Below, in pieces: positions 1-64,000 of a stretch of 64,000 nt of DNA. Numbering within the stretch: position 1 is the stretch's first letter; each line of letters starts with the position of its first letter. The notes under the pieces were generated by a model, which was given only the letters and a program-made list of their open reading frames with translations, ran no database searches and had not been told where the DNA came from. The translations under genes were made by a program, and so were the position numbers. Origin of the DNA: Chryseobacterium sp. (GTDB taxonomy: Bacteria > Bacteroidota > Bacteroidia > Flavobacteriales > Weeksellaceae); contig JAITMC010000011.1 in assembly GCA_031277615.1 (NCBI GenBank), positions 108,341-172,340 on the forward strand. The letters run 5' to 3'.

Positions 1-371
1 CAAACAGATTTAAAAGTATAGTCAATAACGGCTTTATCTTCATCATTTGGATGGAGATGCTTTACTGAGGTGGAAATATAAAATTCATTATTAAAATATA
101 TTAAAAAAATGATGTGATAAGGAATCGCTTTATCAATGATATTAACTATATCATTAATTTCTATTTTCTCTTTTAATTCAACTTTAAAAATTTGAATTTC
201 TTTTATTTCTGCATCTTTCAGGTTAATGGTTTCAAAAGAAATTTTATTCAACCAGGTTATTCGTTGTATCTTCTCGGCAAATGCTTTTTTTTGCTTAGTA
301 TTCGTATAGGCATCAAATGCATTTTTGGGTACAACTTTTTGAATTAATGTAGATTTTGGCAGATTGAACAT
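1..371 (-). CDS. DUF4391 family protein, 3' end cut by window edge
   Basis: This open frame starts with ATG at 371 and runs off the left edge, so only about 123 N-terminal residues are visible. It begins MFNLPKSTLIQKVVPKNAF and later reads ISFETINL, EIQIFKVELK and DKAIPYHIIFLIYF. This is the pattern I know from DUF4391 proteins, which are often found beside SNF2-type helicases and type III methyltransferase genes; their biochemical role is unknown. The start lies 4 bases after the stop of the helicase gene, so it is almost certainly the next gene of the same operon. The family call rests on pattern memory of the N-terminal half. The operon may continue beyond the window. Confidence 0.75.
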   Translation of the reverse strand, partial: MFNLPKSTLIQKVVPKNAFDAYTNTKQKKAFAEKIQRITWLNKISFETINLKDAEIKEIQIFKVELKEKIEINDIVNIIDKAIPYHIIFLIYFNNEFYISTSVKHLHPNDEDKAVIDYTFKSV

Positions 372-375
372 AATA

Positions 376-3300
376 CTATTTTACAATTAAGAATGAAATC
401 AGCTTGAAATCTTCTACTCCTTTGAACTTATCTTTCATAACATTTGTTCCTCCTGATTTAAACAAACTCAAAACTTCTTTTTCATCTTCGGTTTCCAGTA
501 TTGTACTGATTGATTTTTTTAGTAAATCAGAATATGCAGACATATTGTGGTATTCATCCGTTTCGGTGTTAACTTGTTCACATAAAGAAATAATGGGCTC
601 TTGAATGCCCTTGCATAACAATCTTACGGCATCCAGAATTTTTTTAGAATCTATATGATTGAATAATAACTTGCCGTCATTGTCAATATAAACCAAATAA
701 TAAGGATGTAAACGGTTTAGTTTGTTAATGTTAATATTTTCATTGATATTTTTCAATATATAGATCACTCCGGGTTTCAACAATTCCGTAGCTGAAACTA
801 CTGCATGAATTCCTTCGGGAATGTCGGTTAGTTCTCCATATTGTTTGATATAATTGGATAGGTCAATTCTAAAATCATTCAGTCCTAAATCTGTAATATC
901 AATACCCTCGCGAAGATCTTCCAAGTCTGTTACTTCATCTTGCAGTTTTTGTAATTGCAGTTTACGATATTCGAGATCTTTCTGATTTTCTTTCAGGATA
1001 TTATCATCGGCAGTACTCGCCATATCAGAGATCGTCATACGGTCTTCCACACGTTGTTTCAGATTGATGTAATTATCTAAAGTGATGTCTGGCCAGAAAT
1101 TGACTAATGTGATGGAATCATTTTTAGAACCAATTCTGTCAATTCTGCCAAAACGCTGGATAATACGAACCGGATTCCAGTGGATATCGTAATTAATGAG
1201 ATAGTCACAATCCTGAAGGTTTTGCCCCTCAGAAATACAATCCGTAGCAATCAAAATATCTATATCCTCATTGATTGATGGAAATAATAAGGCTTTGTCT
1301 TTCGACTTAGGTGAAAAGCAAGTTAGCAAAGTATTAAGTTCCGTTGGAATTGTTTTAGTAGTAGCTACTCTTCTCGATCCAGATATAAGTGTTGAATTAA
1401 TATGATAGTTATCCTTAAAATAGGTACTTATGTTTTTATATAAATAGTCTGCTGTATCTGCAAAAGCTGTAAATACAATAACTTTTTTATTGTCTGTATT
1501 GATAGGGTTTCGAATCTTATCTTCAATAGTAGTAATTAGTGTCTGTAACTTTAGGTCGAGTTGAGGAACTATCTGATTTACCTTCATCAGAAGTTGATTT
1601 AATAGGGTTAAATCTTCTTCTAAATCTTCTTTCCATTGTCGACGATCAATATCAGCTAAATGTATTTTTACTTTTTTACCTATTAGGTTTTCTTCATCTC
1701 CCCAATTAGCATCCCAATCGAAATTTTCAGATTGCGTATCAAAGTTTTGTTCGGATATGGTTTCCAAACCTTCTTTTGAAATTGATTTTAAAGTTTGTTC
1801 TATTTGTGACTTAATACCATTTGTCGTAATCCTAAAAGAGTCAATAGAACTTTCAATACGTTTCAGCATGTTGATACGCATCAATATTTTTAAACTTGTC
1901 TCGCGGTCAAGTTGTGTTAATTTACCACTTTTTGTTTTTTTATCGTAACGTTCTGCATATTTTTCCTTCTGACTTGGGAGAATATATTTTAGAGGTGTAT
2001 ACACTGATAAATTTAAGCAGCTTAGTAAATCTGCTATTTCTGTATATGTTATGTTTTTTTCTTGGGTAAGAGCACATTCTAGTGATACAGGCTTGTTTCG
2101 TATTGGAAACTTTCCAATATCGGATGTATCATAATAGGTTGTAATATGCTTACGAGAGCGTGCAATAGTAAGAGAATCCAGGATTTCAAAAAAATCAAAA
2201 TCCAGCAAATCCAATAATTTTTCAGTAGTTCTATTGCTAATATCTAGTTTTGACCAGGAATTAAATGCGGATTGCGCTCTTTTGAAAATGATATCTATTC
2301 CGTTGTTAGTGTTTAGTTTTTCGTCAATCAATTCCGGGTTGCCTTCATAAGCAAGTGCAAGTTGGTTTTTTAGGTCATTGAAACGGTTATTTACCGGAGT
2401 GGCAGAAAGCATGAGTACTTTTGTTTCAATGCCTTCACGCATTACTTTTCTAAGTAATGCCTGATAGCGATTTTCTTTTTCCGAATAGGTTAGCCCTGCA
2501 TTTCGAAAGTTATGAGATTCATCAATTACAACCAATCCATAGTTACCCCAATTGACATTGGCCAAATTACGGCCGTTACTTATACCGGATTCCCGGGACA
2601 AATCGGTATGAAAAAGTAAATCATATCGCAAGCGGTCCTTGGCCAGTATATTATTTTTATCGTTATGACGATAAATATTCCAATTGGCTTCTAATTTTTT
2701 TGGACATAATACCAGAACATCTTTATTACGCATTTCGTAATATTTGATGATTCCTAAAGCTGAGAAGGTTTTACCTAGCCCAACACTATCTGCGAGAATA
2801 CAACCTTTGTATTTCTCCAATTTATTGATAGCACCAATTACCGCATCTTTTTGAAAATTAAACAACTTGTTCCACACTACGGTATCTTTAAAACCTACTT
2901 TATCGTCGGGGAGGTTATCTAGGCTAAGATCATCGAGAAAATCATTAAAAATATTGTAGAGTGTAATAAAATAAATAAATTCAGGACTGTTGTCTTTGAA
3001 TGCTTTTTCAAAGTATTGTTGTACTTTTTGGGTAACTATTTCCAGATCCTCCTGATTATCCCAAATCTGATTGAACCAATCTAAATAGGCTTGACTATTT
3101 GGGAAATCTGTTTTCTGAATTAAAGTGGGAAAACCCTTCTTAGGAGTAATCCCAAGATCAGAAGTTGTAAAACTATTGACATTATTCCATGAGAATTCTG
3201 AATTATCATCATTTTTGACGTGAATCATTCCTGAAGTAGGAAAAGACGTCTGCTTATTGGATTTAAAGATTACTTTTTCTTTTACCCATTTGCTGCATTC

Positions 3301-3606
3301 TTTGGCAATCGCTCTTTGATTAAGCTGATTACGCAGTCGTAATTCAAATTCTCCACCACATAAGTCTGCTTCTTTAAACAAATGTGGTATAAAGAATTTT
3401 GGAACATCTTTCTTTAAATTTTCTTGTAAAAATGCAGGTGTAGTAAACACAAACCGTAACTCCTCAACACCCTGTAATTCTTTTCTTAAAGCTTCAAATG
3501 CATAAATAGAGAATGAAGAAGCGGCAATAGCAACTTTACTTTTCTTACTGATGCTCTCTTTTAAATCGTCAATTAAACGGATATTGATGTTGTCAATGTG
3601 TTTCAT
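376..3606 (-). CDS. SNF2/superfamily 2 helicase with degenerate phospholipase-D-like N-terminus
   Basis: A 1076-residue putative ATP-driven DNA translocase. Helicase motifs are complete: Walker A DSVGLGKT (lysine 279), motif II DESH near residue 361, motif III LMLSATP, and the C-terminal lobe with [12 protein letters not shown] and [10 protein letters not shown] near 815-822. The first 160 residues resemble a phospholipase-D (HKD) domain: H129-V-K131 is followed by a [10 protein letters not shown] stretch where the family normally has GSxNFT. This half-site looks degenerate, so nuclease activity is doubtful. Similar PLD-helicase proteins occur beside restriction systems and DUF4391 genes. It sits between the DGQHR gene (20-bp gap) and the DUF4391 gene (4-bp gap). 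Its role is inferred as an accessory motor of the restriction locus; no start ambiguity is seen. Confidence 0.85.
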
Positions 3607-3626
3607 AATAAAACTAATATTAATTA

Positions 3627-4838
3627 CTATGCTGGTATGCCTATTTCTTTGGCTAATTCTTTAAATAATTGACTTTGTAACCCCATAGAACCTCCTCCTT
3701 TATACTTACTTTCTTGTCCAAAATATTTAGCGGACAATTCTTTCCCACTCGTAGTAGTATGATCAAATGGTTTAAAAATATTATTAAAAATTTCCTCTAA
3801 TTTTTCTAATGATAAATCTTTCAAATCCATCTTGTCATAATTTGGAAATAAACCTAACTTGAATAATTCATTTATTCTTCCCAATAACCTTAGAAATGCT
3901 CCTAAACTTGTTGTCTTCGTTAGAATTGTTGCTTGGCTCTTGTCTATACTTTTAGGCCAATATTCTGAAAATTCTTTTTTTAATGTACTGAAATACGCTA
4001 CAAATACTTTTGGTAGTTTCTTGTGTAGATCTAATCTTTCATCGTCATTTTTCTTGAAATCTTCAACAATATCATTCCATCCACTTCTTGGTCCTAGTAG
4101 TCTTAATATTTGCTGAGTTAAAAACGCTTGAGAAATGAAACCCTTTCCAGAATTAAAATTTCGGACAAATCCCTTTAGCGGTGATTTAGAAGATAAATTA
4201 AGAAATTTACCTAATTCGTGTGCAACATATAAATCACCTAATTTTTCATCTTTTCCAAATTTAGGTATCTCACCAAAAATATCATAATACAAAGATCTAT
4301 CTACAGGTTTCTGATTGAAATTAACATTTGCAAATATTTTAGCTTGCTCCCAAATGTCATAATCTACTAAAATCGTACAATTAAATTTATAATTTAAAAC
4401 CTTAATAAGTTTTTCTTCCGCAAAAAATTGACCTTCCAGTTCTTTATACAGTGAAAACATAGCTTTCATCCGATGTTGACCATCAACTATTAAGCAACTT
4501 TCCTTAGCAGTAGGTAATTCGAAATCTATAACATTAAACTCATCTTTTTTAAATTCATTATAATCTGAGTTAATACTCAAAATCATAGAAGAAGGAAATA
4601 GTATTTCAGACTCATTATTTTCAAATATCGTACTGGAAATATATTTTTTTATATTTTCGACTCTTATTTCATTAGTCTGACGCTGATAAAATTTAGAACT
4701 TTCATCATTATTATCAGACCAATTTGATGATGTTCTTTGAGTAAATTTTACTATATTTTTTAAATCCTTAAATTTAACAGCCGTAACTAAAATAATATGA
4801 TCATTATTTCTATATAATTCAATTGCTTTCATTTTCAT
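3627..4838 (-). CDS. DGQHR domain protein (DndB-like)
   Basis: A 403-residue soluble protein with the diagnostic motif D119-G-Q-H-R123 inside [13 protein letters not shown]. The DGQHR family includes DndB, the transcriptional and modification regulator of DNA phosphorothioation, and uncharacterised proteins in defence islands. The downstream [19 protein letters not shown] stretch also fits the family. There are no membrane segments. It is separated by 5 bp from the upstream membrane gene and by 20 bp from the helicase gene, so it is co-transcribed with the type III restriction genes. No dndA, C, D or E gene is present, so this is not a Dnd system. Codon use is very A+T-rich, like the membrane gene next to it. 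The function here is unknown; sensing DNA state or regulation is only a guess. Confidence 0.8.
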
Positions 4839-4843
4839 AAAAA

Positions 4844-5695
4844 TTAGTTAGTTAAATCATCATCATTAAACAGGTGATCACCATTAATGTTTGAATTTCC
4901 ATTATTTGATAAATCATTTACTGTTTCACTACTATTTTCAGTTGTAGTTTCCGAACTAGATTCATCTGGCGTTGTATTTTCACTAAAATTTGTAAGTTCA
5001 TCTCTTAGTTCATTTAATTTATTATCAAATTCTACTCTTATTAAGTAAGAAAATTCATCAGATACATTCAGCTCTCTTTGTTCAAGTTTACTATGAAATT
5101 CAGAAGTTAAAGAAGTTAGTATTTCAGACTTAATTTCCTCTAATTTTTTTGCTAACTCTTCTTTTGTCTTCTCTTCCGCAACCTGTTGAGCTACTTTTTT
5201 AGCCTCTTCCTCAGCGATTTTTTTTGCTTCATATTCTGCTGCTTCTATTGTACTTTTTTTCATTTCATTGATTGATTTAAAACCAAAAAATGTTGCTATA
5301 GCTACGAGAATTGCTAAAAAACCAGCCCCATAAGAAAAGAGTTTACTCCTATCTTCTTGCACTGATAATATTGACTCCATACGAGTATATTGAGCATTTA
5401 CGGAAGAATTAATCTCATTTAAAACCTTTTTATTGTTTTCATCAAGGCTTTTTATCATCTTAAGTGTTGTTGAATCTTTTACATTCTTTAAATTAATTTT
5501 ATCGACGTTAATTTCATACTTTATAATGATTTTTTTCGGAGCATTGTTTTCTTCCTCTTTGCTCAGCAAATTGAAAATAATAGCGACTAATCCAATAACT
5601 GCAAATGCAACTACCCCAAGTGCTACCCAATTCGTTCCATTGACAATTGATTCTAAGTTACTTTTTGACTTTTCAGAATTATTAGTTTCAGACAT
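4844..5695 (-). CDS. Membrane-anchored coiled-coil protein of the restriction operon
   Basis: I do not recognise a family. The 283 residues show two hydrophobic segments (about 23-45 and 121-142) around a charged loop of about 75 residues. A long Ala/Glu/Lys-rich stretch from about 145 to 240 (EYEAKKIAEEEAKKVAQQVA) is predicted to form a coiled coil. The tail is Ser/Asn/Thr-rich and disordered. There is no enzymatic motif. It lies 23 bp after mod and 5 bp before the DGQHR gene, so it belongs to the operon even though most type III restriction loci have no membrane component. It could tether the complex to the membrane or act as an effector; neither is shown by the sequence. Confidence 0.75.
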   Translation of the reverse strand: MSETNNSEKSKSNLESIVNGTNWVALGVVAFAVIGLVAIIFNLLSKEEENNAPKKIIIKYEINVDKINLKNVKDSTTLKMIKSLDENNKKVLNEINSSVNAQYTRMESILSVQEDRSKLFSYGAGFLAILVAIATFFGFKSINEMKKSTIEAAEYEAKKIAEEEAKKVAQQVAEEKTKEELAKKLEEIKSEILTSLTSEFHSKLEQRELNVSDEFSYLIRVEFDNKLNELRDELTNFSENTTPDESSSETTTENSSETVNDLSNNGNSNINGDHLFNDDDLTN

Positions 5696-5718
5696 AAGTT
5701 AGTTAAATTTAAGAGTTT

Positions 5719-7638
5719 CTAAATTACTTTCATTTCACTCTCCGGACTCAACTGTTTCAGCAATTGTTTTACATTTTCTTTAGCTGTATCATCCTTAAAA
5801 CCTTTATCTCGGAAAACAATACGCAGTGGCTTTTCTGTTGCAATTTCTTTGGCAAAGGTTTCATCTATATCTTTGTCAAAACAGCAATATAGAGAATCTC
5901 CTGCTACGACATATATTTCTTTCCCGGCGATGGTTTTGCGTTCTATAGGTAAAGAAAGTGGTAGCCCCCAATCCAGCATAACCTGAGTAACCAGGTCTTC
6001 TACGGTACGATCTTCTTTTACATTGTCGGCAAACAGATCTAATGTACCTTGGTTATAATCCTGTGGTTTATAATAGACATCCTGCATATTGGAAGAGTCT
6101 AAACGATAAACACGAAAACCATAATCGAGATCTGTACCTGTTTCTTCTTTTATTTTATTACCAGCACGGCGGATTCTTTCTTTGCCTATTTCGCAAATGT
6201 TTTTATAGCCAGTCTTATAGGCTTCACTTTTTTCATCGGTTGATTCGGGTAGTTGGACCATAATATATTTTCTGCTACCATTGTCTTCTGCATTAAGTTG
6301 CATAATTGCATGGGCTGTGGTCGCCGAACCGGAGAAAAAGTCGAGTATAATGTCTTTGTTTTTAACATTTCCACTTTTTATTATTTTTGATATTAATTCT
6401 ACAGATTTAGGAAAATCCATAATATTTTTATCGAAAAGATTTTTTATAGATTTCTTTCCATAATCATTGTTAATATCTTTATCGATCCATAAAGATTTTA
6501 CTAATGTTAAAGCTTTATTACCATTTGTGTCATATAAATAATCTTTCCTAAAAACTTGCCATTGATTATTAACTAAGACACCAGTCAATAAATTGTTTTC
6601 TTTTAAAACTTTTTGTTTACTCCAAGTCCAACAAGTTTTAACTCCTTCTGTAGTAATTGGTAAAACTTTTTCGGTATGATAATTATCTTCCGTAATTGAG
6701 ACGGATAAATTATTAGGATTAACATATAAAGGATAGTATAAAAGAGGTCTTGTAATTGGATTAAAAGATTGATTTCTATTTCTTAAACCCAATATTCGAT
6801 AAGGACCTAAATTGTCATTTAGATTATATTCCTTTTCCATATCTCCAGTTTTTTCAATTCCAGACATAGAAGAGTCTCGTGCAGCATCTTTCGCATAAAT
6901 AACTACATACTCATGAGTTCGAGCAACAAAATTATCTAAATGACGGCCTCTCGGATTTAATTGAACGGATAAACTAACAATAAAATTGTTTTCTCCAAAA
7001 ATTTCATTTGACATTTTTTTTAGATTATCAATTTCATTATCATCAATGGAAATAAAAATAACTCCATCTTCTGTTAAAAGATTACGTGCTAATTTCAATC
7101 TTGGATACATCATGGATAACCAATCAGAATGATAGCGTCCATTGGTTTCAGGATTAGCTACTAACTTTTGGTTGTACTCGTCTTTTTGACCACTTTCTAA
7201 AAGTTCCTTTTCACCGGCTTTTGCAAAATTGTCTTTATATACAAAGTCTTTTCCGGTATTGTATGGAGGATCTATATAGATCATTTTAATCTTACTCAAA
7301 TAACTTTCCTGTAGAAGTTTTAATACTTCCAGGTTATCACCTTCAATATAGATGTTTTCGGTGATGTCAAAATTTACTGAGTCTTCTCGCACAGGTCGAA
7401 GCGTTTTGTTAGTCGGGATATTTGCTGTTACTATAGCTTCACGCTTACCAGGCCATTCCAAACGGTAGCGCTCTTTATTACCTTCTATAATTTCTGTGGA
7501 TAGTTCTTGCTTCAATAGATCAAAGTCTATTTTTTTTCCTTCTGCGGTTTCGGTTACACAATTTGGGAAAAGCGCTCCTATTTTTTCTATATTTAGGCTG
7601 GTTATATCTGTGGATTGTAAATCTAATTTATCGTTCAT
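5719..7638 (-). CDS. mod: Type III restriction-modification DNA methyltransferase (Mod)
   Basis: A 639-residue N6-adenine methyltransferase. Catalytic motif IV DPPY is at residues 123-126 (IDPPYNTGKDFVY) and the AdoMet-binding motif DFFSGSATTAHA is at 433-444. This order, with catalytic motif before the AdoMet motif, is the beta class used by type III Mod subunits. The middle section (about 200-400) is the less conserved target-recognition region and is A+T-rich compared with the flanks. Mod subunits recognise a short asymmetric site, methylate one strand, and form the complex with Res that cleaves unmethylated DNA. The gene starts 6 bp after the res stop, typical of a mod/res pair although here res comes first. 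No phase-variable simple repeat was seen. Confidence 0.93.
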   Translation of the reverse strand: MNDKLDLQSTDITSLNIEKIGALFPNCVTETAEGKKIDFDLLKQELSTEIIEGNKERYRLEWPGKREAIVTANIPTNKTLRPVREDSVNFDITENIYIEGDNLEVLKLLQESYLSKIKMIYIDPPYNTGKDFVYKDNFAKAGEKELLESGQKDEYNQKLVANPETNGRYHSDWLSMMYPRLKLARNLLTEDGVIFISIDDNEIDNLKKMSNEIFGENNFIVSLSVQLNPRGRHLDNFVARTHEYVVIYAKDAARDSSMSGIEKTGDMEKEYNLNDNLGPYRILGLRNRNQSFNPITRPLLYYPLYVNPNNLSVSITEDNYHTEKVLPITTEGVKTCWTWSKQKVLKENNLLTGVLVNNQWQVFRKDYLYDTNGNKALTLVKSLWIDKDINNDYGKKSIKNLFDKNIMDFPKSVELISKIIKSGNVKNKDIILDFFSGSATTAHAIMQLNAEDNGSRKYIMVQLPESTDEKSEAYKTGYKNICEIGKERIRRAGNKIKEETGTDLDYGFRVYRLDSSNMQDVYYKPQDYNQGTLDLFADNVKEDRTVEDLVTQVMLDWGLPLSLPIERKTIAGKEIYVVAGDSLYCCFDKDIDETFAKEIATEKPLRIVFRDKGFKDDTAKENVKQLLKQLSPESEMKVI

Positions 7639-7644
7639 GTTATT

Positions 7645-10600
7645 TTACTTTAATTGTGCAATGTCTAAGAGTTTGCTGTAACTGCTAATGACATCAAATT
7701 TTACTTCGCCGTTACTGATGGATTTAAAATGTTCTTTAGCGCAATGTATTTTAAGCTGTTCAATGCCCCGCAGATCATTTGCATCTTCAGAGCCCTTAGT
7801 TTCAGCAACAAAATAAATATGCTTTACTTTTTCATTGTCCAAGACAATGGCCCAGTCAGGACTGTAATTGGCAACGGGTGTGGCAATATAAAAACCTTTT
7901 GGGAGTTTGGCATATACCACTACTTCAGTTGCCTGCTCAAGATTGTGGGTAAATTCCCGTTCTATTTTAGAATCAGTTTCCAGGAAATCGTAGATATGCT
8001 TTTTCAGTAACTCATCGCTTCGCTGTACATTTTTTACGTTCGTAAATACTGTTTTGGCATCAAAAGATTCTTCTGTTTTATGATAGGCAATATTGTTAAT
8101 GATTAATGAGGCTTTTGTTTCGTTAATTAATCGGGCACATTTAGCAATAAACTCTTCAGGGTTCTTCCTTAATAAAAAGAACTTTTCAGAATTCATCTTT
8201 TTTAGAATATTTACAATAGTGCTTCGCTTCAGATTAGTTAGTGCTTCAATTTCACCTACAATGTCATAAGCAACCTGTGTATAAAGGTCGGAAGATAGTT
8301 TTTTAGGATCTGTCTTGGTAACTTTAAATGCAGTTCCATCTTTTAAATCCTCTTTGTCGATTTCATGTATTTCACCGGTTTTGATTTCATACTTGCGTTC
8401 AGAAATATGCAAATCAGCATTGATACGTATTTTACTATCTTCAATAAGTTTCTCAGTGTCAAATTTTACTTCATATACACTTTTCAAACTGATTTTTTTC
8501 CATAATTCCTGAAATTCTTTTTTAGCAAAATTCTGGTTAACAGCTAATGGAACTGCGTTACGATCATCGTCGGGTTTAAAACCTTCACCATTATAAATAG
8601 TTTGCAATAATTGATTGATAGCAGTTGCGAAAGCTGTTAAGTACTCTGGAACGGGTGCTTCATTTTTTTCAATCTGTTCTTTTCCTTCAGCTGTGATTTT
8701 GTCATCTTCGTCCAGAATATCATGTTTATATAGAAACTTATTTAGTTTTTTCGCATCTTCTTCCGTTAGGCGAATATTTTCGCCCATTTCATTAGTCAAT
8801 ACTTTTCCAAAAAAGAATTTGACATCTGCATTTACAGGTCTGTCTTTCAGGGATTTTGCAATTTCTGTCTGTAATCCTTTTGCAAAATTTTCATAACTCT
8901 CGGAAGCGATAACGGTTAACATATTGATATCATGAACCTGATCACCAACTAATTCAAAATCCTGACGAACACCACGCTTGTCCACTGCCAGACGCATTCC
9001 ACGGCCAACTTCCTGTCTTCTTCTTGTCTGACTTCCACTATCCACATTTTTCAAAGCACAGATTTGGAAAACATTAGGATTGTCCCAACCTTCTTTTAAC
9101 GCAGAATGGGAAAAGATGAAACGTGTAGGTTCTTTAAAACTTAGCAAACGTTCTTTGTCCTTCATGATCAGATCATAAGCAGAAGCATCATCTGAATCTT
9201 CACTGCCACGTTTAATGGTAGGATCTACAGGCTTCCCTTTCTTGTCAATAGAGAAATAACCATTATGAACAAGATCTGCATCATCACGTTGCAAATATTC
9301 CAGATAATTACCAGGAGCATAGCTTTTATGCATTTTATTAGTATCTGTTTCAATTACATAATCGGTATAGTCCTGATGAAAAAGATCTATAAATTCATTG
9401 ATTGCATTTTTATACTCTTCCTCAAAGATTTGTGCATATTCACCTGGTTCTTCTTCACCCATTTCATTATACTTTCGGTATTTTTCTACCGAGTCAATAA
9501 AAAATAGGGACAGAACTTTTATCCCTTTTTCAAATAAATATTTCTCTTTTTGCAGGTGAGAAAGAATGGTTTCTCTAATTTGAATTCTTCTGAAAGCTAG
9601 CTCATCTTTATCATTAACAATATCTCCAGGATAGATATCCTGTCCGTTGACAACAATTTTGTTCAGGTATCCGTTAACTTCTGTTACCAAACAATTTTTA
9701 TAAGCTGGCAGCCCACCGGAAACCTCATATAAATCTGTTCCTTGTGCTATTTTTTCACGCACGCGTTTTACACCATTTCCAGCTCTCTGTTCATATTCCA
9801 AAAAGGCCAGTGGTGGTTTGTTAGAGCTTAAACTAATGTGTTCCAGATATAGATATCCCGTTGTTCCGCTTGATCCCTTTAAATTGATTCCTTTAACCTG
9901 TATTTTCTTAACTAGTTTTCTATTGTAGGCATCTAAGGCATCCAGACGAAAGATTTTATTATATTCTTCAGAGTGTGTTGCAGAATAGCGCAATGTAAAA
10001 AGTGGATTAAAATCCTCCATACTCTTTAAAGTTATGGAACCTACCTTTCCCACAGATTGTGGCTCATCTATAATAATAATAGGTTTAGTTTGTGCAATTA
10101 TATCTATTGGTCTTCTCGATCCGAAATGATCTAATTCCTGATGTATACGTCTAGCATCTGCTCCTTTAGCAGCAAAGGCCTGAGTATTAATAACCATTAC
10201 ACTGATTCGATTATCTGATGCAAACGTCTCAATATCCTGAGGACGAGAAGAATTATAGATAAACGGACTTATTTTATGACCATAAATTTCCTGAAAATGA
10301 TTCTGTGTTAGTTCAAAAGTTTTGAAAACACCTTCCCTGATAGCAATACTTGGAACAATAATAATAAATTTGCTCCAGCCATATTGTTTATGTAATTCAT
10401 ACATAGTACGGATGTAAGTATAGGTTTTACCTGTACCTGTTTCCATTTCAATTGTAAAGTTATGACCAATATTTACTCCCTTTACAGTATCAATATTTTT
10501 ATTCTCTATAAGATAATGTTCTCTTTGAACATTCACTATATTATCAAAAATTTGTTTATCTGTGATTTGTATAGAACTGTTACGGTAACCAATTTGTTCT

Positions 10601-10776
10601 TCAACTTCAAAATCTAGGGTTTGTAGGCCTATAGCAGCTTCTTTAGCTTTGAGCAAGATTTCATTAGTTCTTTCAAGAGTAAATTTATTGGTTTTTAGAG
10701 TTTGTCCTTCAAAACATTTAACAACAGCGTTAACTGCTTGTATTTGAAATTCTTGCTCCTTAAATTGTAACTTCAT
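7645..10776 (-). CDS. res: Type III restriction enzyme, helicase/endonuclease subunit (Res)
   Basis: A 1043-residue subunit of the type III restriction complex. The N-terminal superfamily 2 motor has Walker A ETGTGKTYTYI near residues 111-121 and the DExx box IIIDEPQ near 234. The second lobe carries FSHSALKEGWDNPN and RRQEVGRGMRL. The C-terminal PD-(D/E)xK nuclease is visible as PDWAIV (P973-D974) followed by VAETKG (E992, K994). All catalytic elements are present, so the enzyme should be active. It is the first gene of the operon, and its promoter region carries a short inverted repeat (10789-10813). The partner Mod starts 6 bp downstream. Confidence 0.93.
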   Translation of the reverse strand: MKLQFKEQEFQIQAVNAVVKCFEGQTLKTNKFTLERTNEILLKAKEAAIGLQTLDFEVEEQIGYRNSSIQITDKQIFDNIVNVQREHYLIENKNIDTVKGVNIGHNFTIEMETGTGKTYTYIRTMYELHKQYGWSKFIIIVPSIAIREGVFKTFELTQNHFQEIYGHKISPFIYNSSRPQDIETFASDNRISVMVINTQAFAAKGADARRIHQELDHFGSRRPIDIIAQTKPIIIIDEPQSVGKVGSITLKSMEDFNPLFTLRYSATHSEEYNKIFRLDALDAYNRKLVKKIQVKGINLKGSSGTTGYLYLEHISLSSNKPPLAFLEYEQRAGNGVKRVREKIAQGTDLYEVSGGLPAYKNCLVTEVNGYLNKIVVNGQDIYPGDIVNDKDELAFRRIQIRETILSHLQKEKYLFEKGIKVLSLFFIDSVEKYRKYNEMGEEEPGEYAQIFEEEYKNAINEFIDLFHQDYTDYVIETDTNKMHKSYAPGNYLEYLQRDDADLVHNGYFSIDKKGKPVDPTIKRGSEDSDDASAYDLIMKDKERLLSFKEPTRFIFSHSALKEGWDNPNVFQICALKNVDSGSQTRRRQEVGRGMRLAVDKRGVRQDFELVGDQVHDINMLTVIASESYENFAKGLQTEIAKSLKDRPVNADVKFFFGKVLTNEMGENIRLTEEDAKKLNKFLYKHDILDEDDKITAEGKEQIEKNEAPVPEYLTAFATAINQLLQTIYNGEGFKPDDDRNAVPLAVNQNFAKKEFQELWKKISLKSVYEVKFDTEKLIEDSKIRINADLHISERKYEIKTGEIHEIDKEDLKDGTAFKVTKTDPKKLSSDLYTQVAYDIVGEIEALTNLKRSTIVNILKKMNSEKFFLLRKNPEEFIAKCARLINETKASLIINNIAYHKTEESFDAKTVFTNVKNVQRSDELLKKHIYDFLETDSKIEREFTHNLEQATEVVVYAKLPKGFYIATPVANYSPDWAIVLDNEKVKHIYFVAETKGSEDANDLRGIEQLKIHCAKEHFKSISNGEVKFDVISSYSKLLDIAQLK

Positions 10777-10788
10777 GTGAGTTTTACT

Positions 10789-10813
10789 GTATATTTTGAG
10801 GGGTTAAATATAC
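10789..10813. promoter_or_regulatory. Inverted repeat in front of the restriction operon
   Basis: Perfect 8-base arms GTATATTT and AAATATAC flank a 9-base spacer, 12 bases before the res start codon. The minus strand reads TATATTTA within it, close to the Bacteroidota -7 element TAnnTTTG. It could be an operator for controlled expression of the restriction genes. No regulator gene is visible in the operon part inside the window. Confidence 0.35.
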
Positions 10814-10923
10814 AAAAAAGGAAACAAGGATGCTCTGAAATAAAACATGTTTTTTAGTTAAGTGTTTTGTAATTAGAGTGTTATGTTATTGTGCCTTTTT
10901 TGATCTAAAACTTTGTAATAAAT

Positions 10924-11475
10924 TTAAATAGATTTAGGATATTGATCCATATTAACGCTCCTACCCATCCACCTCCTCAACCTCCAAACCGGCAAATACA
11001 CAAACACCACAGACAGCACTCCCGCCAATACTCCCACCACCACAGCCATCGCCTCACCATCCAGCTTATAATCCTTTGATAAATTAAACTGTCCCACAAA
11101 CAACAAACATAACACCAGTGAACCGGAAACCAAACCATGTAAAATGCTCAGTTTGGTCATTAGTTTTTTAATATTCAATTGCTCATCTACGGTAAACTCT
11201 ATGGCTTCCTGATTGGCGGCATCGGTGACTCTTTTGATGATGTCAATGGTGAGGACTACCGGAAGAAAGATGGCCATGGGCAGAGTGAGCCGGGCCAGGT
11301 TCTGTTCGCCGGAGAAAAAATGGGTGTAGCCCAATTCTTTGAAGCTGGCATAGGCAATGATGAAATTGAAAAATACATTGGGAAGGACGTAGTAGATCGT
11401 GCGCTTTAATAAAAAGCGTTTGAGGGTGGTTTTTTTGAGTTTTTTGGGTTGTGGGAGCTTTATTTTAAATTTCAT
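10924..11475 (-). CDS. Four-helix membrane protein, last gene of the glycolipid/polyketide operon
   Basis: I do not recognise the family. The 183 residues begin with a very basic tail (KFKIKLPQPKKLKKTTLKR) and show about four hydrophobic segments near 31-50, 66-84, 112-130 and 141-163. There are no obvious catalytic motifs. Its ATG overlaps the stop of the preceding acyltransferase gene (ATGA), so translation is coupled and the protein very likely serves the same pathway. A role as membrane anchor for the acyltransferase or in handling the lipid product is inference. Confidence 0.65.
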   Translation of the reverse strand: MKFKIKLPQPKKLKKTTLKRFLLKRTIYYVLPNVFFNFIIAYASFKELGYTHFFSGEQNLARLTLPMAIFLPVVLTIDIIKRVTDAANQEAIEFTVDEQLNIKKLMTKLSILHGLVSGSLVLCLLFVGQFNLSKDYKLDGEAMAVVVGVLAGVLSVVFVYLPVWRLRRWMGRSVNMDQYPKSI

Positions 11476-12728
11476 ACGGGTTGGGTCAGGAATTCCAGGG
11501 CTTTATCTTTGATGGCTGTAGCTTCCGCTTTCGGAAGGAAATCTTCGTGGGAGATGAACATAAAATCCATCTGTTGATTGAAGGTGGTCGCCACCAGCGT
11601 TGTTGAGTTCAGCCACGGGAAGGCTACCGTCGGGCTGAAGATGGTTTCCACTTTAAAACGGCTGTACTCTGCCGGAATATTGAGTTTCCCCATATTGGAC
11701 AGCGTCACATCATGGCCTCCCCTGCCCGATTTCAGCAGGCTGATCATCCGTTCAACGATCGGATGCATCTGTTCGCCCATCCACAGCAGTTCGCGGGCCT
11801 GCATCTTTTCTATTTTCAGGCCCAGCTCTTTTTTGATCTGTCTGGCGTTGTGCACCACATCCCGGCTCCCTTTTTTAATGGAAAGTTCAACGGTAGGCGC
11901 AAATGCAAATACATGATCCTGTCTGATCTCCGGAATGAAATGACGCACATCCACAGGACTGATCACTTTCCCTTTGGCCTTACTACCCTGCTTCTCCTGA
12001 AAAGCCTGCATAAAAGAGGCACACAGCAGTGCATGCACAGAAATGCCATGCGCTTTACAGGTGGCTGTAATCTGTGAAGTGGTTTCAGGATCCAGTTTCC
12101 AGTGTACGGCGTAGTTTTTTCCGAGATTTTTCTGTTGGCTTTTCCGCTGCATCAGGAAAAACAGCTTCGCCATGAGCAGGTACAGCCTGGCATTGCGTTT
12201 CTTTTTTTTCAGATCAAAATCTGCGGGCAGGAAATCATTCACCGAACCGAATGCTTCATAGGGCTTCAGTTCAGCAGAAGGATCATCGAGCAGTATGAGG
12301 AGTTCGCGCATCAGGGTGACCAGCGATCCGCCGTCGCAGAGGCAGTGAGGCATTACCCAAAGGATTTCGGATCTGTTTTCGCCTTTTACCCATACCAGCT
12401 GGGCCAGTGGCTTTTTTTCATCCTCAAACAGGCGGAACCATTCTTTTTCAGATTCCTTCATCCAGTCATCATCCGACTGTCTTTCCACAATACGGAGAGG
12501 AATCGGGTCTATTTCCCGGTCTTCAATATAAACCGGATATTGTTCGGTTTTGTGATCAATCCGGGCTCTCAGCAAAGGATGTTTCTGCTGGATTTTAGCC
12601 AGGGCAGCCGTAAAGTTGGCTTCCGGAATATCACCGGAAATTCTGGCTGTAAAGATACAGTTGACAGGCGTTTCAGGATCTACATACATGATCCTTTCCA
12701 CCATCATGAGTCTGCGTTTCATCATCAT
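11472..12728 (-). CDS. Condensation-fold acyltransferase (PapA/wax-synthase-like), second copy
   Basis: A 418-residue protein of the CoA/ACP-dependent acyltransferase superfamily (NRPS condensation domains, PapA5, chloramphenicol acetyltransferase fold). The active-site motif reads P127-H-C-L-C-D-G133. The catalytic second histidine (H128) and the Asp-Gly of HHxxxDG are kept, but the first histidine is proline. PapA-type enzymes move an acyl chain from a carrier protein to a hydroxyl of a lipid or sugar. The gene overlaps its homologous neighbour upstream by 4 bp and the membrane protein gene downstream by 4 bp. Similar length and shared motifs (ARxxHDxK, CLCDGGS, DVRHFIPxI) show the two acyltransferases arose by duplication. 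The acceptor is inferred to be the glycosylated product of this operon. Confidence 0.82.
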   Translation of the reverse strand: MMMKRRLMMVERIMYVDPETPVNCIFTARISGDIPEANFTAALAKIQQKHPLLRARIDHKTEQYPVYIEDREIDPIPLRIVERQSDDDWMKESEKEWFRLFEDEKKPLAQLVWVKGENRSEILWVMPHCLCDGGSLVTLMRELLILLDDPSAELKPYEAFGSVNDFLPADFDLKKKKRNARLYLLMAKLFFLMQRKSQQKNLGKNYAVHWKLDPETTSQITATCKAHGISVHALLCASFMQAFQEKQGSKAKGKVISPVDVRHFIPEIRQDHVFAFAPTVELSIKKGSRDVVHNARQIKKELGLKIEKMQARELLWMGEQMHPIVERMISLLKSGRGGHDVTLSNMGKLNIPAEYSRFKVETIFSPTVAFPWLNSTTLVATTFNQQMDFMFISHEDFLPKAEATAIKDKALEFLTQPV

Positions 12729-13993
12729 GCTTCGATATCTTGCAGTTGTTTTGTAATGATCTGAAGGACCTCATCGCGGATGGCCATAGCCTCCGTATAC
12801 GGCAGGTAGCCTTCACTTCCCATCATGGAAAAGTCCATTTCATCCCTGAAGGTGGAAGCCACCATCGTGGTGGTATTTCCCAAAGGGCCAATCACCGAAG
12901 GGCTGAAAACCGTTTCCAGTGTAAATGCTTTATATCCATGAGGAATCTGAAGTCGTCCCAGGTTGGAAAACATACAGTCGTTGGACGATTTTCCGTGCTT
13001 TAAAAGCCTGGTGAAGTTTTTCAGCGCATCGTGGGCCGATTCCATTACCATCATCGTCATATAGGGATTAAGCTTAGAAGTTTTCCGGGCTACCGCTTCC
13101 TGCATTTCCCAAAGGTCTTCCAGGAAACTGATTTTTTCATTGGCCGAAACAACGATCATTAATCCGAAAGCAAAAATATGGTCGTTTTTGATCTGCGGGG
13201 TAAACCTTCTGATGTCTACCGGGCAGGAAACCTTATTGAAGGCCGCTGCTCCCCTCACCTTCCTGAAGGCACGAAGGACGGCTGCACTTAAAAAGGTATT
13301 GACCGTAACGTTCCGGGATTTGCAGTATGCAATAAGTCCCGAGCTGATGTCCTTATTCAGCTTCCAGTGGATCAGGTAATCATTTTGCCGGTCTACCGCC
13401 TTTTTCCCGACAGGAATACATCTGATGCCTGTTGCGGCAAGCCTTCCGATAAATTTCGCTTTGAACTGCTGTCTGCGGCTGGCCAGAACAGCAGCCGGAA
13501 CCACGTCCTGAATGCCCAGAATAGGAGTCTCGGTGCCGATATCTGCGGAAGGATTATCCAGAACCTGTAAGAATTCATAGAGGAAGCTCATCGCGGAACC
13601 GCCATCACACAGGCAATGGTGGAATGCAAACAGCATATCGGAAACCTCCTCCCCTTTGATCCAGATAAAACGGATCAGGGGCAGTTTTTCATAGGGAAAC
13701 AGGGTCTTCCATTCTTTCATGGATTCCTCCTGCCACTGGTCTTCATTTTGACGGGCAACAATGCGTACCGGGATAGAGATGGGCTGTTCCGGAACTTCAA
13801 ACCAGGGCACTTTTTTTTCATCATGAGTGATGAGCGCCCTTAACCATGGATGCTTCTCCTGAATCCGGGCCAGTGCCTGCTGAATTTCTTTCAGCGTAAA
13901 TGTCCCTTTCAGTCTGAAAGGGATCACCGCATTGAACGGTTCTGTTCCGTCTCCCAGTAACATTCGTTCGCCAAATAACAATCTTCTTTTCAT
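12725..13993 (-). CDS. Condensation-fold acyltransferase (PapA/wax-synthase-like), first copy
   Basis: A 422-residue relative of the next gene in the operon, with the full HHxxxDG motif at H125-H126-C-L-C-D-G131; H126 is the predicted general base. The N-terminal half starts RRLLFGERMLLG and the C-terminal half contains CPVDIRRFTPQIKNDHIFAF, as expected for the two chloramphenicol-acetyltransferase-like lobes. It has no signal peptide or membrane segment and should act in the cytosol. It starts 8 bp after the glycosyltransferase gene and overlaps the second acyltransferase by 4 bp. Two divergent copies suggest two acylation positions, or one active enzyme and one with altered acceptor choice. 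Substrates are not deducible from the sequence. Confidence 0.83.
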   Translation of the reverse strand: MKRRLLFGERMLLGDGTEPFNAVIPFRLKGTFTLKEIQQALARIQEKHPWLRALITHDEKKVPWFEVPEQPISIPVRIVARQNEDQWQEESMKEWKTLFPYEKLPLIRFIWIKGEEVSDMLFAFHHCLCDGGSAMSFLYEFLQVLDNPSADIGTETPILGIQDVVPAAVLASRRQQFKAKFIGRLAATGIRCIPVGKKAVDRQNDYLIHWKLNKDISSGLIAYCKSRNVTVNTFLSAAVLRAFRKVRGAAAFNKVSCPVDIRRFTPQIKNDHIFAFGLMIVVSANEKISFLEDLWEMQEAVARKTSKLNPYMTMMVMESAHDALKNFTRLLKHGKSSNDCMFSNLGRLQIPHGYKAFTLETVFSPSVIGPLGNTTTMVASTFRDEMDFSMMGSEGYLPYTEAMAIRDEVLQIITKQLQDIEA

Positions 13994-14001
13994 AAATTAT
14001 A

Positions 14002-16398
14002 CTAAGCTAATGTGGAATGTTCCTGTACAAAGTTTTCCAGCAATTCTACTGCTTTATCATTACCTCCGGCAAGATGGAAAGTATTTTGAACCTCCTTCGC
14101 AGCTGCTCTGTATTTAGGGTTTTCCAGTAATTCAAAAACAGTTTCACGAAGAGCCTCTACACGAAGTCTTTTGTATCGGATGCTGATTCCGCAGCCTGCC
14201 TGCTCAATTAATTTCGCAATATGGAAATGGTCGTAAGCGATAGGCGTGATTAACATCGGTAATCCATTACGGAAAGTATCATTCACCGTATTGAAACCAC
14301 CGTGGCAGATCACCATATCCATTCTCTGCATCACCGCAGATTGAGGTACGAAACTGTTCACAATAAAGTTCTCCGGCCATTCTTCAAAGATTTCCGGTGG
14401 AGTAGCGGCAATCACTGTTACCGGCTGGTCTTTAAATGCTGCGATGATCTTTTCGAAGAAAGCTTTTCTGATGTCTACCAATAAAGTTCCCAATGATACG
14501 AAGATCTTTGGTGTGGTAGATGCATTTAATTTATCCCAGTCAAATGGCGCATCGTTCGGACGGCCTTTTACCGGGCCTACAAATTTCATGTGAGATGGTA
14601 CGGTATCAAAACCTGCAAAAGCCTGTGAAGTAAAGACCATATTTAGTTTATGAGAATGAATGTAAATACCTTCCTCATGAATGCCTACTTCTTTTTGTAG
14701 ATCTTTGATCAGGTTTTGCTGCCATTCCCAGATTTTTGGGGCACTTTTTTCAGTGTCTCCCATCACATCCGGTGGAACGGGTGTTGTGGTTACACAAGGA
14801 ATATTATGCTTGTGAGCGAAAAGCGCACCTCCGAAAGTGATACAGTCGTTCACGATTACATCAGGCATCCAGCTTTCTGTTAATCGGGTTAATCCCGGCA
14901 TCATCATTTTGGCGAAAGGAACATACGTCTCTTCCAGTGCTAATTTCATCACTTCAGGACCTGAACATGCAGGTCCGTCATCCTGTCTTTTTAAAATGCG
15001 GGCAATTTCTTCCTGATACGGAACAAGATCTTCTTCAGGATAGAAGTAAGAACCTCCTTCCGGAATATGTTTGCTGTCTAAAGGCGTAATTCCGAACCAT
15101 TTTACTTCATGGCCACGGGCAATCAGACTGGCACCCACACTTAATGTAGGGCTCACATGTCCGAAAAATGGCGGAACAACGAATAAAAATTTAGATGGTT
15201 TTTCTGGTTTTGAAGCCTTTGTAATGGCTTCTTCCAATAAATTAGCTGCTGTAGATGCTCCTCCTGCTTCCATAAAAGATTGTCCTACTTTTTGAGCTGC
15301 CTCACGGTAGCCCGGGTTATTTAATATTTGTTGTACTGCCTCTCTCAGATGATTGGCTTTAAATCTGTTGAAATTAAGTCGTTCACCTGCTTCCGTACGC
15401 ACCACACGTCCTGCAACGTGCGACTGGTCATACGCGATAGGAATGACGACCAAAGGAATCCCGTTGGATAAGGTTTCGGAAACGGTATTGTGACCGCCAT
15501 GGCAAACCACCCCATCAAGATGAGGTAACAGATCCAATTGCGGAACCTGCTGATAAACCATAAAGTTGTCCGGCCACTGCTCGAAAAGCTGTGGGTCAGA
15601 AACTACCACAACCGTTAAATCTTCATCTTTAAAAGCATCAACTACCTTTTGGAAGAATGCTTTTTTATGATCGTGATCGAAAGTCGTTCCGATACTTACT
15701 AAAATCTTTTTGTTGGTAGCACTTTTTAATCTGTCCCAATCGAATTCACAAGAGATACGACGTTCAGTAAGAACGGGTCCCGTGAATTTGTATTGAGGTT
15801 CCAGATCTTCCATTTCCCCAAAGAAATAATTCGAGGTTAAAACAAGGGTTAAAAGATCTGAAGTGGCCAGAGAACGCTCTTCATTAAAGCCTAGTTCTTT
15901 CTGTAGATCAATGATCTGATTGACTTCCCATTCGTGAACTTTAGGCAGTTCATTCATGATTTTAATGGCAGCCGGAGCGGTAACGGAAGTCGCACAAGGA
16001 ATTCCTAATGCTTTGGCAGCTACCGGAGCTGCAAATAACTGATGGTCACCGATGATTAAATCGGGTTGATAGGTCTTTAATAAAGCAACAATTCCATTAT
16101 AGCAATGTCTGTTTAGAGGAATAAGAACTTCCTCGTAAAGGAACTTCACGCTGTCTATTCCGTACACTACTTTTTTGGAAATAATATCAAGATATTGTTC
16201 GCTTTCTTTCTTTTCTGCGTCGGTCTGATCGTATTGGATCAGTAATAATTTTCCGCCCTCCGGAAGTTTCGCCTCTAAAGTCGGGTCAAGGCTTATCCAT
16301 GCTACTTCGTGCCCTCTTTCCAACAGTGTAGCACCGATGCTTAGGGTAGGGTTGACATGTCCTGTCAAGGGTGGAACTATAAATGCAAATTTAGCCAT
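14002..16398 (-). CDS. Tandem-fused GT1-type glycosyltransferase (two complete copies)
   Basis: A 798-residue protein made of two homologous halves, each the size of a complete MGT/UGT-type glycosyltransferase (about 400 residues). The N-terminal signature GHVNPTLS (H14) recurs as GHVSPTLS (H414), exactly 400 residues later; this histidine is the usual catalytic base. Each half has its own donor-binding motif: VCHGGHNTVSETLSNG in the first and VICHGGFNTVNDTFRNG in the second. Both halves therefore look intact and could transfer two sugars or form a pseudo-dimer. GT1 enzymes use nucleotide sugars on lipid or polyketide acceptors; zeaxanthin glucosyltransferase CrtX is a relative, but no carotenoid gene is nearby. 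The start overlaps the hydrolase gene by 8 bp. The acceptor is inferred to be the megasynthase product. Confidence 0.9.
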   Translation of the reverse strand: MAKFAFIVPPLTGHVNPTLSIGATLLERGHEVAWISLDPTLEAKLPEGGKLLLIQYDQTDAEKKESEQYLDIISKKVVYGIDSVKFLYEEVLIPLNRHCYNGIVALLKTYQPDLIIGDHQLFAAPVAAKALGIPCATSVTAPAAIKIMNELPKVHEWEVNQIIDLQKELGFNEERSLATSDLLTLVLTSNYFFGEMEDLEPQYKFTGPVLTERRISCEFDWDRLKSATNKKILVSIGTTFDHDHKKAFFQKVVDAFKDEDLTVVVVSDPQLFEQWPDNFMVYQQVPQLDLLPHLDGVVCHGGHNTVSETLSNGIPLVVIPIAYDQSHVAGRVVRTEAGERLNFNRFKANHLREAVQQILNNPGYREAAQKVGQSFMEAGGASTAANLLEEAITKASKPEKPSKFLFVVPPFFGHVSPTLSVGASLIARGHEVKWFGITPLDSKHIPEGGSYFYPEEDLVPYQEEIARILKRQDDGPACSGPEVMKLALEETYVPFAKMMMPGLTRLTESWMPDVIVNDCITFGGALFAHKHNIPCVTTTPVPPDVMGDTEKSAPKIWEWQQNLIKDLQKEVGIHEEGIYIHSHKLNMVFTSQAFAGFDTVPSHMKFVGPVKGRPNDAPFDWDKLNASTTPKIFVSLGTLLVDIRKAFFEKIIAAFKDQPVTVIAATPPEIFEEWPENFIVNSFVPQSAVMQRMDMVICHGGFNTVNDTFRNGLPMLITPIAYDHFHIAKLIEQAGCGISIRYKRLRVEALRETVFELLENPKYRAAAKEVQNTFHLAGGNDKAVELLENFVQEHSTLA

Positions 16399-17173
16399 GG
16401 TTCTTCGTTAAAATATTAGATAAAAACTGAGCGATCGTCTCTGCAATAAGCTGAGGTTCCTGAATCGGAATATTGTGATCGCCCGAGATTAGTTCAAGTT
16501 CGGATGAACCGATTTGAGACTGCAGCCACTCTCCTGTAGGTCTGCAGTTGGAATCAGCACCATAAAGCAATAAAGTGGAAGCTGTCAATCCATTGAAATC
16601 GGCTTCCCCAAGGAAATGTTTTTCCTTAATCATATCTGCTTTGATGCTGGTTTGATTAAACAGAAACTCATACATACGATGGTTCTTTTCCATTTGTCTT
16701 TTGCCCATCTGGACTTTGGTGGTATCTGTAAAATTGGCTACATAATGTTCAAGGAATTCCTTGCTGTATTCATCAATGATGTTACGGGCTTTTTCGTCCT
16801 GCGGGTCCGGAGCTTCCATTACCACCAGTTGATTAATGCGTTCAGGATATGTTAATGCTGTTTTCAAAGCAATAAGACCGCCGAAGCTATAGCCTGCAAG
16901 ATGTACTTTTTCCAGTTGAAGGTGATCTATTAAACCTATCAGATCGGATGACATGTTATCAAGGTCGTATCCATCCAAAAAGCGTTCACTCATACCGTGA
17001 CTTTTCAAATCGTACATCACCACATGGAAATGTTTTGCCAGAATAGGGGCAATATTAAAATAATAAATGGACAGGTTACTGAACATACCGTGGATTAAGA
17101 CCACGGTTTGTTCGGCTCCTTTATTGAGTTCCTGTATATGAACTTGTCTGTTATTGACAGTGATTATTGGCAT
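16391..17173 (-). CDS. Alpha/beta hydrolase, possible thioesterase or acyltransferase
   Basis: A 260-residue alpha/beta-hydrolase. The nucleophile elbow is G-Y-S96-F-G-G, the acid is probably the Asp in LLYGADSNCRP, and the histidine lies in SGDHNIPI. The oxyanion-hole HGMFSN segment is near residue 28. It overlaps the free ACP gene by 10 bp and the glycosyltransferase by 8 bp, so it is translationally coupled to both. Neither megasynthase has a visible terminal thioesterase, so this stand-alone enzyme is the best candidate to release the chain from the ACP or pass it to an acceptor. That role is inferred; a proofreading hydrolase is the alternative. Confidence 0.8.
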   Translation of the reverse strand: MPIITVNNRQVHIQELNKGAEQTVVLIHGMFSNLSIYYFNIAPILAKHFHVVMYDLKSHGMSERFLDGYDLDNMSSDLIGLIDHLQLEKVHLAGYSFGGLIALKTALTYPERINQLVVMEAPDPQDEKARNIIDEYSKEFLEHYVANFTDTTKVQMGKRQMEKNHRMYEFLFNQTSIKADMIKEKHFLGEADFNGLTASTLLLYGADSNCRPTGEWLQSQIGSSELELISGDHNIPIQEPQLIAETIAQFLSNILTKNHG

Positions 17174-17463
17174 TCGTAGATATAATTGATGATCATACTA
17201 AGGTCAAGATTAATAAGCTGGTCAAGATCCATAGAAGATAACCAACCTGTAAAGTCGATCTGATCGCCAAAATGCGCCTTGATCTTTTCAGAGAAAGAGA
17301 CAATCTCGATGCTGTCCATTTCAAGATCTTTGGTGAATGAACTTTCCGGAGTAATGTCCATCTCCTCTACAAATTCAGCCCCAATCACTTCAGTAATAAA
17401 ACCTTTTAATAAAGTAAAAAGTTCTTCGTAGTTCATTTTTAATGTTGCGTTTACAGTGTCCAT
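17164..17463 (-). CDS. Stand-alone acyl carrier protein
   Basis: A 99-residue acyl carrier protein. The phosphopantetheine attachment serine is S51 in DLEMDSIEIVSF, the usual DSxx context at the start of helix II. The protein is acidic and of normal ACP length. It overlaps the second megasynthase gene by 13 bp and the hydrolase by 10 bp, so it belongs to the pathway. Together with the two ACP domains of the first megasynthase it is the third carrier of the system. It could hold a starter, carry the finished chain to the glycosyl- or acyltransferases, or be loaded by the phosphopantetheinyl transferase fused to the neighbouring protein. Confidence 0.9.
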   Translation of the reverse strand: MDTVNATLKMNYEELFTLLKGFITEVIGAEFVEEMDITPESSFTKDLEMDSIEIVSFSEKIKAHFGDQIDFTGWLSSMDLDQLINLDLSMIINYIYECQ

Positions 17464-20400
17464 CCGATAATATAATTTTTATGTTTAACAGTTTTGATTT
17501 CAATATTGTTGATCCACAAGTGATCGTCTTTTATTTGTTCGACTTCGAAGGCTTTTGGATTTCCCTTCAGTCCGGTTCCTAAGAACTTTCCGTAGGCTTC
17601 TTTGGCTACCCAGAAACGGGTGGTCCATTCTGCCTGGTCTTTTCCTTTTAATAAGGCTAATTCATGGTCTGTAAATACCAGATCATAGAATCCTTCGCTG
17701 CGTTCTTCCATGATTTCCATATCAATTCCTACAGATTTGCCATATCTCGCAATTCCCACAGCTTCTTTTCCTTTGTGAGCCAATGAAATATGGATGTCTT
17801 CTGTAAAATCACTGATGAGGTAAGGTTTCCCCACTTCATCGGAACGGATCTCAAAGGTGATCGGGAAGCAGGCATGATTTTTTTCCTTGCGAAGAAGGTT
17901 TCTCACGGCGTCTTTCACTGCCACACGGCTTACCATCCAGTTTTTCTTCTTGTTCGGTAATAATTGCTGGTGATGCTGTTTTTCCGTTTGGTTGAAATAT
18001 CTTTTCAGGATAAAATCCCATGAGGCAACTCTTGTGTATGCCTGATGGAAGAAAAATACTTCCGGAGCAATCTCTTCAGAAAGGCGGTTGTGCAGTGGCG
18101 ACATGGAAACATTCCATAAAGCGGCATCAATTTCCAGTCTTCTGTTCTGCCAGCCTGTGATGGCGCACCATACTTTTCCGTCTCTTTTCAAAATGATATC
18201 TGCGATGGCAAATTCATCATTCAATTCGGTCAGCATACAGGTACATTCAAAAATACCATCCTGATCGTGCATATCGCCAAAGAATTCAATATTTCTGATC
18301 TTCACCGGGAAGGCGATACGGTCTTTCACTAAAGTAAGCTGCAGCCAAAGCCCGAATAACTGTCCGGCATTGTCCAGCAGAGAGCCTTTTCCGCCGTTTC
18401 CTTTGATCTTTCCAATGATTCCTTTGTTTCCAACCGCTGAAACTTCCGTAATTCCCTGGTATTTTTCCCCATGGAACATGTGGGCGTCATAGATTTCTTC
18501 AGGCGTTCTTTCAATCGGTAAAAGATCACCAATGGAAAGGTTGAAGGTTGGAGTAGGAACAGCTGATGATTTTAAGATCACTTCTGCATTGGCGAAGTTT
18601 TCAATATCCAAATACGCATGGTTTTCGCCACGCCATTGTCCTTTCACAGTTTTCTCAAAAGGCTGGGCAACGTTCATCCATTGGAATACACTTACGTTCA
18701 TGATTTTATGAACCTGTGTTCCCGGAATTTCTGCTTCTGCAATTTCTGCAAGCTGCTCAAAGATCATGGTCATCGGGATTACTGGTTCCATATCCGCTAC
18801 ATGAGCCCATCCTTTTGACTGTCTCAATAAGCTGTGGTCAATCAGATACGGATGACTTTCAAGCGTAACATACAGATCTTTTGAGAAGGTTGTACTTCTC
18901 GGCGCTTGTGGAGCGGCATATTGTGCTACAGGAGCAACCTGAGCAGGACGTGGTATCGTAATTTCCGGACGGTTCTGGAATAAAGTCAGGACTTCTTCCT
19001 GCATACGGATCATATCGTTAACATTATCCTGGAATGCCTGTACCAGCGGATGACCACTTTTTGCAGTTATGGCTGAAGCTGAGGCGGTGTATTGTTTTGG
19101 TGTTTCAAAGGCTTGAGCTAAGGCTTTTATTTCTTTAAAATTTCTGATGATAGGCGAACCTAATTCCAGTTTAATGCCTTTTCCTGATACTTTTTTTGAT
19201 TGCTGCTGAACTTCTAAGAAATCAAGAGCAATGGTTTTCCCTTCTACAAATAATGAAGCGACAACACGTTGTAGCTGTGCCAATGCAGAACGGGCAGGAA
19301 CGCTGGAAGGAATGGTGCTGAATGCTTTTCCTTTCAAGGTATCATCAATAAATCCGATCAGACCACCGGTACCCACCTGAATGAATACTCTGGCGCCTTC
19401 TTCGTATAGTTTATCCGTCAGTTCACGGAAACGGACAGGCTCTACCAAATGCTCTGCACTCAGTTTTCTGATCGCTGCCTGATCTGCCGGATAAGGTTCT
19501 AAAGTCGTAGCAGACCATAATGGAATCTTCGTTTTCTGGAACTGTGCTTTTTCCATTCCGGCAAGGATCACATCCAGTTTATCAGCGATAAATGGAGAGT
19601 GAAATCCGGATTGGAAAGGCAGTACCTGATGGAAGATCTGTTTTGATTTTAATTGTGGAACCAATTCATCCAATGCAGCATTGCTCCCGCAAAGAATGAC
19701 CTGATTAGGGCAATTGTCATTGGAAATATATAGGTCTGAAATTTCAGCAATAAAAGACTGTACGACATCAATTCCGGCACCGATGGCAATGAATTTGGAA
19801 TCTTTTAATTCAAAAGTTTCCGGGTTCAGCACATCGATTAAGGCTTTTACAGAATTGGCTTCTGCTAACTCTGATGAATATCCTGCCAGCCATTCTCCTA
19901 AACTGTGCCCGGCATTCATATCCGGGATAATGCCCAGTTTCTTCAATGAATTGTCAAGGATACTGCAATTATTGAAGATGTTTAAAGCATCGGTTAAAAG
20001 ACCTTCACCTTCGGTTTCTATAGGCGCTGTTAATCCGAAATAACGGCTTACACTTTCCACTTCACCTTTTGCCAGTCCATCCAAACCAGGGAATACAAAG
20101 GCTACTTTCCCGCCATCTTTTAATAATGGGGTAGAAGTGTACCAGATGTCCTGCTTGTTTTTCCAGATCAGGTTTTTAGAAACGATTTTAAGGGCTTTTT
20201 CTATTCTTGCAGGTGTAGGATCGAATATGGCTACTCTGAAATCTCCTTCTCCTAAAGTGGTATCGTTATTTTGTAATGCAGAAACCAATTCTTCATGCGT
20301 AGGTCTGGCCAATAGCAATACCTTGTCTTTTTTAGGCATATCATAGCCTTCAAGAACAACGTGTGCATTGATTCCTCCAAACCCGAAAGCATTAACCGCT

Positions 20401-21716
20401 GCTACTTTTGGAAGCCCTGTTTTTGACCAGTTTTTGGCTTCCTGTACCGGTTCAAATCTTGTATTTTGCATTTCTGCCGTGGGATTTTCACAGTACAATG
20501 TTGGCGGTAAAGTATCGTGGTGTAAAGCAAGACAGGTTTTAATCAATCCTGCGATTCCTGCAGCCGGCATGGCATGCCCGATATTGGATTTCACAGAACC
20601 GATTCCGGCCACTGGAGCTGCTTCTTCTTTTCCAAAGAACTGAGCTAAGGTCTGAAGTTCGGTTTTATCTCCAAGCGGAGTTCCGGTACCATGAGCTTCA
20701 AGGTAACCTACTTTATTTTTATCCAGATCAGCATTGATCCAGGCTTGTTCTAAAGCTTTCAGCTGTCCTTTTACGGATGGGCTCATCACGCTGGTTCCGT
20801 TACCGTCACTGCTTACGCCCACCCCTTTGATCACCGCATAGATTTTATCCTGATCACGAACGGCGTCTTCCAATCGTTTTAACACGACGAAACCACATCC
20901 TTCGCCAATCAGTAATCCATCAGCATCCATACTGAAGGGCTTGATCTGCTGTTGACGGGACATTGCTCCCAATTGAGCAAAAATACTCCAGAACGCAGCA
21001 TTTTGTCCGGTGTGAACACCTCCGGCGATCATCATATCGGAACGACCTCTTTGAAGTTCCTGTACCGCATGATCTACGGCGATTAAAGCACTGGCACAAG
21101 CGGCATCCACAGTAAAAGCAACACCTCCAAGGTCAAAACGGTTGGCTACTAATGAAGCTACCAAGTTAGGAATTAATCCCATGGCAGTATCGGCAGCGAA
21201 ACGTCCTTTGCGTTCCTGGAAAGCATATTTTACTTTTTCAATATCAGCGGAAGATACCTGAGGTAAGAGTTCCTGCAATAATGAGGAAATCTGTTCTCCG
21301 GTTCTTACAATTTCAATGGCACGGGTAGCTCCCGGCCCGGTATAATTTCCTTTCCCGATGACAATTCCGGTCTTTTCAAGGGAAGTATTCTTTTGAAATA
21401 CTCCGGCATCCTCTAAAGCTTTCTGAACTAAATCAAGGGTCAGTAAATGATCGGGTTCTGTTCCTTCCACAGCAAGGGGTAAAATCCCAAAAGTGGTAGG
21501 GTTGAACTCATAATCAGGAATAAACCCGCCTCGTTGGCAATAGAAACGATCGACAGGGTTGGTGGCATCGCTAAAATGCACCGGATCTATCCTATCTGCC
21601 GGAGCGGATTGGGTAGAATCTACTTTATTGACAATATTCTGCCAAAAAGTTTGGGCATCCTGCGCCCCGGGAAAGACGCAGGATAGTCCAACTACAGCAA
21701 CATCTGTTTTTTTCAT
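17451..21716 (-). CDS. Megasynthase 2: KS-AT-DH-phosphopantetheinyl transferase
   Basis: A 1421-residue type I synthase. The ketosynthase (about 3-460) has an intact triad C207, H342, H381. The acyltransferase (about 535-830) has nucleophile S605 in GHSLGEW. A linker of about 100 residues follows. A double-hotdog dehydratase (about 950-1200) shows HPYLIDH near 953 and the DNAGQ catalytic-Asp region near 1114. The C-terminal Sfp-type phosphopantetheinyl transferase (about 1210-1421) shows GIDMEI near 1324 and WVAKEAYGK near 1368. In Pfa synthases the transferase (PfaE) and acyltransferase (PfaB) are separate proteins; a C-terminal fused transferase is known from enediyne synthases. There is no ACP in this chain, so it must act on the ACPs of megasynthase 1 or the free ACP. 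Starts 19 bp after megasynthase 1. Domain borders are approximate. Confidence 0.9.
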   Translation of the reverse strand: MKKTDVAVVGLSCVFPGAQDAQTFWQNIVNKVDSTQSAPADRIDPVHFSDATNPVDRFYCQRGGFIPDYEFNPTTFGILPLAVEGTEPDHLLTLDLVQKALEDAGVFQKNTSLEKTGIVIGKGNYTGPGATRAIEIVRTGEQISSLLQELLPQVSSADIEKVKYAFQERKGRFAADTAMGLIPNLVASLVANRFDLGGVAFTVDAACASALIAVDHAVQELQRGRSDMMIAGGVHTGQNAAFWSIFAQLGAMSRQQQIKPFSMDADGLLIGEGCGFVVLKRLEDAVRDQDKIYAVIKGVGVSSDGNGTSVMSPSVKGQLKALEQAWINADLDKNKVGYLEAHGTGTPLGDKTELQTLAQFFGKEEAAPVAGIGSVKSNIGHAMPAAGIAGLIKTCLALHHDTLPPTLYCENPTAEMQNTRFEPVQEAKNWSKTGLPKVAAVNAFGFGGINAHVVLEGYDMPKKDKVLLLARPTHEELVSALQNNDTTLGEGDFRVAIFDPTPARIEKALKIVSKNLIWKNKQDIWYTSTPLLKDGGKVAFVFPGLDGLAKGEVESVSRYFGLTAPIETEGEGLLTDALNIFNNCSILDNSLKKLGIIPDMNAGHSLGEWLAGYSSELAEANSVKALIDVLNPETFELKDSKFIAIGAGIDVVQSFIAEISDLYISNDNCPNQVILCGSNAALDELVPQLKSKQIFHQVLPFQSGFHSPFIADKLDVILAGMEKAQFQKTKIPLWSATTLEPYPADQAAIRKLSAEHLVEPVRFRELTDKLYEEGARVFIQVGTGGLIGFIDDTLKGKAFSTIPSSVPARSALAQLQRVVASLFVEGKTIALDFLEVQQQSKKVSGKGIKLELGSPIIRNFKEIKALAQAFETPKQYTASASAITAKSGHPLVQAFQDNVNDMIRMQEEVLTLFQNRPEITIPRPAQVAPVAQYAAPQAPRSTTFSKDLYVTLESHPYLIDHSLLRQSKGWAHVADMEPVIPMTMIFEQLAEIAEAEIPGTQVHKIMNVSVFQWMNVAQPFEKTVKGQWRGENHAYLDIENFANAEVILKSSAVPTPTFNLSIGDLLPIERTPEEIYDAHMFHGEKYQGITEVSAVGNKGIIGKIKGNGGKGSLLDNAGQLFGLWLQLTLVKDRIAFPVKIRNIEFFGDMHDQDGIFECTCMLTELNDEFAIADIILKRDGKVWCAITGWQNRRLEIDAALWNVSMSPLHNRLSEEIAPEVFFFHQAYTRVASWDFILKRYFNQTEKQHHQQLLPNKKKNWMVSRVAVKDAVRNLLRKEKNHACFPITFEIRSDEVGKPYLISDFTEDIHISLAHKGKEAVGIARYGKSVGIDMEIMEERSEGFYDLVFTDHELALLKGKDQAEWTTRFWVAKEAYGKFLGTGLKGNPKAFEVEQIKDDHLWINNIEIKTVKHKNYIIGWTL

Positions 21717-21735
21717 GTTTAGTGTATACAGAGGG

Positions 21736-24700
21736 TTACCAATTATTTCCTGACATGATAAGCACCTGGCTTTCAGTTCCGTATTTTATTTCGTTAAGGA
21801 AGATTTCTTTTCCTTCATCCAATGGGATCATGGAAATTCCTCTGCGTTCGTATTCAGACTCAAGGGTGGAAGAAACCATTCCTGCTCCTTTCCAAGGTCC
21901 CCAGTTGATGGAGATTACTTTTCCTTTTAATCTTTTATTCAGAGCGTTAGCGTAATCATCCAGTACACTGTTGGCCGCAGCATAATCTGTCTGGCCTTTG
22001 TTACCGTATACCGATGCGATACTTGAGAATAATACCACGAACTGGCAGTCTGTACGAAGCTGTTCAGCCAATACACGAAGTGGTTTTACTTTGGTATCGA
22101 ATACACGCCCGAATGAGGAAGTGGTTTTTTGTTTGAATAATTTATCTTCTAAAAGACCTGCTCCGTGGATCACTCCATCTAAACGGCTGTATTTTTCATA
22201 AATACTGCTGATTAGGTTGCTTAATCCTTCTTCATCACAAAGATCTAATGATTGATAAATAATTATGTTTCCAAGCGCTTCCATATCACGGATCGTGCGT
22301 AGGATTTGATTATTTTTGAAAACTTTTGTGGTTTCTTTTTCAATTTCAGCAGGAGAAGTGAATTTTCCGGATTTAATCAGATAAGCTCTGATTTCTTCCT
22401 TGGTTTTCATTCCTTCGAATTCTTTTGCAGAAGCTTCATTTCTTGGGTCTGCTGATCTTCCAACTAAAATATAAGTACATGGATAAGCCTGAGACATATG
22501 TTTCACTAACTCTGCAGTGATTCCCTGTGCACCTCCAAGTACCAATACCACTGATTTCTGATCTAAATGAATGTGTGCTTCATTTAAACTTGTCGACAAT
22601 GGCGAAGGGATAATATCTACCTTATGTCTTGTTTCGTTTTTATAAATCACTTCAGCAGGTTTATCATTGGTAAGAATTTCCTTTAAAGTAATTTCAGCGA
22701 TCTGATCTACTTCCTGAGGAGTACTTAAACTGATTAATCTGCAAATTGTATGATCGAATTCTCTTGCTAAGCTTTTGAATAGTCCAGGGTAACCTTGGTG
22801 ATGACGTAATACACGAGCATCAGTTACTTCCTGAATATGAGCTGCAATATCAGAGATTAAGTATACCCATTTTGCTTTATCAAAATCAAGTTTTTTAATT
22901 AAATCAACGTGATCGATGATGCTTGGTTTATCTGTAGCTGAGAATAGATCTAGCATGATGAGTCCATCAACATTAGAAAGATCTTTATCTGCCTCTACCA
23001 ATTCTACGATAGCTCCATGTTTTTCCAATTCAGCTTTAATTGCTGAGGTTTGTTTACCGTCATCCTGAGTGATGGCGAAACGCTTTCCCTGAAGAACCTC
23101 TGTATTCTGTACTGAAGAAGCATCTGTAGGCGTGATGTCAAAACGAAGACGTGATAATACATTGTTGGTTGGTTCAGAAGTTACTTCTTCCTTTACTTCA
23201 TTTTTTGTTTCAGCAGTGTCACCGCTCATTTCACTGATCCAGCTTGCCAATCCGCGAAGGGTTTTAATGGCTGCTAATTTTTCCATCACATCATCTGCCT
23301 GCTCAAGATTTTCTCCGAAACCGATCTTGTTTTTAAGGTCAGCAATGATTTCCATACGCTTGATAGAATCGATACTAAGGTCTGCTTCCAAATCTAAGTC
23401 TAGACCTAGCATTTCTTTTGGATATCCCGTTTTTTCACTTACGATATTCAGGATAGCATTTTGAAGGTCTTCTAATGATAGAGTCGCTTTTGCTTGTGGT
23501 TTCGAAGTCGCTTCAGCTGAAGTTGCGTTGTTTTCAGGGGTTGCCGGTGCTGCATCTGCTCCTGAGAATTCAGTAAGCCATGAAACTAATCCGCTCAGGG
23601 TTTTGATGCCTGCCAATTGTTCCATTACCATATCTTCATTGGTGTTGCCTTTAGCTAATGTTCCCAATTCGTTACGAAGAGTTCCGATGATTTCCACTCT
23701 TTTGATAGAGTCGATACTTAAATCAGCTTCAAGGTCCATTTCCATACCCAGCATTTCCTGAGGATATCCTGTTTTATCACTTACAACCTGTAGTAATAAA
23801 GCTTTGATATCTCTTGTTGGAGCGGCTTTTACCGCAACGGCAGCAGCTGTAACGGCAACTGTTGTTGCTTGTTGAACCTGCTGTACAGGGGTTGTACGTT
23901 CCGGAGAAGGAGCTGGCATTGGCGTATTGTAAACAGGCATTGGGTTTACCTGAGGATTCTGTCCCATAAAGGATAGCATCACATCACGTTGTGCCTGTAT
24001 CATGAGTTTCATACTGTTTAAATATTCCTGCAGCATACGTTCAGCTGTAGATAAGCTTTCCGGTGCAGGAGCTTGCGTATTATGAGTCGTAAAATTGTTC
24101 ATAGGAATAGGATTTATGATAGGGAGTGCACCATTAGCAGGCAATGAACCTGTTGTCGGATGTGCGGCTTGTCCGTTAACACGCCAGATGGCAGGGCTTT
24201 TTTTGTACAGTTCAGGCTGATTGATATCAACAAGCTGAACGAAACGTCCATCGAAAAGTTTCTCAATATTAAAGTTGCGGCCTGTTCCTAAATACTGTGC
24301 CAACATGCACAATAAATGAGTGAACTTATTACGGCTGCTGTCTTCAACATATAAAGTCAACTGGTCTTTTTCAATACATGATTTTGCCAATCCTGTAAGG
24401 ACTTTTCCTGGTCCTACCTCGATGAAGATTCTTGCTCCGTCGTTGTACATCGCTTGCATCTGCTCTACGAATCTCACAGGCTGTACCAGGTGATCAGTCA
24501 GTCTGTCTTTGATGTCTGAAGGATTCGAAGGATATACGTTTGCTGTTGTGTTAGACCATACAGGGATCTGCATTTCCTGGAAAGGAACATCTTTTAGTAC
24601 ATCAGCATATAAACCTTTAGATTTTGCCAATAATGGGCTGTGGAATGCACATGCCACTTCTAATTTTTTAGCAGAAATACCTTCCTGTTTAAGCACTTCC

Positions 24701-27700
24701 AGCAGTTTATTGATGGCTTCTGTACTTCCGGCGATAACACATTGAGTAGGCGCGTTGAAATTAACAGGATAGCATCCTTCCACCTTAGCAATGATCGGCT
24801 GTAAACGTTCGTGAGTAGCGCTTGCAGCTAACATAGAACCCGGATCACCACCTTCTACTGAGTTTAGGATAGATTGAGCTCTCTGAATACTTAAATCAAC
24901 CAGTTGATCTTCTGCAAATACACCTGAGAAACATAAAGCCGGTAATTCACCATAGCTGTGGCCTGCCAGCATATCAGGAATAATTCCTAATGATTCTAAG
25001 AATTTAGCCAATGCAAGATCAACAATTCCTAAAAGCGGCTGTGCTAAACGGGTATCTTTTATGGTTTCTTTCTGTTGCTTTAAATCCGCTTCACTAAATG
25101 TTGTAGAAGGGAAAACTACTTTTTCAAGCTCAGGATAGTTATCGATAATCTTACGCATAGCCGGGAAAACTACGAACAGATCACGGGCCATATTGATTCT
25201 CTGGCTTCCTTGTCCTGGGAATGTGAAGGCTACTTTACCTTCTTTTTTACTGACAGTGAAAGTATCTTTAGTCTCTATTCCTAGCAATACTAATTCAATC
25301 TTCATCATCAGATCTACAGCGGTATCAGCTACGATACTGAACTGAATCGGTTTTTCTGAATTGATGCTTAAACTGTAAGCAATATCTTTTAATGGAATCT
25401 CATCGTTGATTTCCAATAATGTTTTGATCTGGCTTGATTGACTTTTGGCTTCTTCATAAGTATCCCCACGGAATACAAATAATTCTGAAGGCCAGGACTG
25501 CATCGCAATTGAGTCATCTTTTTTCGGATGGTTCGCAATTACAGTGTGGAAGTTTGTTCCGCCAAATCCAAAGGCACTGATTCCTGCATAACGGTTTTTT
25601 TCAGTCCATAATCCCGTTTCCGCATGGAAAGAGAATGGGCTGGTTTGTGCGTTATAATAAGCGTTCGGATTCTTAAGGTGAAGAGTAGGAGGTTTCACAC
25701 CATGGTAAACAGCAAGAGAAGCTTTGATTAAACCTGCTAAACCTGCAGCACACTTGGTATGTCCGATCTGAGTTTTCACAGAACCTAAATGCGTCTGTCC
25801 CGGTAATGCTCCTGAACGGCTGAACAGATTGGTTAAGGCACTTAATTCTGTTTTGTCTCCAACAACAGTTCCGGTACCATGAGCTTCTACCAATCCGACT
25901 GCTGCCGGACTAATACCAGCTTGGGCATACGCACGTTCCAAAGCACGCTCCTGCCCTACTTTCCGTGGAGCCGTAAGCCCCAGGGCTTTTCCGTCACTTG
26001 ACCCTCCTACTCCTTTGATTACGGAATAGATACGATCTCCATCACGAACAGCGTCGTCGTATCTTTTTAAAACAAGAATAGCAACGCCTTCTCCCAAAGC
26101 AATTCCATCGGCATCACTATCGAATGTTGCACATCTTCCTTTTCTGGAAAGGGCGTGCGTACTGGAAAACATCAGATAATCGTTGATTCCGTTATGCAAA
26201 TCAGCACCTCCGGCAAGAACCATATCGGATTTCCCCAATACAAGTTCCTGACACGCTAAATCAATGGCTGCCAGAGAGGAAGCACAGGCTGCATCTACAG
26301 TAAAGTTTCTGCCCCCGAGATCCAGACGGTTCGTAATCCTACCTGCGATCACATTGGCCAAAATACCAGGGAAAGAGTCCTCAGTGGTGTGTGGTAAGGC
26401 TTCTTTTACTTCTTCGTGAAGTTCTCCGAAAACCTGCTTATAATATCCTCTGAAACTATAGCTGTTGGCAAGGTCATTCCCTCCTTCAGCTCCAATAATT
26501 ACAGAAATATTTTCTCTATTCGTGTGTTTTTCACCATACCCTGCATCTTCCATTGCCCGTTTTGCGACCAACAGCGTTAGCAGTTGCGTAGGTTCAATAG
26601 CAGCCAGGGATTGTGGGGGAATGCCAAATGCCAGCGGATCGAAATCGACTTTCGGGATAAATCCACCCCATTTGGAGTGGGATACATCCGGCTCATCCGA
26701 ATCCGGGTTGTAGTATAGGTCTTTATTCCATCTTTCATCCGGAACTTCTGTTACGCTGTCTTTTCCAAGAATAATATTACGCCAGTATTCCTGAAGGTTT
26801 TTAGCTCCCGGAAAAATACATTCCATTCCGATAACGGCTATATCCAGTGGCTTTTCTACGGATACCGGCTGTTCCGGAAGTTCAGCATTTCTGATATATT
26901 CGTAATTATCAACACTTACATTCTGATGAAGTGAATCCAGGGTAATCACGCGGTCGTGCATCGTAGCCACCTGCCCTATCATATACATTCCCAGATCCAG
27001 CTGGTCATTCTTTGGAATATGTACCAGTTGATCGCCCTGACGTTCTACGCCTTTGGCAGCAATTCTCAGACGGCCAACATTTAATTTTTCAAGTTTCTCC
27101 CAGACTTCTTTTTTATCTGTTCCCGCAGCAAGCAGTTTTGCTTTTTCGGCATTGAAATGATGCGCAAAAACCGTATTCAGACAACGGGTTTCATGGCCGG
27201 GCGCAGTTTCCAGTAAAACCGTATCTTTCGCCTGCATGGCCTGAAGCTGGAATTCTTCCTGAATGGCTCCGGTAAGAACCGCCTCCTGGGTATACAGATA
27301 AGCCGTTCCCATCAGCACTCCTACTTTTACACCTCTGGCCGCCAATGGCGCAGCCATCACAGAAACAAATGCTGTTGAAAAATCATTATGGATTCCTCCT
27401 GCAAAAAACACACTGATCTTTTCAGGATGCTCTTCTTTTAAAATCCGTTCGATCTGTTTTTCCCAAAGCACCATGCTTGAAAGCGGTCCCACATGGCCTC
27501 CACATTCTCTTCCTTCAAAAATAAAGTTGGTCGCTCCTTCTTTCAGAAAAATATCTAATAAGGCAGGAGACGGAACGTGCAGAAATGCTGTAATGCCTGC
27601 TTTCTCAAATACTTTAGCCTGTGCGGGTCTTCCACCGGCAATCAGAACAACAGGAGGTCTGGCTTCCAGAATATAGGAGGTCTGCTCTTCTCTGAGTTCC

Positions 27701-28779
27701 TGAGGGGCAAATCCTAAGATCCCTACGCCCCAGGTTTTTTCACCGGCCAGTTTTTTGGTTTCCATAACCAAGGATCTTGCTGCCGCTCCTTTCAATAGGG
27801 ATAAGGCTACAAACGGTAATGCCCCGGCTTCCGCAACGGCATCAGCAAATAACGGAACGTCGCTTACACGGGTCATCGGCCCCTGAGCAATAGGATAACG
27901 CAGGTTAAACTGCTGCGCCATTGTATTGTTTTCGCTGATCACCTGAAGGGTTTTTGCCTGTTTCAGATGGCCATACATCGCTTCTTTGAATCCGAAGATC
28001 AGCTTTTTCAGGCTTTTGAAGTCCTGATACAGATCCACAGCCAGAGCAATATCCTGCCCCATCGGAATATAATCAGTATTCAGATCGAAGCCGTTAAAAT
28101 ATTCCGTAAGCTCCTCCGCTGTAACATTTTCCGGTAATGCAGGTGAGTTAGGTCTTACCAATACCCGGTGACCGGCAATAATTCTGGTTTCTGTGCCATT
28201 CAATTTGGAACAGAGTTCTTTAATATCCTTCGGAACAGTACTTTCGGGAAACAAAGCAAGCTGGCTGTCGAGCACGACTCCTGCAGCTCCTAACGCCTTG
28301 ACTGCCGCTGCGGTATGAAGACCTATCCCTCCCTGTACCCAGACAGGAATAGTACTGATCTTGCTGATCACTCTCTGAAAGAGTACAAATGTTGATTCAT
28401 AGCCTACCAGTCCGGCAGCTTCGTTTCCTTTAACAATAATTCCTTTCGCCCCCAGTTCTTCTGCTTTGATGGCTTCTTCAAGACTGCTCACCTGGCAGAT
28501 TACCGACAGATGTGTAGCAATGTTCAGGGAAACTCCACAAGGAAGGATAATAAATTTTACTTTTTCCGGAATCCGGAGGGATAAGAACCGGTCGTCAGTC
28601 AGACAAATACCATAAGAAGGCATATCGGTCTGGTCAAGCTGATCCAGCGCTTCCTGAGCGGCGGTTAACTCATATCCTAAATGTAAAACGGGAAATGCAC
28701 CCGCCTGATGTAATCCCGGCAAAAGATTCACATCGGGTCTTTCAAAGGGTGTTAATCCAATAATGGTTAAGTTTTTCAT
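21736..28779 (-). CDS. Megasynthase 1: PfaD-like ER-KS-AT-ACP-ACP-KR
   Basis: A 2347-residue type I fatty-acid/polyketide synthase and the first gene of the operon. Residues 1 to about 285 resemble a nitronate-monooxygenase-type TIM barrel with degenerate motifs (EAAGLVG, QGGIG). Residues about 290-620 form a second barrel with canonical PIAQGPM and ECGGHVG, like the PfaD enoyl reductase. The ketosynthase (about 642-1090) has triad C832, H967, H1007. The acyltransferase has S1275 in GHSYGE. Two ACP domains carry S1691 and S1805, each in LSIDSIKR. The ketoreductase (about 2070-2340) has GGAQGI and a YAAAN active-site region. Except for the N-terminal reductase this is PfaA order, with only two ACPs where PUFA synthases usually have four or more. 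It works with megasynthase 2, which supplies DH and the phosphopantetheinyl transferase. Confidence 0.9.
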   Translation of the reverse strand: MKNLTIIGLTPFERPDVNLLPGLHQAGAFPVLHLGYELTAAQEALDQLDQTDMPSYGICLTDDRFLSLRIPEKVKFIILPCGVSLNIATHLSVICQVSSLEEAIKAEELGAKGIIVKGNEAAGLVGYESTFVLFQRVISKISTIPVWVQGGIGLHTAAAVKALGAAGVVLDSQLALFPESTVPKDIKELCSKLNGTETRIIAGHRVLVRPNSPALPENVTAEELTEYFNGFDLNTDYIPMGQDIALAVDLYQDFKSLKKLIFGFKEAMYGHLKQAKTLQVISENNTMAQQFNLRYPIAQGPMTRVSDVPLFADAVAEAGALPFVALSLLKGAAARSLVMETKKLAGEKTWGVGILGFAPQELREEQTSYILEARPPVVLIAGGRPAQAKVFEKAGITAFLHVPSPALLDIFLKEGATNFIFEGRECGGHVGPLSSMVLWEKQIERILKEEHPEKISVFFAGGIHNDFSTAFVSVMAAPLAARGVKVGVLMGTAYLYTQEAVLTGAIQEEFQLQAMQAKDTVLLETAPGHETRCLNTVFAHHFNAEKAKLLAAGTDKKEVWEKLEKLNVGRLRIAAKGVERQGDQLVHIPKNDQLDLGMYMIGQVATMHDRVITLDSLHQNVSVDNYEYIRNAELPEQPVSVEKPLDIAVIGMECIFPGAKNLQEYWRNIILGKDSVTEVPDERWNKDLYYNPDSDEPDVSHSKWGGFIPKVDFDPLAFGIPPQSLAAIEPTQLLTLLVAKRAMEDAGYGEKHTNRENISVIIGAEGGNDLANSYSFRGYYKQVFGELHEEVKEALPHTTEDSFPGILANVIAGRITNRLDLGGRNFTVDAACASSLAAIDLACQELVLGKSDMVLAGGADLHNGINDYLMFSSTHALSRKGRCATFDSDADGIALGEGVAILVLKRYDDAVRDGDRIYSVIKGVGGSSDGKALGLTAPRKVGQERALERAYAQAGISPAAVGLVEAHGTGTVVGDKTELSALTNLFSRSGALPGQTHLGSVKTQIGHTKCAAGLAGLIKASLAVYHGVKPPTLHLKNPNAYYNAQTSPFSFHAETGLWTEKNRYAGISAFGFGGTNFHTVIANHPKKDDSIAMQSWPSELFVFRGDTYEEAKSQSSQIKTLLEINDEIPLKDIAYSLSINSEKPIQFSIVADTAVDLMMKIELVLLGIETKDTFTVSKKEGKVAFTFPGQGSQRINMARDLFVVFPAMRKIIDNYPELEKVVFPSTTFSEADLKQQKETIKDTRLAQPLLGIVDLALAKFLESLGIIPDMLAGHSYGELPALCFSGVFAEDQLVDLSIQRAQSILNSVEGGDPGSMLAASATHERLQPIIAKVEGCYPVNFNAPTQCVIAGSTEAINKLLEVLKQEGISAKKLEVACAFHSPLLAKSKGLYADVLKDVPFQEMQIPVWSNTTANVYPSNPSDIKDRLTDHLVQPVRFVEQMQAMYNDGARIFIEVGPGKVLTGLAKSCIEKDQLTLYVEDSSRNKFTHLLCMLAQYLGTGRNFNIEKLFDGRFVQLVDINQPELYKKSPAIWRVNGQAAHPTTGSLPANGALPIINPIPMNNFTTHNTQAPAPESLSTAERMLQEYLNSMKLMIQAQRDVMLSFMGQNPQVNPMPVYNTPMPAPSPERTTPVQQVQQATTVAVTAAAVAVKAAPTRDIKALLLQVVSDKTGYPQEMLGMEMDLEADLSIDSIKRVEIIGTLRNELGTLAKGNTNEDMVMEQLAGIKTLSGLVSWLTEFSGADAAPATPENNATSAEATSKPQAKATLSLEDLQNAILNIVSEKTGYPKEMLGLDLDLEADLSIDSIKRMEIIADLKNKIGFGENLEQADDVMEKLAAIKTLRGLASWISEMSGDTAETKNEVKEEVTSEPTNNVLSRLRFDITPTDASSVQNTEVLQGKRFAITQDDGKQTSAIKAELEKHGAIVELVEADKDLSNVDGLIMLDLFSATDKPSIIDHVDLIKKLDFDKAKWVYLISDIAAHIQEVTDARVLRHHQGYPGLFKSLAREFDHTICRLISLSTPQEVDQIAEITLKEILTNDKPAEVIYKNETRHKVDIIPSPLSTSLNEAHIHLDQKSVVLVLGGAQGITAELVKHMSQAYPCTYILVGRSADPRNEASAKEFEGMKTKEEIRAYLIKSGKFTSPAEIEKETTKVFKNNQILRTIRDMEALGNIIIYQSLDLCDEEGLSNLISSIYEKYSRLDGVIHGAGLLEDKLFKQKTTSSFGRVFDTKVKPLRVLAEQLRTDCQFVVLFSSIASVYGNKGQTDYAAANSVLDDYANALNKRLKGKVISINWGPWKGAGMVSSTLESEYERRGISMIPLDEGKEIFLNEIKYGTESQVLIMSGNNW

Positions 28780-29386
28780 GCATCTATAGTATTGAAGTAA
28801 TAAATTGGAAATTCCATATCACAACATCCTGTTTTTCCGATATGAAATAACAGCATATTATGACGGAATAAAAATAATCAAATTATATTATATTTATAAT
28901 CATAAATGATATTTGATAATAATTTTTTAATAATAAATCATTATTCAAGCAAATAAATTTAAAATAACGGGATTTATATTTCTATTCCTCGAAACAATAG
29001 GGCACAATCTGAGTATTATAATTATAAACAATTATAATTAACTAATATTGAGCAAATATAGAAATAAAAAACAAAATATTTCAATAATAAGTGATTACTT
29101 TTCTCAATATTACAAAAATATAATATGCTTATAGAGGAGTTAAAATAAATGGTAAGTGATTAGTTTATTCAGGATGAAACAGATACGGTTTTATTCACTA
29201 TTTTTTGAAAAGAGTAAAAATAGTGAGTAAAATTATCATTTAGTTTTTGAAAATTTAATAATGAGAAAGGATGTTGGAAGATGGAGGAAAGAAGTTAAAA
29301 TTGCACCTGTGATTTCAGAGAGTAATATGATTCAGGAAAGAACATGCTGATCCGGAAGTTTAACATACACCGAGAGCTGCCTGTCT
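28780..29386. promoter_or_regulatory. 607-bp A+T-rich leader of the megasynthase operon
   Basis: No gene was found here. The region is strongly A+T-rich and presumably holds the promoter of the long operon at 10924-28779. Two inverted repeats stand out. ATTCCATATC (28811-28820) faces GATATGAAAT (28839-28848) with one mismatch. ATTATAATT (29015-29023) faces AATTATAAT (29030-29038) perfectly. Minus-strand matches to the Bacteroidota -7 element are TATATTTG (29060 down to 29053) and TATTTTTG (29120 down to 29113), but neither has a clear TTTG -33 partner. In such A+T-rich DNA these matches can be chance. Confidence 0.3.
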
Positions 29387-29818
29387 TTATGACGGCCGGT
29401 TCTGTTCCAGTTCTTTGATGCGGCGTTTGATCTCCTTTCGCAGCCTTATGCTTTCCTGATATTGTTTTTTCTTCAGATGCTCAAGGAAATAAACCGTTAA
29501 CGCCCCTCCGAATACGGCAATTCCGATTTCAGAAATTACATCCAGAAGAACCCGATCGATGAATTCCCCGAAATCACCTTCAAAGAAATACCGGAGCAGT
29601 CTCGCTCCTACTGTCAGTACCAACCCAAGGATGAAGAAATACATTAAAAATTTTGAATGAAACTGTCCTTTATCAATCAACAGATCCAGTTCATGCTGAT
29701 TCTGCTGATAATATTGAACAATTTCATCGGTGATTTCGGGTTGTTTTCCAAAAAACGAGAATTCTGCCAGCTGATCTTCCAGTTTCATATTCAGTGGTGT
29801 TTGATTGTTTTTCCGCAT
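29387..29818 (-). CDS. Small two-helix membrane protein
   Basis: I do not recognise a family. The 143 residues have an amphipathic N-terminal part, hydrophobic segments near 56-76 and 88-110, and a strongly basic C-terminal helix (KKKQYQESIRLRKEIKRRIK). There is no signal peptide and no enzymatic motif. It lies 607 bp upstream of the megasynthase operon on the same strand and is separated by the long A+T-rich leader, so it is probably an independent unit. Codon use is like that of its neighbours. Confidence 0.6.
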   Translation of the reverse strand: MRKNNQTPLNMKLEDQLAEFSFFGKQPEITDEIVQYYQQNQHELDLLIDKGQFHSKFLMYFFILGLVLTVGARLLRYFFEGDFGEFIDRVLLDVISEIGIAVFGGALTVYFLEHLKKKQYQESIRLRKEIKRRIKELEQNRPS

Positions 29819-30033
29819 CGGTCTTTTACGTTTTTTTTAAGCCTTAACGGATTATTAATTATCACTGTTTAAATATAAACTTTTCTCAACATCAATTTTC
29901 ATCCTGCCCTATATTTATTCTTTTGTTTGGAAACACAATGAATATCATCAGAGATTCTGTTACAACTCTCCACGATCAGGATACTATAATCTGATGCAGG
30001 CTCCCGAACTTTGCTCTACCCAAAAGATCAGAT

Positions 30034-30756
30034 ATGAATTCTTTAAAAATAATAATCATCGTAACCAATATCAGCCTGTATGCTGACGGAAATCTGAAAA
30101 CCGGTCTGTGGCTGAGTGAACTCACCCATCTTTATCATGCCGCTTATGAAAAAGGTTATACCATCACAATAGCCAGTCCGGAAGGGGGAAATGTTCCCAT
30201 TGATCCCGAAAGTCTCCAGTTTTTTACACTTGATAAAATTTCAAAAATCTACTGGAATGATCCTGCTTTTAAAGAACTGTTGAAAAACAGCAAAAGCTTA
30301 GCTGAAATTTCCGGTCAGGAATTTGATCTGGTTTATCTGGCAGGGGGTCATGGAACGATGTATGATTTTCCGGATAATACCGCTATACAGAATCTCATTA
30401 CCCGCCATTACGAAAACGGAAAGATGATAGCAGCAATATGTCATGGGGTTGGCGGGCTTCTGAATGTAAGGTTATCCAACGGGGAATTTCTGATCAAAGG
30501 AAAAACGATCACCGGATTTAACTGGTTTGAGGAAAGTCTGGCCGGAAGAAAAAAGAAAGTTCCTTTTAACCTTGAAGCCGCCTTGAAAGAAAGAGGCAGC
30601 CATTACACAAAATCATTTATTCCGATGACCTCGAAAGTAGTGGCTGACGGCAACCTCATCACAGGACAGAATCCTTTCAGCTCGAAAGAAATGGCAAGGG
30701 TTGTGATCCGGGAGCTTGAGAAACAAACGGATGATAGTAAATCAAAGAAATTGTGA
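30034..30756 (+). CDS. DJ-1/PfpI family protein, Hsp31/glyoxalase III-like
   Basis: A 240-residue cytosolic protein of the type 1 glutamine-amidotransferase-like superfamily. The nucleophile elbow is AAIC136-H137-GVGGLL and the oxyanion-loop motif GGHGTMYDFPDN is present, as in Hsp31-type DJ-1 proteins. These act as glutathione-independent glyoxalases (methylglyoxal to lactate) or protein deglycases. The C-terminal segment SFIPMTSKVVADGNLITGQNP fits the same family, which reads the same way in many bacteria. It precedes a same-strand NAD(P)-binding protein and an AraC regulator but is 225 bp apart, so co-transcription is uncertain. Confidence 0.85.
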   Translation: MNSLKIIIIVTNISLYADGNLKTGLWLSELTHLYHAAYEKGYTITIASPEGGNVPIDPESLQFFTLDKISKIYWNDPAFKELLKNSKSLAEISGQEFDLVYLAGGHGTMYDFPDNTAIQNLITRHYENGKMIAAICHGVGGLLNVRLSNGEFLIKGKTITGFNWFEESLAGRKKKVPFNLEAALKERGSHYTKSFIPMTSKVVADGNLITGQNPFSSKEMARVVIRELEKQTDDSKSKKL

Positions 30757-30981
30757 TGTTGGACGGTTTAACAGAAGATGAATGAAGGATGTTTGACATT
30801 TGTGTTTCATTTATTGAATACAAATTCGTGTTATGATAACTCAACTTACCTCCATTCTCCTTTCTTCCAGCTTCCAGCCTTTTTTTAATCTTCATTTTAT
30901 AAAGACCTACACAAATAAATAAACTGGAATTTTTCAAACCAGAACTGATTTTAATCAACAGAAATTAAAAAACAAAAAATT

Positions 30982-31920
30982 ATGCAAACAATATTAGGAG
31001 CCAACGGACAGATTGGCGAAGAGCTGGCAAGAGAACTGAAACGCAATTTCACTTCTGATATCAGGATCGTCAGCAGAACGGCAAAAAAAGTAAATGAGAC
31101 CGATCAGGTTTTTGCTGCTGATCTTACGGATCGCCAACAGGCTATTGAAGCGGTGAAGGGCAGTGAAATTGCTTACTTCACCTTAGGACTGCCAATCAGC
31201 TCAGAGCTATGGGAAGAACAGTTTCCTCTCATCACAAAAAATGTTATCGATGCCTGTAAAATTCATGGAACAAAGCTTGTCTTTTTCGACAATACGTATA
31301 TGTATCCTCAGGATGGCCGGCCATTAACGGAAAGTACAGTTTTTGCCCCGGTTGGCAGAAAAGGAAAAGTAAGAAAGAAAATGGCTGAAATGGTGTTAAA
31401 GGAAATGCAGTCCGGAGAACTCGAAGCTGTCATCTGTCGTGCTCCTGAATTTTATGGCCCCGGAAAGACACAAAGCATCACCAATACTTTGATCTTCGAC
31501 AATATTAAAGAGGATAAAAAGCTGAAAGTTCCTTTACGTGCCGATCGAAAAAGAAGCCTGATCTGGACTCCTGATGCGAGCCGCGCCACCGCACTGATCG
31601 GGAATACACCGGATGCTTTCGGACAGACCTGGCATCTGCCTGTTGATCAGAATCACCCCACTTATTCACAGTTTATAGCCCTTGCTTCTGAGATTTATGG
31701 TAAAAAACTGACATATTCCGTGGTTCCGAAACTGGCATTTAAGGCAGGCGCATGGTTTAATAACCGGGTCAAAGAACTGCAGGAACTTCTTCCGAGGTAT
31801 GAGCACGACAATATTTTTGATGATTCAAAATTCAGAAACCGCTTTCCTGATTTTGAAGTAACAACTTACAGAAAAGGAATGGAACAGATCAGAAAAGAAC
31901 AACTTTCAGCACAAAAATAA
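30982..31920 (+). CDS. NAD(P)-binding epimerase/dehydratase-like protein
   Basis: A 312-residue protein with an N-terminal Rossmann fold: the nucleotide-binding loop ILGANGQIGEELAREL (residues 4-19) resembles the GxxGxxG of the atypical/extended short-chain dehydrogenase group. DLTDRQQAIEAVKGSEIAYF follows, as in NmrA- and epimerase-like proteins. The usual catalytic YxxxK is not in its normal context, so the reaction is uncertain. It ends 17 bp before an AraC-type regulator on the same strand, which suggests the two are co-transcribed and the regulator may control this gene. The substrate cannot be deduced. Confidence 0.78.
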   Translation: MQTILGANGQIGEELARELKRNFTSDIRIVSRTAKKVNETDQVFAADLTDRQQAIEAVKGSEIAYFTLGLPISSELWEEQFPLITKNVIDACKIHGTKLVFFDNTYMYPQDGRPLTESTVFAPVGRKGKVRKKMAEMVLKEMQSGELEAVICRAPEFYGPGKTQSITNTLIFDNIKEDKKLKVPLRADRKRSLIWTPDASRATALIGNTPDAFGQTWHLPVDQNHPTYSQFIALASEIYGKKLTYSVVPKLAFKAGAWFNNRVKELQELLPRYEHDNIFDDSKFRNRFPDFEVTTYRKGMEQIRKEQLSAQK

Positions 31921-31937
31921 AAAACGCTAACTTAGTC

Positions 31938-32873
31938 ATGTATAAATCTGAAAACCCCAATATGAAAGCTCCGGAAAAAATATCGTCTATCAGCAGCCTG
32001 CATCAGTTCCTGGGTCTGAAAAAGCCTTCCCATCCGCTGATCAGCGTGTTTAATTTTGATGACGTTAAGCTTGAACCGGACACCATTCTGAGTGCCATTA
32101 CCACGGATTTCTATGTTGTCGCGCTGAAAAAAGACTGTGCCGGCGGAAAATGCAGATATGGACAGCAGTATTATGATTTTGATGAAGGCATCATGTATTT
32201 TATCGCCCCACATCAGGTCCTTCAGTTTGAAGATGTTCTGCTGAACGGGGTAAGAGGATTTGTCCTTGCTATCCATCCCGATTTTTTCCAGGGCTATCCT
32301 TTAGCTTCACAGATCAAAGATTACGGCTATTTTTCCTATGCCGGAAATGAAGCCCTTAACCTTTCTGAAAGAGAGGAAAAATCTATTATGGACATCATAG
32401 ACAATATTAGCCGGGAAACGGATGCCAATATGGATGCTTTCACTCAGGATCTTCTGGTTTCAAATCTTGATCTGCTGCTGAAATACTGCGACCGGTTTTA
32501 TAACCGCCAGTTCCTGACCCGTAAAAAAGTCAACAATGATCTTCTGACCCGAATGGAAACGCTGCTGGATGATTATTTTAAGCATGATCAACTGATCATG
32601 AATGGTATTCCCTCTGTACATTTTATCGCGGACCAACTGAATGTAAGCCCCAATTACCTGAGTGATATGCTGAGAGTTCAGACGGGTCAGACAACACAGC
32701 AGCATATTCAGAACCGCTTGATTGAAAGGGCCAAGGAACTGCTTTCCACTACGCAAATGTCTGTCTCTGAAATCGCTTATCATCTTGGATTTGAACATCC
32801 ACAATCGTTTCACCGCCTGTTTAAAAACCGTACCACTGTTTCGCCGCTGGAATTCCGGGCCTCGTTTAATTAA
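31938..32873 (+). CDS. AraC family transcriptional regulator
   Basis: A 311-residue regulator. The C-terminal ~100 residues carry the two helix-turn-helix units: FIADQLNVSPNYLSDMLRVQ and, as recognition half, MSVSEIAYHLGFEHPQSF-HRLFK. The N-terminal two thirds is a ligand/cupin-type domain of the kind common in Bacteroidota AraC proteins. The chosen ATG at 31938 lies 17 bp after the preceding stop; a second ATG at 31962 is possible. A TAACTTAG sequence just before the start resembles the -7 promoter element. The likely target is the adjacent NAD(P)-binding gene, by proximity only. Confidence 0.88.
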   Translation: MYKSENPNMKAPEKISSISSLHQFLGLKKPSHPLISVFNFDDVKLEPDTILSAITTDFYVVALKKDCAGGKCRYGQQYYDFDEGIMYFIAPHQVLQFEDVLLNGVRGFVLAIHPDFFQGYPLASQIKDYGYFSYAGNEALNLSEREEKSIMDIIDNISRETDANMDAFTQDLLVSNLDLLLKYCDRFYNRQFLTRKKVNNDLLTRMETLLDDYFKHDQLIMNGIPSVHFIADQLNVSPNYLSDMLRVQTGQTTQQHIQNRLIERAKELLSTTQMSVSEIAYHLGFEHPQSFHRLFKNRTTVSPLEFRASFN

Positions 32874-33575
32874 AGAACCCGTTTATCCTAAAGAACCAAA
32901 AACCGCAGGTTCGACAGAGTCAAAAGGCGCAAAGATTTCAACACCTAAGTAACCATTTACAAAGAATTTGAACACTTTAGTAACCATGAGTTTAATGCAT
33001 TGCACATAAAAGCTCACTAAAGTTCTTAAAAATTTACGATTTTTATTGATGAATAAAATCTGCCCAATCTGCGGAATCTGCGTGAGAAAAAATATCTACA
33101 AGATCTGTGAAATCAGCGGGATCTGTGGGAAATGATTTTAACCACAAAAGCTTTGAACACTTAAGTAACCTTGAGTTTAATGCATTCTGCATAGAAGTTC
33201 ACTAAAGTTCTTAAAAATCTATGATTTTTTATTGATGAATTAAGATCTGCCCAATCTGCGGAATCTGCGTGAGAAAAAATATCCACAAGATCTGTGAAAT
33301 CAGCGAGATCTGTGGGAAATTATTTTAACCACAAAAGGTTTGAACACATTACTAATCTTGAGTTTAATGCATTGCACATAGAAGTTCACTAAAGTTCTTA
33401 AAATCTATGATTTTATTGATGAATCAAAATCTGCCCAATCTGTGGAATCTGCGTGAGAAAAAATATCCGCAAGACCTCTGAAATTCATGGAATTTGTGTG
33501 AAACCCATGACGTCTCTAAAGTTTTTTTTAAGAACTCTTTACGCACTGCAAGAGCAATTAAGTTCAATAAAAACC
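32874..33575. repeat. Three tandem copies of a ~187-bp dispersed repeat in a convergent gap
   Basis: No gene was found in this gap between two convergent genes. From about 32950 to 33500 a unit repeats three times with a period of 185-187 bp: TTTAATGCAT recurs at 32991, 33176 and 33363. Each unit contains TTCACTAAAG, TCTTAAAA, ATTGATGAAT, TCTGCCCAATCTG, AATCTGCGTGAGAAAAAATA and, except in the last decayed copy, ATCTGTGGGAAAT followed by AACCACAAAA. The copies differ by point changes and small indels. The same unit is found in reverse orientation at 63690-63840, so it is a dispersed family, not a local duplication. No long open frame, transposase or terminal inverted repeat was seen. Confidence 0.9.
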
Positions 33576-34589
33576 TTAAAATATACTCAGATTGTATTGT
33601 TTTACCAGATCAAGGATCATATGATATCCCGCCAGTGAATTCCCATGCTGATCCAAAGAAGGACTGAACACTCCTATTCCCATTTTTCCGGGTACGCTCA
33701 CGGTAATTCCGCCTCCGACACCGGATTTGCTTGGCAGGCCAACCGTGCGGGCATATTCTCCACTGAACTCATACATTCCGGCAATCAGCATCTGTGATTC
33801 TATTAATTTGGCCGTTTCTGCATTTTTATAGGTTGCATCTCCGTCAAAACGGATACACTGATTGGCAAAGAAATATCCGATTTTAGCCAGATCTTCCGCG
33901 GTAAGTTCAATGGAGCACTGCTTGAAATAGTTATCCAGCTGATCTTCGTTTCCTGAGATCAGGCCGTTGTTTTTCATCAGATAAAACATTCCGCGATTGC
34001 GGTGTCCGGTAGATTTTTCTGATTCATAGACGGATTTGCTGTAATCAATTGACGGATTTTTGGTGATATACCGCACCATATCGAGTACCTTAAAGAAAGG
34101 CTTTTCTCCATCTCCGGAAATCAGGGAAACGGTAAGAATGGCTCCTGCATTCATCATCGGATTCAGCGGCTTTCCGGTTGTTTCCAGATTAGAAAAATGG
34201 TTGAAGGGCTTATCAGACCCAAAGTAGCCCATTTTACTGAAGACATCGGCCTCCCCTCTTTCATTAACTGCAACCATCAAAGCAATGATCTTGGAAATGC
34301 TCTGCATGGTAAATTTCTTGTGAACATCCCCCACGTTCAGTACCTTTCCGTTTTTATCCACTACTGAAAAGGCAACTGCTTTAGCATCCATTTTTCCAAG
34401 CTCCGGAATATAATCGGCTACTTTTCCCTGCGTATAATACGCTCTGTTCTTTTCCAGAATACTGGTTAATGCTTTCTCTGAAACGGCTGGAATATCCGTT
34501 GTTTTCTGAGCATCGACCATAGTATTGAAAGACAGGAAAGCGGCTATAAAAATTCCTTTTGCTGAAAAAAGAATGCTATTATTTCTCAT
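33576..34589 (-). CDS. glsA: Glutaminase A, predicted periplasmic
   Basis: A serine-type glutaminase (L-glutamine to glutamate plus ammonia) of 337 residues. Key parts are the catalytic QSISK (Ser-x-x-Lys) after KKFTM, the substrate-site segment LNPMMNAGAI, the tyrosine region near VYESEKSTGHRN, and SGVGGGITV near the C-terminus. A longer frame begins with TTG at 34613, but that codon sits inside a TATCTTTG promoter element (34618 down to 34611), so ATG at 34589 is the supported start. From there residues 1-28 form a signal peptide (MRNNSILFSAKGIFIAAFLS...VDAQ), which is unusual because glutaminase A is normally cytoplasmic. It is monocistronic, between the repeat array and a divergent gene. 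Confidence 0.9.
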   Translation of the reverse strand: MRNNSILFSAKGIFIAAFLSFNTMVDAQKTTDIPAVSEKALTSILEKNRAYYTQGKVADYIPELGKMDAKAVAFSVVDKNGKVLNVGDVHKKFTMQSISKIIALMVAVNERGEADVFSKMGYFGSDKPFNHFSNLETTGKPLNPMMNAGAILTVSLISGDGEKPFFKVLDMVRYITKNPSIDYSKSVYESEKSTGHRNRGMFYLMKNNGLISGNEDQLDNYFKQCSIELTAEDLAKIGYFFANQCIRFDGDATYKNAETAKLIESQMLIAGMYEFSGEYARTVGLPSKSGVGGGITVSVPGKMGIGVFSPSLDQHGNSLAGYHMILDLVKQYNLSIF

Positions 34590-34610
34590 GTAGAATATTT
34601 CAAATAAGGG

Positions 34611-34618
34611 CAAAGATA
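34611..34618 (-). promoter_or_regulatory. -7 promoter element of glsA
   Basis: The minus strand reads TATCTTTG followed by C, a full match to the Bacteroidota -7 consensus TAnnTTTG. Transcription would start near 34604, about 15 bases before the ATG at 34589. This excludes the upstream TTG start. Confidence 0.6.
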
Positions 34619-34787
34619 AAATATTTCAGGTTGTGAGAAGTATAGAAAAGCAGATTCTGGTGAGATATTTTTATGCTGACAGACTGTTGTCATTAATCCT
34701 TCTTAAATTTACCCTACCAATATCTGTCCTCTTTTTTTGGAATGAACAGGATCCGGGACTAAAAAAAACAATGTAAAATTATGTATC

Positions 34788-35372
34788 ATGCACACCGTCA
34801 ATGAAAGACCAGCTTTATTAGTGGAAACTAAAACAGCATGGCGCCAATGGCTGAAAGAGAACCATCAAAAGGAACTTTCCATATGGCTGATCTGCAATAC
34901 TAAAAAATCAGGGCTGCCTCATGTGAGCTGGAGTGAACTGGTTGACGAAGCATTGTGTTTCGGCTGGATCGATAGTACGAGAAAGACCATTGACACAGGT
35001 TCTTTCACGCAGTTATTCACTAAACGTAAACCCAACAGCACCTGGTCCAGGATCAACAAAGAGAAAGTACAGAGACTGACCGATGATAATCTGATGACAG
35101 AAGCCGGCCATGAGAGTATAAGAATTGCAAAAGAAAACGGTTCGTGGACCATCCTGGATACGGTGGAAGATTTTGTTATACCACAAGATTTAATGGAGGC
35201 TTTCGGAAATTATACCGGCTCTGAAAAATATTTTCAAAGTCAGAGCAAATCCATAAGAAAAATGATTTTGCAATGGATTGTCCTGGCCAAACGGTCTGAA
35301 ACCCGACAGAAACGAATTGATGAAACCGCAGTGCAGGCAGGTCTGCAACAGAAGCCCAAGCAGTTCAGATAG
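34788..35372 (+). CDS. YdeI/OmdA family protein
   Basis: A 194-residue protein of the YdeI/OmpD-associated (bacteriocin-protection-like) family. Typical motifs are WRQWLKENHQ, SIWLICNTKKSG, WSELVDEALCFGWIDS and FTKRKPNSTWSRINK. The C-terminal helix (IRKMILQWIVLAKRSETRQKR) carries the usual family ending. These proteins are small and cytosolic, with no settled molecular function; some are linked to resistance to bacteriocins or envelope stress. It stands alone, divergent from the glutaminase gene. Confidence 0.85.
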   Translation: MHTVNERPALLVETKTAWRQWLKENHQKELSIWLICNTKKSGLPHVSWSELVDEALCFGWIDSTRKTIDTGSFTQLFTKRKPNSTWSRINKEKVQRLTDDNLMTEAGHESIRIAKENGSWTILDTVEDFVIPQDLMEAFGNYTGSEKYFQSQSKSIRKMILQWIVLAKRSETRQKRIDETAVQAGLQQKPKQFR

Positions 35373-35605
35373 GTATTGTTATTCTGGAATATCACTTGAA
35401 GATGTTAAAAATCTGATAGTATCAAATATCTTTTACAACAACCATTAAAAAGCAACTTTACTTTTACAGGTATTACTAAAGATAAATATTAACCAATATA
35501 CAAATGCAGATAGTAATCAGTATAACAGAAATCAATTCATCATATGATCCCTTAATATTCCTTATTTTTGCATCCATAAACCGGCTAAACGGCTTACCTT
35601 AAAGC

Positions 35606-36304
35606 ATGAATCATACATTTTCCGACAACTGCCAGATTGGTATCGTTTCTAATTTCTCCGATCTTATCAATACTCATTTTGAGGGAAATGTGAACGCTCT
35701 TTGCTGGCACCGGAACTTAGCGGGAGACTTTAAGGAAATTGTATCTAAACTTCAGTTAAAAGAGAATATCACTGAAGTATCCAAAGAAGATCTTCTGGCT
35801 CTCTCACTCTCAGAAGAAGGTTCTACAGCACGGGAATTGATCCTGAATGATTTACAGCTGTTAACCGATTTCGGGGCATTGCCTTCCCTTAATCTGCTTA
35901 AAAACTATGACCGGGATGAGGAGTTCGATTTCATTTCCACTGATGTATATTCGTATCATGTAGACCGCTCTCCTGTCGGCACCCATACTTTTTTGTGTAC
36001 CTATTATGGAGCTGCAAGCGATATTCTGCCTAATGATCAGGCTGTTCAGAAAATTCTGGTTCCGGAAATCCGGGAAAAGCTGAAGGAGCTTCATGACGGC
36101 CCGGAAGATGAATTTGAGAGTTTTCTGAAAGACTGTTTCTTCGATCTGCATTATCAGCCCCAACCCAATGCACAACCCGTCAATCTGGGGAGAGGGCATT
36201 TGTGGAAATTAGCGGTAGACCATCCGGGACAGAATGTTTTGCCTTGTGTACACCGTGCCCCGGTGGAAAATGATGGCGAGTACAGATTGCTGCTGATCTG
36301 TTAG
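35606..36304 (+). CDS. DUF1826-like protein
   Basis: A 232-residue soluble protein. The segments YSYHVDRSPVGTHTFLCTYYG and LWKLAVDHPGQNVLPCVHRAP resemble the conserved FHVD...CTYxGPG...VHRSPP pattern that I associate with DUF1826. The conserved His-Asp and His-Arg pairs could bind a metal, but that is inference. It is preceded by a TATTTTTG -7-type element at 35563-35570, about 36 bp before the start. It is not close enough to neighbours to form an operon. No function is known to me for this family. Confidence 0.6.
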   Translation: MNHTFSDNCQIGIVSNFSDLINTHFEGNVNALCWHRNLAGDFKEIVSKLQLKENITEVSKEDLLALSLSEEGSTARELILNDLQLLTDFGALPSLNLLKNYDRDEEFDFISTDVYSYHVDRSPVGTHTFLCTYYGAASDILPNDQAVQKILVPEIREKLKELHDGPEDEFESFLKDCFFDLHYQPQPNAQPVNLGRGHLWKLAVDHPGQNVLPCVHRAPVENDGEYRLLLIC

Positions 36305-36440
36305 CTAATTTAATCGTTTAGTAAAGGTACACTTTAGTTGTTTCCTCAAAAAGAAATACATTAATGGATATTTTCCTACCGTCTTCCTCTGTTGGCGTAT
36401 AAATTGATGCTATCAACAACATTGAATTTTTTGACGACTC

Positions 36441-38237
36441 ATGGCAAGATCGATTGTAATTTTAATTTTCGTTTTAAGCGGCTGCTTTTTAAAGGCGCAG
36501 GAAAAGAAAGATTCGCTTTATTATAAAATAGAAGAATTTTCGGATAAAAGAAAAGTTACCAAATTCATTCACCGATTACTATTCCGAAGGCAAGCCGATT
36601 CCGCGTCGGTTAAGTCCAGGACTGAAAAACTGCTGCAGGAAACGTATCAGAAAAAGCATATCAGAAATATCAGGATAGAAACCATTGATCCCTTCGGATA
36701 CGACTCCAGAGACCAGAAAGAAAAACTGAGATGGTATGACTGGGTAAAGGATCATCTTCATTCTTCGACCAAAACATCAATCGTTAATCATTATTTACTC
36801 TTTAAGGAAGGGGAAGAATATAATGCCCAGAAGCTCTATGAATCTGAACGTTTGCTGAGAACGATGCCTTTTATAAACAGGGTAAACATCAGCGTTTCTG
36901 ACAGCACTTCAGGCCATGATTCTATTGATGTTGTGGTAAAGGTTCTCGATTCCTGGAGCTTAAAGCCAAGACTAAGTTATTCAGGAAGTAAAATAGGACT
37001 GGGTGTAACTGAAGAAAACGTGCTGGGCCTGGGTCATACCCTGGATTTCCTTTATAGAAATGATTCCAAAGAAAAGCAGGATTACTTTTTAGGAAGCTAT
37101 ACCGCATACAATCTTTGGGGCTCTTATATTGATGCTCAGGTTCTGGGCGAACGTGACTTTCAGAAAAATGAAAGAATCAGCTTCAATGTCAGGAGAGATT
37201 TTTTCTCCCCTTTGACGAAATGGGCCGGTGGCTTCACTTTTGATTATTTTATGCGGAATGTTGCTCTTCCCATAGAAACCGATACTGAATTTCCGGAGGT
37301 TCAGATCAAGGTGTACAGCCAGGATTTATGGGGCGGTTATCAGATCCCGGTATCTTCTGATCCCGGTGAAAAAGTTTCCCGTAATATTGCCATTATAGGA
37401 AGATTCCAGAACTACCAGTATAAAGACAGCCCGGGAATAGATCAGTATAAATATTTTAGCTCTTACAACAGCTTCCTGATGTCTGTAGGCCTTATTAACA
37501 GAAAATTTGCTGTTCAGAAGAATATTTTCCAGTATGATCTGCCAGAGGATATTGCGTATGGGAATTCAGTGAGTTTTATTGCCGGCGGTATCTCGAGAAA
37601 CAAACAGATGAACCCGTATGTAGGGCTTTCTGCATCCTATGGTAATTTTACAAAGCTGGGGTATTTTACGTTGAAGGCACAATTTGGAAGATTTTTCAAT
37701 GAAGACAATCAGAACCGCGAATCTTTCCGTTTAGACGGAACCTATTTTACCAACCTGATGGACTGGAAATTTGCCAGGGTAAGGCACTTCTTTTCACCAA
37801 CTTTAGCATTGGGAAATCCGCAACACAATTACTCTTATAAAGACCGGATTAACCTTACTTCAGCAGATGAATTTCCTGTTTATAATGCGGATTATATAGG
37901 CACTAAAAAATTGGTTTTAAGGTACCAGCTTCAGCTTTTTATCAATAAGACCTGGAAGAATTTCCATTTCAGCCCATATTTAACGATGGCTGCCGGCTGG
38001 CTGGGGATGCCCGATGAAAAATTACTGAAAACACGGACCAATACGAAAATAGGAGTGGGTGTTTTAATTAATAATCCTTTTCTGGTCTTCAACAGGATTC
38101 AGATTTCCTTTACTTATTATCCCCGCGTTCCTTTCGATGATCATTCTGTTTTTGATTTCAACAGCAACCGGAATAATCTGCTGCCTATGAACAGTTTTGC
38201 AACAGAGCCGCCTCGCTTTGTGAATTTTGGGAATTGA
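36441..38237 (+). CDS. Outer-membrane POTRA/beta-barrel protein (Omp85-like)
   Basis: A 598-residue predicted outer-membrane protein. An N-terminal signal segment (MARSIVILIFVLSGCFLKAQ) ends at a typical flavobacterial AQ cleavage site; LSGC could alternatively be a lipobox. Residues about 100-170 fit a POTRA-like unit: KEGEEYNAQKLYESERLLRT then INRVNISVSD and VVVKVLDSW. The rest is rich in alternating aromatic/polar strands, and the chain ends VNFGN, consistent with a C-terminal barrel. Members of the Omp85/TamA group assemble or export envelope proteins. The gene is monocistronic; its exact role is unknown. Confidence 0.75.
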   Translation: MARSIVILIFVLSGCFLKAQEKKDSLYYKIEEFSDKRKVTKFIHRLLFRRQADSASVKSRTEKLLQETYQKKHIRNIRIETIDPFGYDSRDQKEKLRWYDWVKDHLHSSTKTSIVNHYLLFKEGEEYNAQKLYESERLLRTMPFINRVNISVSDSTSGHDSIDVVVKVLDSWSLKPRLSYSGSKIGLGVTEENVLGLGHTLDFLYRNDSKEKQDYFLGSYTAYNLWGSYIDAQVLGERDFQKNERISFNVRRDFFSPLTKWAGGFTFDYFMRNVALPIETDTEFPEVQIKVYSQDLWGGYQIPVSSDPGEKVSRNIAIIGRFQNYQYKDSPGIDQYKYFSSYNSFLMSVGLINRKFAVQKNIFQYDLPEDIAYGNSVSFIAGGISRNKQMNPYVGLSASYGNFTKLGYFTLKAQFGRFFNEDNQNRESFRLDGTYFTNLMDWKFARVRHFFSPTLALGNPQHNYSYKDRINLTSADEFPVYNADYIGTKKLVLRYQLQLFINKTWKNFHFSPYLTMAAGWLGMPDEKLLKTRTNTKIGVGVLINNPFLVFNRIQISFTYYPRVPFDDHSVFDFNSNRNNLLPMNSFATEPPRFVNFGN

Positions 38238-38362
38238 TGATGAGAATTGTGAACCACTGGCATAACCTGTCGAAAATAGGGTAAAATATTCCTCTACCAA
38301 TATCATTGAATAACAGCTAATATCAGTGATTAACGTCATGATCAATCAGCATGACTTTTTTA

Positions 38363-38427
38363 TTTGAAAACATTAATTATCTGTTTGAAAATCATTACTC
38401 CTCTCCCCTGCTGCGACGGTAAATTTG
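38363..38427 (+). promoter_or_regulatory. Promoter with tandem TTTGAAAA operator (truncated AraC gene)
   Basis: Two direct repeats TTTGAAAA begin at 38363 and 38384, 21 bp apart (two helical turns). A -7 element TAAATTTG lies at 38420-38427, 15 bp before the ATG at 38443. The second repeat starts 36 bp before the -7 element. The same layout is found at 38966-39030. Direct repeats with this spacing are typical of AraC-family binding sites. Confidence 0.7.
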
Positions 38428-38442
38428 CAGCAGTAAAAGAGA

Positions 38443-38970
38443 ATGGATATGAAAATTACCGAACCAATATTAAAAGGATTTAAAGTTTATCGTCAGACCA
38501 GCGAATCCGCCAATCTTATAGACTACAACAGAACTGATCTTTATAAAATATGCCTTTTCACAGGAAAAGGGAGTATCCGTTTTAATGGAAAGGAAATTCA
38601 GGTTGATGGGCATATATTATTTTTTGGTACCCCGGGGCTTTTCCATGATTTTAACTCCGAAACGATTGCCTACCAGGCCTACAGCTGTATTTTCACCAGG
38701 AATTTCATGAAAGAAACCAGTCTGATGACAGAGCTGGAAGAGGAATTTCTGTTTAGTGAAAACAATGCTCCTGTATTTTACCTCAACGAACTGCAAAGAA
38801 TTCAGCTTGTGACTGTTTTCAAAGATATGATGTATGAACAGGATCATAAATACCGCTACAGACATGAGCTTATTCAGAGCTACCTTAAACTAATCATTCT
38901 GGAAGCCATGAAGCAACAGCCCTTTCAGGGTATTTTCTACCAATACATCAACAAGAACAATATTGTTTGA
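38443..38970 (+). CDS. AraC-type sensor domain without DNA-binding domain
   Basis: A 175-residue protein homologous to the N-terminal sensor half of the AraC regulator at 43970-44854: LKGFKVYRQ / LKGFRVFKV, NRTDLYKICL / SRKNFYKICL, LFFGTP in both, and YSCIFTRNFM / YTCIFTEGFL. The frame ends just after the sensor domain (QGIFYQYINKNNIV), so the ~100-residue helix-turn-helix part is absent. The region after the stop is a promoter, not decayed helix-turn-helix code. It is therefore either a clean truncation or a genuine ligand-binding partner that could pair with full-length AraC proteins. Its own promoter carries the tandem TTTGAAAA operator. A start at M3 (38449) is possible. Confidence 0.75.
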   Translation: MDMKITEPILKGFKVYRQTSESANLIDYNRTDLYKICLFTGKGSIRFNGKEIQVDGHILFFGTPGLFHDFNSETIAYQAYSCIFTRNFMKETSLMTELEEEFLFSENNAPVFYLNELQRIQLVTVFKDMMYEQDHKYRYRHELIQSYLKLIILEAMKQQPFQGIFYQYINKNNIV

Positions 38971-39030
38971 AAATCATACAAATCTGTTTGAAAAGTTTTA
39001 TACATCCCCCTCACGATCAATCTAACTTTG
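38966..39030 (+). promoter_or_regulatory. Promoter with tandem TTTGAAAA operator (hydrolase/SDR cluster)
   Basis: TTTGAAAA occurs at 38966 and 38987, again 21 bp apart, and a -7 element TAACTTTG lies at 39023-39030. The second repeat again starts 36 bp before the -7 element. The first repeat overlaps the stop codon of the truncated AraC gene. The start codon at 39057 is 26 bp downstream of the -7 element. Confidence 0.7.
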
Positions 39031-39056
39031 CTATATAAAATTTAAAGAAAAATATC

Positions 39057-39962
39057 ATGACACAAAAAGTGAACTTTAAGAATAGAAATCTGATGATGGC
39101 AGGAATTATTTTCTTACCTGAAGGATTTGATGAAAATAAGAAATATGCTTCTTTGGTAGTAAGCCATCCGGCTGGAGGAGTGAAAGAGCAGACTGCCGCT
39201 ATATATGCTGAAAAGATGGCCGGAAAAGGATTTGTTACCCTGGCTTTTGATGCCACCTATCAGGGAGAAAGCACCGGAGAGCCCCGTCATCTGGAAGATC
39301 CGAACGCCAGAGTGGCAGACATCAGTGCCACTGTTGATTATCTCACTACCCTACCTTATGTAGATGCAGACAAAATAGGAGCTATAGGCATTTGCGCCAG
39401 CGGAGGTTATGTAACGGCTGCCACCAAACAGGATCACCGCATTAAAGCAATGGCTTCTGTAAGCGGTGTGGATATAGGGGAAATGTATCACGTAGGCTGG
39501 AATGGAAACGGTCCGGATATGGATATTCCGGCAACTCTGGAAGCCATCGGAAAACAGCGTACTGCAGAAGCCAACGGGGCTGAACCATTGGTATTAGACT
39601 GGATCGGTAAAAAAGAGGATATCCGGATCCCTGAAATGCAGGACGGATATGACTATTATAAAACAGATCGCGCACAACACTGTAACGCTTCGGGAGAACT
39701 CCGTTTTGTAGATCTGCAGGCATTAATCGCTTTTCGGGCTTACGATAGAATTGATACGTTACTGACACAGCCTATATTGATCTTTGCAGGAAGTGAGGCC
39801 GGTACTTTATGGAGCAGCAGGCTTCTGAATGAAAAAGCGGCCAGCAAAGACAAACAACTTATTATTATGCAGGGTGCCAACCATTTCGATCTTTATGATC
39901 AGCCGGAATATACCGGTAAGATCGCAGACCAAATGGAGCCTTTCTTCAAAAATCATCTATAA
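39057..39962 (+). CDS. Alpha/beta hydrolase with cysteine nucleophile (dienelactone-hydrolase-like)
   Basis: A 301-residue cytosolic hydrolase. The nucleophile elbow reads G-I-C113-A-S-G-G, so cysteine replaces serine, as in dienelactone hydrolases (GxCxGG). The histidine is in QGANHFDLYDQPEYTG near the C-terminus. Conserved HPAGGVKEQTA near residue 36 and FDATYQGES fit the YcjY/UFP-type hydrolase group. A paralogue is at 42803-43732; the two bracket three short-chain dehydrogenases. The promoter in front has the tandem TTTGAAAA operator. The cluster is probably for catabolism or detoxification of a carbonyl or ester compound, but the substrate is unknown. Confidence 0.82.
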   Translation: MTQKVNFKNRNLMMAGIIFLPEGFDENKKYASLVVSHPAGGVKEQTAAIYAEKMAGKGFVTLAFDATYQGESTGEPRHLEDPNARVADISATVDYLTTLPYVDADKIGAIGICASGGYVTAATKQDHRIKAMASVSGVDIGEMYHVGWNGNGPDMDIPATLEAIGKQRTAEANGAEPLVLDWIGKKEDIRIPEMQDGYDYYKTDRAQHCNASGELRFVDLQALIAFRAYDRIDTLLTQPILIFAGSEAGTLWSSRLLNEKAASKDKQLIIMQGANHFDLYDQPEYTGKIADQMEPFFKNHL

Positions 39963-39972
39963 AATAAAACCG

Positions 39973-40743
39973 ATGAAACGATTAGAAAATAAAACAGCCA
40001 TTATCACGGGAGCCGGCAGCGGCTATGGAATTGGGGCAGAAACAGCAAGATTATTTGCTGAAGAAGGTGCTTCTGTAGTGGTTACAGGCAGACCTAATTC
40101 AAAAGAAAATCTGGAAAACCTGGTAAAAGAATTAACGGATAAAGGATGCAATGCAGCCTGTATTTTTCTGGATGTTGCCAATGAAGAGCAATGGGAGGAG
40201 GCGGTAAAATTCACGGCAGATACTTATGGAGGAATAGATATATTGGTGAACAATGCAGGAACTCCGGGACCCCGCGGTGATTGGGGAGTAACGTCGGTAT
40301 CTGATGTAGATGCTATTATGGGTACCAATCTCACTTCACAGTTTCTGGGAATTCAGAAAGTGCTTCCTTTTATGGAAAAAGCAGGGGCCGGATCTGTAGT
40401 GAATGTAGGTTCAGCAGCCGGTGTGATTGCTTTTCCGGATGTGAATCCGGGATATGCAGCATCTAAAGGAGCTTCCAGAATGCTTTCAAAATCTGCAGGA
40501 GTAGATCTGGCTAAAAAGAATATCCGTGTCAACTCAGTACTTCCCGGATTAATTGCGACTCCAATGGCAACCCATTATACGGAGGATCCGGAAGCCATGA
40601 AACAATTAAGCAATGCTATTCCGGCAGGCAGAGCAGGCCAGTCAAAAGAAATAGCTACAGCAATTCTGTTTCTGGCCAGTGATGAGGCTTCCTATATCAC
40701 TGCAACAGAACTTATTGTAGACGGAGGCCTTACGGCAATTTAA
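39973..40743 (+). CDS. Short-chain dehydrogenase/reductase (SDR)
   Basis: A classical SDR oxidoreductase of 256 residues, starting at ATG 39973, 10 bp after the preceding hydrolase stop. A longer frame from 39829 would overlap the hydrolase and lacks support. Motifs are the cofactor loop TGAGSGYGIG (residues 11-20), NNAG, and YAASKG with catalytic Tyr and Lys. The C-terminal DGGLTAI is typical of FabG-like SDRs. The cofactor is probably NAD(P). It is followed at 65 bp by two further SDR genes that are more similar to each other than to this one. Confidence 0.88.
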   Translation: MKRLENKTAIITGAGSGYGIGAETARLFAEEGASVVVTGRPNSKENLENLVKELTDKGCNAACIFLDVANEEQWEEAVKFTADTYGGIDILVNNAGTPGPRGDWGVTSVSDVDAIMGTNLTSQFLGIQKVLPFMEKAGAGSVVNVGSAAGVIAFPDVNPGYAASKGASRMLSKSAGVDLAKKNIRVNSVLPGLIATPMATHYTEDPEAMKQLSNAIPAGRAGQSKEIATAILFLASDEASYITATELIVDGGLTAI

Positions 40744-40807
40744 TTATTAAACAATCATATAAGTGGCTGTTGTTAAGGGCAGCCACTCATTCAAAAAAAT
40801 AAAAACA

Positions 40808-41668
40808 ATGAAAAAAGTTTGGTTTATTACCGGAGCGTCATCCGGTTTTGGAAAAGCACTGGCTGAATTGGTACTGGCCCAAGGTGATATTGCAGTACTT
40901 TCTGCACGCCGCCTTGAGCCGCTACAGGAGATCATATCCCAATACGAAGGGCATGCATTGGCCCTTCAGCTTGATGTTACCGATTCCGATGCCTGCAGCC
41001 AGGCACTGAAAGCTACCGTTGAGCAATTCGGACGTATTGATGTACTGGCTAATATTGCCGGAGCCGGGGCTTATGGCGCGCTGGAAGAATTCACCTCCGA
41101 ACAGATCCGTTCCAATATGGAGCTCAATTTCTTTGCTGCGGCTGAATTGTCCCGTAAGGTGCTGCCTCAAATGCGGGCTCAGAGATCAGGACATATTCTT
41201 AACCTCACCAGCATTGCGGGACTGGTTGCTTTCCCTGGTAACGGTCTGTATAACGCATCAAAATTTGCCCTTGAAGGTTTTACTGAAGCTCTGCATCACG
41301 AGGTAAAACCCTTTGGTATACGGGTAACACTGGTTGAGCCTGGTGCCTTCCGTACGGGATTTGCCGGTGCTGCCGCTATGAAGGCAGCCGGAACAATAGA
41401 TGATTATGCAGCACTGGATGCCGGACTGGATGAATACTTCACCAGCCAGGATGGTCAGCAGATGGGCGATCCGGTTAAAGGAATGCAGGTTATCATCGAT
41501 ATGGTGGAAAGTAATACCGCTCCGGTACGTTTAATGCTGGGAGAAGATGCATATCAGCTATGGGAAGGTGCTGTGGAATTGCGCAACCGTGACCTGGCCC
41601 AATGGCGCGAACGTGGTGAAGATACAGCTATTCCGGGAGCAGCAAAAAATCCGGTTCAGGCCCTTTGA
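40808..41668 (+). CDS. SDR family oxidoreductase, paralogue A
   Basis: A 286-residue SDR; the supported start is ATG 40808 (MKKVWFITGASSGFGKAL), because the longer frame from 40763 only adds intergenic sequence. It shows the cofactor loop TGASSGFGKAL and YNASKFALEG with catalytic Tyr/Lys, followed by KPFGIRVTLVEPGAFRTGFAG. This matches the SDR group often annotated as oxidoreductase/short-chain dehydrogenase with EPGxFRT. It is about 60 bp upstream of a close paralogue and clearly arose by tandem duplication. It lies in the hydrolase-SDR cluster under the TTTGAAAA-type promoter or internal promoters. Confidence 0.88.
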   Translation: MKKVWFITGASSGFGKALAELVLAQGDIAVLSARRLEPLQEIISQYEGHALALQLDVTDSDACSQALKATVEQFGRIDVLANIAGAGAYGALEEFTSEQIRSNMELNFFAAAELSRKVLPQMRAQRSGHILNLTSIAGLVAFPGNGLYNASKFALEGFTEALHHEVKPFGIRVTLVEPGAFRTGFAGAAAMKAAGTIDDYAALDAGLDEYFTSQDGQQMGDPVKGMQVIIDMVESNTAPVRLMLGEDAYQLWEGAVELRNRDLAQWRERGEDTAIPGAAKNPVQAL

Positions 41669-41731
41669 TACGGATAACCGGACTGAACAGTTCTTATGTT
41701 TTTATAAAATTTAAAATTAAAAAGTATCATT

Positions 41732-42586
41732 ATGAAAGTTTGGCTGATTACAGGAGCCTCATCAGGATTGGGAAAAGCTCTTGCCCAGGCGGTTATTGCA
41801 AACGGAGATTCGGCAGTGATTACTGCACGCCGCTCAGATCGTTTACAGGAAATTGCCCGGGGATATGAAGAACGGGTTTTACCATTCGTTCTGGATGTTA
41901 CGGATTCCGAGGCAGGAGTTCAGGCAGTGAATGCAACGATAGAGCGTTTTGGCAGAATAGATGTGCTTGCCAATATTGCTGGAAGAGGTGTGGTAGGAGC
42001 TTGTGAGGAATTCAGCCTTGAGCAGCTTCGCGAGCAAATGGAACTGAATTTCTTTGCCGCCGCCGAAATGAGCAGAGCAGTCTTGCCCCATATGCGTAAG
42101 CAGGGTTCCGGGAATATCATCACTTTGAGCAGCATCGCAGGATTGGTCGCCATGAATGCAGCCGGGCCTTATTGTGCCGCTAAATTTGCCATTGAAGGCT
42201 GGACTGAATCTCTTGCCCTTGAAGTTAAGCCTCTCGGAATCCATGTTACACTGGTAGAGCCCGGAGCCTTCCGTACGGAATTTGCAGGAGATGCCAATAT
42301 GCGTCCTGCTCACCAGATTGAAGCTTACAGACCTGTGGTAGCCCCTTTTGAAAACTATCTGGAAGGATCTTCAGGTAAGCAGCTGGGGGATCCTGCAAAA
42401 GCAGCCCGGCGTATGATTGAAGTGGTTCAAAGCAAAGTTCCTCCAATGCGCCTGATGCTGGGACAGGATGCATTCTCCATCTGGGACTCAACCGTTTCGG
42501 AACGTATTGCGGACATTAATGCATGGAGAGAAGCTGGTACGGATACTGCTTTTGATGATGCAAAATTTGTAGAAATCACCCTTTAA
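41732..42586 (+). CDS. SDR family oxidoreductase, paralogue B
   Basis: A 284-residue SDR, duplicate of the gene before it: MKVWLITGASSGLGKALAQ versus MKKVWFITGASSGFGKALAE, and EPGAFRTEFAG versus EPGAFRTGFAG. The cofactor loop and the catalytic YCAAKFAIEG are intact. The two copies have diverged mainly in the C-terminal substrate region, which suggests different substrates. It is followed by a 216-bp gap and then the second cysteine-nucleophile hydrolase, so the cluster may contain a second transcription unit there. Confidence 0.88.
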   Translation: MKVWLITGASSGLGKALAQAVIANGDSAVITARRSDRLQEIARGYEERVLPFVLDVTDSEAGVQAVNATIERFGRIDVLANIAGRGVVGACEEFSLEQLREQMELNFFAAAEMSRAVLPHMRKQGSGNIITLSSIAGLVAMNAAGPYCAAKFAIEGWTESLALEVKPLGIHVTLVEPGAFRTEFAGDANMRPAHQIEAYRPVVAPFENYLEGSSGKQLGDPAKAARRMIEVVQSKVPPMRLMLGQDAFSIWDSTVSERIADINAWREAGTDTAFDDAKFVEITL

Positions 42587-42802
42587 ATAAGAATATTTTC
42601 CCTTTTTATTACAGATTAACTTCAATTTAATCTTAATCATTGAAATAAAATAGAGGTGATCCAAAATCCAGCTATAAAAAAAGTATCTTTAAACTTATGA
42701 GGTCCAAGTAATTATACTTTACAAACCGCATATTCATCAGTTATGTCTTGGTTCACAATCAATGAATTCAAATCAAAATAAATACACTAAAACAATATTA
42801 TC

Positions 42803-43732
42803 ATGTCACAAAAAGTAACATTCAAAAACAGAAACTGGGACGTTGCAGCGATTCTTCAATTTCCCGCCGACTTTGACGAAAACAAACAATATGCAGCCAT
42901 AGTCTGCGCTCATCCTATCAGCAGCTGTAAAGAACAGACCTCAGGAAATATTTATGGAAAGGCATTAGCAGAAGCAGGTTTTATCACCCTGGCATTTGAT
43001 GCTTCCAATCAGGGAGAAAGCGGTGGTGAAGTTCCGTTCCTGGAAGATCCGGCCACCCGTGTGGAAGATTTCCGTTGTGCAGCAGATTATTTAACCACAC
43101 TGCCTTATGTAGACAACAACAGAATCGGAGTACTTGGAATCTGCGGAGGTGGAGGCTATGCAGCCAATGCAGCGATGACCGAGAGACGTTTCAAAGCTGT
43201 AGGAACTGTTGTGGCAGCCAATTACGGAAGAATCATGCGTGAAGGAGATTACAGTGCAGAGGCTGCGGTAAAAACTTTGGAAGCCATTGCCCATCAACGT
43301 ACCGCAGAAGCTAACGGAGCAGAATCTTTCGTTACCACCTATATTCCGGTGAATGAAGAAGTAAGAAAGCAGGCTGGCCTGAATGATATTGATATCGTAG
43401 AAGCCGTAGATTATTATACAACAGCCAGAGGTCAGCAACCGGGTTCTCCCAACAAGCTGTATTTTGCAGGGCTGGCCCCCGCATTCGGCTTTGATGCTTT
43501 TCATTTGGCAGATCATCTTCTTACCCAGCCACTGATGGTGATTGCAGGGGATAAGGCTGGAGCATTCGGCTCCCACAGGGATGCTTATGAACTGTTCAAT
43601 AAGGCAGCTTCTAAAAATAAAACTTTACACATCGTACAGGGAACAAGTCATTATGAGTTGTATGATCAGCCTGAGGCAACAGGAGAAGCGTTGAAACAAC
43701 TTATTCCTTTCTTTAAAGAAAATCTGGCATAA
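42803..43732 (+). CDS. Alpha/beta hydrolase with cysteine nucleophile, paralogue
   Basis: A 309-residue paralogue of the hydrolase at 39057. The nucleophile elbow is G-I-C114-G-G-G-G, again with cysteine, and the C-terminal histidine region is QGTSHYELYDQPEATG. The N-terminus (MSQKVTFKNRNWDVAAILQFP) mirrors MTQKVNFKNRNLMMAGIIFLP. Its upstream gap (42587-42802) holds a TATCTTTA -7-like sequence but no TTTGAAAA repeat, so it may be controlled differently from the first copy. It ends before a strong terminator (43805-43829). Confidence 0.83.
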   Translation: MSQKVTFKNRNWDVAAILQFPADFDENKQYAAIVCAHPISSCKEQTSGNIYGKALAEAGFITLAFDASNQGESGGEVPFLEDPATRVEDFRCAADYLTTLPYVDNNRIGVLGICGGGGYAANAAMTERRFKAVGTVVAANYGRIMREGDYSAEAAVKTLEAIAHQRTAEANGAESFVTTYIPVNEEVRKQAGLNDIDIVEAVDYYTTARGQQPGSPNKLYFAGLAPAFGFDAFHLADHLLTQPLMVIAGDKAGAFGSHRDAYELFNKAASKNKTLHIVQGTSHYELYDQPEATGEALKQLIPFFKENLA

Positions 43733-43804
43733 TTTCTTCAGTTTTTTTAAGGAACGCCGTAAAATCAATTTGTACATCACAGTTGATATGAACCGATGTG
43801 CTCA

Positions 43805-43829
43805 GGCCTTCCGAAAGGAAGGTCTTTTG
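43805..43829 (+). terminator. Rho-independent terminator after the hydrolase/SDR cluster
   Basis: AGGCCTTCC, loop GAAA, GGAAGGTCT form a 9-bp stem with one G-U pair, followed directly by a T-rich tract (TTTTG). It lies about 70 bp after the hydrolase stop. Confidence 0.85.
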
Positions 43830-43957
43830 TTGACAGCAGCAGATCCGGCCAGGCTTCTATACTAAATAAGTTTCATTCCTGCTGATTTCCGGAAAGATTT
43901 TTGGTTTTTCATTTCATTATTCCCTATCCAAACCTGGCCGTATTATTTCATTTTTTT

Positions 43958-43965
43958 TATCTTTG
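43958..43965 (+). promoter_or_regulatory. -7 promoter element; implies leaderless AraC mRNA
   Basis: TATCTTTG matches TAnnTTTG fully and ends only 4 bp before the ATG at 43970. Transcription would begin at or just after the start codon region, and no later Met is available before residue ~140. A leaderless transcript is therefore likely. Confidence 0.45.
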
Positions 43966-43969
43966 ATAT

Positions 43970-44854
43970 ATGGAGGATTCAATATTAAAAAATACAGAAG
44001 ACCTGAAAGATCTCAACCTTAAGCTGAAAGGCTTCAGAGTATTTAAAGTGGAGGAATCATTCAGAGGAGTACCTGAATATTCCCGCAAAAATTTTTATAA
44101 AATATGCCTCCATCATGGAGACAGCACCATTCATTATGCCGATAAGACTGTGGCCGTTAAAGGCTATACCCTTTTCTTCGGAACTCCTCATATTCCGTAT
44201 TCATGGGAAATAGAATCGGAAAAACACAACAGCTATACCTGTATTTTTACGGAAGGTTTCCTGAGCAATAATGAACGGCTGGAAAGTCTTCATCATTCAC
44301 CGCTTTTTAAAATAGGAGGAACTCCGGTGTTTCACCTGGAAGAGAGTTCCTATCAGTTTATAAAGGCTATTTTTGAGAAAATGCTTGAAGAACAGGACTC
44401 AGTATATCATTATAAAGATGAACTTATCAGGAACTATATCAGTCTTATTATTCATGAGGCCCATAAAATGCAGCCTTCAGAGAATTATTTTACCACCGCC
44501 AATGCTTCTTCAAGAATCTCAGGACTGTTTATGGAATTGCTGGAGCGACAGTTCCCCATAGATAATCCCCATCAGCCGTTAACGGTTAAAAATCCCAATG
44601 ATTTTGCAGAAAGACTGAATATTCACGTTAATCATCTTAACAGATCCGTAAAAGAAATAACGGGTAAAACGACCAAAGATCTCATTACAGAACGAATTAC
44701 CACCGAAGCTAAGGAACTGCTGCATTATACAGACTGGAGTATTGCCGATATAGCTTATTCATTAGGGTTTGAATATCCTACCTATTTCAATAACTTTTTC
44801 AAAAGGGTAACAGGAAGTACTCCTAATGCATGGAGGAAGGTTTCAGCGGTCTGA
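43970..44854 (+). CDS. AraC family transcriptional regulator, full length
   Basis: A 294-residue regulator. Residues about 15-170 form the sensor domain shared with the truncated protein at 38443. The C-terminal third carries the helix-turn-helix pair: FAERLNIHVNHLNRSVKEIT and WSIADIAYSLGFEYPTYFNNF, ending with the family RVTGSTPNAWR. It is the only DNA-binding AraC protein directly flanking the hydrolase/SDR cluster and is the best candidate to bind the TTTGAAAA repeats at 38363 and 38966. That link is inferred from proximity. The -7 element directly before its ATG suggests leaderless translation. Confidence 0.9.
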   Translation: MEDSILKNTEDLKDLNLKLKGFRVFKVEESFRGVPEYSRKNFYKICLHHGDSTIHYADKTVAVKGYTLFFGTPHIPYSWEIESEKHNSYTCIFTEGFLSNNERLESLHHSPLFKIGGTPVFHLEESSYQFIKAIFEKMLEEQDSVYHYKDELIRNYISLIIHEAHKMQPSENYFTTANASSRISGLFMELLERQFPIDNPHQPLTVKNPNDFAERLNIHVNHLNRSVKEITGKTTKDLITERITTEAKELLHYTDWSIADIAYSLGFEYPTYFNNFFKRVTGSTPNAWRKVSAV

Positions 44855-45001
44855 AAATATCAGCTATATTCTTTTCCCTTAATAACTTTAGCAGCGGTAG
44901 AGCAATAAGTTGCATAATTTCCGGAAAATTCCGTAACTGACTGATCCTATTTATTCATCAACAGACAGTCTCTTTAATCTTTCCGTTACCCTTTTTTATT
45001 T

Positions 45002-46318
45002 TTATTCCACAAACCAGATCTCAAATCTGCTCCCCTGCTCCAGAGGCTTATAATTCAGGTATCCTTTGTGTGCTTCAATAATGCTCTTGCTAAGGGTCAG
45101 CCCGATACCGGAACCACCGCTTCTCGTCGTGAAAAAAGGAAGAAAAATCTTGTCCTGAATCTCCTTCTGAATGCCTGCTCCGTTATCTTCCACACTTAGG
45201 ACAATCCGTTTATTCCGGGTTTTGAGTTCGGTTTTTATTATTTTTTCAACACTGTCTGAAACGGCATAAACTGCATTCAGATAAAGATTAATCAGACAGC
45301 GTTCAATCATTTTTTCATCCGCGAAAACGATCGTATTTTCCAATGAATTAACCATCGTAATCTGATTTTTTTCAAACTCAGGCTTCAGAATGTTGAGGAC
45401 GGATTCTACGACATCCGTTAAGAAAACTTTTTTGAAGACGGGCTTCGGAAGTTCTGCAACCTGCCTGTAATCATCTACAAAATTCAGAAGCTGTTTCGAT
45501 TTTGAACCGATCACCATCAGGCTTTCCTTCATATCCTGCTGGTCTTCTTTTTCTATAACATCCTGGTTCGCAACATATTCAAGATTCTGAATTAAACTGT
45601 TCACAGGAGTCAGAGTATTCAGAAGTTCGTGGGAAATCACTTTCATCAGGTTATTCCACGCATGTTTTTCTTTTTGCTCAATGATTTTCTGAACAGATTC
45701 CAAAGTGATAATGTAAAACCGGTGCTGCGTATTTCTCACCTGTTTTGTTCTTAAAGAATAAGACTGTTTTGCATTTTCATTAATCGAAATATCAAAAAAT
45801 TCCTGGGAGTTTTCATAATGGGTTTCTTCAATGATTTTATAAAAATCAGGGATTTTGCTTTCGTAAAGATTCCAGAAATTGTATTTCGGGATTTCCAGGA
45901 TTTCCAGAAAAACAGGATTCACATAAAAGACTTCCCAGCCGTTATTGTTTTCTGAAAGAATCATCAGCCCGGTTTCCAGCTGGTTCAGAATTTCCTCATA
46001 CAACAGTTTGTAAGAAGAAAAGGAAAGATGCTCTTCCCTACTTTGATAATAAAGTTTTACCGCATGATCCACCAGACTGTTTTCTTCGGTTTTCGGAAAC
46101 AGCGAAAAATCTTTTTTCTGAATCGCCAAAAGCAGTTTTTCCGTTTTCTGAGCATAAGATAACGCTGCCGTTTGTGCAGAAATAATACCGGCCGCGCTCC
46201 CCAATGAAAATAATATACAGCTGAACCATTTGCTCTGCGAATAAAAATCAAACGCAAAAATTCCGCAGACAACCGCCAACAGCATAAAGATTAACCAGAT
46301 TACCTTATTTTTATTCAT
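45002..46318 (-). CDS. Sensor histidine kinase of an NtrC-type two-component system
   Basis: A 438-residue inner-membrane kinase. Two hydrophobic segments near 7-25 and 31-49 leave almost no periplasmic loop, so it senses within the membrane or cytosol. A PAS-like region (about 95-210) precedes the HisKA box VISH230ELLNTLTP. The ATPase part has NLYLNAVYAV (N box), EDNGAGIQ (G1) and GSGIGLTLSKSI (G2). It is 24 bp downstream of the response regulator gene, so the two form an operon. The partner efflux operon is divergent, which suggests the kinase senses the exported compound or envelope stress. Confidence 0.92.
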   Translation of the reverse strand: MNKNKVIWLIFMLLAVVCGIFAFDFYSQSKWFSCILFSLGSAAGIISAQTAALSYAQKTEKLLLAIQKKDFSLFPKTEENSLVDHAVKLYYQSREEHLSFSSYKLLYEEILNQLETGLMILSENNNGWEVFYVNPVFLEILEIPKYNFWNLYESKIPDFYKIIEETHYENSQEFFDISINENAKQSYSLRTKQVRNTQHRFYIITLESVQKIIEQKEKHAWNNLMKVISHELLNTLTPVNSLIQNLEYVANQDVIEKEDQQDMKESLMVIGSKSKQLLNFVDDYRQVAELPKPVFKKVFLTDVVESVLNILKPEFEKNQITMVNSLENTIVFADEKMIERCLINLYLNAVYAVSDSVEKIIKTELKTRNKRIVLSVEDNGAGIQKEIQDKIFLPFFTTRSGGSGIGLTLSKSIIEAHKGYLNYKPLEQGSRFEIWFVE

Positions 46319-46342
46319 TTATTTTTCAACTAACAATCTATT

Positions 46343-47686
46343 TTAAAGATTAAATTTTTCCATTCTTCTATACAATGCAGCTCTCGATAAGCCCAGATCT
46401 TCCGCGGCGAGCGATATATTTCCCCGGTGTTTCTTCAACGCTTTTCTGATCAGAACTTCTTCCATTTCCTCGATGTTCAGATTCACTATTGTATTCGTTG
46501 ATTCCTCATCCTGTGGCATCAGCAGTCTGAGTTTTTTTTCACCGGAGAGGATAACACTTCTTTCGATAGAATGATCGAGTTCACGGATGTTACCAGGCCA
46601 GAAATAATGCGTTAATTCTGAAATTAAACCATCATTTAACTCCAGTTCAGGCTTGTGATACTTCTGTCTGTATTTTTCCAGAAAATAACCGGCCAAAACC
46701 GGGATATCCTCCAAACGTTCTCTCAGACTCGGAATATGCAGTTCCACCGTGTTGATTCTGTAATACAGATCTTTCCGGAAACGGTTTTCCGTAATCGCCT
46801 GTTTGAGATTTTCATTGGTGGCAAAAATAAATCTCACATCCAGCAGGCGCTCTTTGCTTTCACCAATTCTGGACAGTTTTCTGTTTTGAATCAGGCTCAG
46901 CAATTTGGTCTGAAGGTGAAGCGGAAGATTTCCTATTTCATCAAGGAAAACCGTTCCGTTTTCAGCATTTTCAATTTTTCCGGCGTAATCCTGATGGGCA
47001 TCTGTAAACGCTCCTTTTTTGTAGCCGAACAGTTCTGCCTCAAAGAGATTCTCAGAAAGACTTCCCAAATCGATATGCACAAAAGGCTGGTTTTTCCTTT
47101 CCGACAATTCGTGGATCTGTTCTGCCAAAACATATTTTCCGGTTCCGTTTTCTCCCAAAAGTAAAACATTGGCATCGGTGGCAGAAACCCGTTCAATAAG
47201 ATTCATCACTTCCTGCATGGCAGGAGATTTTGTTTCCAGCTGATACCGGCTGGTTCTGATGTTTACATTTTCCCACTGTTTCAGCTTTTTATTTTTCCGG
47301 GAAACATCAACAGCAAGATTTACAGAGGCATATAATTTTTCGTTATCCCAGGGTTTCAGGATAAAATCTGAAGCTCCGTTTTTTAAAGCTTCAACAGCCA
47401 ATTCCACTTCTCCGTAAGCGGTCATCAGAATAATCGGAAGGTGGGGTTCCAGCGTTTTGATCTCCTGCATCCAGTACAATCCGTCCTGCCCGCTTTCAAA
47501 ACCTTTCCGGAAATTCATATCCAGAAGAACAGCGTCAACCTGCTGTTCAGATAAAAATTTAAGAATACTTTTGGGTTGGCTCAGACCGCTGACTTCCGTG
47601 AAAAATTTCTTGAGCCAGACTCTTGCCGAAAATAAAATATCCTCGTCATCATCAACAATTAAAATATGAGCTTCTTTTTTTCGCAT
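46343..47686 (-). CDS. Sigma-54-dependent response regulator (NtrC/AtoC type)
   Basis: A 447-residue activator with receiver, AAA+ and Fis-type domains. The receiver has acidic D12/D13 and phospho-acceptor D56 (VLLDMNF). The AAA+ domain has Walker A GENGTGKY, Walker B TVFLDEIGNL, and an L1 loop reading GAFTDA where the sigma-54 contact motif is normally GAFTGA. The C-terminal helix-turn-helix NISLAAEDLGLSRAALYRRM is Fis-like. The divergent efflux operon has a matching sigma-54 promoter and two palindromic sites in the shared intergenic region, so this regulator very likely activates it. The first gene of its operon, followed by the kinase. Confidence 0.93.
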   Translation of the reverse strand: MRKKEAHILIVDDDEDILFSARVWLKKFFTEVSGLSQPKSILKFLSEQQVDAVLLDMNFRKGFESGQDGLYWMQEIKTLEPHLPIILMTAYGEVELAVEALKNGASDFILKPWDNEKLYASVNLAVDVSRKNKKLKQWENVNIRTSRYQLETKSPAMQEVMNLIERVSATDANVLLLGENGTGKYVLAEQIHELSERKNQPFVHIDLGSLSENLFEAELFGYKKGAFTDAHQDYAGKIENAENGTVFLDEIGNLPLHLQTKLLSLIQNRKLSRIGESKERLLDVRFIFATNENLKQAITENRFRKDLYYRINTVELHIPSLRERLEDIPVLAGYFLEKYRQKYHKPELELNDGLISELTHYFWPGNIRELDHSIERSVILSGEKKLRLLMPQDEESTNTIVNLNIEEMEEVLIRKALKKHRGNISLAAEDLGLSRAALYRRMEKFNL

Positions 47687-47790
47687 TGCTTTTATATCTA
47701 TTGAGTGTACTGTTTGCCTGATTTAAGATTTTCAATGGTCATTTCTTTATCATTTTAAAAAGCAGGCTCTATCACCAAAATCGGATTTAA

Positions 47791-47827
47791 TGTCCGTTTC
47801 CGCACAAAAAGTGTCCGGTAATGAACA
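47791..47827. promoter_or_regulatory. Two tandem enhancer-like palindromes for the NtrC-type regulator
   Basis: Site 1 (47791-47806) is TGTCCG-TTTC-CGCACA, an interrupted palindrome. Site 2 (47812-47827) is TGTCCG-GTAA-TGAACA, with the left half identical and the right half partly conserved. Their spacing is 21 bp, two helical turns. Their centre lies about 108 bp upstream of the start predicted from the sigma-54 promoter, the usual range for NtrC-type enhancers. Confidence 0.75.
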
Positions 47828-47890
47828 GTTTTAAAATCAGTAAAATAATATGTTATCACATTGTCAGAGCGTTAGGCAATTATAAATCTG

Positions 47891-47906
47891 TGGCATCTAC
47901 ATTGCG
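47891..47906 (+). promoter_or_regulatory. Sigma-54 promoter of the efflux operon
   Basis: TGGCAT-CTACA-TTGCG matches the -24/-12 consensus TGGCAC-N5-TTGCA with the essential GG (47892-47893) and GC (47904-47905) exactly spaced. Transcription is predicted to start near 47917, 22 bp before the first start codon of the operon. Confidence 0.85.
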
Positions 47907-47938
47907 TAATCTACTGTATGTAAAACAGTTATCTGAAT

Positions 47939-49180
47939 ATGGATACGAAAATAGTAAAAAAGAAGTCTAAACTAAAATTAATATTCATCATCTTCGCTTC
48001 CGCTTTGGCAGTTTCGGTGTTTGGATGGTATTTTCTCAACCAGAAAAAAACCTATAATGTCAGCTCAGAAGATATCACCATTGATGAAGTAACGAATGGA
48101 AAATTTGAAGATATGCTGATGCTCACCGCACAGACCCAATCCCTTAATTCTTCTCTGGTCAACGTTCTGGAAGGTGGTGCTGTAAAGGAAATCTTTGCGG
48201 AAGACGGCCAAGTGCTTACGAAAGGGCAGCCCATCGCAAGAGTGTACAATCCGAATACGGAATTCAACTATCTGAATCAGGAAACCGGAATTATGCAGCA
48301 GATCAGCCAGATGAGAAATTCACTTCTGGAACTGAAAAACCAGGAATTCAATCAGGATAAGGAGCTGCTGCAGTCCCAGAATGATTATAATACGGCACTG
48401 CAGACTTTCAACCTTCAGAAAAGGTTATATGATGCAGAAATCGGAAAGAAGACGGAATATGATATTGCGCTTCAAAACATGAACTATCAGCAGCAGAGAA
48501 AAAAAATTGTGGAAAATGGAGCCCAAAATGAAAAACGGTCCAGAAATTCCCAGTTTGCAGCTATCAACAGTTCGATCAGTCAAATGGAAAAAAGCCTGGA
48601 CATTCTCCGTTCCAACAAAAATAATTTTCTGATCATGTCACCCGTTTCAGGAAGATTGTCATCGTTCAGTATTTCTCTTGGCCAAAGCTTAACAACCGGA
48701 GAAAGTATCGGAAAAATCGATTTGATGGGAGGCTATAAACTGGTTGCAAAAGTGGATGAATATTACATTAATAAATTAACCCCCGGAATCAAAGGAAGCC
48801 TTGACCATAACGGGAAACTGTATGAAGTAATGATTACCAAAATCCTTCCGGAAGTGAAAGACGGACGGTTTTCCATAGAGCTGAATTTCATTGATGCGAA
48901 AATTGAAAACCTGAAAATCGGAATGACTTTCGGAGTAAAACTGAAATTATCTGCCGACACGCAAAGTATGATGATCCCGAAAGGAAATTTCTACAAAGAC
49001 ACGAACGGAAAATGGATTTTTGTGGTGAAAGGCAGTAAAGCAGAAAAACGGAACATCAGCCTCGGACGTGAAAATTCGCTCTACTACGAGGTAACTTCCG
49101 GGCTGAAAGCAGGAGAAAATGTAGTAACTTCCGACTATTCCGAACTTAAGAAATACGAAATATTAGAGATCAGAAAATAA
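47939..49180 (+). CDS. Membrane fusion (HlyD/MacA-type) subunit of an ABC exporter
   Basis: A 413-residue periplasmic adaptor. Residues about 12-30 form the N-terminal membrane anchor. A lipoyl/barrel-sandwich part (VLEGGAVKEIFAEDGQVLTKGQPIA) is followed by a coiled-coil hairpin of about 110 residues (QDKELLQSQNDYNTALQTFN). The second lipoyl half is NNFLIMSPVSGRLSS and a C-terminal beta-barrel/membrane-proximal part ends the chain. It links the inner-membrane ABC permease to the outer-membrane TolC-like channel. First gene of the operon controlled by the sigma-54 promoter; the ATPase follows at 41 bp. Confidence 0.9.
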   Translation: MDTKIVKKKSKLKLIFIIFASALAVSVFGWYFLNQKKTYNVSSEDITIDEVTNGKFEDMLMLTAQTQSLNSSLVNVLEGGAVKEIFAEDGQVLTKGQPIARVYNPNTEFNYLNQETGIMQQISQMRNSLLELKNQEFNQDKELLQSQNDYNTALQTFNLQKRLYDAEIGKKTEYDIALQNMNYQQQRKKIVENGAQNEKRSRNSQFAAINSSISQMEKSLDILRSNKNNFLIMSPVSGRLSSFSISLGQSLTTGESIGKIDLMGGYKLVAKVDEYYINKLTPGIKGSLDHNGKLYEVMITKILPEVKDGRFSIELNFIDAKIENLKIGMTFGVKLKLSADTQSMMIPKGNFYKDTNGKWIFVVKGSKAEKRNISLGRENSLYYEVTSGLKAGENVVTSDYSELKKYEILEIRK

Positions 49181-49220
49181 ATATCCAATCCTTACCATTT
49201 AACCTTATAATACTTTAAAA

Positions 49221-49943
49221 ATGATAAATATTCAAAATCTTTCAAAAATCTATAAAGCAGAAGATGTACAAACCCATGCACTGAACAGTGTAAGCCTCAG
49301 CATCAAAGAAGGCGAATTTGTAGCGATCATGGGACCTTCAGGCTGTGGGAAATCTACTTTTCTTAATATTCTCGGATTACTGGACAACGCTTCTTCCGGT
49401 TCTTACCAGTTTGAATCGACTGAAACCGTCGGAATTTCTGAAAAGAAAAAAACAGATATCCGAAAGAAAAACATCGGCTTTATTTTCCAGAATTTTAATC
49501 TGATTGATGAGCTTACCGTTTATGAAAACATTGAGCTGCCTCTGATATACAACGGCATTTCTTCCTCAGAAAGAAAAAGAAGAGTGGAAGAAATCATGGA
49601 AAAAATTAATATCTCCCACCGGGCAAAACATTATCCGCAGCAGCTTTCCGGAGGCCAGCAGCAGAGAGCTGCCGTGGCAAGAGCTCTGGTGACAAAACCT
49701 AAACTGATCCTTGCCGATGAGCCCACCGGAAACCTCGACTCTTCCAACGGAAACGAAGTCATGAATCTTTTGGCAGAACTTCACCGGGAAGGCTCCACCA
49801 TTGCCATGGTGACCCACTCTTCCTACGACGCCCGTTATGCTTCCAGAATCGTAAATATGAAAGACGGCCGGATTTTTTCAGAAGAAAATTCTCCCCAAAG
49901 AAAAGATGTCTTCGAGAAAGCAGATGCCGAGAACTTTGATTAA
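49221..49943 (+). CDS. ABC transporter ATPase (MacB/LolD type)
   Basis: A 240-residue ATPase. Walker A is G38-P-S-G-C-G-K-S-T46, the signature is [15 protein letters not shown], and Walker B is [13 protein letters not shown]. The QQQ after the signature and the [14 protein letters not shown] context fit the MacB/LolD class that drives FtsX-type mechanotransmission rather than transport through the ATPase's own channel. It sits between the adaptor gene and the double-FtsX permease, with a 158-bp gap to the latter that includes an inverted repeat (49959-49991). Confidence 0.93.
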
Positions 49944-49958
49944 AGAATCCGGATAATG

Positions 49959-49991
49959 GTTTAGCAAAAGATATAAAATAGTCTGCTAAAC
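49959..49991. repeat. Inverted repeat between ATPase and permease genes
   Basis: Perfect 8-base arms GTTTAGCA and TGCTAAAC enclose a 17-base A+T-rich loop, 16 bp after the ATPase stop. It lacks a T-tract, so it may be a partial attenuator or mRNA-stability hairpin that lowers permease synthesis rather than a terminator. Confidence 0.4.
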
Positions 49992-50101
49992 ATTAAAAAC
50001 AAATAAAACTTTATAGGTTCTACAATGAATTGTATACTACAGAACAATGTAATAGAGACCATAAACTCACGATCATCAACTATTAACCAACATCAACAAC
50101 T

Positions 50102-52531
50102 ATGTTACAAAACTGGCTCAAAATAGCATTCATCAGCTACAGAAAAAACTGGCTTTCCACGATCATCAATCTTCTGGGACTCTCAGTAGGACTTACTATT
50201 TTTCTGTTGGTTTTCCTCTATTGGAAGCATGAAAATTCCTATGAAAAATGGGTACCCAATAAAGAAAACGTTTATATAGCAGAGTTCCAGGTAGATAAAA
50301 ATGCTTACAATACGATTATCGACTATCCTTTTCTCTATACCGCCAAATCCATGTTTCCGGAAATTGAGAATTACACTATAGCGAATAATTGGACAGACTC
50401 CAAAGAGAAACTGGTTGCAGAAGGCAAATCCACGTTTACCAATCCGATATTTGTGACGGAAGATTTCTTTAAAGTTTTTCAGTATAAAAAGCTTGCGGGA
50501 TCTTATGAGAATATATTCGTGGACGATAATTCTATCGCCGTTTCTGAAGATGTTGCGAAACAGCTTTTCGGTGAAAAATATTTAAGCAGTATCGGAAAAA
50601 CCATTATATCTGATAATAATGGAGCCCGGTTTGTTTTACAGGCTATTTACCGATTACCAGAAACCGAAGCCAATACGGTCTTTAAACCGGGCTTTCTCAT
50701 CCGACAGCCTTTTATCTCTGAAAATAAGGACCAGTGGAGTAACTTCAGTTATTTTGGTTTTTTCAGGCTGAAACCCAATACGGATCTACAGAAACTGGAA
50801 GAAAAACTGTCTAAGCTGCAATCTGATCATGAGAAGATTCATGCTAAAAAATACGGCTGGAATACGACTTTTGAAACGAAAGTAGTCCTCACCAATATTC
50901 AGAATATAAAATTAGACGCTAAAGGCAGCGGAATAGATAAAGGGGACAAAAAATCGATCCGGATCTTACTTGTTCTTTCTGCCCTTATCATGATACTATC
51001 CAGCATCAATTTCATCAATCTGAATACTGCACAGGCATCACAGAGGGCCAAAGAAGTTGGGGTGAGAAAAGTAATGGGCGGAACTTCCTCTAACCTGATC
51101 CGTCAGTTTCTTCTGGAAACTTTCCTTCTGTATTTCACGGCTTTATTTATTTCGGGATGCCTGACTGAGCTGCTGCTGCCTGCCTGCAATCAATTTTTAG
51201 GTAAAGAAATAGCGGTTGGCGGAGTTGAAACCTATTTCTATCTGTTCCTGATTGTTTTCATTTTTTCAGTTATTTCCGGAATTATTCCTGCTGTTTACCT
51301 CTCCAATTTCAAGCCGATACAGACACTGAAAGGCAATTTTGCCAGAAGTAAGCACGGAGTCTGGCTCAGAAACGGAATTCTGACCCTGCAGCTCATTATT
51401 TCTTCTTTTTTCATTATTTCTTCGCTCATTATTTACACTCAGGTTAATTATATGATGAAGAAAGATCTGGGCTTTCATGGTGATCAGGTTTTTCAGATTA
51501 ATTTTAACAAAACCAATTATCAGGAAGAGGACTTTAATTCCAGAAAATTCATCCTGCAGAAAGAAAAGATCAAACGTTTTCCGGGCGTTGTGGATGTTAC
51601 GGGATCTGCCCAGACAATGGGAAATGGTGTAAACAGCAGTTCGGGTGTGAAAGATATTAAAGATTCTACCAAATTTACCGGCGCGGGAATCGGTGCTATT
51701 GATTTTAATTATTTCGATTTCTATCAGATAAAATTTATTTCCGGAAGAAATATTAATCCGGAATTAGCAACCGATACTGCAAAATCCATTGTTGTAAACG
51801 AAGCGCTCATCAAAAAAATGGGCTGGAGTAAGGAAGATGCTTTAGGAAAAGAACTTTCCAGCGGGATGGACAGTAAGCATCCAAAACTGGAAATAATCGG
51901 GGTTGTGAATGATTTTTATTACGGCGGTGTAAAAAATGAAATAAGCCCTGTTGTATTTTTCAATTACGACAGAAACTGGGCAAAAAATCAGATGACGAAT
52001 CTTCAGATCAAAATGTCCGGAGACAATATCCCTGAAAATCTGGAAAGAATTAAAAAATACTGGGAAACAGAAGTAGAGCCTGGCTATCCTTTTGATGGAA
52101 ATTTCGTGAATAAAAATTTTGCGAGAACCTTTGAAAAATTCCAAAAACAGCAGACTCTTTTTACGATTCTTAATGCTGTTGTACTGAGTGTTGCCTTATT
52201 GGGATTATTTGCCTTGTCTTCTCTATTAATTGAACAGAAGCTGAAAGACGTTGCCATAAAAAAAACATTGGGAGCCAACGAAAAAAACATTGTATGGGAT
52301 CTCACGAAAAGGTTTTTACTGATCTGTATCATTGCTGTTTTGATCAGTATTCCGTTCGGATATTATGCCATGAACGAATGGCTGAAAGATTTTTCTTACC
52401 GAATAGATATGCCGGTATGGCCTTATGTTCTGAGTATGATCCTGCTATTCATTCTAACTTTTATGGTTGTGAGTTTCAAAGCTTACCGTGTAACGAGAAT
52501 CAACCTTGTTAATTACCTGAAATACGAATAA
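50102..52531 (+). CDS. ABC transporter permease with two FtsX/MacB-PCD halves
   Basis: An 809-residue inner-membrane permease of the kind common in Bacteroidota. Each half has a membrane helix (about 20-40), a MacB-type periplasmic domain, then helices. Visible helix groups are near 288-312, 335-362 and 380-405 in the first half, 425-450 at the start of the second, and near 695-720, 738-760 and 775-800 at the end. The KEVGVRKVMGGTSSNLIRQF and KDVAIKKTLGANEKNIVWDL segments are the FtsX coupling helices of the two halves. It works with the ATPase just upstream and the TolC-like protein downstream. The substrate is not deducible; peptides or lipids are typical of MacB-type systems. Confidence 0.92.
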   Translation: MLQNWLKIAFISYRKNWLSTIINLLGLSVGLTIFLLVFLYWKHENSYEKWVPNKENVYIAEFQVDKNAYNTIIDYPFLYTAKSMFPEIENYTIANNWTDSKEKLVAEGKSTFTNPIFVTEDFFKVFQYKKLAGSYENIFVDDNSIAVSEDVAKQLFGEKYLSSIGKTIISDNNGARFVLQAIYRLPETEANTVFKPGFLIRQPFISENKDQWSNFSYFGFFRLKPNTDLQKLEEKLSKLQSDHEKIHAKKYGWNTTFETKVVLTNIQNIKLDAKGSGIDKGDKKSIRILLVLSALIMILSSINFINLNTAQASQRAKEVGVRKVMGGTSSNLIRQFLLETFLLYFTALFISGCLTELLLPACNQFLGKEIAVGGVETYFYLFLIVFIFSVISGIIPAVYLSNFKPIQTLKGNFARSKHGVWLRNGILTLQLIISSFFIISSLIIYTQVNYMMKKDLGFHGDQVFQINFNKTNYQEEDFNSRKFILQKEKIKRFPGVVDVTGSAQTMGNGVNSSSGVKDIKDSTKFTGAGIGAIDFNYFDFYQIKFISGRNINPELATDTAKSIVVNEALIKKMGWSKEDALGKELSSGMDSKHPKLEIIGVVNDFYYGGVKNEISPVVFFNYDRNWAKNQMTNLQIKMSGDNIPENLERIKKYWETEVEPGYPFDGNFVNKNFARTFEKFQKQQTLFTILNAVVLSVALLGLFALSSLLIEQKLKDVAIKKTLGANEKNIVWDLTKRFLLICIIAVLISIPFGYYAMNEWLKDFSYRIDMPVWPYVLSMILLFILTFMVVSFKAYRVTRINLVNYLKYE

Positions 52532-52632
52532 CGCCCACTGTCATTCTGCATGGAGCAGATCAAAATAAAGAGTCTTTAGATTTTTCTGCTCCCGGAACTG
52601 GCACAATCAACCTGATAAAACCCACCTATTCA

Positions 52633-53946
52633 ATGAACAATGTAAAAATCCTGCAAAAAAAGCTCCTTTGGGGTTTGGGACTTATCATCAATCTTTTCCC
52701 GGCCCAGCAGAACTGGACCCTCAGGCAGTGCCTGGATTATGCAACGGCTCATCATCCTTTAGTAAAGCAGTCTACTCTTACCATTCAGAAAAACGAAAGG
52801 GAGATCTCTGCTTCCCAGGGGATGCTTCTTCCGTCCGTAAATGCCGGGATCAGTCACAATTACGGATTCGGTTCGTCTATTAATCAGAATACCAATCAGA
52901 GAGAAGCCATCAATACGCAATATAACCAGGTGTATGCACAGGCCAACTGGGAGCTTATGAACTGGAAAAACTACCTCAACATTTCTTTATCTAAGATCAA
53001 TAAAGAAAGTTCAACGTTCAAAATGAAACAGGCTCAGAATGAGGTAAAGCTGAACGTTATTCAGATGTTTTTTCTTTATCAGAACAGCAAAAGCTGGCTG
53101 GATGTTCTGGAAACGCAGCTTGCCGGAATCGAAGACCAGATCAGACGTACCGAAAAAGAGGTAAATATCGGGAACCGCCCCAAAAGCGATGTGTACGATA
53201 TCAAAGCCAATCTGGGAACCATGCAGGAACAATGGGTTTCTGCGAAGAACTCAAAGGATATTTCCAAAATCAATCTTCTGAATGCTTTGGCCATCACCAA
53301 AGACACGCTGGATTTTGTCATAACAGATGATGTTCTGCCTGATTCTGATTTTAATGATTCTGATTTTGTTCAGCATCTCCTTGAAAAAAATCCTGCTTAT
53401 CAAAGTGTTCTGACAGAAATCAGAGCACAGCAAAAAAACATCGAAATGGCCAAGTCAGGATATTTACCTACATTAAACGGATCTTACACCTGGTCAAGTT
53501 TTTACAACAAAATAATGGGCCAGCCGGCTGACCGTTTTTCGGATCAGATGAAAACCAACAAAAACCAACAGGTGTCTTTCTCGCTCAACATACCCGTTTT
53601 CAACAAATTACAGGTAAAAAACAATGTGGAAATTGCCAAACTGAATGTGATTAAGTCCAATTATGATAAAGATATTCTCATCAATAATCTTACGCAAAGC
53701 ATCAATTCTATAAAGGCCCAGTTTCTGAATGCCCGGGAAAAATACAGCCTTTTGGAAGCTAATTTCGAAAATCAAAGGCTGTCCTTCCAGAAATCGGAAG
53801 AAAAGTACAAAGAAGGCCTGATGGATGCCTACACCTTTTTTGTGGTAAGGAACAACTGGCTGCAAGCGAATTATAACCTCATCAACAGCAAAAACAATGT
53901 TGCCGAGCAAACGGAATTACTTAAAGTTTTTGAAGCCGGATTTTAA
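52633..53946 (+). CDS. TolC family outer-membrane efflux protein
   Basis: A 437-residue outer-membrane channel. Residues 1 to about 24 form a signal peptide ending FPAQQ. The typical OMF start WTLRQCLDYATAHHPLVKQS follows, and the chain alternates coiled-coil helices with two barrel segments (for example SGYLPTLNGSYTWSSFYN). The EKYKEGLMDAYTFFVVRNNWLQANYNLI segment near the C-terminus is a conserved OMF helix pattern. It is the last gene of the export operon, 101 bp after the permease, and ends at a bidirectional terminator. Confidence 0.92.
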   Translation: MNNVKILQKKLLWGLGLIINLFPAQQNWTLRQCLDYATAHHPLVKQSTLTIQKNEREISASQGMLLPSVNAGISHNYGFGSSINQNTNQREAINTQYNQVYAQANWELMNWKNYLNISLSKINKESSTFKMKQAQNEVKLNVIQMFFLYQNSKSWLDVLETQLAGIEDQIRRTEKEVNIGNRPKSDVYDIKANLGTMQEQWVSAKNSKDISKINLLNALAITKDTLDFVITDDVLPDSDFNDSDFVQHLLEKNPAYQSVLTEIRAQQKNIEMAKSGYLPTLNGSYTWSSFYNKIMGQPADRFSDQMKTNKNQQVSFSLNIPVFNKLQVKNNVEIAKLNVIKSNYDKDILINNLTQSINSIKAQFLNAREKYSLLEANFENQRLSFQKSEEKYKEGLMDAYTFFVVRNNWLQANYNLINSKNNVAEQTELLKVFEAGF

Positions 53947-53990
53947 CAAAACCTATATTTTCTCATCAGTCATCTGTTTAAATTAAAACT

Positions 53991-54018
53991 GAAAGCACCG
54001 GATTTTCCCGGTGCTTTC
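53991..54018. terminator. Bidirectional terminator between TolC-like and serine-hydrolase genes
   Basis: GAAAGCACCGG pairs perfectly with CCGGTGCTTTC around a 6-base loop (ATTTTC). The A-rich and T-rich flanks allow termination for the plus-strand efflux operon; for the minus-strand gene that ends at 54031 it works equally well. Confidence 0.88.
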
Positions 54019-54030
54019 ATTATGAAGAAG

Positions 54031-55446
54031 TTACTGATCTTTTATTTTTTTGATTTGATCAATCATTTTTTCCGCATTTCCGTTGGTTCCACCCAGGCTT
54101 ATTGCTTTGTTATAACAGTCTAATGCCAAATCGTATTGTTTGTTTGCTAAATAAGCTTCTCCCAGACTATCGAAAATATTAGCATTTTCAGGGAATTCTT
54201 TTGTCGCCAATTCAAATATTTTAATGGACTCACCAATTTTGCCGGCTCTTAGTAATTCATAACCTAAGGTATTGAGCTCACCAGGGTTTTCAAAACTGTA
54301 TTCCTTTTGAGAAGTTTTTTTCAACCAATAATAGGTTTCAATCGCTTTATTTACATCGGTTTGAGATTCCTTTCTTATGGTTTGGTAAACCGATCTTTTA
54401 GGGATTTCATAGGCTTTTCCCACCATGATGTCATGGATCGTATGTCCTAAGCTCCAAACTTTATTGAGATTGTTGGACAGCAGAATGATCGTAACCTTAT
54501 TTTTGATATCATTTAAAAAGATAGATTCAAATTTATAGGAGACACCATTGTGTCGTTGAAATTCATCATTTTCAAAGTAAGTGCCCAGTGACCCGCCCTG
54601 GTCTTTTGTGTAGGGATTATTCAGTAAAGTATGGAAGGATTCTTTGGATATCAGCCGGTCCGTATTCATCGCATGAATCCATTTGTACAGATCATTGATG
54701 TCTACCCACAGCCATCCGCTGATAAACTTCAATTCCGGGCATCGCACATGGTCCATATCATAACAGGAGGTTCTGTTTTTATAACCCAATTTCGGTTCAA
54801 ACACCGAATTGGTCATTTTCAAGGGTTTAATTATATTTTCAGTAACAAATTCTTCAAAGGTTACGCCAGAGACTTTTTCAATGATTCTTCTTTGCAGAAA
54901 CACATTACCATTGTCATACCTGTAACCGGTTCCTGGTTCAAATAATAAGGTATCGTTGTTTCTCAAAATATCCCAGGCGCCCTCATCATTGATTATCGTT
55001 AATCCGGACTCTATTCGGGGAATACCGCTTGCATAATTAATGAGGTGGCGTATGGTTACTTTTTCTGACCATTTCGGTAATCCCAAGTCAAATTTGGAAA
55101 TCGGGTCGTCAAGATGAAGAAGTCCCCGCTCCACCAAAATCATGATGGAAACCGCATTAAATTCCTTAGCAATAGAGCCTGGGTTAAATATTGATTTATC
55201 CGTTAAAGGAGTCTGTTTTGTTTCATCGGTAAAACCAAATGATTTTTGATACACAACACTGTTGTTTTTAACGACCAGAACATTGCCATTGAACAAACCT
55301 CTTTCATAGGATTTGGCTATTAAGGAATCAATTTTATTAGTATAGGCGGTATTTTTTTCTCTTTTAAAATTTCTGGAATTACAGCTAAGGATGATCAATA
55401 AAAATAAAAAACAACTGATGTTTAATGCTGGATTAAGTATTTTCAT
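54031..55446 (-). CDS. Serine-hydrolase (class C beta-lactamase-like) lipoprotein with TPR tail
   Basis: A 471-residue envelope protein. The N-terminus is a lipoprotein signal with cysteine 22 (LIILSCNSR). The beta-lactamase/DD-peptidase domain has S91-I-A-K94 (Ser-x-x-Lys) and Y177-D-N179 (Tyr-x-Asn). The last ~100 residues carry TPR-like helices (NIFDSLGEAYLANKQYDLALDCYNKAI). Serine hydrolases of this type can be esterases, peptidases or peptidoglycan-modifying enzymes; a resistance role is not implied. It shares a promoter region of about 200 bp with the membrane AraC gene upstream on the same strand, which may regulate it. Confidence 0.88.
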   Translation of the reverse strand: MKILNPALNISCFLFLLIILSCNSRNFKREKNTAYTNKIDSLIAKSYERGLFNGNVLVVKNNSVVYQKSFGFTDETKQTPLTDKSIFNPGSIAKEFNAVSIMILVERGLLHLDDPISKFDLGLPKWSEKVTIRHLINYASGIPRIESGLTIINDEGAWDILRNNDTLLFEPGTGYRYDNGNVFLQRRIIEKVSGVTFEEFVTENIIKPLKMTNSVFEPKLGYKNRTSCYDMDHVRCPELKFISGWLWVDINDLYKWIHAMNTDRLISKESFHTLLNNPYTKDQGGSLGTYFENDEFQRHNGVSYKFESIFLNDIKNKVTIILLSNNLNKVWSLGHTIHDIMVGKAYEIPKRSVYQTIRKESQTDVNKAIETYYWLKKTSQKEYSFENPGELNTLGYELLRAGKIGESIKIFELATKEFPENANIFDSLGEAYLANKQYDLALDCYNKAISLGGTNGNAEKMIDQIKKIKDQ

Positions 55447-55651
55447 AAAGTTTTAGTTTCTATATTAGGCCAATATTATTTGTTAAGTATCGGAATGGTA
55501 TTACCCATCAGCTTGTGATCAACAATCGGAAATTGAGATTGGAAATTCACTTATATTTTTTTGTTAAATTTTGGTGCAAATATGCTCCAAAAAGCATCAG
55601 AACGCGACCGACTAAAAAAAATCGAACTCATTTTCTGAAAATAATTGGATT

Positions 55652-56794
55652 TTACAAAGCCTGTTTTCTAAAATCTGTTGGTGTTTTTCCCGTATATTTT
55701 TTGAAGGAAGTATTAAACGAAGATTTGGAATTAAAACCGACCTGATACAGGATTTCCAAAACAGTCAGTTCTTTTTGAGAAGGATCTTTAAGGATCTGCA
55801 TGGCTTTTTCAATTCTATATTCATTGACGAAATCGAAAAAATGTTTATCCATATACAGGTTAATTAAAGCAGACAAATCTTTAACAGGCATTTTTACCTG
55901 TTCTGATAAATCCTGAATGGTTAATGAGGAATCCAGATAAGGTTCTTTTTCTCGCATAAAATCTTTAAGAAATTCGATTTGCTTATTTTTTTCCTCAACG
56001 AGTAAAGGACTGATCTTTTGTTTTGGAGCCTCTTCTGTAATGGGTTTCAGATCGGCGTTTACTCCCCGGAAGAACTCAGGATTGTTTAATGCAACAAACA
56101 GATACCAGCACGTACAAAATAAAAATGCGAACCCATCAAGACATACAATCCAATCCCGTATCTCAACCTTGCCCCAACCAAAAATAAAAGTAACCAGCCA
56201 TCTTATAAGGACTATAAAATGTAAAGCGTAATATAGAATTGTTATTTTGTAAAGTGCGTTAAGTGCAGAAATATTAGGGTTTGTATAATTCTCGAGATAG
56301 ACCGTTTCAGACTTTTTAATTACCAGAAATGAAGCAATAAAATAAACCTGAAACAGAAATTCGAAAAGAAAGTAAAAGAACTGCATGAGTGGCATATCAT
56401 TCATGCCATTGATAAACTGTATTTTTGCGGCTCTGTCTACAAAATAAATCCCCCACATTAAATACAAATTGTAAGCAACAAACGGAATTGTATGTAATAC
56501 GTGTTTCGGTTTTAATCGAAAATTGGCGTAACAAACGGATAATACATAGAGATAAAACGATGCTGAAACCAGATAGACAATACTCCCACGAAACATTTCG
56601 AGATTGATATAATTAACCGGAAATTCCCGCTGCAAAAATTTTAATGCATCTATGGCATTTATAAAAAGAAAGCAAGCAAGAAGGTAATTTGAAAGTCTGT
56701 GTTTCGTTTTTACGGTAACCAAAAACAAAGCAAGCAAAAGTACCATGAAAATCCCAATAGAGGAAACGAGATGCAGAAAGTTGTGCTTGTCCAT
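55652..56794 (-). CDS. Membrane-embedded AraC family regulator
   Basis: A 380-residue regulator with an unusual layout: about seven hydrophobic segments in the first ~230 residues (for example IGIFMVLLLALFLVTV near 13-28), then an AraC-type helix-turn-helix at the C-terminus. The DNA-binding part reads LSEQVKMPVKDLSALINLY and VLEILYQVGFNSKSSFNTSF with the KKYTGKTPTDFRK ending. Membrane-bound AraC proteins are common in Bacteroidota and probably sense membrane or periplasmic signals. The serine-hydrolase gene 205 bp downstream on the same strand is a natural target, though only by position. Confidence 0.88.
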   Translation of the reverse strand: MDKHNFLHLVSSIGIFMVLLLALFLVTVKTKHRLSNYLLACFLFINAIDALKFLQREFPVNYINLEMFRGSIVYLVSASFYLYVLSVCYANFRLKPKHVLHTIPFVAYNLYLMWGIYFVDRAAKIQFINGMNDMPLMQFFYFLFEFLFQVYFIASFLVIKKSETVYLENYTNPNISALNALYKITILYYALHFIVLIRWLVTFIFGWGKVEIRDWIVCLDGFAFLFCTCWYLFVALNNPEFFRGVNADLKPITEEAPKQKISPLLVEEKNKQIEFLKDFMREKEPYLDSSLTIQDLSEQVKMPVKDLSALINLYMDKHFFDFVNEYRIEKAMQILKDPSQKELTVLEILYQVGFNSKSSFNTSFKKYTGKTPTDFRKQAL

Positions 56795-56900
56795 ACTGTT
56801 TTAATGCAAGGCCAAATGTACTATTTCTTTAAAGATTTTCTGTATAAAAAATTCGGAACGAGATATGGTCAAAACTTAGAGTATTAGTTCACATTTTATA

Positions 56901-58130
56901 TTAAAATGTTTTAATTAATTTCCTTATTAATTCTCTATTAGATTTACTAACTCCAAAGTCTTTTGATAAGTCTGACCATTTACCAATTGCAGAATGGGTT
57001 TGCTCAATAACATTGTCGATGAATTCTTTTGACAGCCCGGTTTCCCTCCCTAGTTTAGTCAGATGTTTAACGGTTATATTTCGTCCTTCTCCCATGACCA
57101 TTGTGCTGTGCTCACCTCCCGGTCCGTTTGAGAAAGTAAGGTCATAAGCGGGTGATAGTTTCCATTCGCCAAATTCATTCATTAAAAATGAAAAATTCTT
57201 GGCATGGTCGTCCCTGTTATGTGCCATAACATTGAAAACAGATAACCGAAACATTTTTTCAACCTCTCGAATATCTTTTGTTAAAACACCCGTCAATGAT
57301 AAAAGATCTTCATAATCAAGAGACGGGAGCCTAAAATTACTGTGAACAAGTCCACTCACCGTATGCATATGGTAACGCTGAGTTCCTTTCCTGTCAAAAC
57401 GCTTAACGGCAAAATAGCCATCCCCTTTCTGTGACGAAAATAAATGTACTTCCGGCATTTTAATTCCTGCATCTACAGCCATTAAGGCGTAAACGTATTC
57501 TATTGCGCCTGCATCTTTGCCGTCTGATGAGTTGGGAAATTTCACCATCCAGGGTTCAAAACCATAGCTTAGCAAATTCGCTCCGGAGGATATATTTTTC
57601 CTTTCTGCATCCACGCCAATCAATGCTTTTGGCCAGACTCCGGCGGAAGATCCGTTCAAAGCCAAAAGTTCTGCAATCATTTCTTCCGAACCACCTTTCA
57701 AAACTTCTTCAGTTTGAGTTGCTAATACGTCCAAATCAATCATTTCATTGCTGCTATCCGGACTTTGGTCCGGCTCATAAACCAGCGCACCCATACCGTG
57801 CAACCCAACATGAGCCAACCGATCAAGTGAAGTAATCTCTGACGGTAAAATACCTTCCGAACGAAGCATACGGTCAAAAAGGAGCCTTCCCCAACCATCG
57901 GGCAAACTATCATTGAAAACACCCGCCAAACCTTCAAATGGATCTCTTGGAAACTCTGTCACGCCTTGTTGTAAAGGAAGTTTTACAGGTGAAATTTCTA
58001 AACTGCCTTGCAGAAATTCTTCATCGTATTGAAAATAGATGATACCCTCACGAATCGCCAAACGTCCAACCCGCTGAATGCCAGCACCGAAATCTAGCCC
58101 TACTTTTATTTCTTTGATACCTGTTTTCAT
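56901..58130 (-). CDS. hipA: HipA family serine/threonine kinase toxin
   Basis: A 409-residue HipA-type kinase. The catalytic loop is H304-N-R-D-D-H309-A-K-N-F-S and the Mg-binding segment is LSPAYDLTFS shortly after. The N-terminal subdomain has the typical FNDSLPDGWGRLLFDRML. HipA kinases phosphorylate glutamyl-tRNA synthetase or other targets and cause growth arrest unless held by HipB. The start overlaps the hipB stop by 4 bp (ATGA), the standard arrangement. All catalytic residues are present, so it should be active. Confidence 0.93.
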   Translation of the reverse strand: MKTGIKEIKVGLDFGAGIQRVGRLAIREGIIYFQYDEEFLQGSLEISPVKLPLQQGVTEFPRDPFEGLAGVFNDSLPDGWGRLLFDRMLRSEGILPSEITSLDRLAHVGLHGMGALVYEPDQSPDSSNEMIDLDVLATQTEEVLKGGSEEMIAELLALNGSSAGVWPKALIGVDAERKNISSGANLLSYGFEPWMVKFPNSSDGKDAGAIEYVYALMAVDAGIKMPEVHLFSSQKGDGYFAVKRFDRKGTQRYHMHTVSGLVHSNFRLPSLDYEDLLSLTGVLTKDIREVEKMFRLSVFNVMAHNRDDHAKNFSFLMNEFGEWKLSPAYDLTFSNGPGGEHSTMVMGEGRNITVKHLTKLGRETGLSKEFIDNVIEQTHSAIGKWSDLSKDFGVSKSNRELIRKLIKTF

Positions 58131-58432
58131 TTTCTGCTTCCCCGTTTTTTTATGGATTTTTCCTCTGTTTTCAGAACATCATCAATAGATTTAAAACGCT
58201 GCTCCTGCGGTTTTAAAGCATCCAACATCTCCTGTAATCCTCCAAGAACTGAAAGCAGTTTTAAAAATGACTCCAGAGAAATCAAGCCTCTTTGTTCAAA
58301 TTTCCTCAGAGTTGGTAAAGGAACACCCGATCTTTCAGCCAAACCTTCCTGTGTCAGATTCATTTGCAATCGTCTTTCACGGATATTGTCAACTAGTTTT
58401 TTTTGAACTTTGGACAAAGAAATAAATAACAT
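58127..58432 (-). CDS. hipB: HipB-type antitoxin, XRE family
   Basis: A 101-residue helix-turn-helix protein. The Cro/XRE domain is visible as MNLTQEGLAERSGVPLPTLR-KFEQRG, followed by LESFLKLLSVLGGLQEMLDAL, and the tail is Lys/Arg-rich (KKRGSRK). HipB represses its own operon and sequesters HipA. The promoter region at 58469-58496 contains a palindrome overlapping a -7 element. The ATG at 58432 leaves a leader of about 50 bases; the internal Met at residue 24 is less likely because it would cut into the helix-turn-helix. Confidence 0.9.
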   Translation of the reverse strand: MLFISLSKVQKKLVDNIRERRLQMNLTQEGLAERSGVPLPTLRKFEQRGLISLESFLKLLSVLGGLQEMLDALKPQEQRFKSIDDVLKTEEKSIKKRGSRK

Positions 58433-58468
58433 AATAGTAGTAGTTAATATGGTTATTCAGATATAAAT

Positions 58469-58496
58469 AATATTATTGTATTACAAATATAATATT
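58469..58496. promoter_or_regulatory. Predicted hipBA promoter with operator palindrome
   Basis: TTGTA-T-TACAA (58476-58486) is a perfect palindrome nested in AATATTAT...ATAATATT. The minus strand reads TATATTTG (58491 down to 58484), a full TAnnTTTG match. The palindrome overlaps it, as expected for HipB autorepression. Confidence 0.5.
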
Positions 58497-58589
58497 TTTT
58501 AAAAGAATATATATGAAAGAAATCTTTAGCTTGTCTGTATTTTAAAAGTAAAGAAGGAATATAAAAATAAAAAAAATAAATATATCTTT

Positions 58590-58611
58590 GATACTATCAA
58601 ATGATAGTATC
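58590..58611. promoter_or_regulatory. Perfect 22-bp palindrome directly before fic
   Basis: GATACTATCA-AA-TGATAGTATC has perfect 10-base arms and ends 5 bases before the fic ATG at 58617. It covers the ribosome-binding region of fic. It could be an operator bound by the winged-helix end of the Fic protein or by a neighbouring regulator, or an mRNA hairpin that blocks translation. Confidence 0.65.
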
Positions 58612-58616
58612 ATTCA

Positions 58617-59570
58617 ATGAAACCACCTTACGATTTAAATTCAATAATTTTGAAACTCGTTTCTTCAATCTCGGAAAAGATTGGAGAAGTGAATGCAAAA
58701 TATCTCATTAAAACAAATCCTACTCTTAGGAAACAAAATCAGATAAAAACAATACATTCTTCTCTGAGTATTGAAGGTAATACACTTTCCGAAGAGCAAA
58801 TAACCGCAATTGTGGAAAACAAACGTGTTGTTGGTCCTCAAAAAGATATTCTAGAAGTTTTAAATGCTTTGGAAGTTTATAAAAATTTGAACACGTTAAG
58901 ATTTAATAACGAAAAAGATTTTCTTAAAGCTCATCGATGGCTGATGAACGACTTGATTGAGAATCCTGGAAAATATAGAACACAGGGTGTTGGAATTGTT
59001 AAAGATTCAAAAGTGGAACATATTGCTCCTCCAGCCGGAAACGTACCATTTTTAATGAAAGATCTATTTATCTATCTTAAAGATAAAGCGGAATTAGGTC
59101 TAATCAAAAGTTGTGTTTTTCATTATGAAATGGAATTTATTCATCCCTTTATGGACGGAAATGGAAGAATGGGAAGATTATGGCAGACTCTTATCCTTAT
59201 GGATGAATATCCTATTTTTGAATTTCTGCCTTTTGAAACGCTTATATCAAATAATCAATCAGAATATTATAAAGTTTTGTCAGCTTGTGATAAAGAGGGT
59301 AAATCAACAAAATTTATTGAATATATGTTGCAAATTATAGATCAGTCTCTTGTTGATTTATTAAATAATTCAAGTAAGAAACTCTCTGAAAATGACAGAA
59401 TGTTGATTTTTCTTGAAACTACAGATTCTAACTTTACAAGGAAGGATTATTTGAATCATTTCAAAAATATTTCTTCAGCAACAGCTAGCCGGGATTTAAA
59501 AACAGCTGTAAAAAATAAGCTTATAAATAAAATAGGTGACAAAAAAATTACAGTTTATATTAAGAATTGA
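58617..59570 (+). CDS. Fic family protein (predicted AMP-transferase) with winged-helix tail
   Basis: A 317-residue Fic protein. The catalytic motif HPFMDGNGRMGR starts at H176. An N-terminal inhibitory helix motif S49-x-x-x-E53-G54 (SLSIEGNTLS) is present, as in class II Fic proteins whose activity is self-inhibited. The last ~60 residues look like a winged helix (FTRKDYLNHFKNISSATASR). Fic enzymes AMPylate proteins such as gyrase or other targets. The 22-bp palindrome right before the start and the DNA-binding tail suggest autoregulation. It is divergent from hipBA, giving a small toxin-related cluster; a joint function is not shown. Confidence 0.9.
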   Translation: MKPPYDLNSIILKLVSSISEKIGEVNAKYLIKTNPTLRKQNQIKTIHSSLSIEGNTLSEEQITAIVENKRVVGPQKDILEVLNALEVYKNLNTLRFNNEKDFLKAHRWLMNDLIENPGKYRTQGVGIVKDSKVEHIAPPAGNVPFLMKDLFIYLKDKAELGLIKSCVFHYEMEFIHPFMDGNGRMGRLWQTLILMDEYPIFEFLPFETLISNNQSEYYKVLSACDKEGKSTKFIEYMLQIIDQSLVDLLNNSSKKLSENDRMLIFLETTDSNFTRKDYLNHFKNISSATASRDLKTAVKNKLINKIGDKKITVYIKN

Positions 59571-59593
59571 TCACTTTATTATTTTCTATAACA

Positions 59594-59628
59594 TATGAAT
59601 TTGGTAGGCAGCGAGTACCAAATTCATA
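59594..59628. terminator. 13-bp hairpin after fic, possible terminator
   Basis: TATGAATTTGGTA pairs perfectly with TACCAAATTCATA around loop GGCAGCGAG, 24 bp after the fic stop. There is no immediate T-tract, so it may be a terminator of the convergent fic and mnmE units or an RNA-protective hairpin. Confidence 0.5.
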
Positions 59629-59646
59629 GAAAATTCATCAATATAA

Positions 59647-59694
59647 TTTTTTGTACACCTTCATATTTTTTCCTAGTTTAAAGTGTACAAAAAA
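59647..59694. repeat. 12-base inverted repeat, possible bidirectional terminator
   Basis: TTTTTTGTACAC and GTGTACAAAAAA are perfect complements separated by 24 bases. The A/T runs at the outer ends resemble a terminator for the convergent fic and mnmE genes, but the loop is long. An operator is the alternative. Confidence 0.4.
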
Positions 59695-59790
59695 CGGAAA
59701 ACAGACGAAAAACAAAAGAAACTCAAAAAGCTAAAATCAGTATAAATAATTAATTTAAATGAATGAAAATCAAATAAAAGAAAACAAAGG

Positions 59791-61176
59791 TTATTTTCCA
59801 ATACAAAACTTCGAGAAGATATTTCCCAGCACCTCATCATTAGTCACCTGGCCGGAAATGGTCCCGAGATGCTCTAAGGCATTTCTCAGCTCATAAGCCA
59901 GCAGTTCAGTGGAAATCTGGAAAGAGATAGCCTCTTTTACCTTATGTACGGCATCCATGGACTTCTGTAGTGCTTCAAAATGGCGCTGGTTAGTGATGAC
60001 TACGTTGTTTTCCTCCGTCTTTAGATGTTCAACATATGATGAGAGTTCGTTTTTAAGGTCCTGAATATTCTGATTTTCAACGGCTGAAATCCTGATAAAA
60101 TCGAAGTCGTGGGCAATTTCATTTCTGAAAATATCTTCTACCGATTCATATTTCGGAGGCAGTACCTCATCAATTTTTGTGGCACAGATAATCAGTTTGA
60201 GATCATCCCTCAGAAGAGAACGGATCATTTCAATATCTTCTGAATAGTCTTCTGTGGCGGCATCGGCAAGATAGACCAGAATATTGGCATTTTCTACCTT
60301 TTCTTTGGCTTTTTTCACTCCGATGGCCTCAATTTCATCCACAGTTTCGCGAAGTCCCGCTGTGTCGATCAATCTGAAAGCATGGCCTTTGATGTGAAGC
60401 ACTTCTTCAATGGTATCCCTTGTGGTTCCTGCAATATTGCTTACAATGGCTCTTTCCTCTTTTAAAAGGGCATTCAGAAGGGTGGATTTTCCGGCGTTCG
60501 GTTTTCCGATGATCGCAACGGCTGTTCCGTTTTTGATGGCATTTCCGTACTGGAAGCTTTCGATAAGGGAACTTAGCTTCAATTCAATTTTATCCAGCAA
60601 TCCGCTCAGGGCAGTTCTGTCGGCAAACTCTACATCTTCCTCTGCAAAATCAAGCTCCAGCTCTACCAGAGACACAAAATTCAGGAGATCAGTTCTGAGC
60701 AGGCCTATTTCATTGGTAATTCCCCCTTTCAGCTGATTGATGGCCACTTTTCGGGAAGCTTCATTTTCAGAAGCAATTACATCGGCAATAGCCTCCGCCT
60801 GGGAAAGATCTATTCTCCCGTTGATGAAGGCACGAAGCGTAAACTCTCCGGCCTTAGCCATTCTTGCCCCGTTTTTGATCAGGGTTTCCAGAATACGTTT
60901 TCCGATATGCGGGGAGCCGTGAAAAGCAATTTCCACAGAATTTTCTGTTGTGAAACTTTTCGGGGCCAGGAAAACAGACAGCATTACTTCATCAATAGCC
61001 TCATCACCATCCATAAAATATCCGTAATGAATAGTATGGGATTTCTGTTTTTCCAGTTTCTTAGCCGGAAAACTTTTCTGAACGACCGGTAAAGCATCGT
61101 CCCCCGAAACTCTGATAATCCCTAAAGCCCCTACTCCATTGGCTGTAGCCAGTGCACAAATCGTATCGTTATTCAT
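59791..61176 (-). CDS. mnmE: tRNA modification GTPase MnmE
   Basis: A 461-residue GTPase that with MnmG installs the 5-carboxymethylaminomethyl group on wobble uridine 34. The N-terminal folate-binding part, the central G domain and the C-terminal cysteine end CIGK are all present. The G domain shows G1 GKPNAGKST near 225-233, G2 AGTTRDTIEE, and G3 DTAGLR. It is a core gene. A -7 element TAAATTTG (61188 down to 61181) ends 4 bases before the ATG, which suggests a leaderless transcript. Confidence 0.97.
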   Translation of the reverse strand: MNNDTICALATANGVGALGIIRVSGDDALPVVQKSFPAKKLEKQKSHTIHYGYFMDGDEAIDEVMLSVFLAPKSFTTENSVEIAFHGSPHIGKRILETLIKNGARMAKAGEFTLRAFINGRIDLSQAEAIADVIASENEASRKVAINQLKGGITNEIGLLRTDLLNFVSLVELELDFAEEDVEFADRTALSGLLDKIELKLSSLIESFQYGNAIKNGTAVAIIGKPNAGKSTLLNALLKEERAIVSNIAGTTRDTIEEVLHIKGHAFRLIDTAGLRETVDEIEAIGVKKAKEKVENANILVYLADAATEDYSEDIEMIRSLLRDDLKLIICATKIDEVLPPKYESVEDIFRNEIAHDFDFIRISAVENQNIQDLKNELSSYVEHLKTEENNVVITNQRHFEALQKSMDAVHKVKEAISFQISTELLAYELRNALEHLGTISGQVTNDEVLGNIFSKFCIGK

Positions 61177-61476
61177 GGTGCAAATTTACGCTTTTTCACG
61201 CTAATTTCTAATCAAGCGGTTTATATACATTATCTATGGGTTTTATGGATATTTTAAAGCTTACATTGGATCAATCATTTCAGAGTTTTACCCAAGCCGC
61301 AAAATTCCAGTGTTGATTTCTTCAGTTGATTGATACTTCATATTTTCCCTGCTCGGGCTGCCTGAAACAAATGAGGAGTAACTGGTCATCAGCTGATTGA
61401 GAAACCTGAAACAATATGTCATATCTTTTCCCGTATCTGAAATATAAAAGATTCAAAGAATTAAATTTAAATTAAA

Positions 61477-61566
61477 CAAAAAAGCCATTTCAGGACGAAA
61501 CGGCTTAACTGCTTTGAAATTTACTAAAGTTATATATGAAGATATGAATGATTGATGTCTGTTACT
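61477..61566 (-). ncRNA. Candidate small RNA downstream of pepP
   Basis: On the minus strand a TATCTTTG element (61578 down to 61571) is followed about 65 bases later by a hairpin: AAGCCGTTTC, loop GTCCT, GAAATGGCTT (61506-61482) and then a T-run. Between them there is no open frame of note. This would give a transcript of roughly 90 bases. Alternatively the hairpin is a second terminator for pepP. Confidence 0.3.
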
Positions 61567-61651
61567 GATGCAAAGATAGACCACATTTTTCTCATCAGCC
61601 TCAGGATAATCCCTGAAAAGATATCCGTAAAAATACGGTTGTGTAATAAAA

Positions 61652-61681
61652 AAAGCCCTGCAGAAGAAACTGCAGGACTTT
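61652..61681 (-). terminator. Rho-independent terminator of pepP
   Basis: On the minus strand AAAG-TCCTGCAG, loop TTTCTT, CTGCAGGG-CTTT forms a strong stem, followed by TTTT. It lies about 80 bases after the pepP stop at 61764. Confidence 0.88.
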
Positions 61682-61763
61682 CATCGTTTATCTAACAATT
61701 ATATAATGTTCAGCGTTCAAGGTTTACAGTTATTAAGCATACAAACCTTTTCTTTTAAATTTA

Positions 61764-63533
61764 TTAAAGTGGGCTCACCAGCTGCAGGAACCATTCTTTA
61801 ACATCCCCTTCCAGATAAGGACCTATTTTCTCTTCGCAGGTTCTGTGATAGTCATTGAGCCATGCGGTTTCTTTTTCCGAAAGGATTTCTTTTACAATAG
61901 TATCCTTAAAGAACGGGCAGAAAGTCAGGGTTTCAAATTCATAGAAAGTCCCGTGAATGTTTTTTTCTGCTTCTTTTACAGCAATAAGGTTTTCATGACG
62001 GATTCCGTAATCTCCTTCCAGATAATATCCCGGTTCGTTTGAGCATACCATTCCCGGCAGAAGATCCTGTGGATTCATATCCTTTCTGATATTCTGAGGA
62101 CCTTCATGTACATTCATAAAGCTTCCTACTCCATGACCTGTTCCGTGGTTAAAGTCTTTTCCTTCCATCCATAAAGGTAATCTTGCAATCGCATCCAGAT
62201 GAACACCCTTTGTTCCTTTCGGGAATTTGGCCATTGATAAACGGATCATTCCCTGCAATACCAAGGTAGAGTTTCTTTTAAATTCTTCAGAAACCGCTCC
62301 TAAAGCCAGGGTTCTGGTGATATCGGTAGTTCCTTCCAGATATTGTCCTCCTGAATCTACAAGGATACTTGCGTCATTCGTTACTTCTTTGCTGCCTTCT
62401 TTTTTCGCAGAATAGTGCATAATGGCTCCGTTATCTTTATAGCCTACAATACTTCCGAAACTTTCGCCTACAAAGTGGTCTCCTTCTGCACGGAATCCTC
62501 TCAGTTTTTCACCGATGGAATATTCATTCATAGCCTCTTTTCCGGCATTGTGCGTCAACCAGTAAAGGAATTTCACCATAGCAACTCCGTCTCTTACCAT
62601 CACTTTTCTGAATCCTTCCAGTTCAGCTTCATTTTTCTGGGCTTTCATCAGATTCCCCGGAACAGGAGCTTTAATGAACTGATTGTCTGATTTTAAGGTT
62701 TCAAAAATCTGTTGGTTACTGTTCGGTGAAACCAATATTTTTTCATTCTTAAAAGTTTTCAGATAGGTATAAAATTCCCCGTAAGGCATCATTTTCACGA
62801 AAGAATCATCCATCTGCTTTCTGGCTTCCACTTCCATTTTTTCAAGGTCTGTGAACAGAATCGCATCATTCTTGGTTATCACAATATATCCCAGAAATAC
62901 AGGATTGCTTTCTACATCGCTGCCCCTTAAATTCAAGGTCCAGGCCACGTCATCAAGACTTGAAATAACATGAACCGTAGCTTCCTGATCCTCCATCTTC
63001 TGACGGATAGCACTCAGCTTATCGGTAACCGATTTCCCGGCTCTTTCTACAGGGTGTACGAATATAGGGTTCTTCGAAGGGGTTCCTCTGTCTTTCCAGA
63101 TCTCTTTTAAAAGCGGAAGGTCTTCCAGTATAAGGTTTTTAGACTGCAGTTTCTGTGATAGCAGTTCCCAGTTGGCATGGGAAGCCGCCTGAGCATTTAC
63201 CGCCACTTTCCCTCCCGCAGGAATTTCAGAGATTATCCAATCAATATAGTTAGGGGTTCCTTCCATCCCGTCTTTGAACAGGTCAATTCCTGAACCCTCC
63301 AGCTCAATGGCAGCCTGGGTAAAATATCTTCCGTCTGTCCAAAGTCCTGCTTTATCTCTGGTAACGACCACAAAACCGGCAGAACCCAAAAATCCTGACA
63401 GCCATGCTCTTTCCTGCCACTCTTCAGGCAGGTATTCGCTCATATGCGGATCTGCAGAATATACTATAAATGCATCAACATTATTTTTCTGCATTTCCTG
63501 ACGAAGTGCAGCAACTTTTTCCTTTGAAGTCAT
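61764..63533 (-). CDS. pepP: Xaa-Pro aminopeptidase (M24 family)
   Basis: A 589-residue metallopeptidase that removes an N-terminal residue before proline. The metal site of the M24 fold is visible: LVDSGGQY (first Asp), TTDITRTL (second Asp), GTGHGVGSF (His), SNEPGYY (Glu) and GIRHENL (Glu). The N-terminal ~300 residues form two creatinase-type domains, as in the long, cytosolic eukaryote-like APP1 group common in Bacteroidota. No signal peptide is seen. It is transcribed alone and ends at a strong terminator. Confidence 0.94.
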   Translation of the reverse strand: MTSKEKVAALRQEMQKNNVDAFIVYSADPHMSEYLPEEWQERAWLSGFLGSAGFVVVTRDKAGLWTDGRYFTQAAIELEGSGIDLFKDGMEGTPNYIDWIISEIPAGGKVAVNAQAASHANWELLSQKLQSKNLILEDLPLLKEIWKDRGTPSKNPIFVHPVERAGKSVTDKLSAIRQKMEDQEATVHVISSLDDVAWTLNLRGSDVESNPVFLGYIVITKNDAILFTDLEKMEVEARKQMDDSFVKMMPYGEFYTYLKTFKNEKILVSPNSNQQIFETLKSDNQFIKAPVPGNLMKAQKNEAELEGFRKVMVRDGVAMVKFLYWLTHNAGKEAMNEYSIGEKLRGFRAEGDHFVGESFGSIVGYKDNGAIMHYSAKKEGSKEVTNDASILVDSGGQYLEGTTDITRTLALGAVSEEFKRNSTLVLQGMIRLSMAKFPKGTKGVHLDAIARLPLWMEGKDFNHGTGHGVGSFMNVHEGPQNIRKDMNPQDLLPGMVCSNEPGYYLEGDYGIRHENLIAVKEAEKNIHGTFYEFETLTFCPFFKDTIVKEILSEKETAWLNDYHRTCEEKIGPYLEGDVKEWFLQLVSPL

Positions 63534-64000
63534 TCTTTTCTTTTTTAAACACCGAAAGTTACGAAAAATTTAAGCTTGAAAATGAAATCTACACCCGTAT
63601 TTTACGGAATATCCTGTTATTGCGGGAACAAAGTTTACCCAGCCCTCTCTGTTCAAATCTTTTGTTGCTTTTGTAGTTAAAGAATCTCCCACGGATCCCA
63701 CGAATAACTCAGATGTTTGTGGTTATTTTTTCTCACGCAGATTCTGCGGATCGAGCAGATTTTAATTCACCCAATAAAAATCATAGATTTTTAAGAGCTT
63801 TAGTGAACTTCTATGCGCAATGCATTAAACTTAAAGGTTATTTATGTGTTGAAATTCTTTTGTGCCTGTTGGGGTTAAAAATATTTCCCACAGATCGCAC
63901 AAATTGCACTGATGTTTGTGGGTATTTTTCTCGCGCAGATTTCGCAGATAACGCAGATTTTTTTGCTCCTAAACCTAAAAGGTTTCCAAAAACCTGTTAG
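63534..64000. repeat. Inverted copies of the ~187-bp dispersed repeat at the right edge
   Basis: No gene was found upstream of pepP up to the edge. From about 63690 to 63840 the sequence is the reverse complement of the unit at 32950-33500: it contains TATTTTTTCTCACGCAGATT, CAGATTTTAATTCA, CTTTAGTGAACTTCTATG and GCATTAAACTT. A second, more decayed copy begins near 63890 (CCCACAGATCGCAC) and runs off the window. Minus-strand TAACTTTC near 63560 is a candidate pepP -7 element. Confidence 0.82.

Follow-up and report, generated by a model that had tools for sequence, protein, structure and literature searches.

A conserved eight-gene operon of Bacteroidota predicted to direct synthesis of a diglycosyl, acylated long-chain lipid

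Which compound is made by an operon that couples a Pfa-like synthase with sugar- and acyl-transferring enzymes, and do its genes form a single system? These questions are raised by the window analyzed here (a stretch of 64,000 nucleotides from a Chryseobacterium sp.), in which positions 10924–28779 of the minus strand, the strand of all genes and domains described below, are occupied by eight closely coupled genes, designated A to H. They encode an ER-KS-AT-ACP-ACP-KR synthase, a KS-AT-DH-PPTase protein, a free acyl carrier protein (ACP), an alpha/beta hydrolase, a tandem GT1 glycosyltransferase, two PapA-like acyltransferases and a small membrane protein; this gene and domain set, described in an original prediction for the locus, has been confirmed by domain searches and by the conserved gene order. 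The glycosylated, acylated lipid put forward in that prediction remains the best reading of the gene content, and we see about an even chance, perhaps marginally better, that the operon directs synthesis of a secondary lipid, viz. an acylated long-chain lipid that carries two sugars, resides in the envelope or the medium and varies in its acyl decoration between strains.

Conservation of the operon

Genes A to H represent one unit, because their order is kept in loci retrieved with A or B as the sole query, viz. in 27 of 27 loci of the same genus, in 76 of 80 named loci (belonging to the genera Chryseobacterium, Flavobacterium, Sphingobacterium, Pedobacter, and Mucilaginibacter) and in 6 of the 8 loci of a third set. 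Strong matches to B and E also co-occur in the identical 89 of 148 genomes of one genus (taken to be Chryseobacterium), B and E being followed across all 148 genomes and F, G, and H in the fetched loci. A 150-genome sample of large genomes (possibly Chitinophagaceae) contained 1 synthase, which was accompanied by the complete operon. The flanks of the operon vary from genus to genus (18 loci, compared by eye), and a chance neighborhood of these genes is ruled out by the synteny. Upstream of A, the only promoter candidate is a weak Bacteroidota-like motif at 29084, which may be a chance match.

The synthase and its known relatives

Gene A (21736–28779; 2347 aa) begins with tandem FabK-like FMN barrels. 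The first, NMO-like barrel (about aa 1–270; 27970–28779) matches PF03060 with 39.9 bits at aa 90–192, and a profile built from 20 homologues matches PDB 4iql at 90–197; the second (about aa 284–620; 26920–27930), a FabK-like enoyl reductase, matches PF03060 and the FabK structure 7l00 (E 1.5e-22 at 284–557). These are followed by KS1 (25675–26844; PF00109/PF02801), AT1 (24373–25227; PF00698), two acyl carrier domains (23317–23811; PF00550 in two stretches) and a ketoreductase (21889–22551; PF08659, 119 bits). The motifs VDAACAS, which includes the active-site Cys, and EAHGTGT of KS1, the GHSxG of AT1 and both copies of DSIK in the carrier domains are present in 79 of 79 retained A proteins, the motif counts here and below, and the identity counts among the loci, being made on matches covering at least 85% of the query. 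Secondary lipid (Pfa-like) synthases in the broad sense have one or more KS, ACP, and KR domains, the ACPs usually in tandem, and A, with its KS, two ACPs, and KR, falls within this definition.

Gene B (17451–21716; 1421 aa) encodes KS2-AT2-DH-PPTase. The Cys motif DAACAS of KS2 is found in 80 of 80 proteins, and the one dehydratase seen in B is a PKS-type double hotdog (aa 938–1197; 18126–18905), recognized by domain search and by fold comparison of a structure model of aa 480–1421 (mean pLDDT 49.7), in which the DH region alone bears weight, AT and PPTase having hardly been put to the test. Neither this model nor one of aa 1–640 of A (mean pLDDT 53.4) was confident overall, and the fold comparison was confined to B. 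The phosphopantetheinyl transferase of B (17481–17735) matches PF01648 with 51.4 bits and, with a profile, Sfp (1qr0, E 8.5e-6). Gene C (17164–17463) is a free ACP of 99 aa (PF00550, 21.2 bits; cut-off 20.8) with the motif LEMDSIE in 81 of 81 retained proteins.

The original prediction called this synthase Pfa-type, a description that holds in a broad sense only. As a whole protein A passes the PfaA model TIGR02813 (1044.9 bits; cut-off 1010.1), its best single stretch scoring 697 bits, which is below the cut-off. However, the chain-length factor of PfaC lacks the KS active-site Cys; KS2 keeps this residue, and therefore B contains no chain-length factor. In addition, no FabA-type match was listed up to E 5 for aa 780–1285 of B, and no match to the PfaD model TIGR02814 was found genome-wide at E 0.001, the enoyl reductase being of another type. 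A pure PUFA synthase (PfaABCD) is ruled out by the lack of a chain-length factor, the single PKS-type DH seen and the lack of a PfaD match. On the whole, the A/B synthase is Pfa/Ars-like without the features of a PUFA synthase.

A further qualification of the original prediction comes from an earlier catalogue. The Pfa-like synthases of Chitinophaga pinensis and Chryseobacterium gleum were described as Type N, of unknown product, by Shulse and Allen in 2011 (PMC3098273), and the synthase studied here is probably of this type: Chryseobacterium is the genus of most of our loci, both are Bacteroidota Pfa-like clusters, and A passes the PfaA model. The main text of that report contains no word starting with "glycosyl," whereas the present operon carries a tandem glycosyltransferase. 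The same authors assigned the ars synthases, which make alkyl chains of phenolic lipids such as the C22 behenic acid of Azotobacter, to Type P; Beijerinckia carries a Type P synthase and is not itself known to make phenolic lipids (PMC3098273). Among plasmid records, the Beijerinckia indica synthase is the relative belonging to a type with a known product: A is 40% identical to it over 1581 aa, the tandem FMN-barrel part is 40% identical across 98% of its length, and the DH-PPTase part of B is 26% identical to the Beijerinckia DH-PPTase protein over 536 aa. The likeness to the ars systems of Azotobacter vinelandii and B. indica thus lies in homologous FAS and DH-PPTase proteins, and this Ars-like reading of the chain comes from a limited comparison set without PfaA and HglE proteins. 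Unlike Type P, B has an additional KS-AT, domain searches found no type III PKS gene among A–H, and glycosyltransferase and PapA genes stand in their place.

Outside the phylum, the order A-B-C-D-E is found on plasmids of Streptomyces sp. NBC_00984 and NBC_01243 (identity 44% for A, 36% for B, 61% for KS1), but with a single rather than a tandem glycosyltransferase and with a methyltransferase where F-G-H stand here. By description alone, a matching fusion pattern is seen in the pfaDA and pfaBC-PPTase genes of the hybrid clusters of Aquimarina TRL1 and Flavobacterium N502540 and in Renibacterium, the hybrid-cluster genes adjoining PKS-NRPS genes (PMC13291983). Heterocyst glycolipid (hgl) islands join PUFA-synthase-like enzymes to the glycosyltransferase hglT in making a long-chain glycoside (PMC11804610); the likeness is one of description, the accessible part of that article does not mention a PapA pair, and the islands have hgdBC export genes, whereas domain searches found no ABC transporter among A–H. 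The claim that the glycosyl part lies outside classical Pfa clusters therefore needs narrowing: the glycosyltransferase pairs with the synthase in the 89 genomes noted above, but hglT and the A–E order of the Streptomyces plasmids provide partial precedents. No characterized cluster with the order A–H was found in the sources searched, in keeping with the original prediction. In the literature searched, where subscription papers were mostly out of reach, we recognized no product for the operon and found neither a fixed pairing of such a synthase with two glycosyltransferase and two PapA domains, nor the cross-phylum A–E order, nor repeated exchange of acyltransferase genes.

The predicted decorating enzymes and exchange of the acyltransferase genes

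Gene D (16391–17173) encodes an alpha/beta hydrolase of 260 aa (PF00561, 75.4 bits) with GxSxGG in 80 of 80 retained proteins. Its superfamily is very broad: the genome holds 17 matches, D itself counted, a search of plasmid records matched 1551 records, too many to discriminate, and a PDB search at E 1e-15 gave no match. Gene E (14002–16398; 798 aa) is a tandem GT1 of the MGT/YjiC type, with halves at about 15199–16398 and 14005–15207 that match TIGR01426 in two stretches (392.8 bits; cut-off 260). In the PDB, YjiC matches the first half and the oleandomycin glycosyltransferase matches both; at three loci (L190, L198, and L200) E is present as two ORFs. All 67 retained proteins have two copies of HGG.NT, presumably the donor box, and GHV or GHI in each half, which we take to be the catalytic His region; the HGG box is followed by DQ in the first half and by DH in the second.

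Genes F (12725–13993; 422 aa, HHxxxDGG) and G (11472–12728; 418 aa) are, by motif and family match, condensation-family (PapA-like) acyltransferases. HxxxDG is present in 84 of 84 retained F proteins, second copies counted, and in 79 of 79 retained G proteins. F matches PF00668 with 45.1 bits, G matches the PapA_C model PF16911 with 44.1 bits (cut-off 30), and F scores 25.2 bits against that model, under the cut-off. Both match PDB 8s6l (E 4.1e-13 for F, 2.5e-21 for G). Their similarity to the mycobacterial PapA proteins is nonetheless low, the NCBIfam PapA5 model having a cut-off of 396 bits as against 36.8 for G and 30.5 for F. Gene H (10924–11475) encodes a membrane protein of 183 aa, of no recognized family, with hydrophobic windows near aa 70, 120, and 150 and no Pfam or NCBIfam match at E 0.001. 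Enzymes of the GT1 and condensation families are also known to decorate non-lipid polyketides.

The F-G-H segment (10924–13993) is apparently of foreign origin in the strain studied. Its GC3 is 54–56%, as against 36–41% in A–E; in relatives whose B is 97–98% identical, F is just 76–78% and G 67–68% identical; and DNA identity with four relatives falls at the E/F boundary. Among close pairs, divergence at fourfold sites was at least 20 points above that of B in 18 of 57 comparisons for F and 20 of 57 for G, as compared with 2 of 56 for E and 0 of 57 for D. These counts use matches covering at least 80% of the query and comparisons of at least 30 fourfold sites, and leave out L136, L140, L161, and L162, in which F is duplicated. 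The pattern indicates that F and G are repeatedly exchanged between strains by recombination; the same rise is seen in some pairs for A (7 of 53) and likewise for H (10 of 45), and therefore exchange is not limited to F and G. We tentatively suggest, as a rather unlikely elaboration, that this is the Bacteroidota counterpart of a polymorphic surface glycolipid system, in which a constant core A–E would supply a single diglycosyl lipid and the acyltransferase genes (F-G, frequently H as well) would form an interchangeable cassette that recombines across strains and species. The lipid shown at the surface would then vary from one strain to another under diversifying selection, e.g., by phages or grazers.

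The predicted product and alternative readings

The most likely product, its chemistry predicted from the enzymes encoded, is a long-chain lipid bearing two sugars and acyl esters. A, B, and C would work together as an iterative type I synthase, self-sufficient in having its own PPTase, on whose carrier proteins the KR, the PKS-type DH and the FabK-type ER identified above may build a long, mostly reduced acyl chain, to be released or transferred by D. The two halves of E, both of which have the conserved motifs, could then attach two sugars successively to a hydroxyl or carboxyl of the chain, and F and G would each add one acyl group to the sugars or the chain in the fashion of PapA, H being the putative membrane part of the pathway. 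Exchange of F and G would make the acyl decoration differ from strain to strain. Against this proposal, the operon contains neither a dedicated step forming an acceptor hydroxyl nor a recognizable exporter, D belongs to a very broad superfamily, and the GT1 and condensation families also serve non-lipid polyketides. If this proposal is correct, a dedicated pathway for an acylated diglycosyl lipid is held by those 89 genomes and by scattered members of other families, the range of outputs of Pfa/Ars-like long-chain synthases is broader, and PapA-type lipid acylation has a place outside mycobacteria.

An unlikely alternative is that the synthase chain serves as acyl donor rather than aglycone. 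E would then assemble a disaccharide on some other acceptor, and F and G would transfer the ACP-bound long chain, together with a second acyl group, to the sugar, much as the PapA enzymes of mycobacteria act on polyacyl glycolipids. PapA5 accepts its chains straight from the ACP of a synthase, and the operon encodes a free ACP along with its pair of PapA-like enzymes; moreover, for F as well as for G the top PDB match bears the name phthiocerol/phthiodiolone dimycocerosyl transferase. However, no gene annotated as PapA adjoins A-B-C-D-E on the two Streptomyces plasmids, and the exchange of F and G beside constant B, D, and E fits decoration better than a central role in assembly.

Further evidence is provided by two genomes (G959 and G950), in which A-B-C and D-E-F-G-H are distinct operons, each whole, about 14 and 20 kb apart. 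The operon therefore consists of two modules, H closing the D–H module wherever it was found. The original prediction had named separation of the glycosyl and acyl genes from the synthases as a finding that would count against it; since the separate operons remain in the same neighborhood, such separation was half observed. Directly after A-B-C, both genomes encode an MFS transporter and a fatty-acid/sphingolipid-type desaturase, which points to a lipid chain. The desaturase speaks against an improbable reading of the product as a glycosylated polyketide antibiotic or similar specialized metabolite in place of a lipid of the membrane or surface, as do the complete reductive loop, the alkyl chains made by the related Type P synthases and the lack of a recognizable resistance or export gene among A–H. 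That reading draws on the domains of A, which are those of an iterative PKS, on the macrolide-family score of E against TIGR01426, and on the antiSMASH label "hglE-KS, T1PKS, terpene" given to such a region in PMC10459008, where one member of this type of locus has probably been printed as an hglE-KS region without known relatives. That A–C and D–H are two independent functions sharing only a promoter, viz. a lipid synthase and a sugar-acyl modification set for another surface glycan, would suit their separation in G959 and G950 but is very improbable, given that they stay neighbors there, form a single operon elsewhere in five named genera, and that homologues of D and E follow A-B-C on the two Streptomyces plasmids.

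Should the preferred reading, a diglycosyl, acylated lipid, hold, ready comparisons for finding the molecule and its role are offered by carriers and non-carriers of the operon, by genomes in which its two modules are naturally separate, and by strains that have exchanged their acyltransferases. The operon is also carried by Sphingobacterium detergens (L146), whose surfactant is called a glycolipid in PMC8009627, a description to which we give no weight for the operon product.

Conservation and extent of the operon

The eight genes A to H (window 10924-28779, minus strand) constitute a real and conserved orphan pathway. Full-length matches (83-98%) to the C-terminal 949 residues of the synthase B (AT-DH-PPTase), the query of the same-genus search, were found in 27 of 47 same-genus relatives and in none of the 31 genomes searched outside the genus but within the order, where only weak matches to AT-like proteins were obtained. 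In all 27 fetched same-genus loci, the eight genes lie on the same strand and in identical order; A, E and F are interrupted in the locus L072. When named genome contigs were scanned with seven B sequences (AT-DH-PPTase part), 149 relatives were found, 80 of which were examined, and the eight genes are in order in 76 of these 80 loci; the named and unnamed locus sets share species. The exceptions among the 80 are two loci that reach the stretch end (L098 and L144), one that starts within B (L172), and one in which H was not detectable (L167). The tight coupling of eight genes in the original prediction is upheld. In a one-genus sample, taken as Chryseobacterium, the DH-PPTase part of B was matched in 89 of 148 genomes, and the tandem glycosyltransferase E had strong, partly fragmented matches in the same 89, with 26-29% matches only in two more.

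The neighbors beyond A and H vary from genus to genus (18 loci, judged by eye), hence A and H represent the ends of the operon. Immediately downstream of H, an AT-rich stretch (window 5719-10776) encodes a DNA methylase (N6_N4_Mtase) and a type III restriction-enzyme-like protein (ResIII plus RE_endonuc); upstream of A, past a gap of ~600 bases, lies a 143-aa ORF (window 29387-29818) with a weak, below cut-off RapH_N match.

In C. herbae, an antiSMASH region at 495,527-554,653 (hglE-KS, T1PKS, terpene) is described as having no similarity to known clusters (PMC10459008). The locus from the same strain (L127) occupies 513,985-536,777 on a contig named NODE_2, and since these coordinates fall inside the span of that region, the region is most likely an A-H operon. 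A complete operon is also present in Sphingobacterium detergens (L146), a species studied for surfactants.

Separable modules and probable exchange between lineages

B-length matches occur in four of 395 genomes of a phylum sample (the window's own counted, one outside the genus), and a profile of A residues 1-640 detected two of 395 genomes in a class sample, one being the window's own. All eight positive genomes from two family samples (7/151 and 1/150) were fetched, and six of them contain complete A to H; E consists of two ORFs (395 and 396 aa) in the locus L190. In two genomes of one genus (G959 and G950), the genes after A-B-C (~55% identity; 70-72% for C) encode an MFS transporter and a desaturase bearing a sphingolipid-desaturase domain, G950 also having a cyclopropane-synthase gene nearby on the other strand, and D-E-F-G-H makes up its own operon, encoded on the opposite strand. 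The original prediction had counted separation of the glycosyl/acyl genes from the synthases against itself; separate operons do occur here, at a distance of ~14 kb in G959 and ~20 kb in G950, which indicates separable modules that continue to co-occur. The MFS transporter and sphingolipid-type desaturase beside A-B-C (L191, 13404-16018; L194, 3344-7230, here together with the cyclopropane synthase) constitute an alternative tailoring set on this core.

A KS tree of 24 rows places the window with Sphingobacterium (support 92/81 for KS1 and 96/90 for KS2) and away from Pedobacter and Mucilaginibacter, two other genera of the Sphingobacterium family; long branches are present elsewhere in the tree. 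This grouping suggests that the operon moved between orders. B and E of a Flavobacterium seoulense locus (L133) are 96-97% identical to those of three Chryseobacterium loci (L134, L135 and L142), suggesting a recent transfer.

The PapA-like acyltransferase genes F and G probably have a history of their own. The window B is 97-99% identical to its five nearest named loci, and the nearest F and G are 81% and 75% identical; at the E/F boundary, DNA identity to L160 drops from ~91% to 75%, with a similar drop against three other loci, and GC3 is 54-56% in F, G and H versus 36-41% in A-E. L138 and L141 share 97-99% identity in A, B, D and E, yet 82% in F and 72% in G. Among 60 close pairs (B difference of at most 25% at fourfold sites; fewer per gene where absent), which are non-independent and mostly without excess, a fourfold-site excess of at least 20 points over B was seen for F in 18/57 (11/50 with the window left out), G in 20/57 (13/50), H in 10/45 (9/40), A in 7/53 (5/47), E in 2/56 (2/49), and D in 0/57 (0/50). 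Since silent sites are affected, replacement of F and G by recombination explains their divergence better than rapid protein evolution. F is duplicated in tandem in L136, L140, L161 and L162, hence acyltransferase number varies.

Relatives of the synthase and the predicted product

Directly established for the operon are its domain content, motifs conserved across loci and gene linkage. Inferred are the chain length of the synthase product, the sugar acceptor and sugar order, the acyl donors of F and G and the role of the membrane protein H; the hydrolase D would perform the release step. A glycosylated, acylated lipid or polyketide, as originally predicted, remains plausible, but the accompanying term "Pfa-type" should give way to "Pfa/Ars-like", and the enzyme should not be termed a PUFA synthase.

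According to Shulse and Allen (2011; PMC3098273), the Type N synthases of Chitinophaga pinensis and Chryseobacterium gleum have an unknown product, and no word beginning "glycosyl" appears in the main text of that paper. Fused pfaDA and pfaBC-PPTase genes, likened to Renibacterium, are described for two Flavobacteriales PKS-NRPS clusters in a 2026 paper (PMC13291983). The plasmid-encoded synthase of Beijerinckia indica, a Type P (ars phenolic-lipid) member from a genus without known phenolic-lipid production (PMC3098273), shares 40% identity with A over 1581 aa, and its DH-PPTase 26% with the C-terminal part of B over 536 aa; a comparable synthase occurs in Methylosinus, together with a KAS III-like gene and a PPTase protein. 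For Type P, the product verified in Azotobacter is the alkyl chain of a phenolic lipid, for example C22 (PMC3098273). From homology to these relatives, the chain is predicted to be long and reduced.

A search of plasmid-record proteins with the AT-DH-PPTase part of B matched 175 records, two of them, both Streptomyces plasmids, with at least 80% query coverage. Both have A-B-C-D-E in order followed by a methyltransferase, with identities to the window of 44% (A), 36% (B), 23% (C), 29% (D), 33% (E) and 61% (KS1). IS3 transposase genes lie near this cluster on the Streptomyces linear plasmids (L206, 7446-22417; L207, 7431-22405). A Rhodobacteraceae plasmid (L210, 13653-28272) encodes an A-like synthase, a TauD-like dioxygenase, a methyltransferase and a long PPTase protein, and a genome from another Bacteroidota family (L215, G209) has a different PfaA-like synthase in an open frame of 2907 aa.
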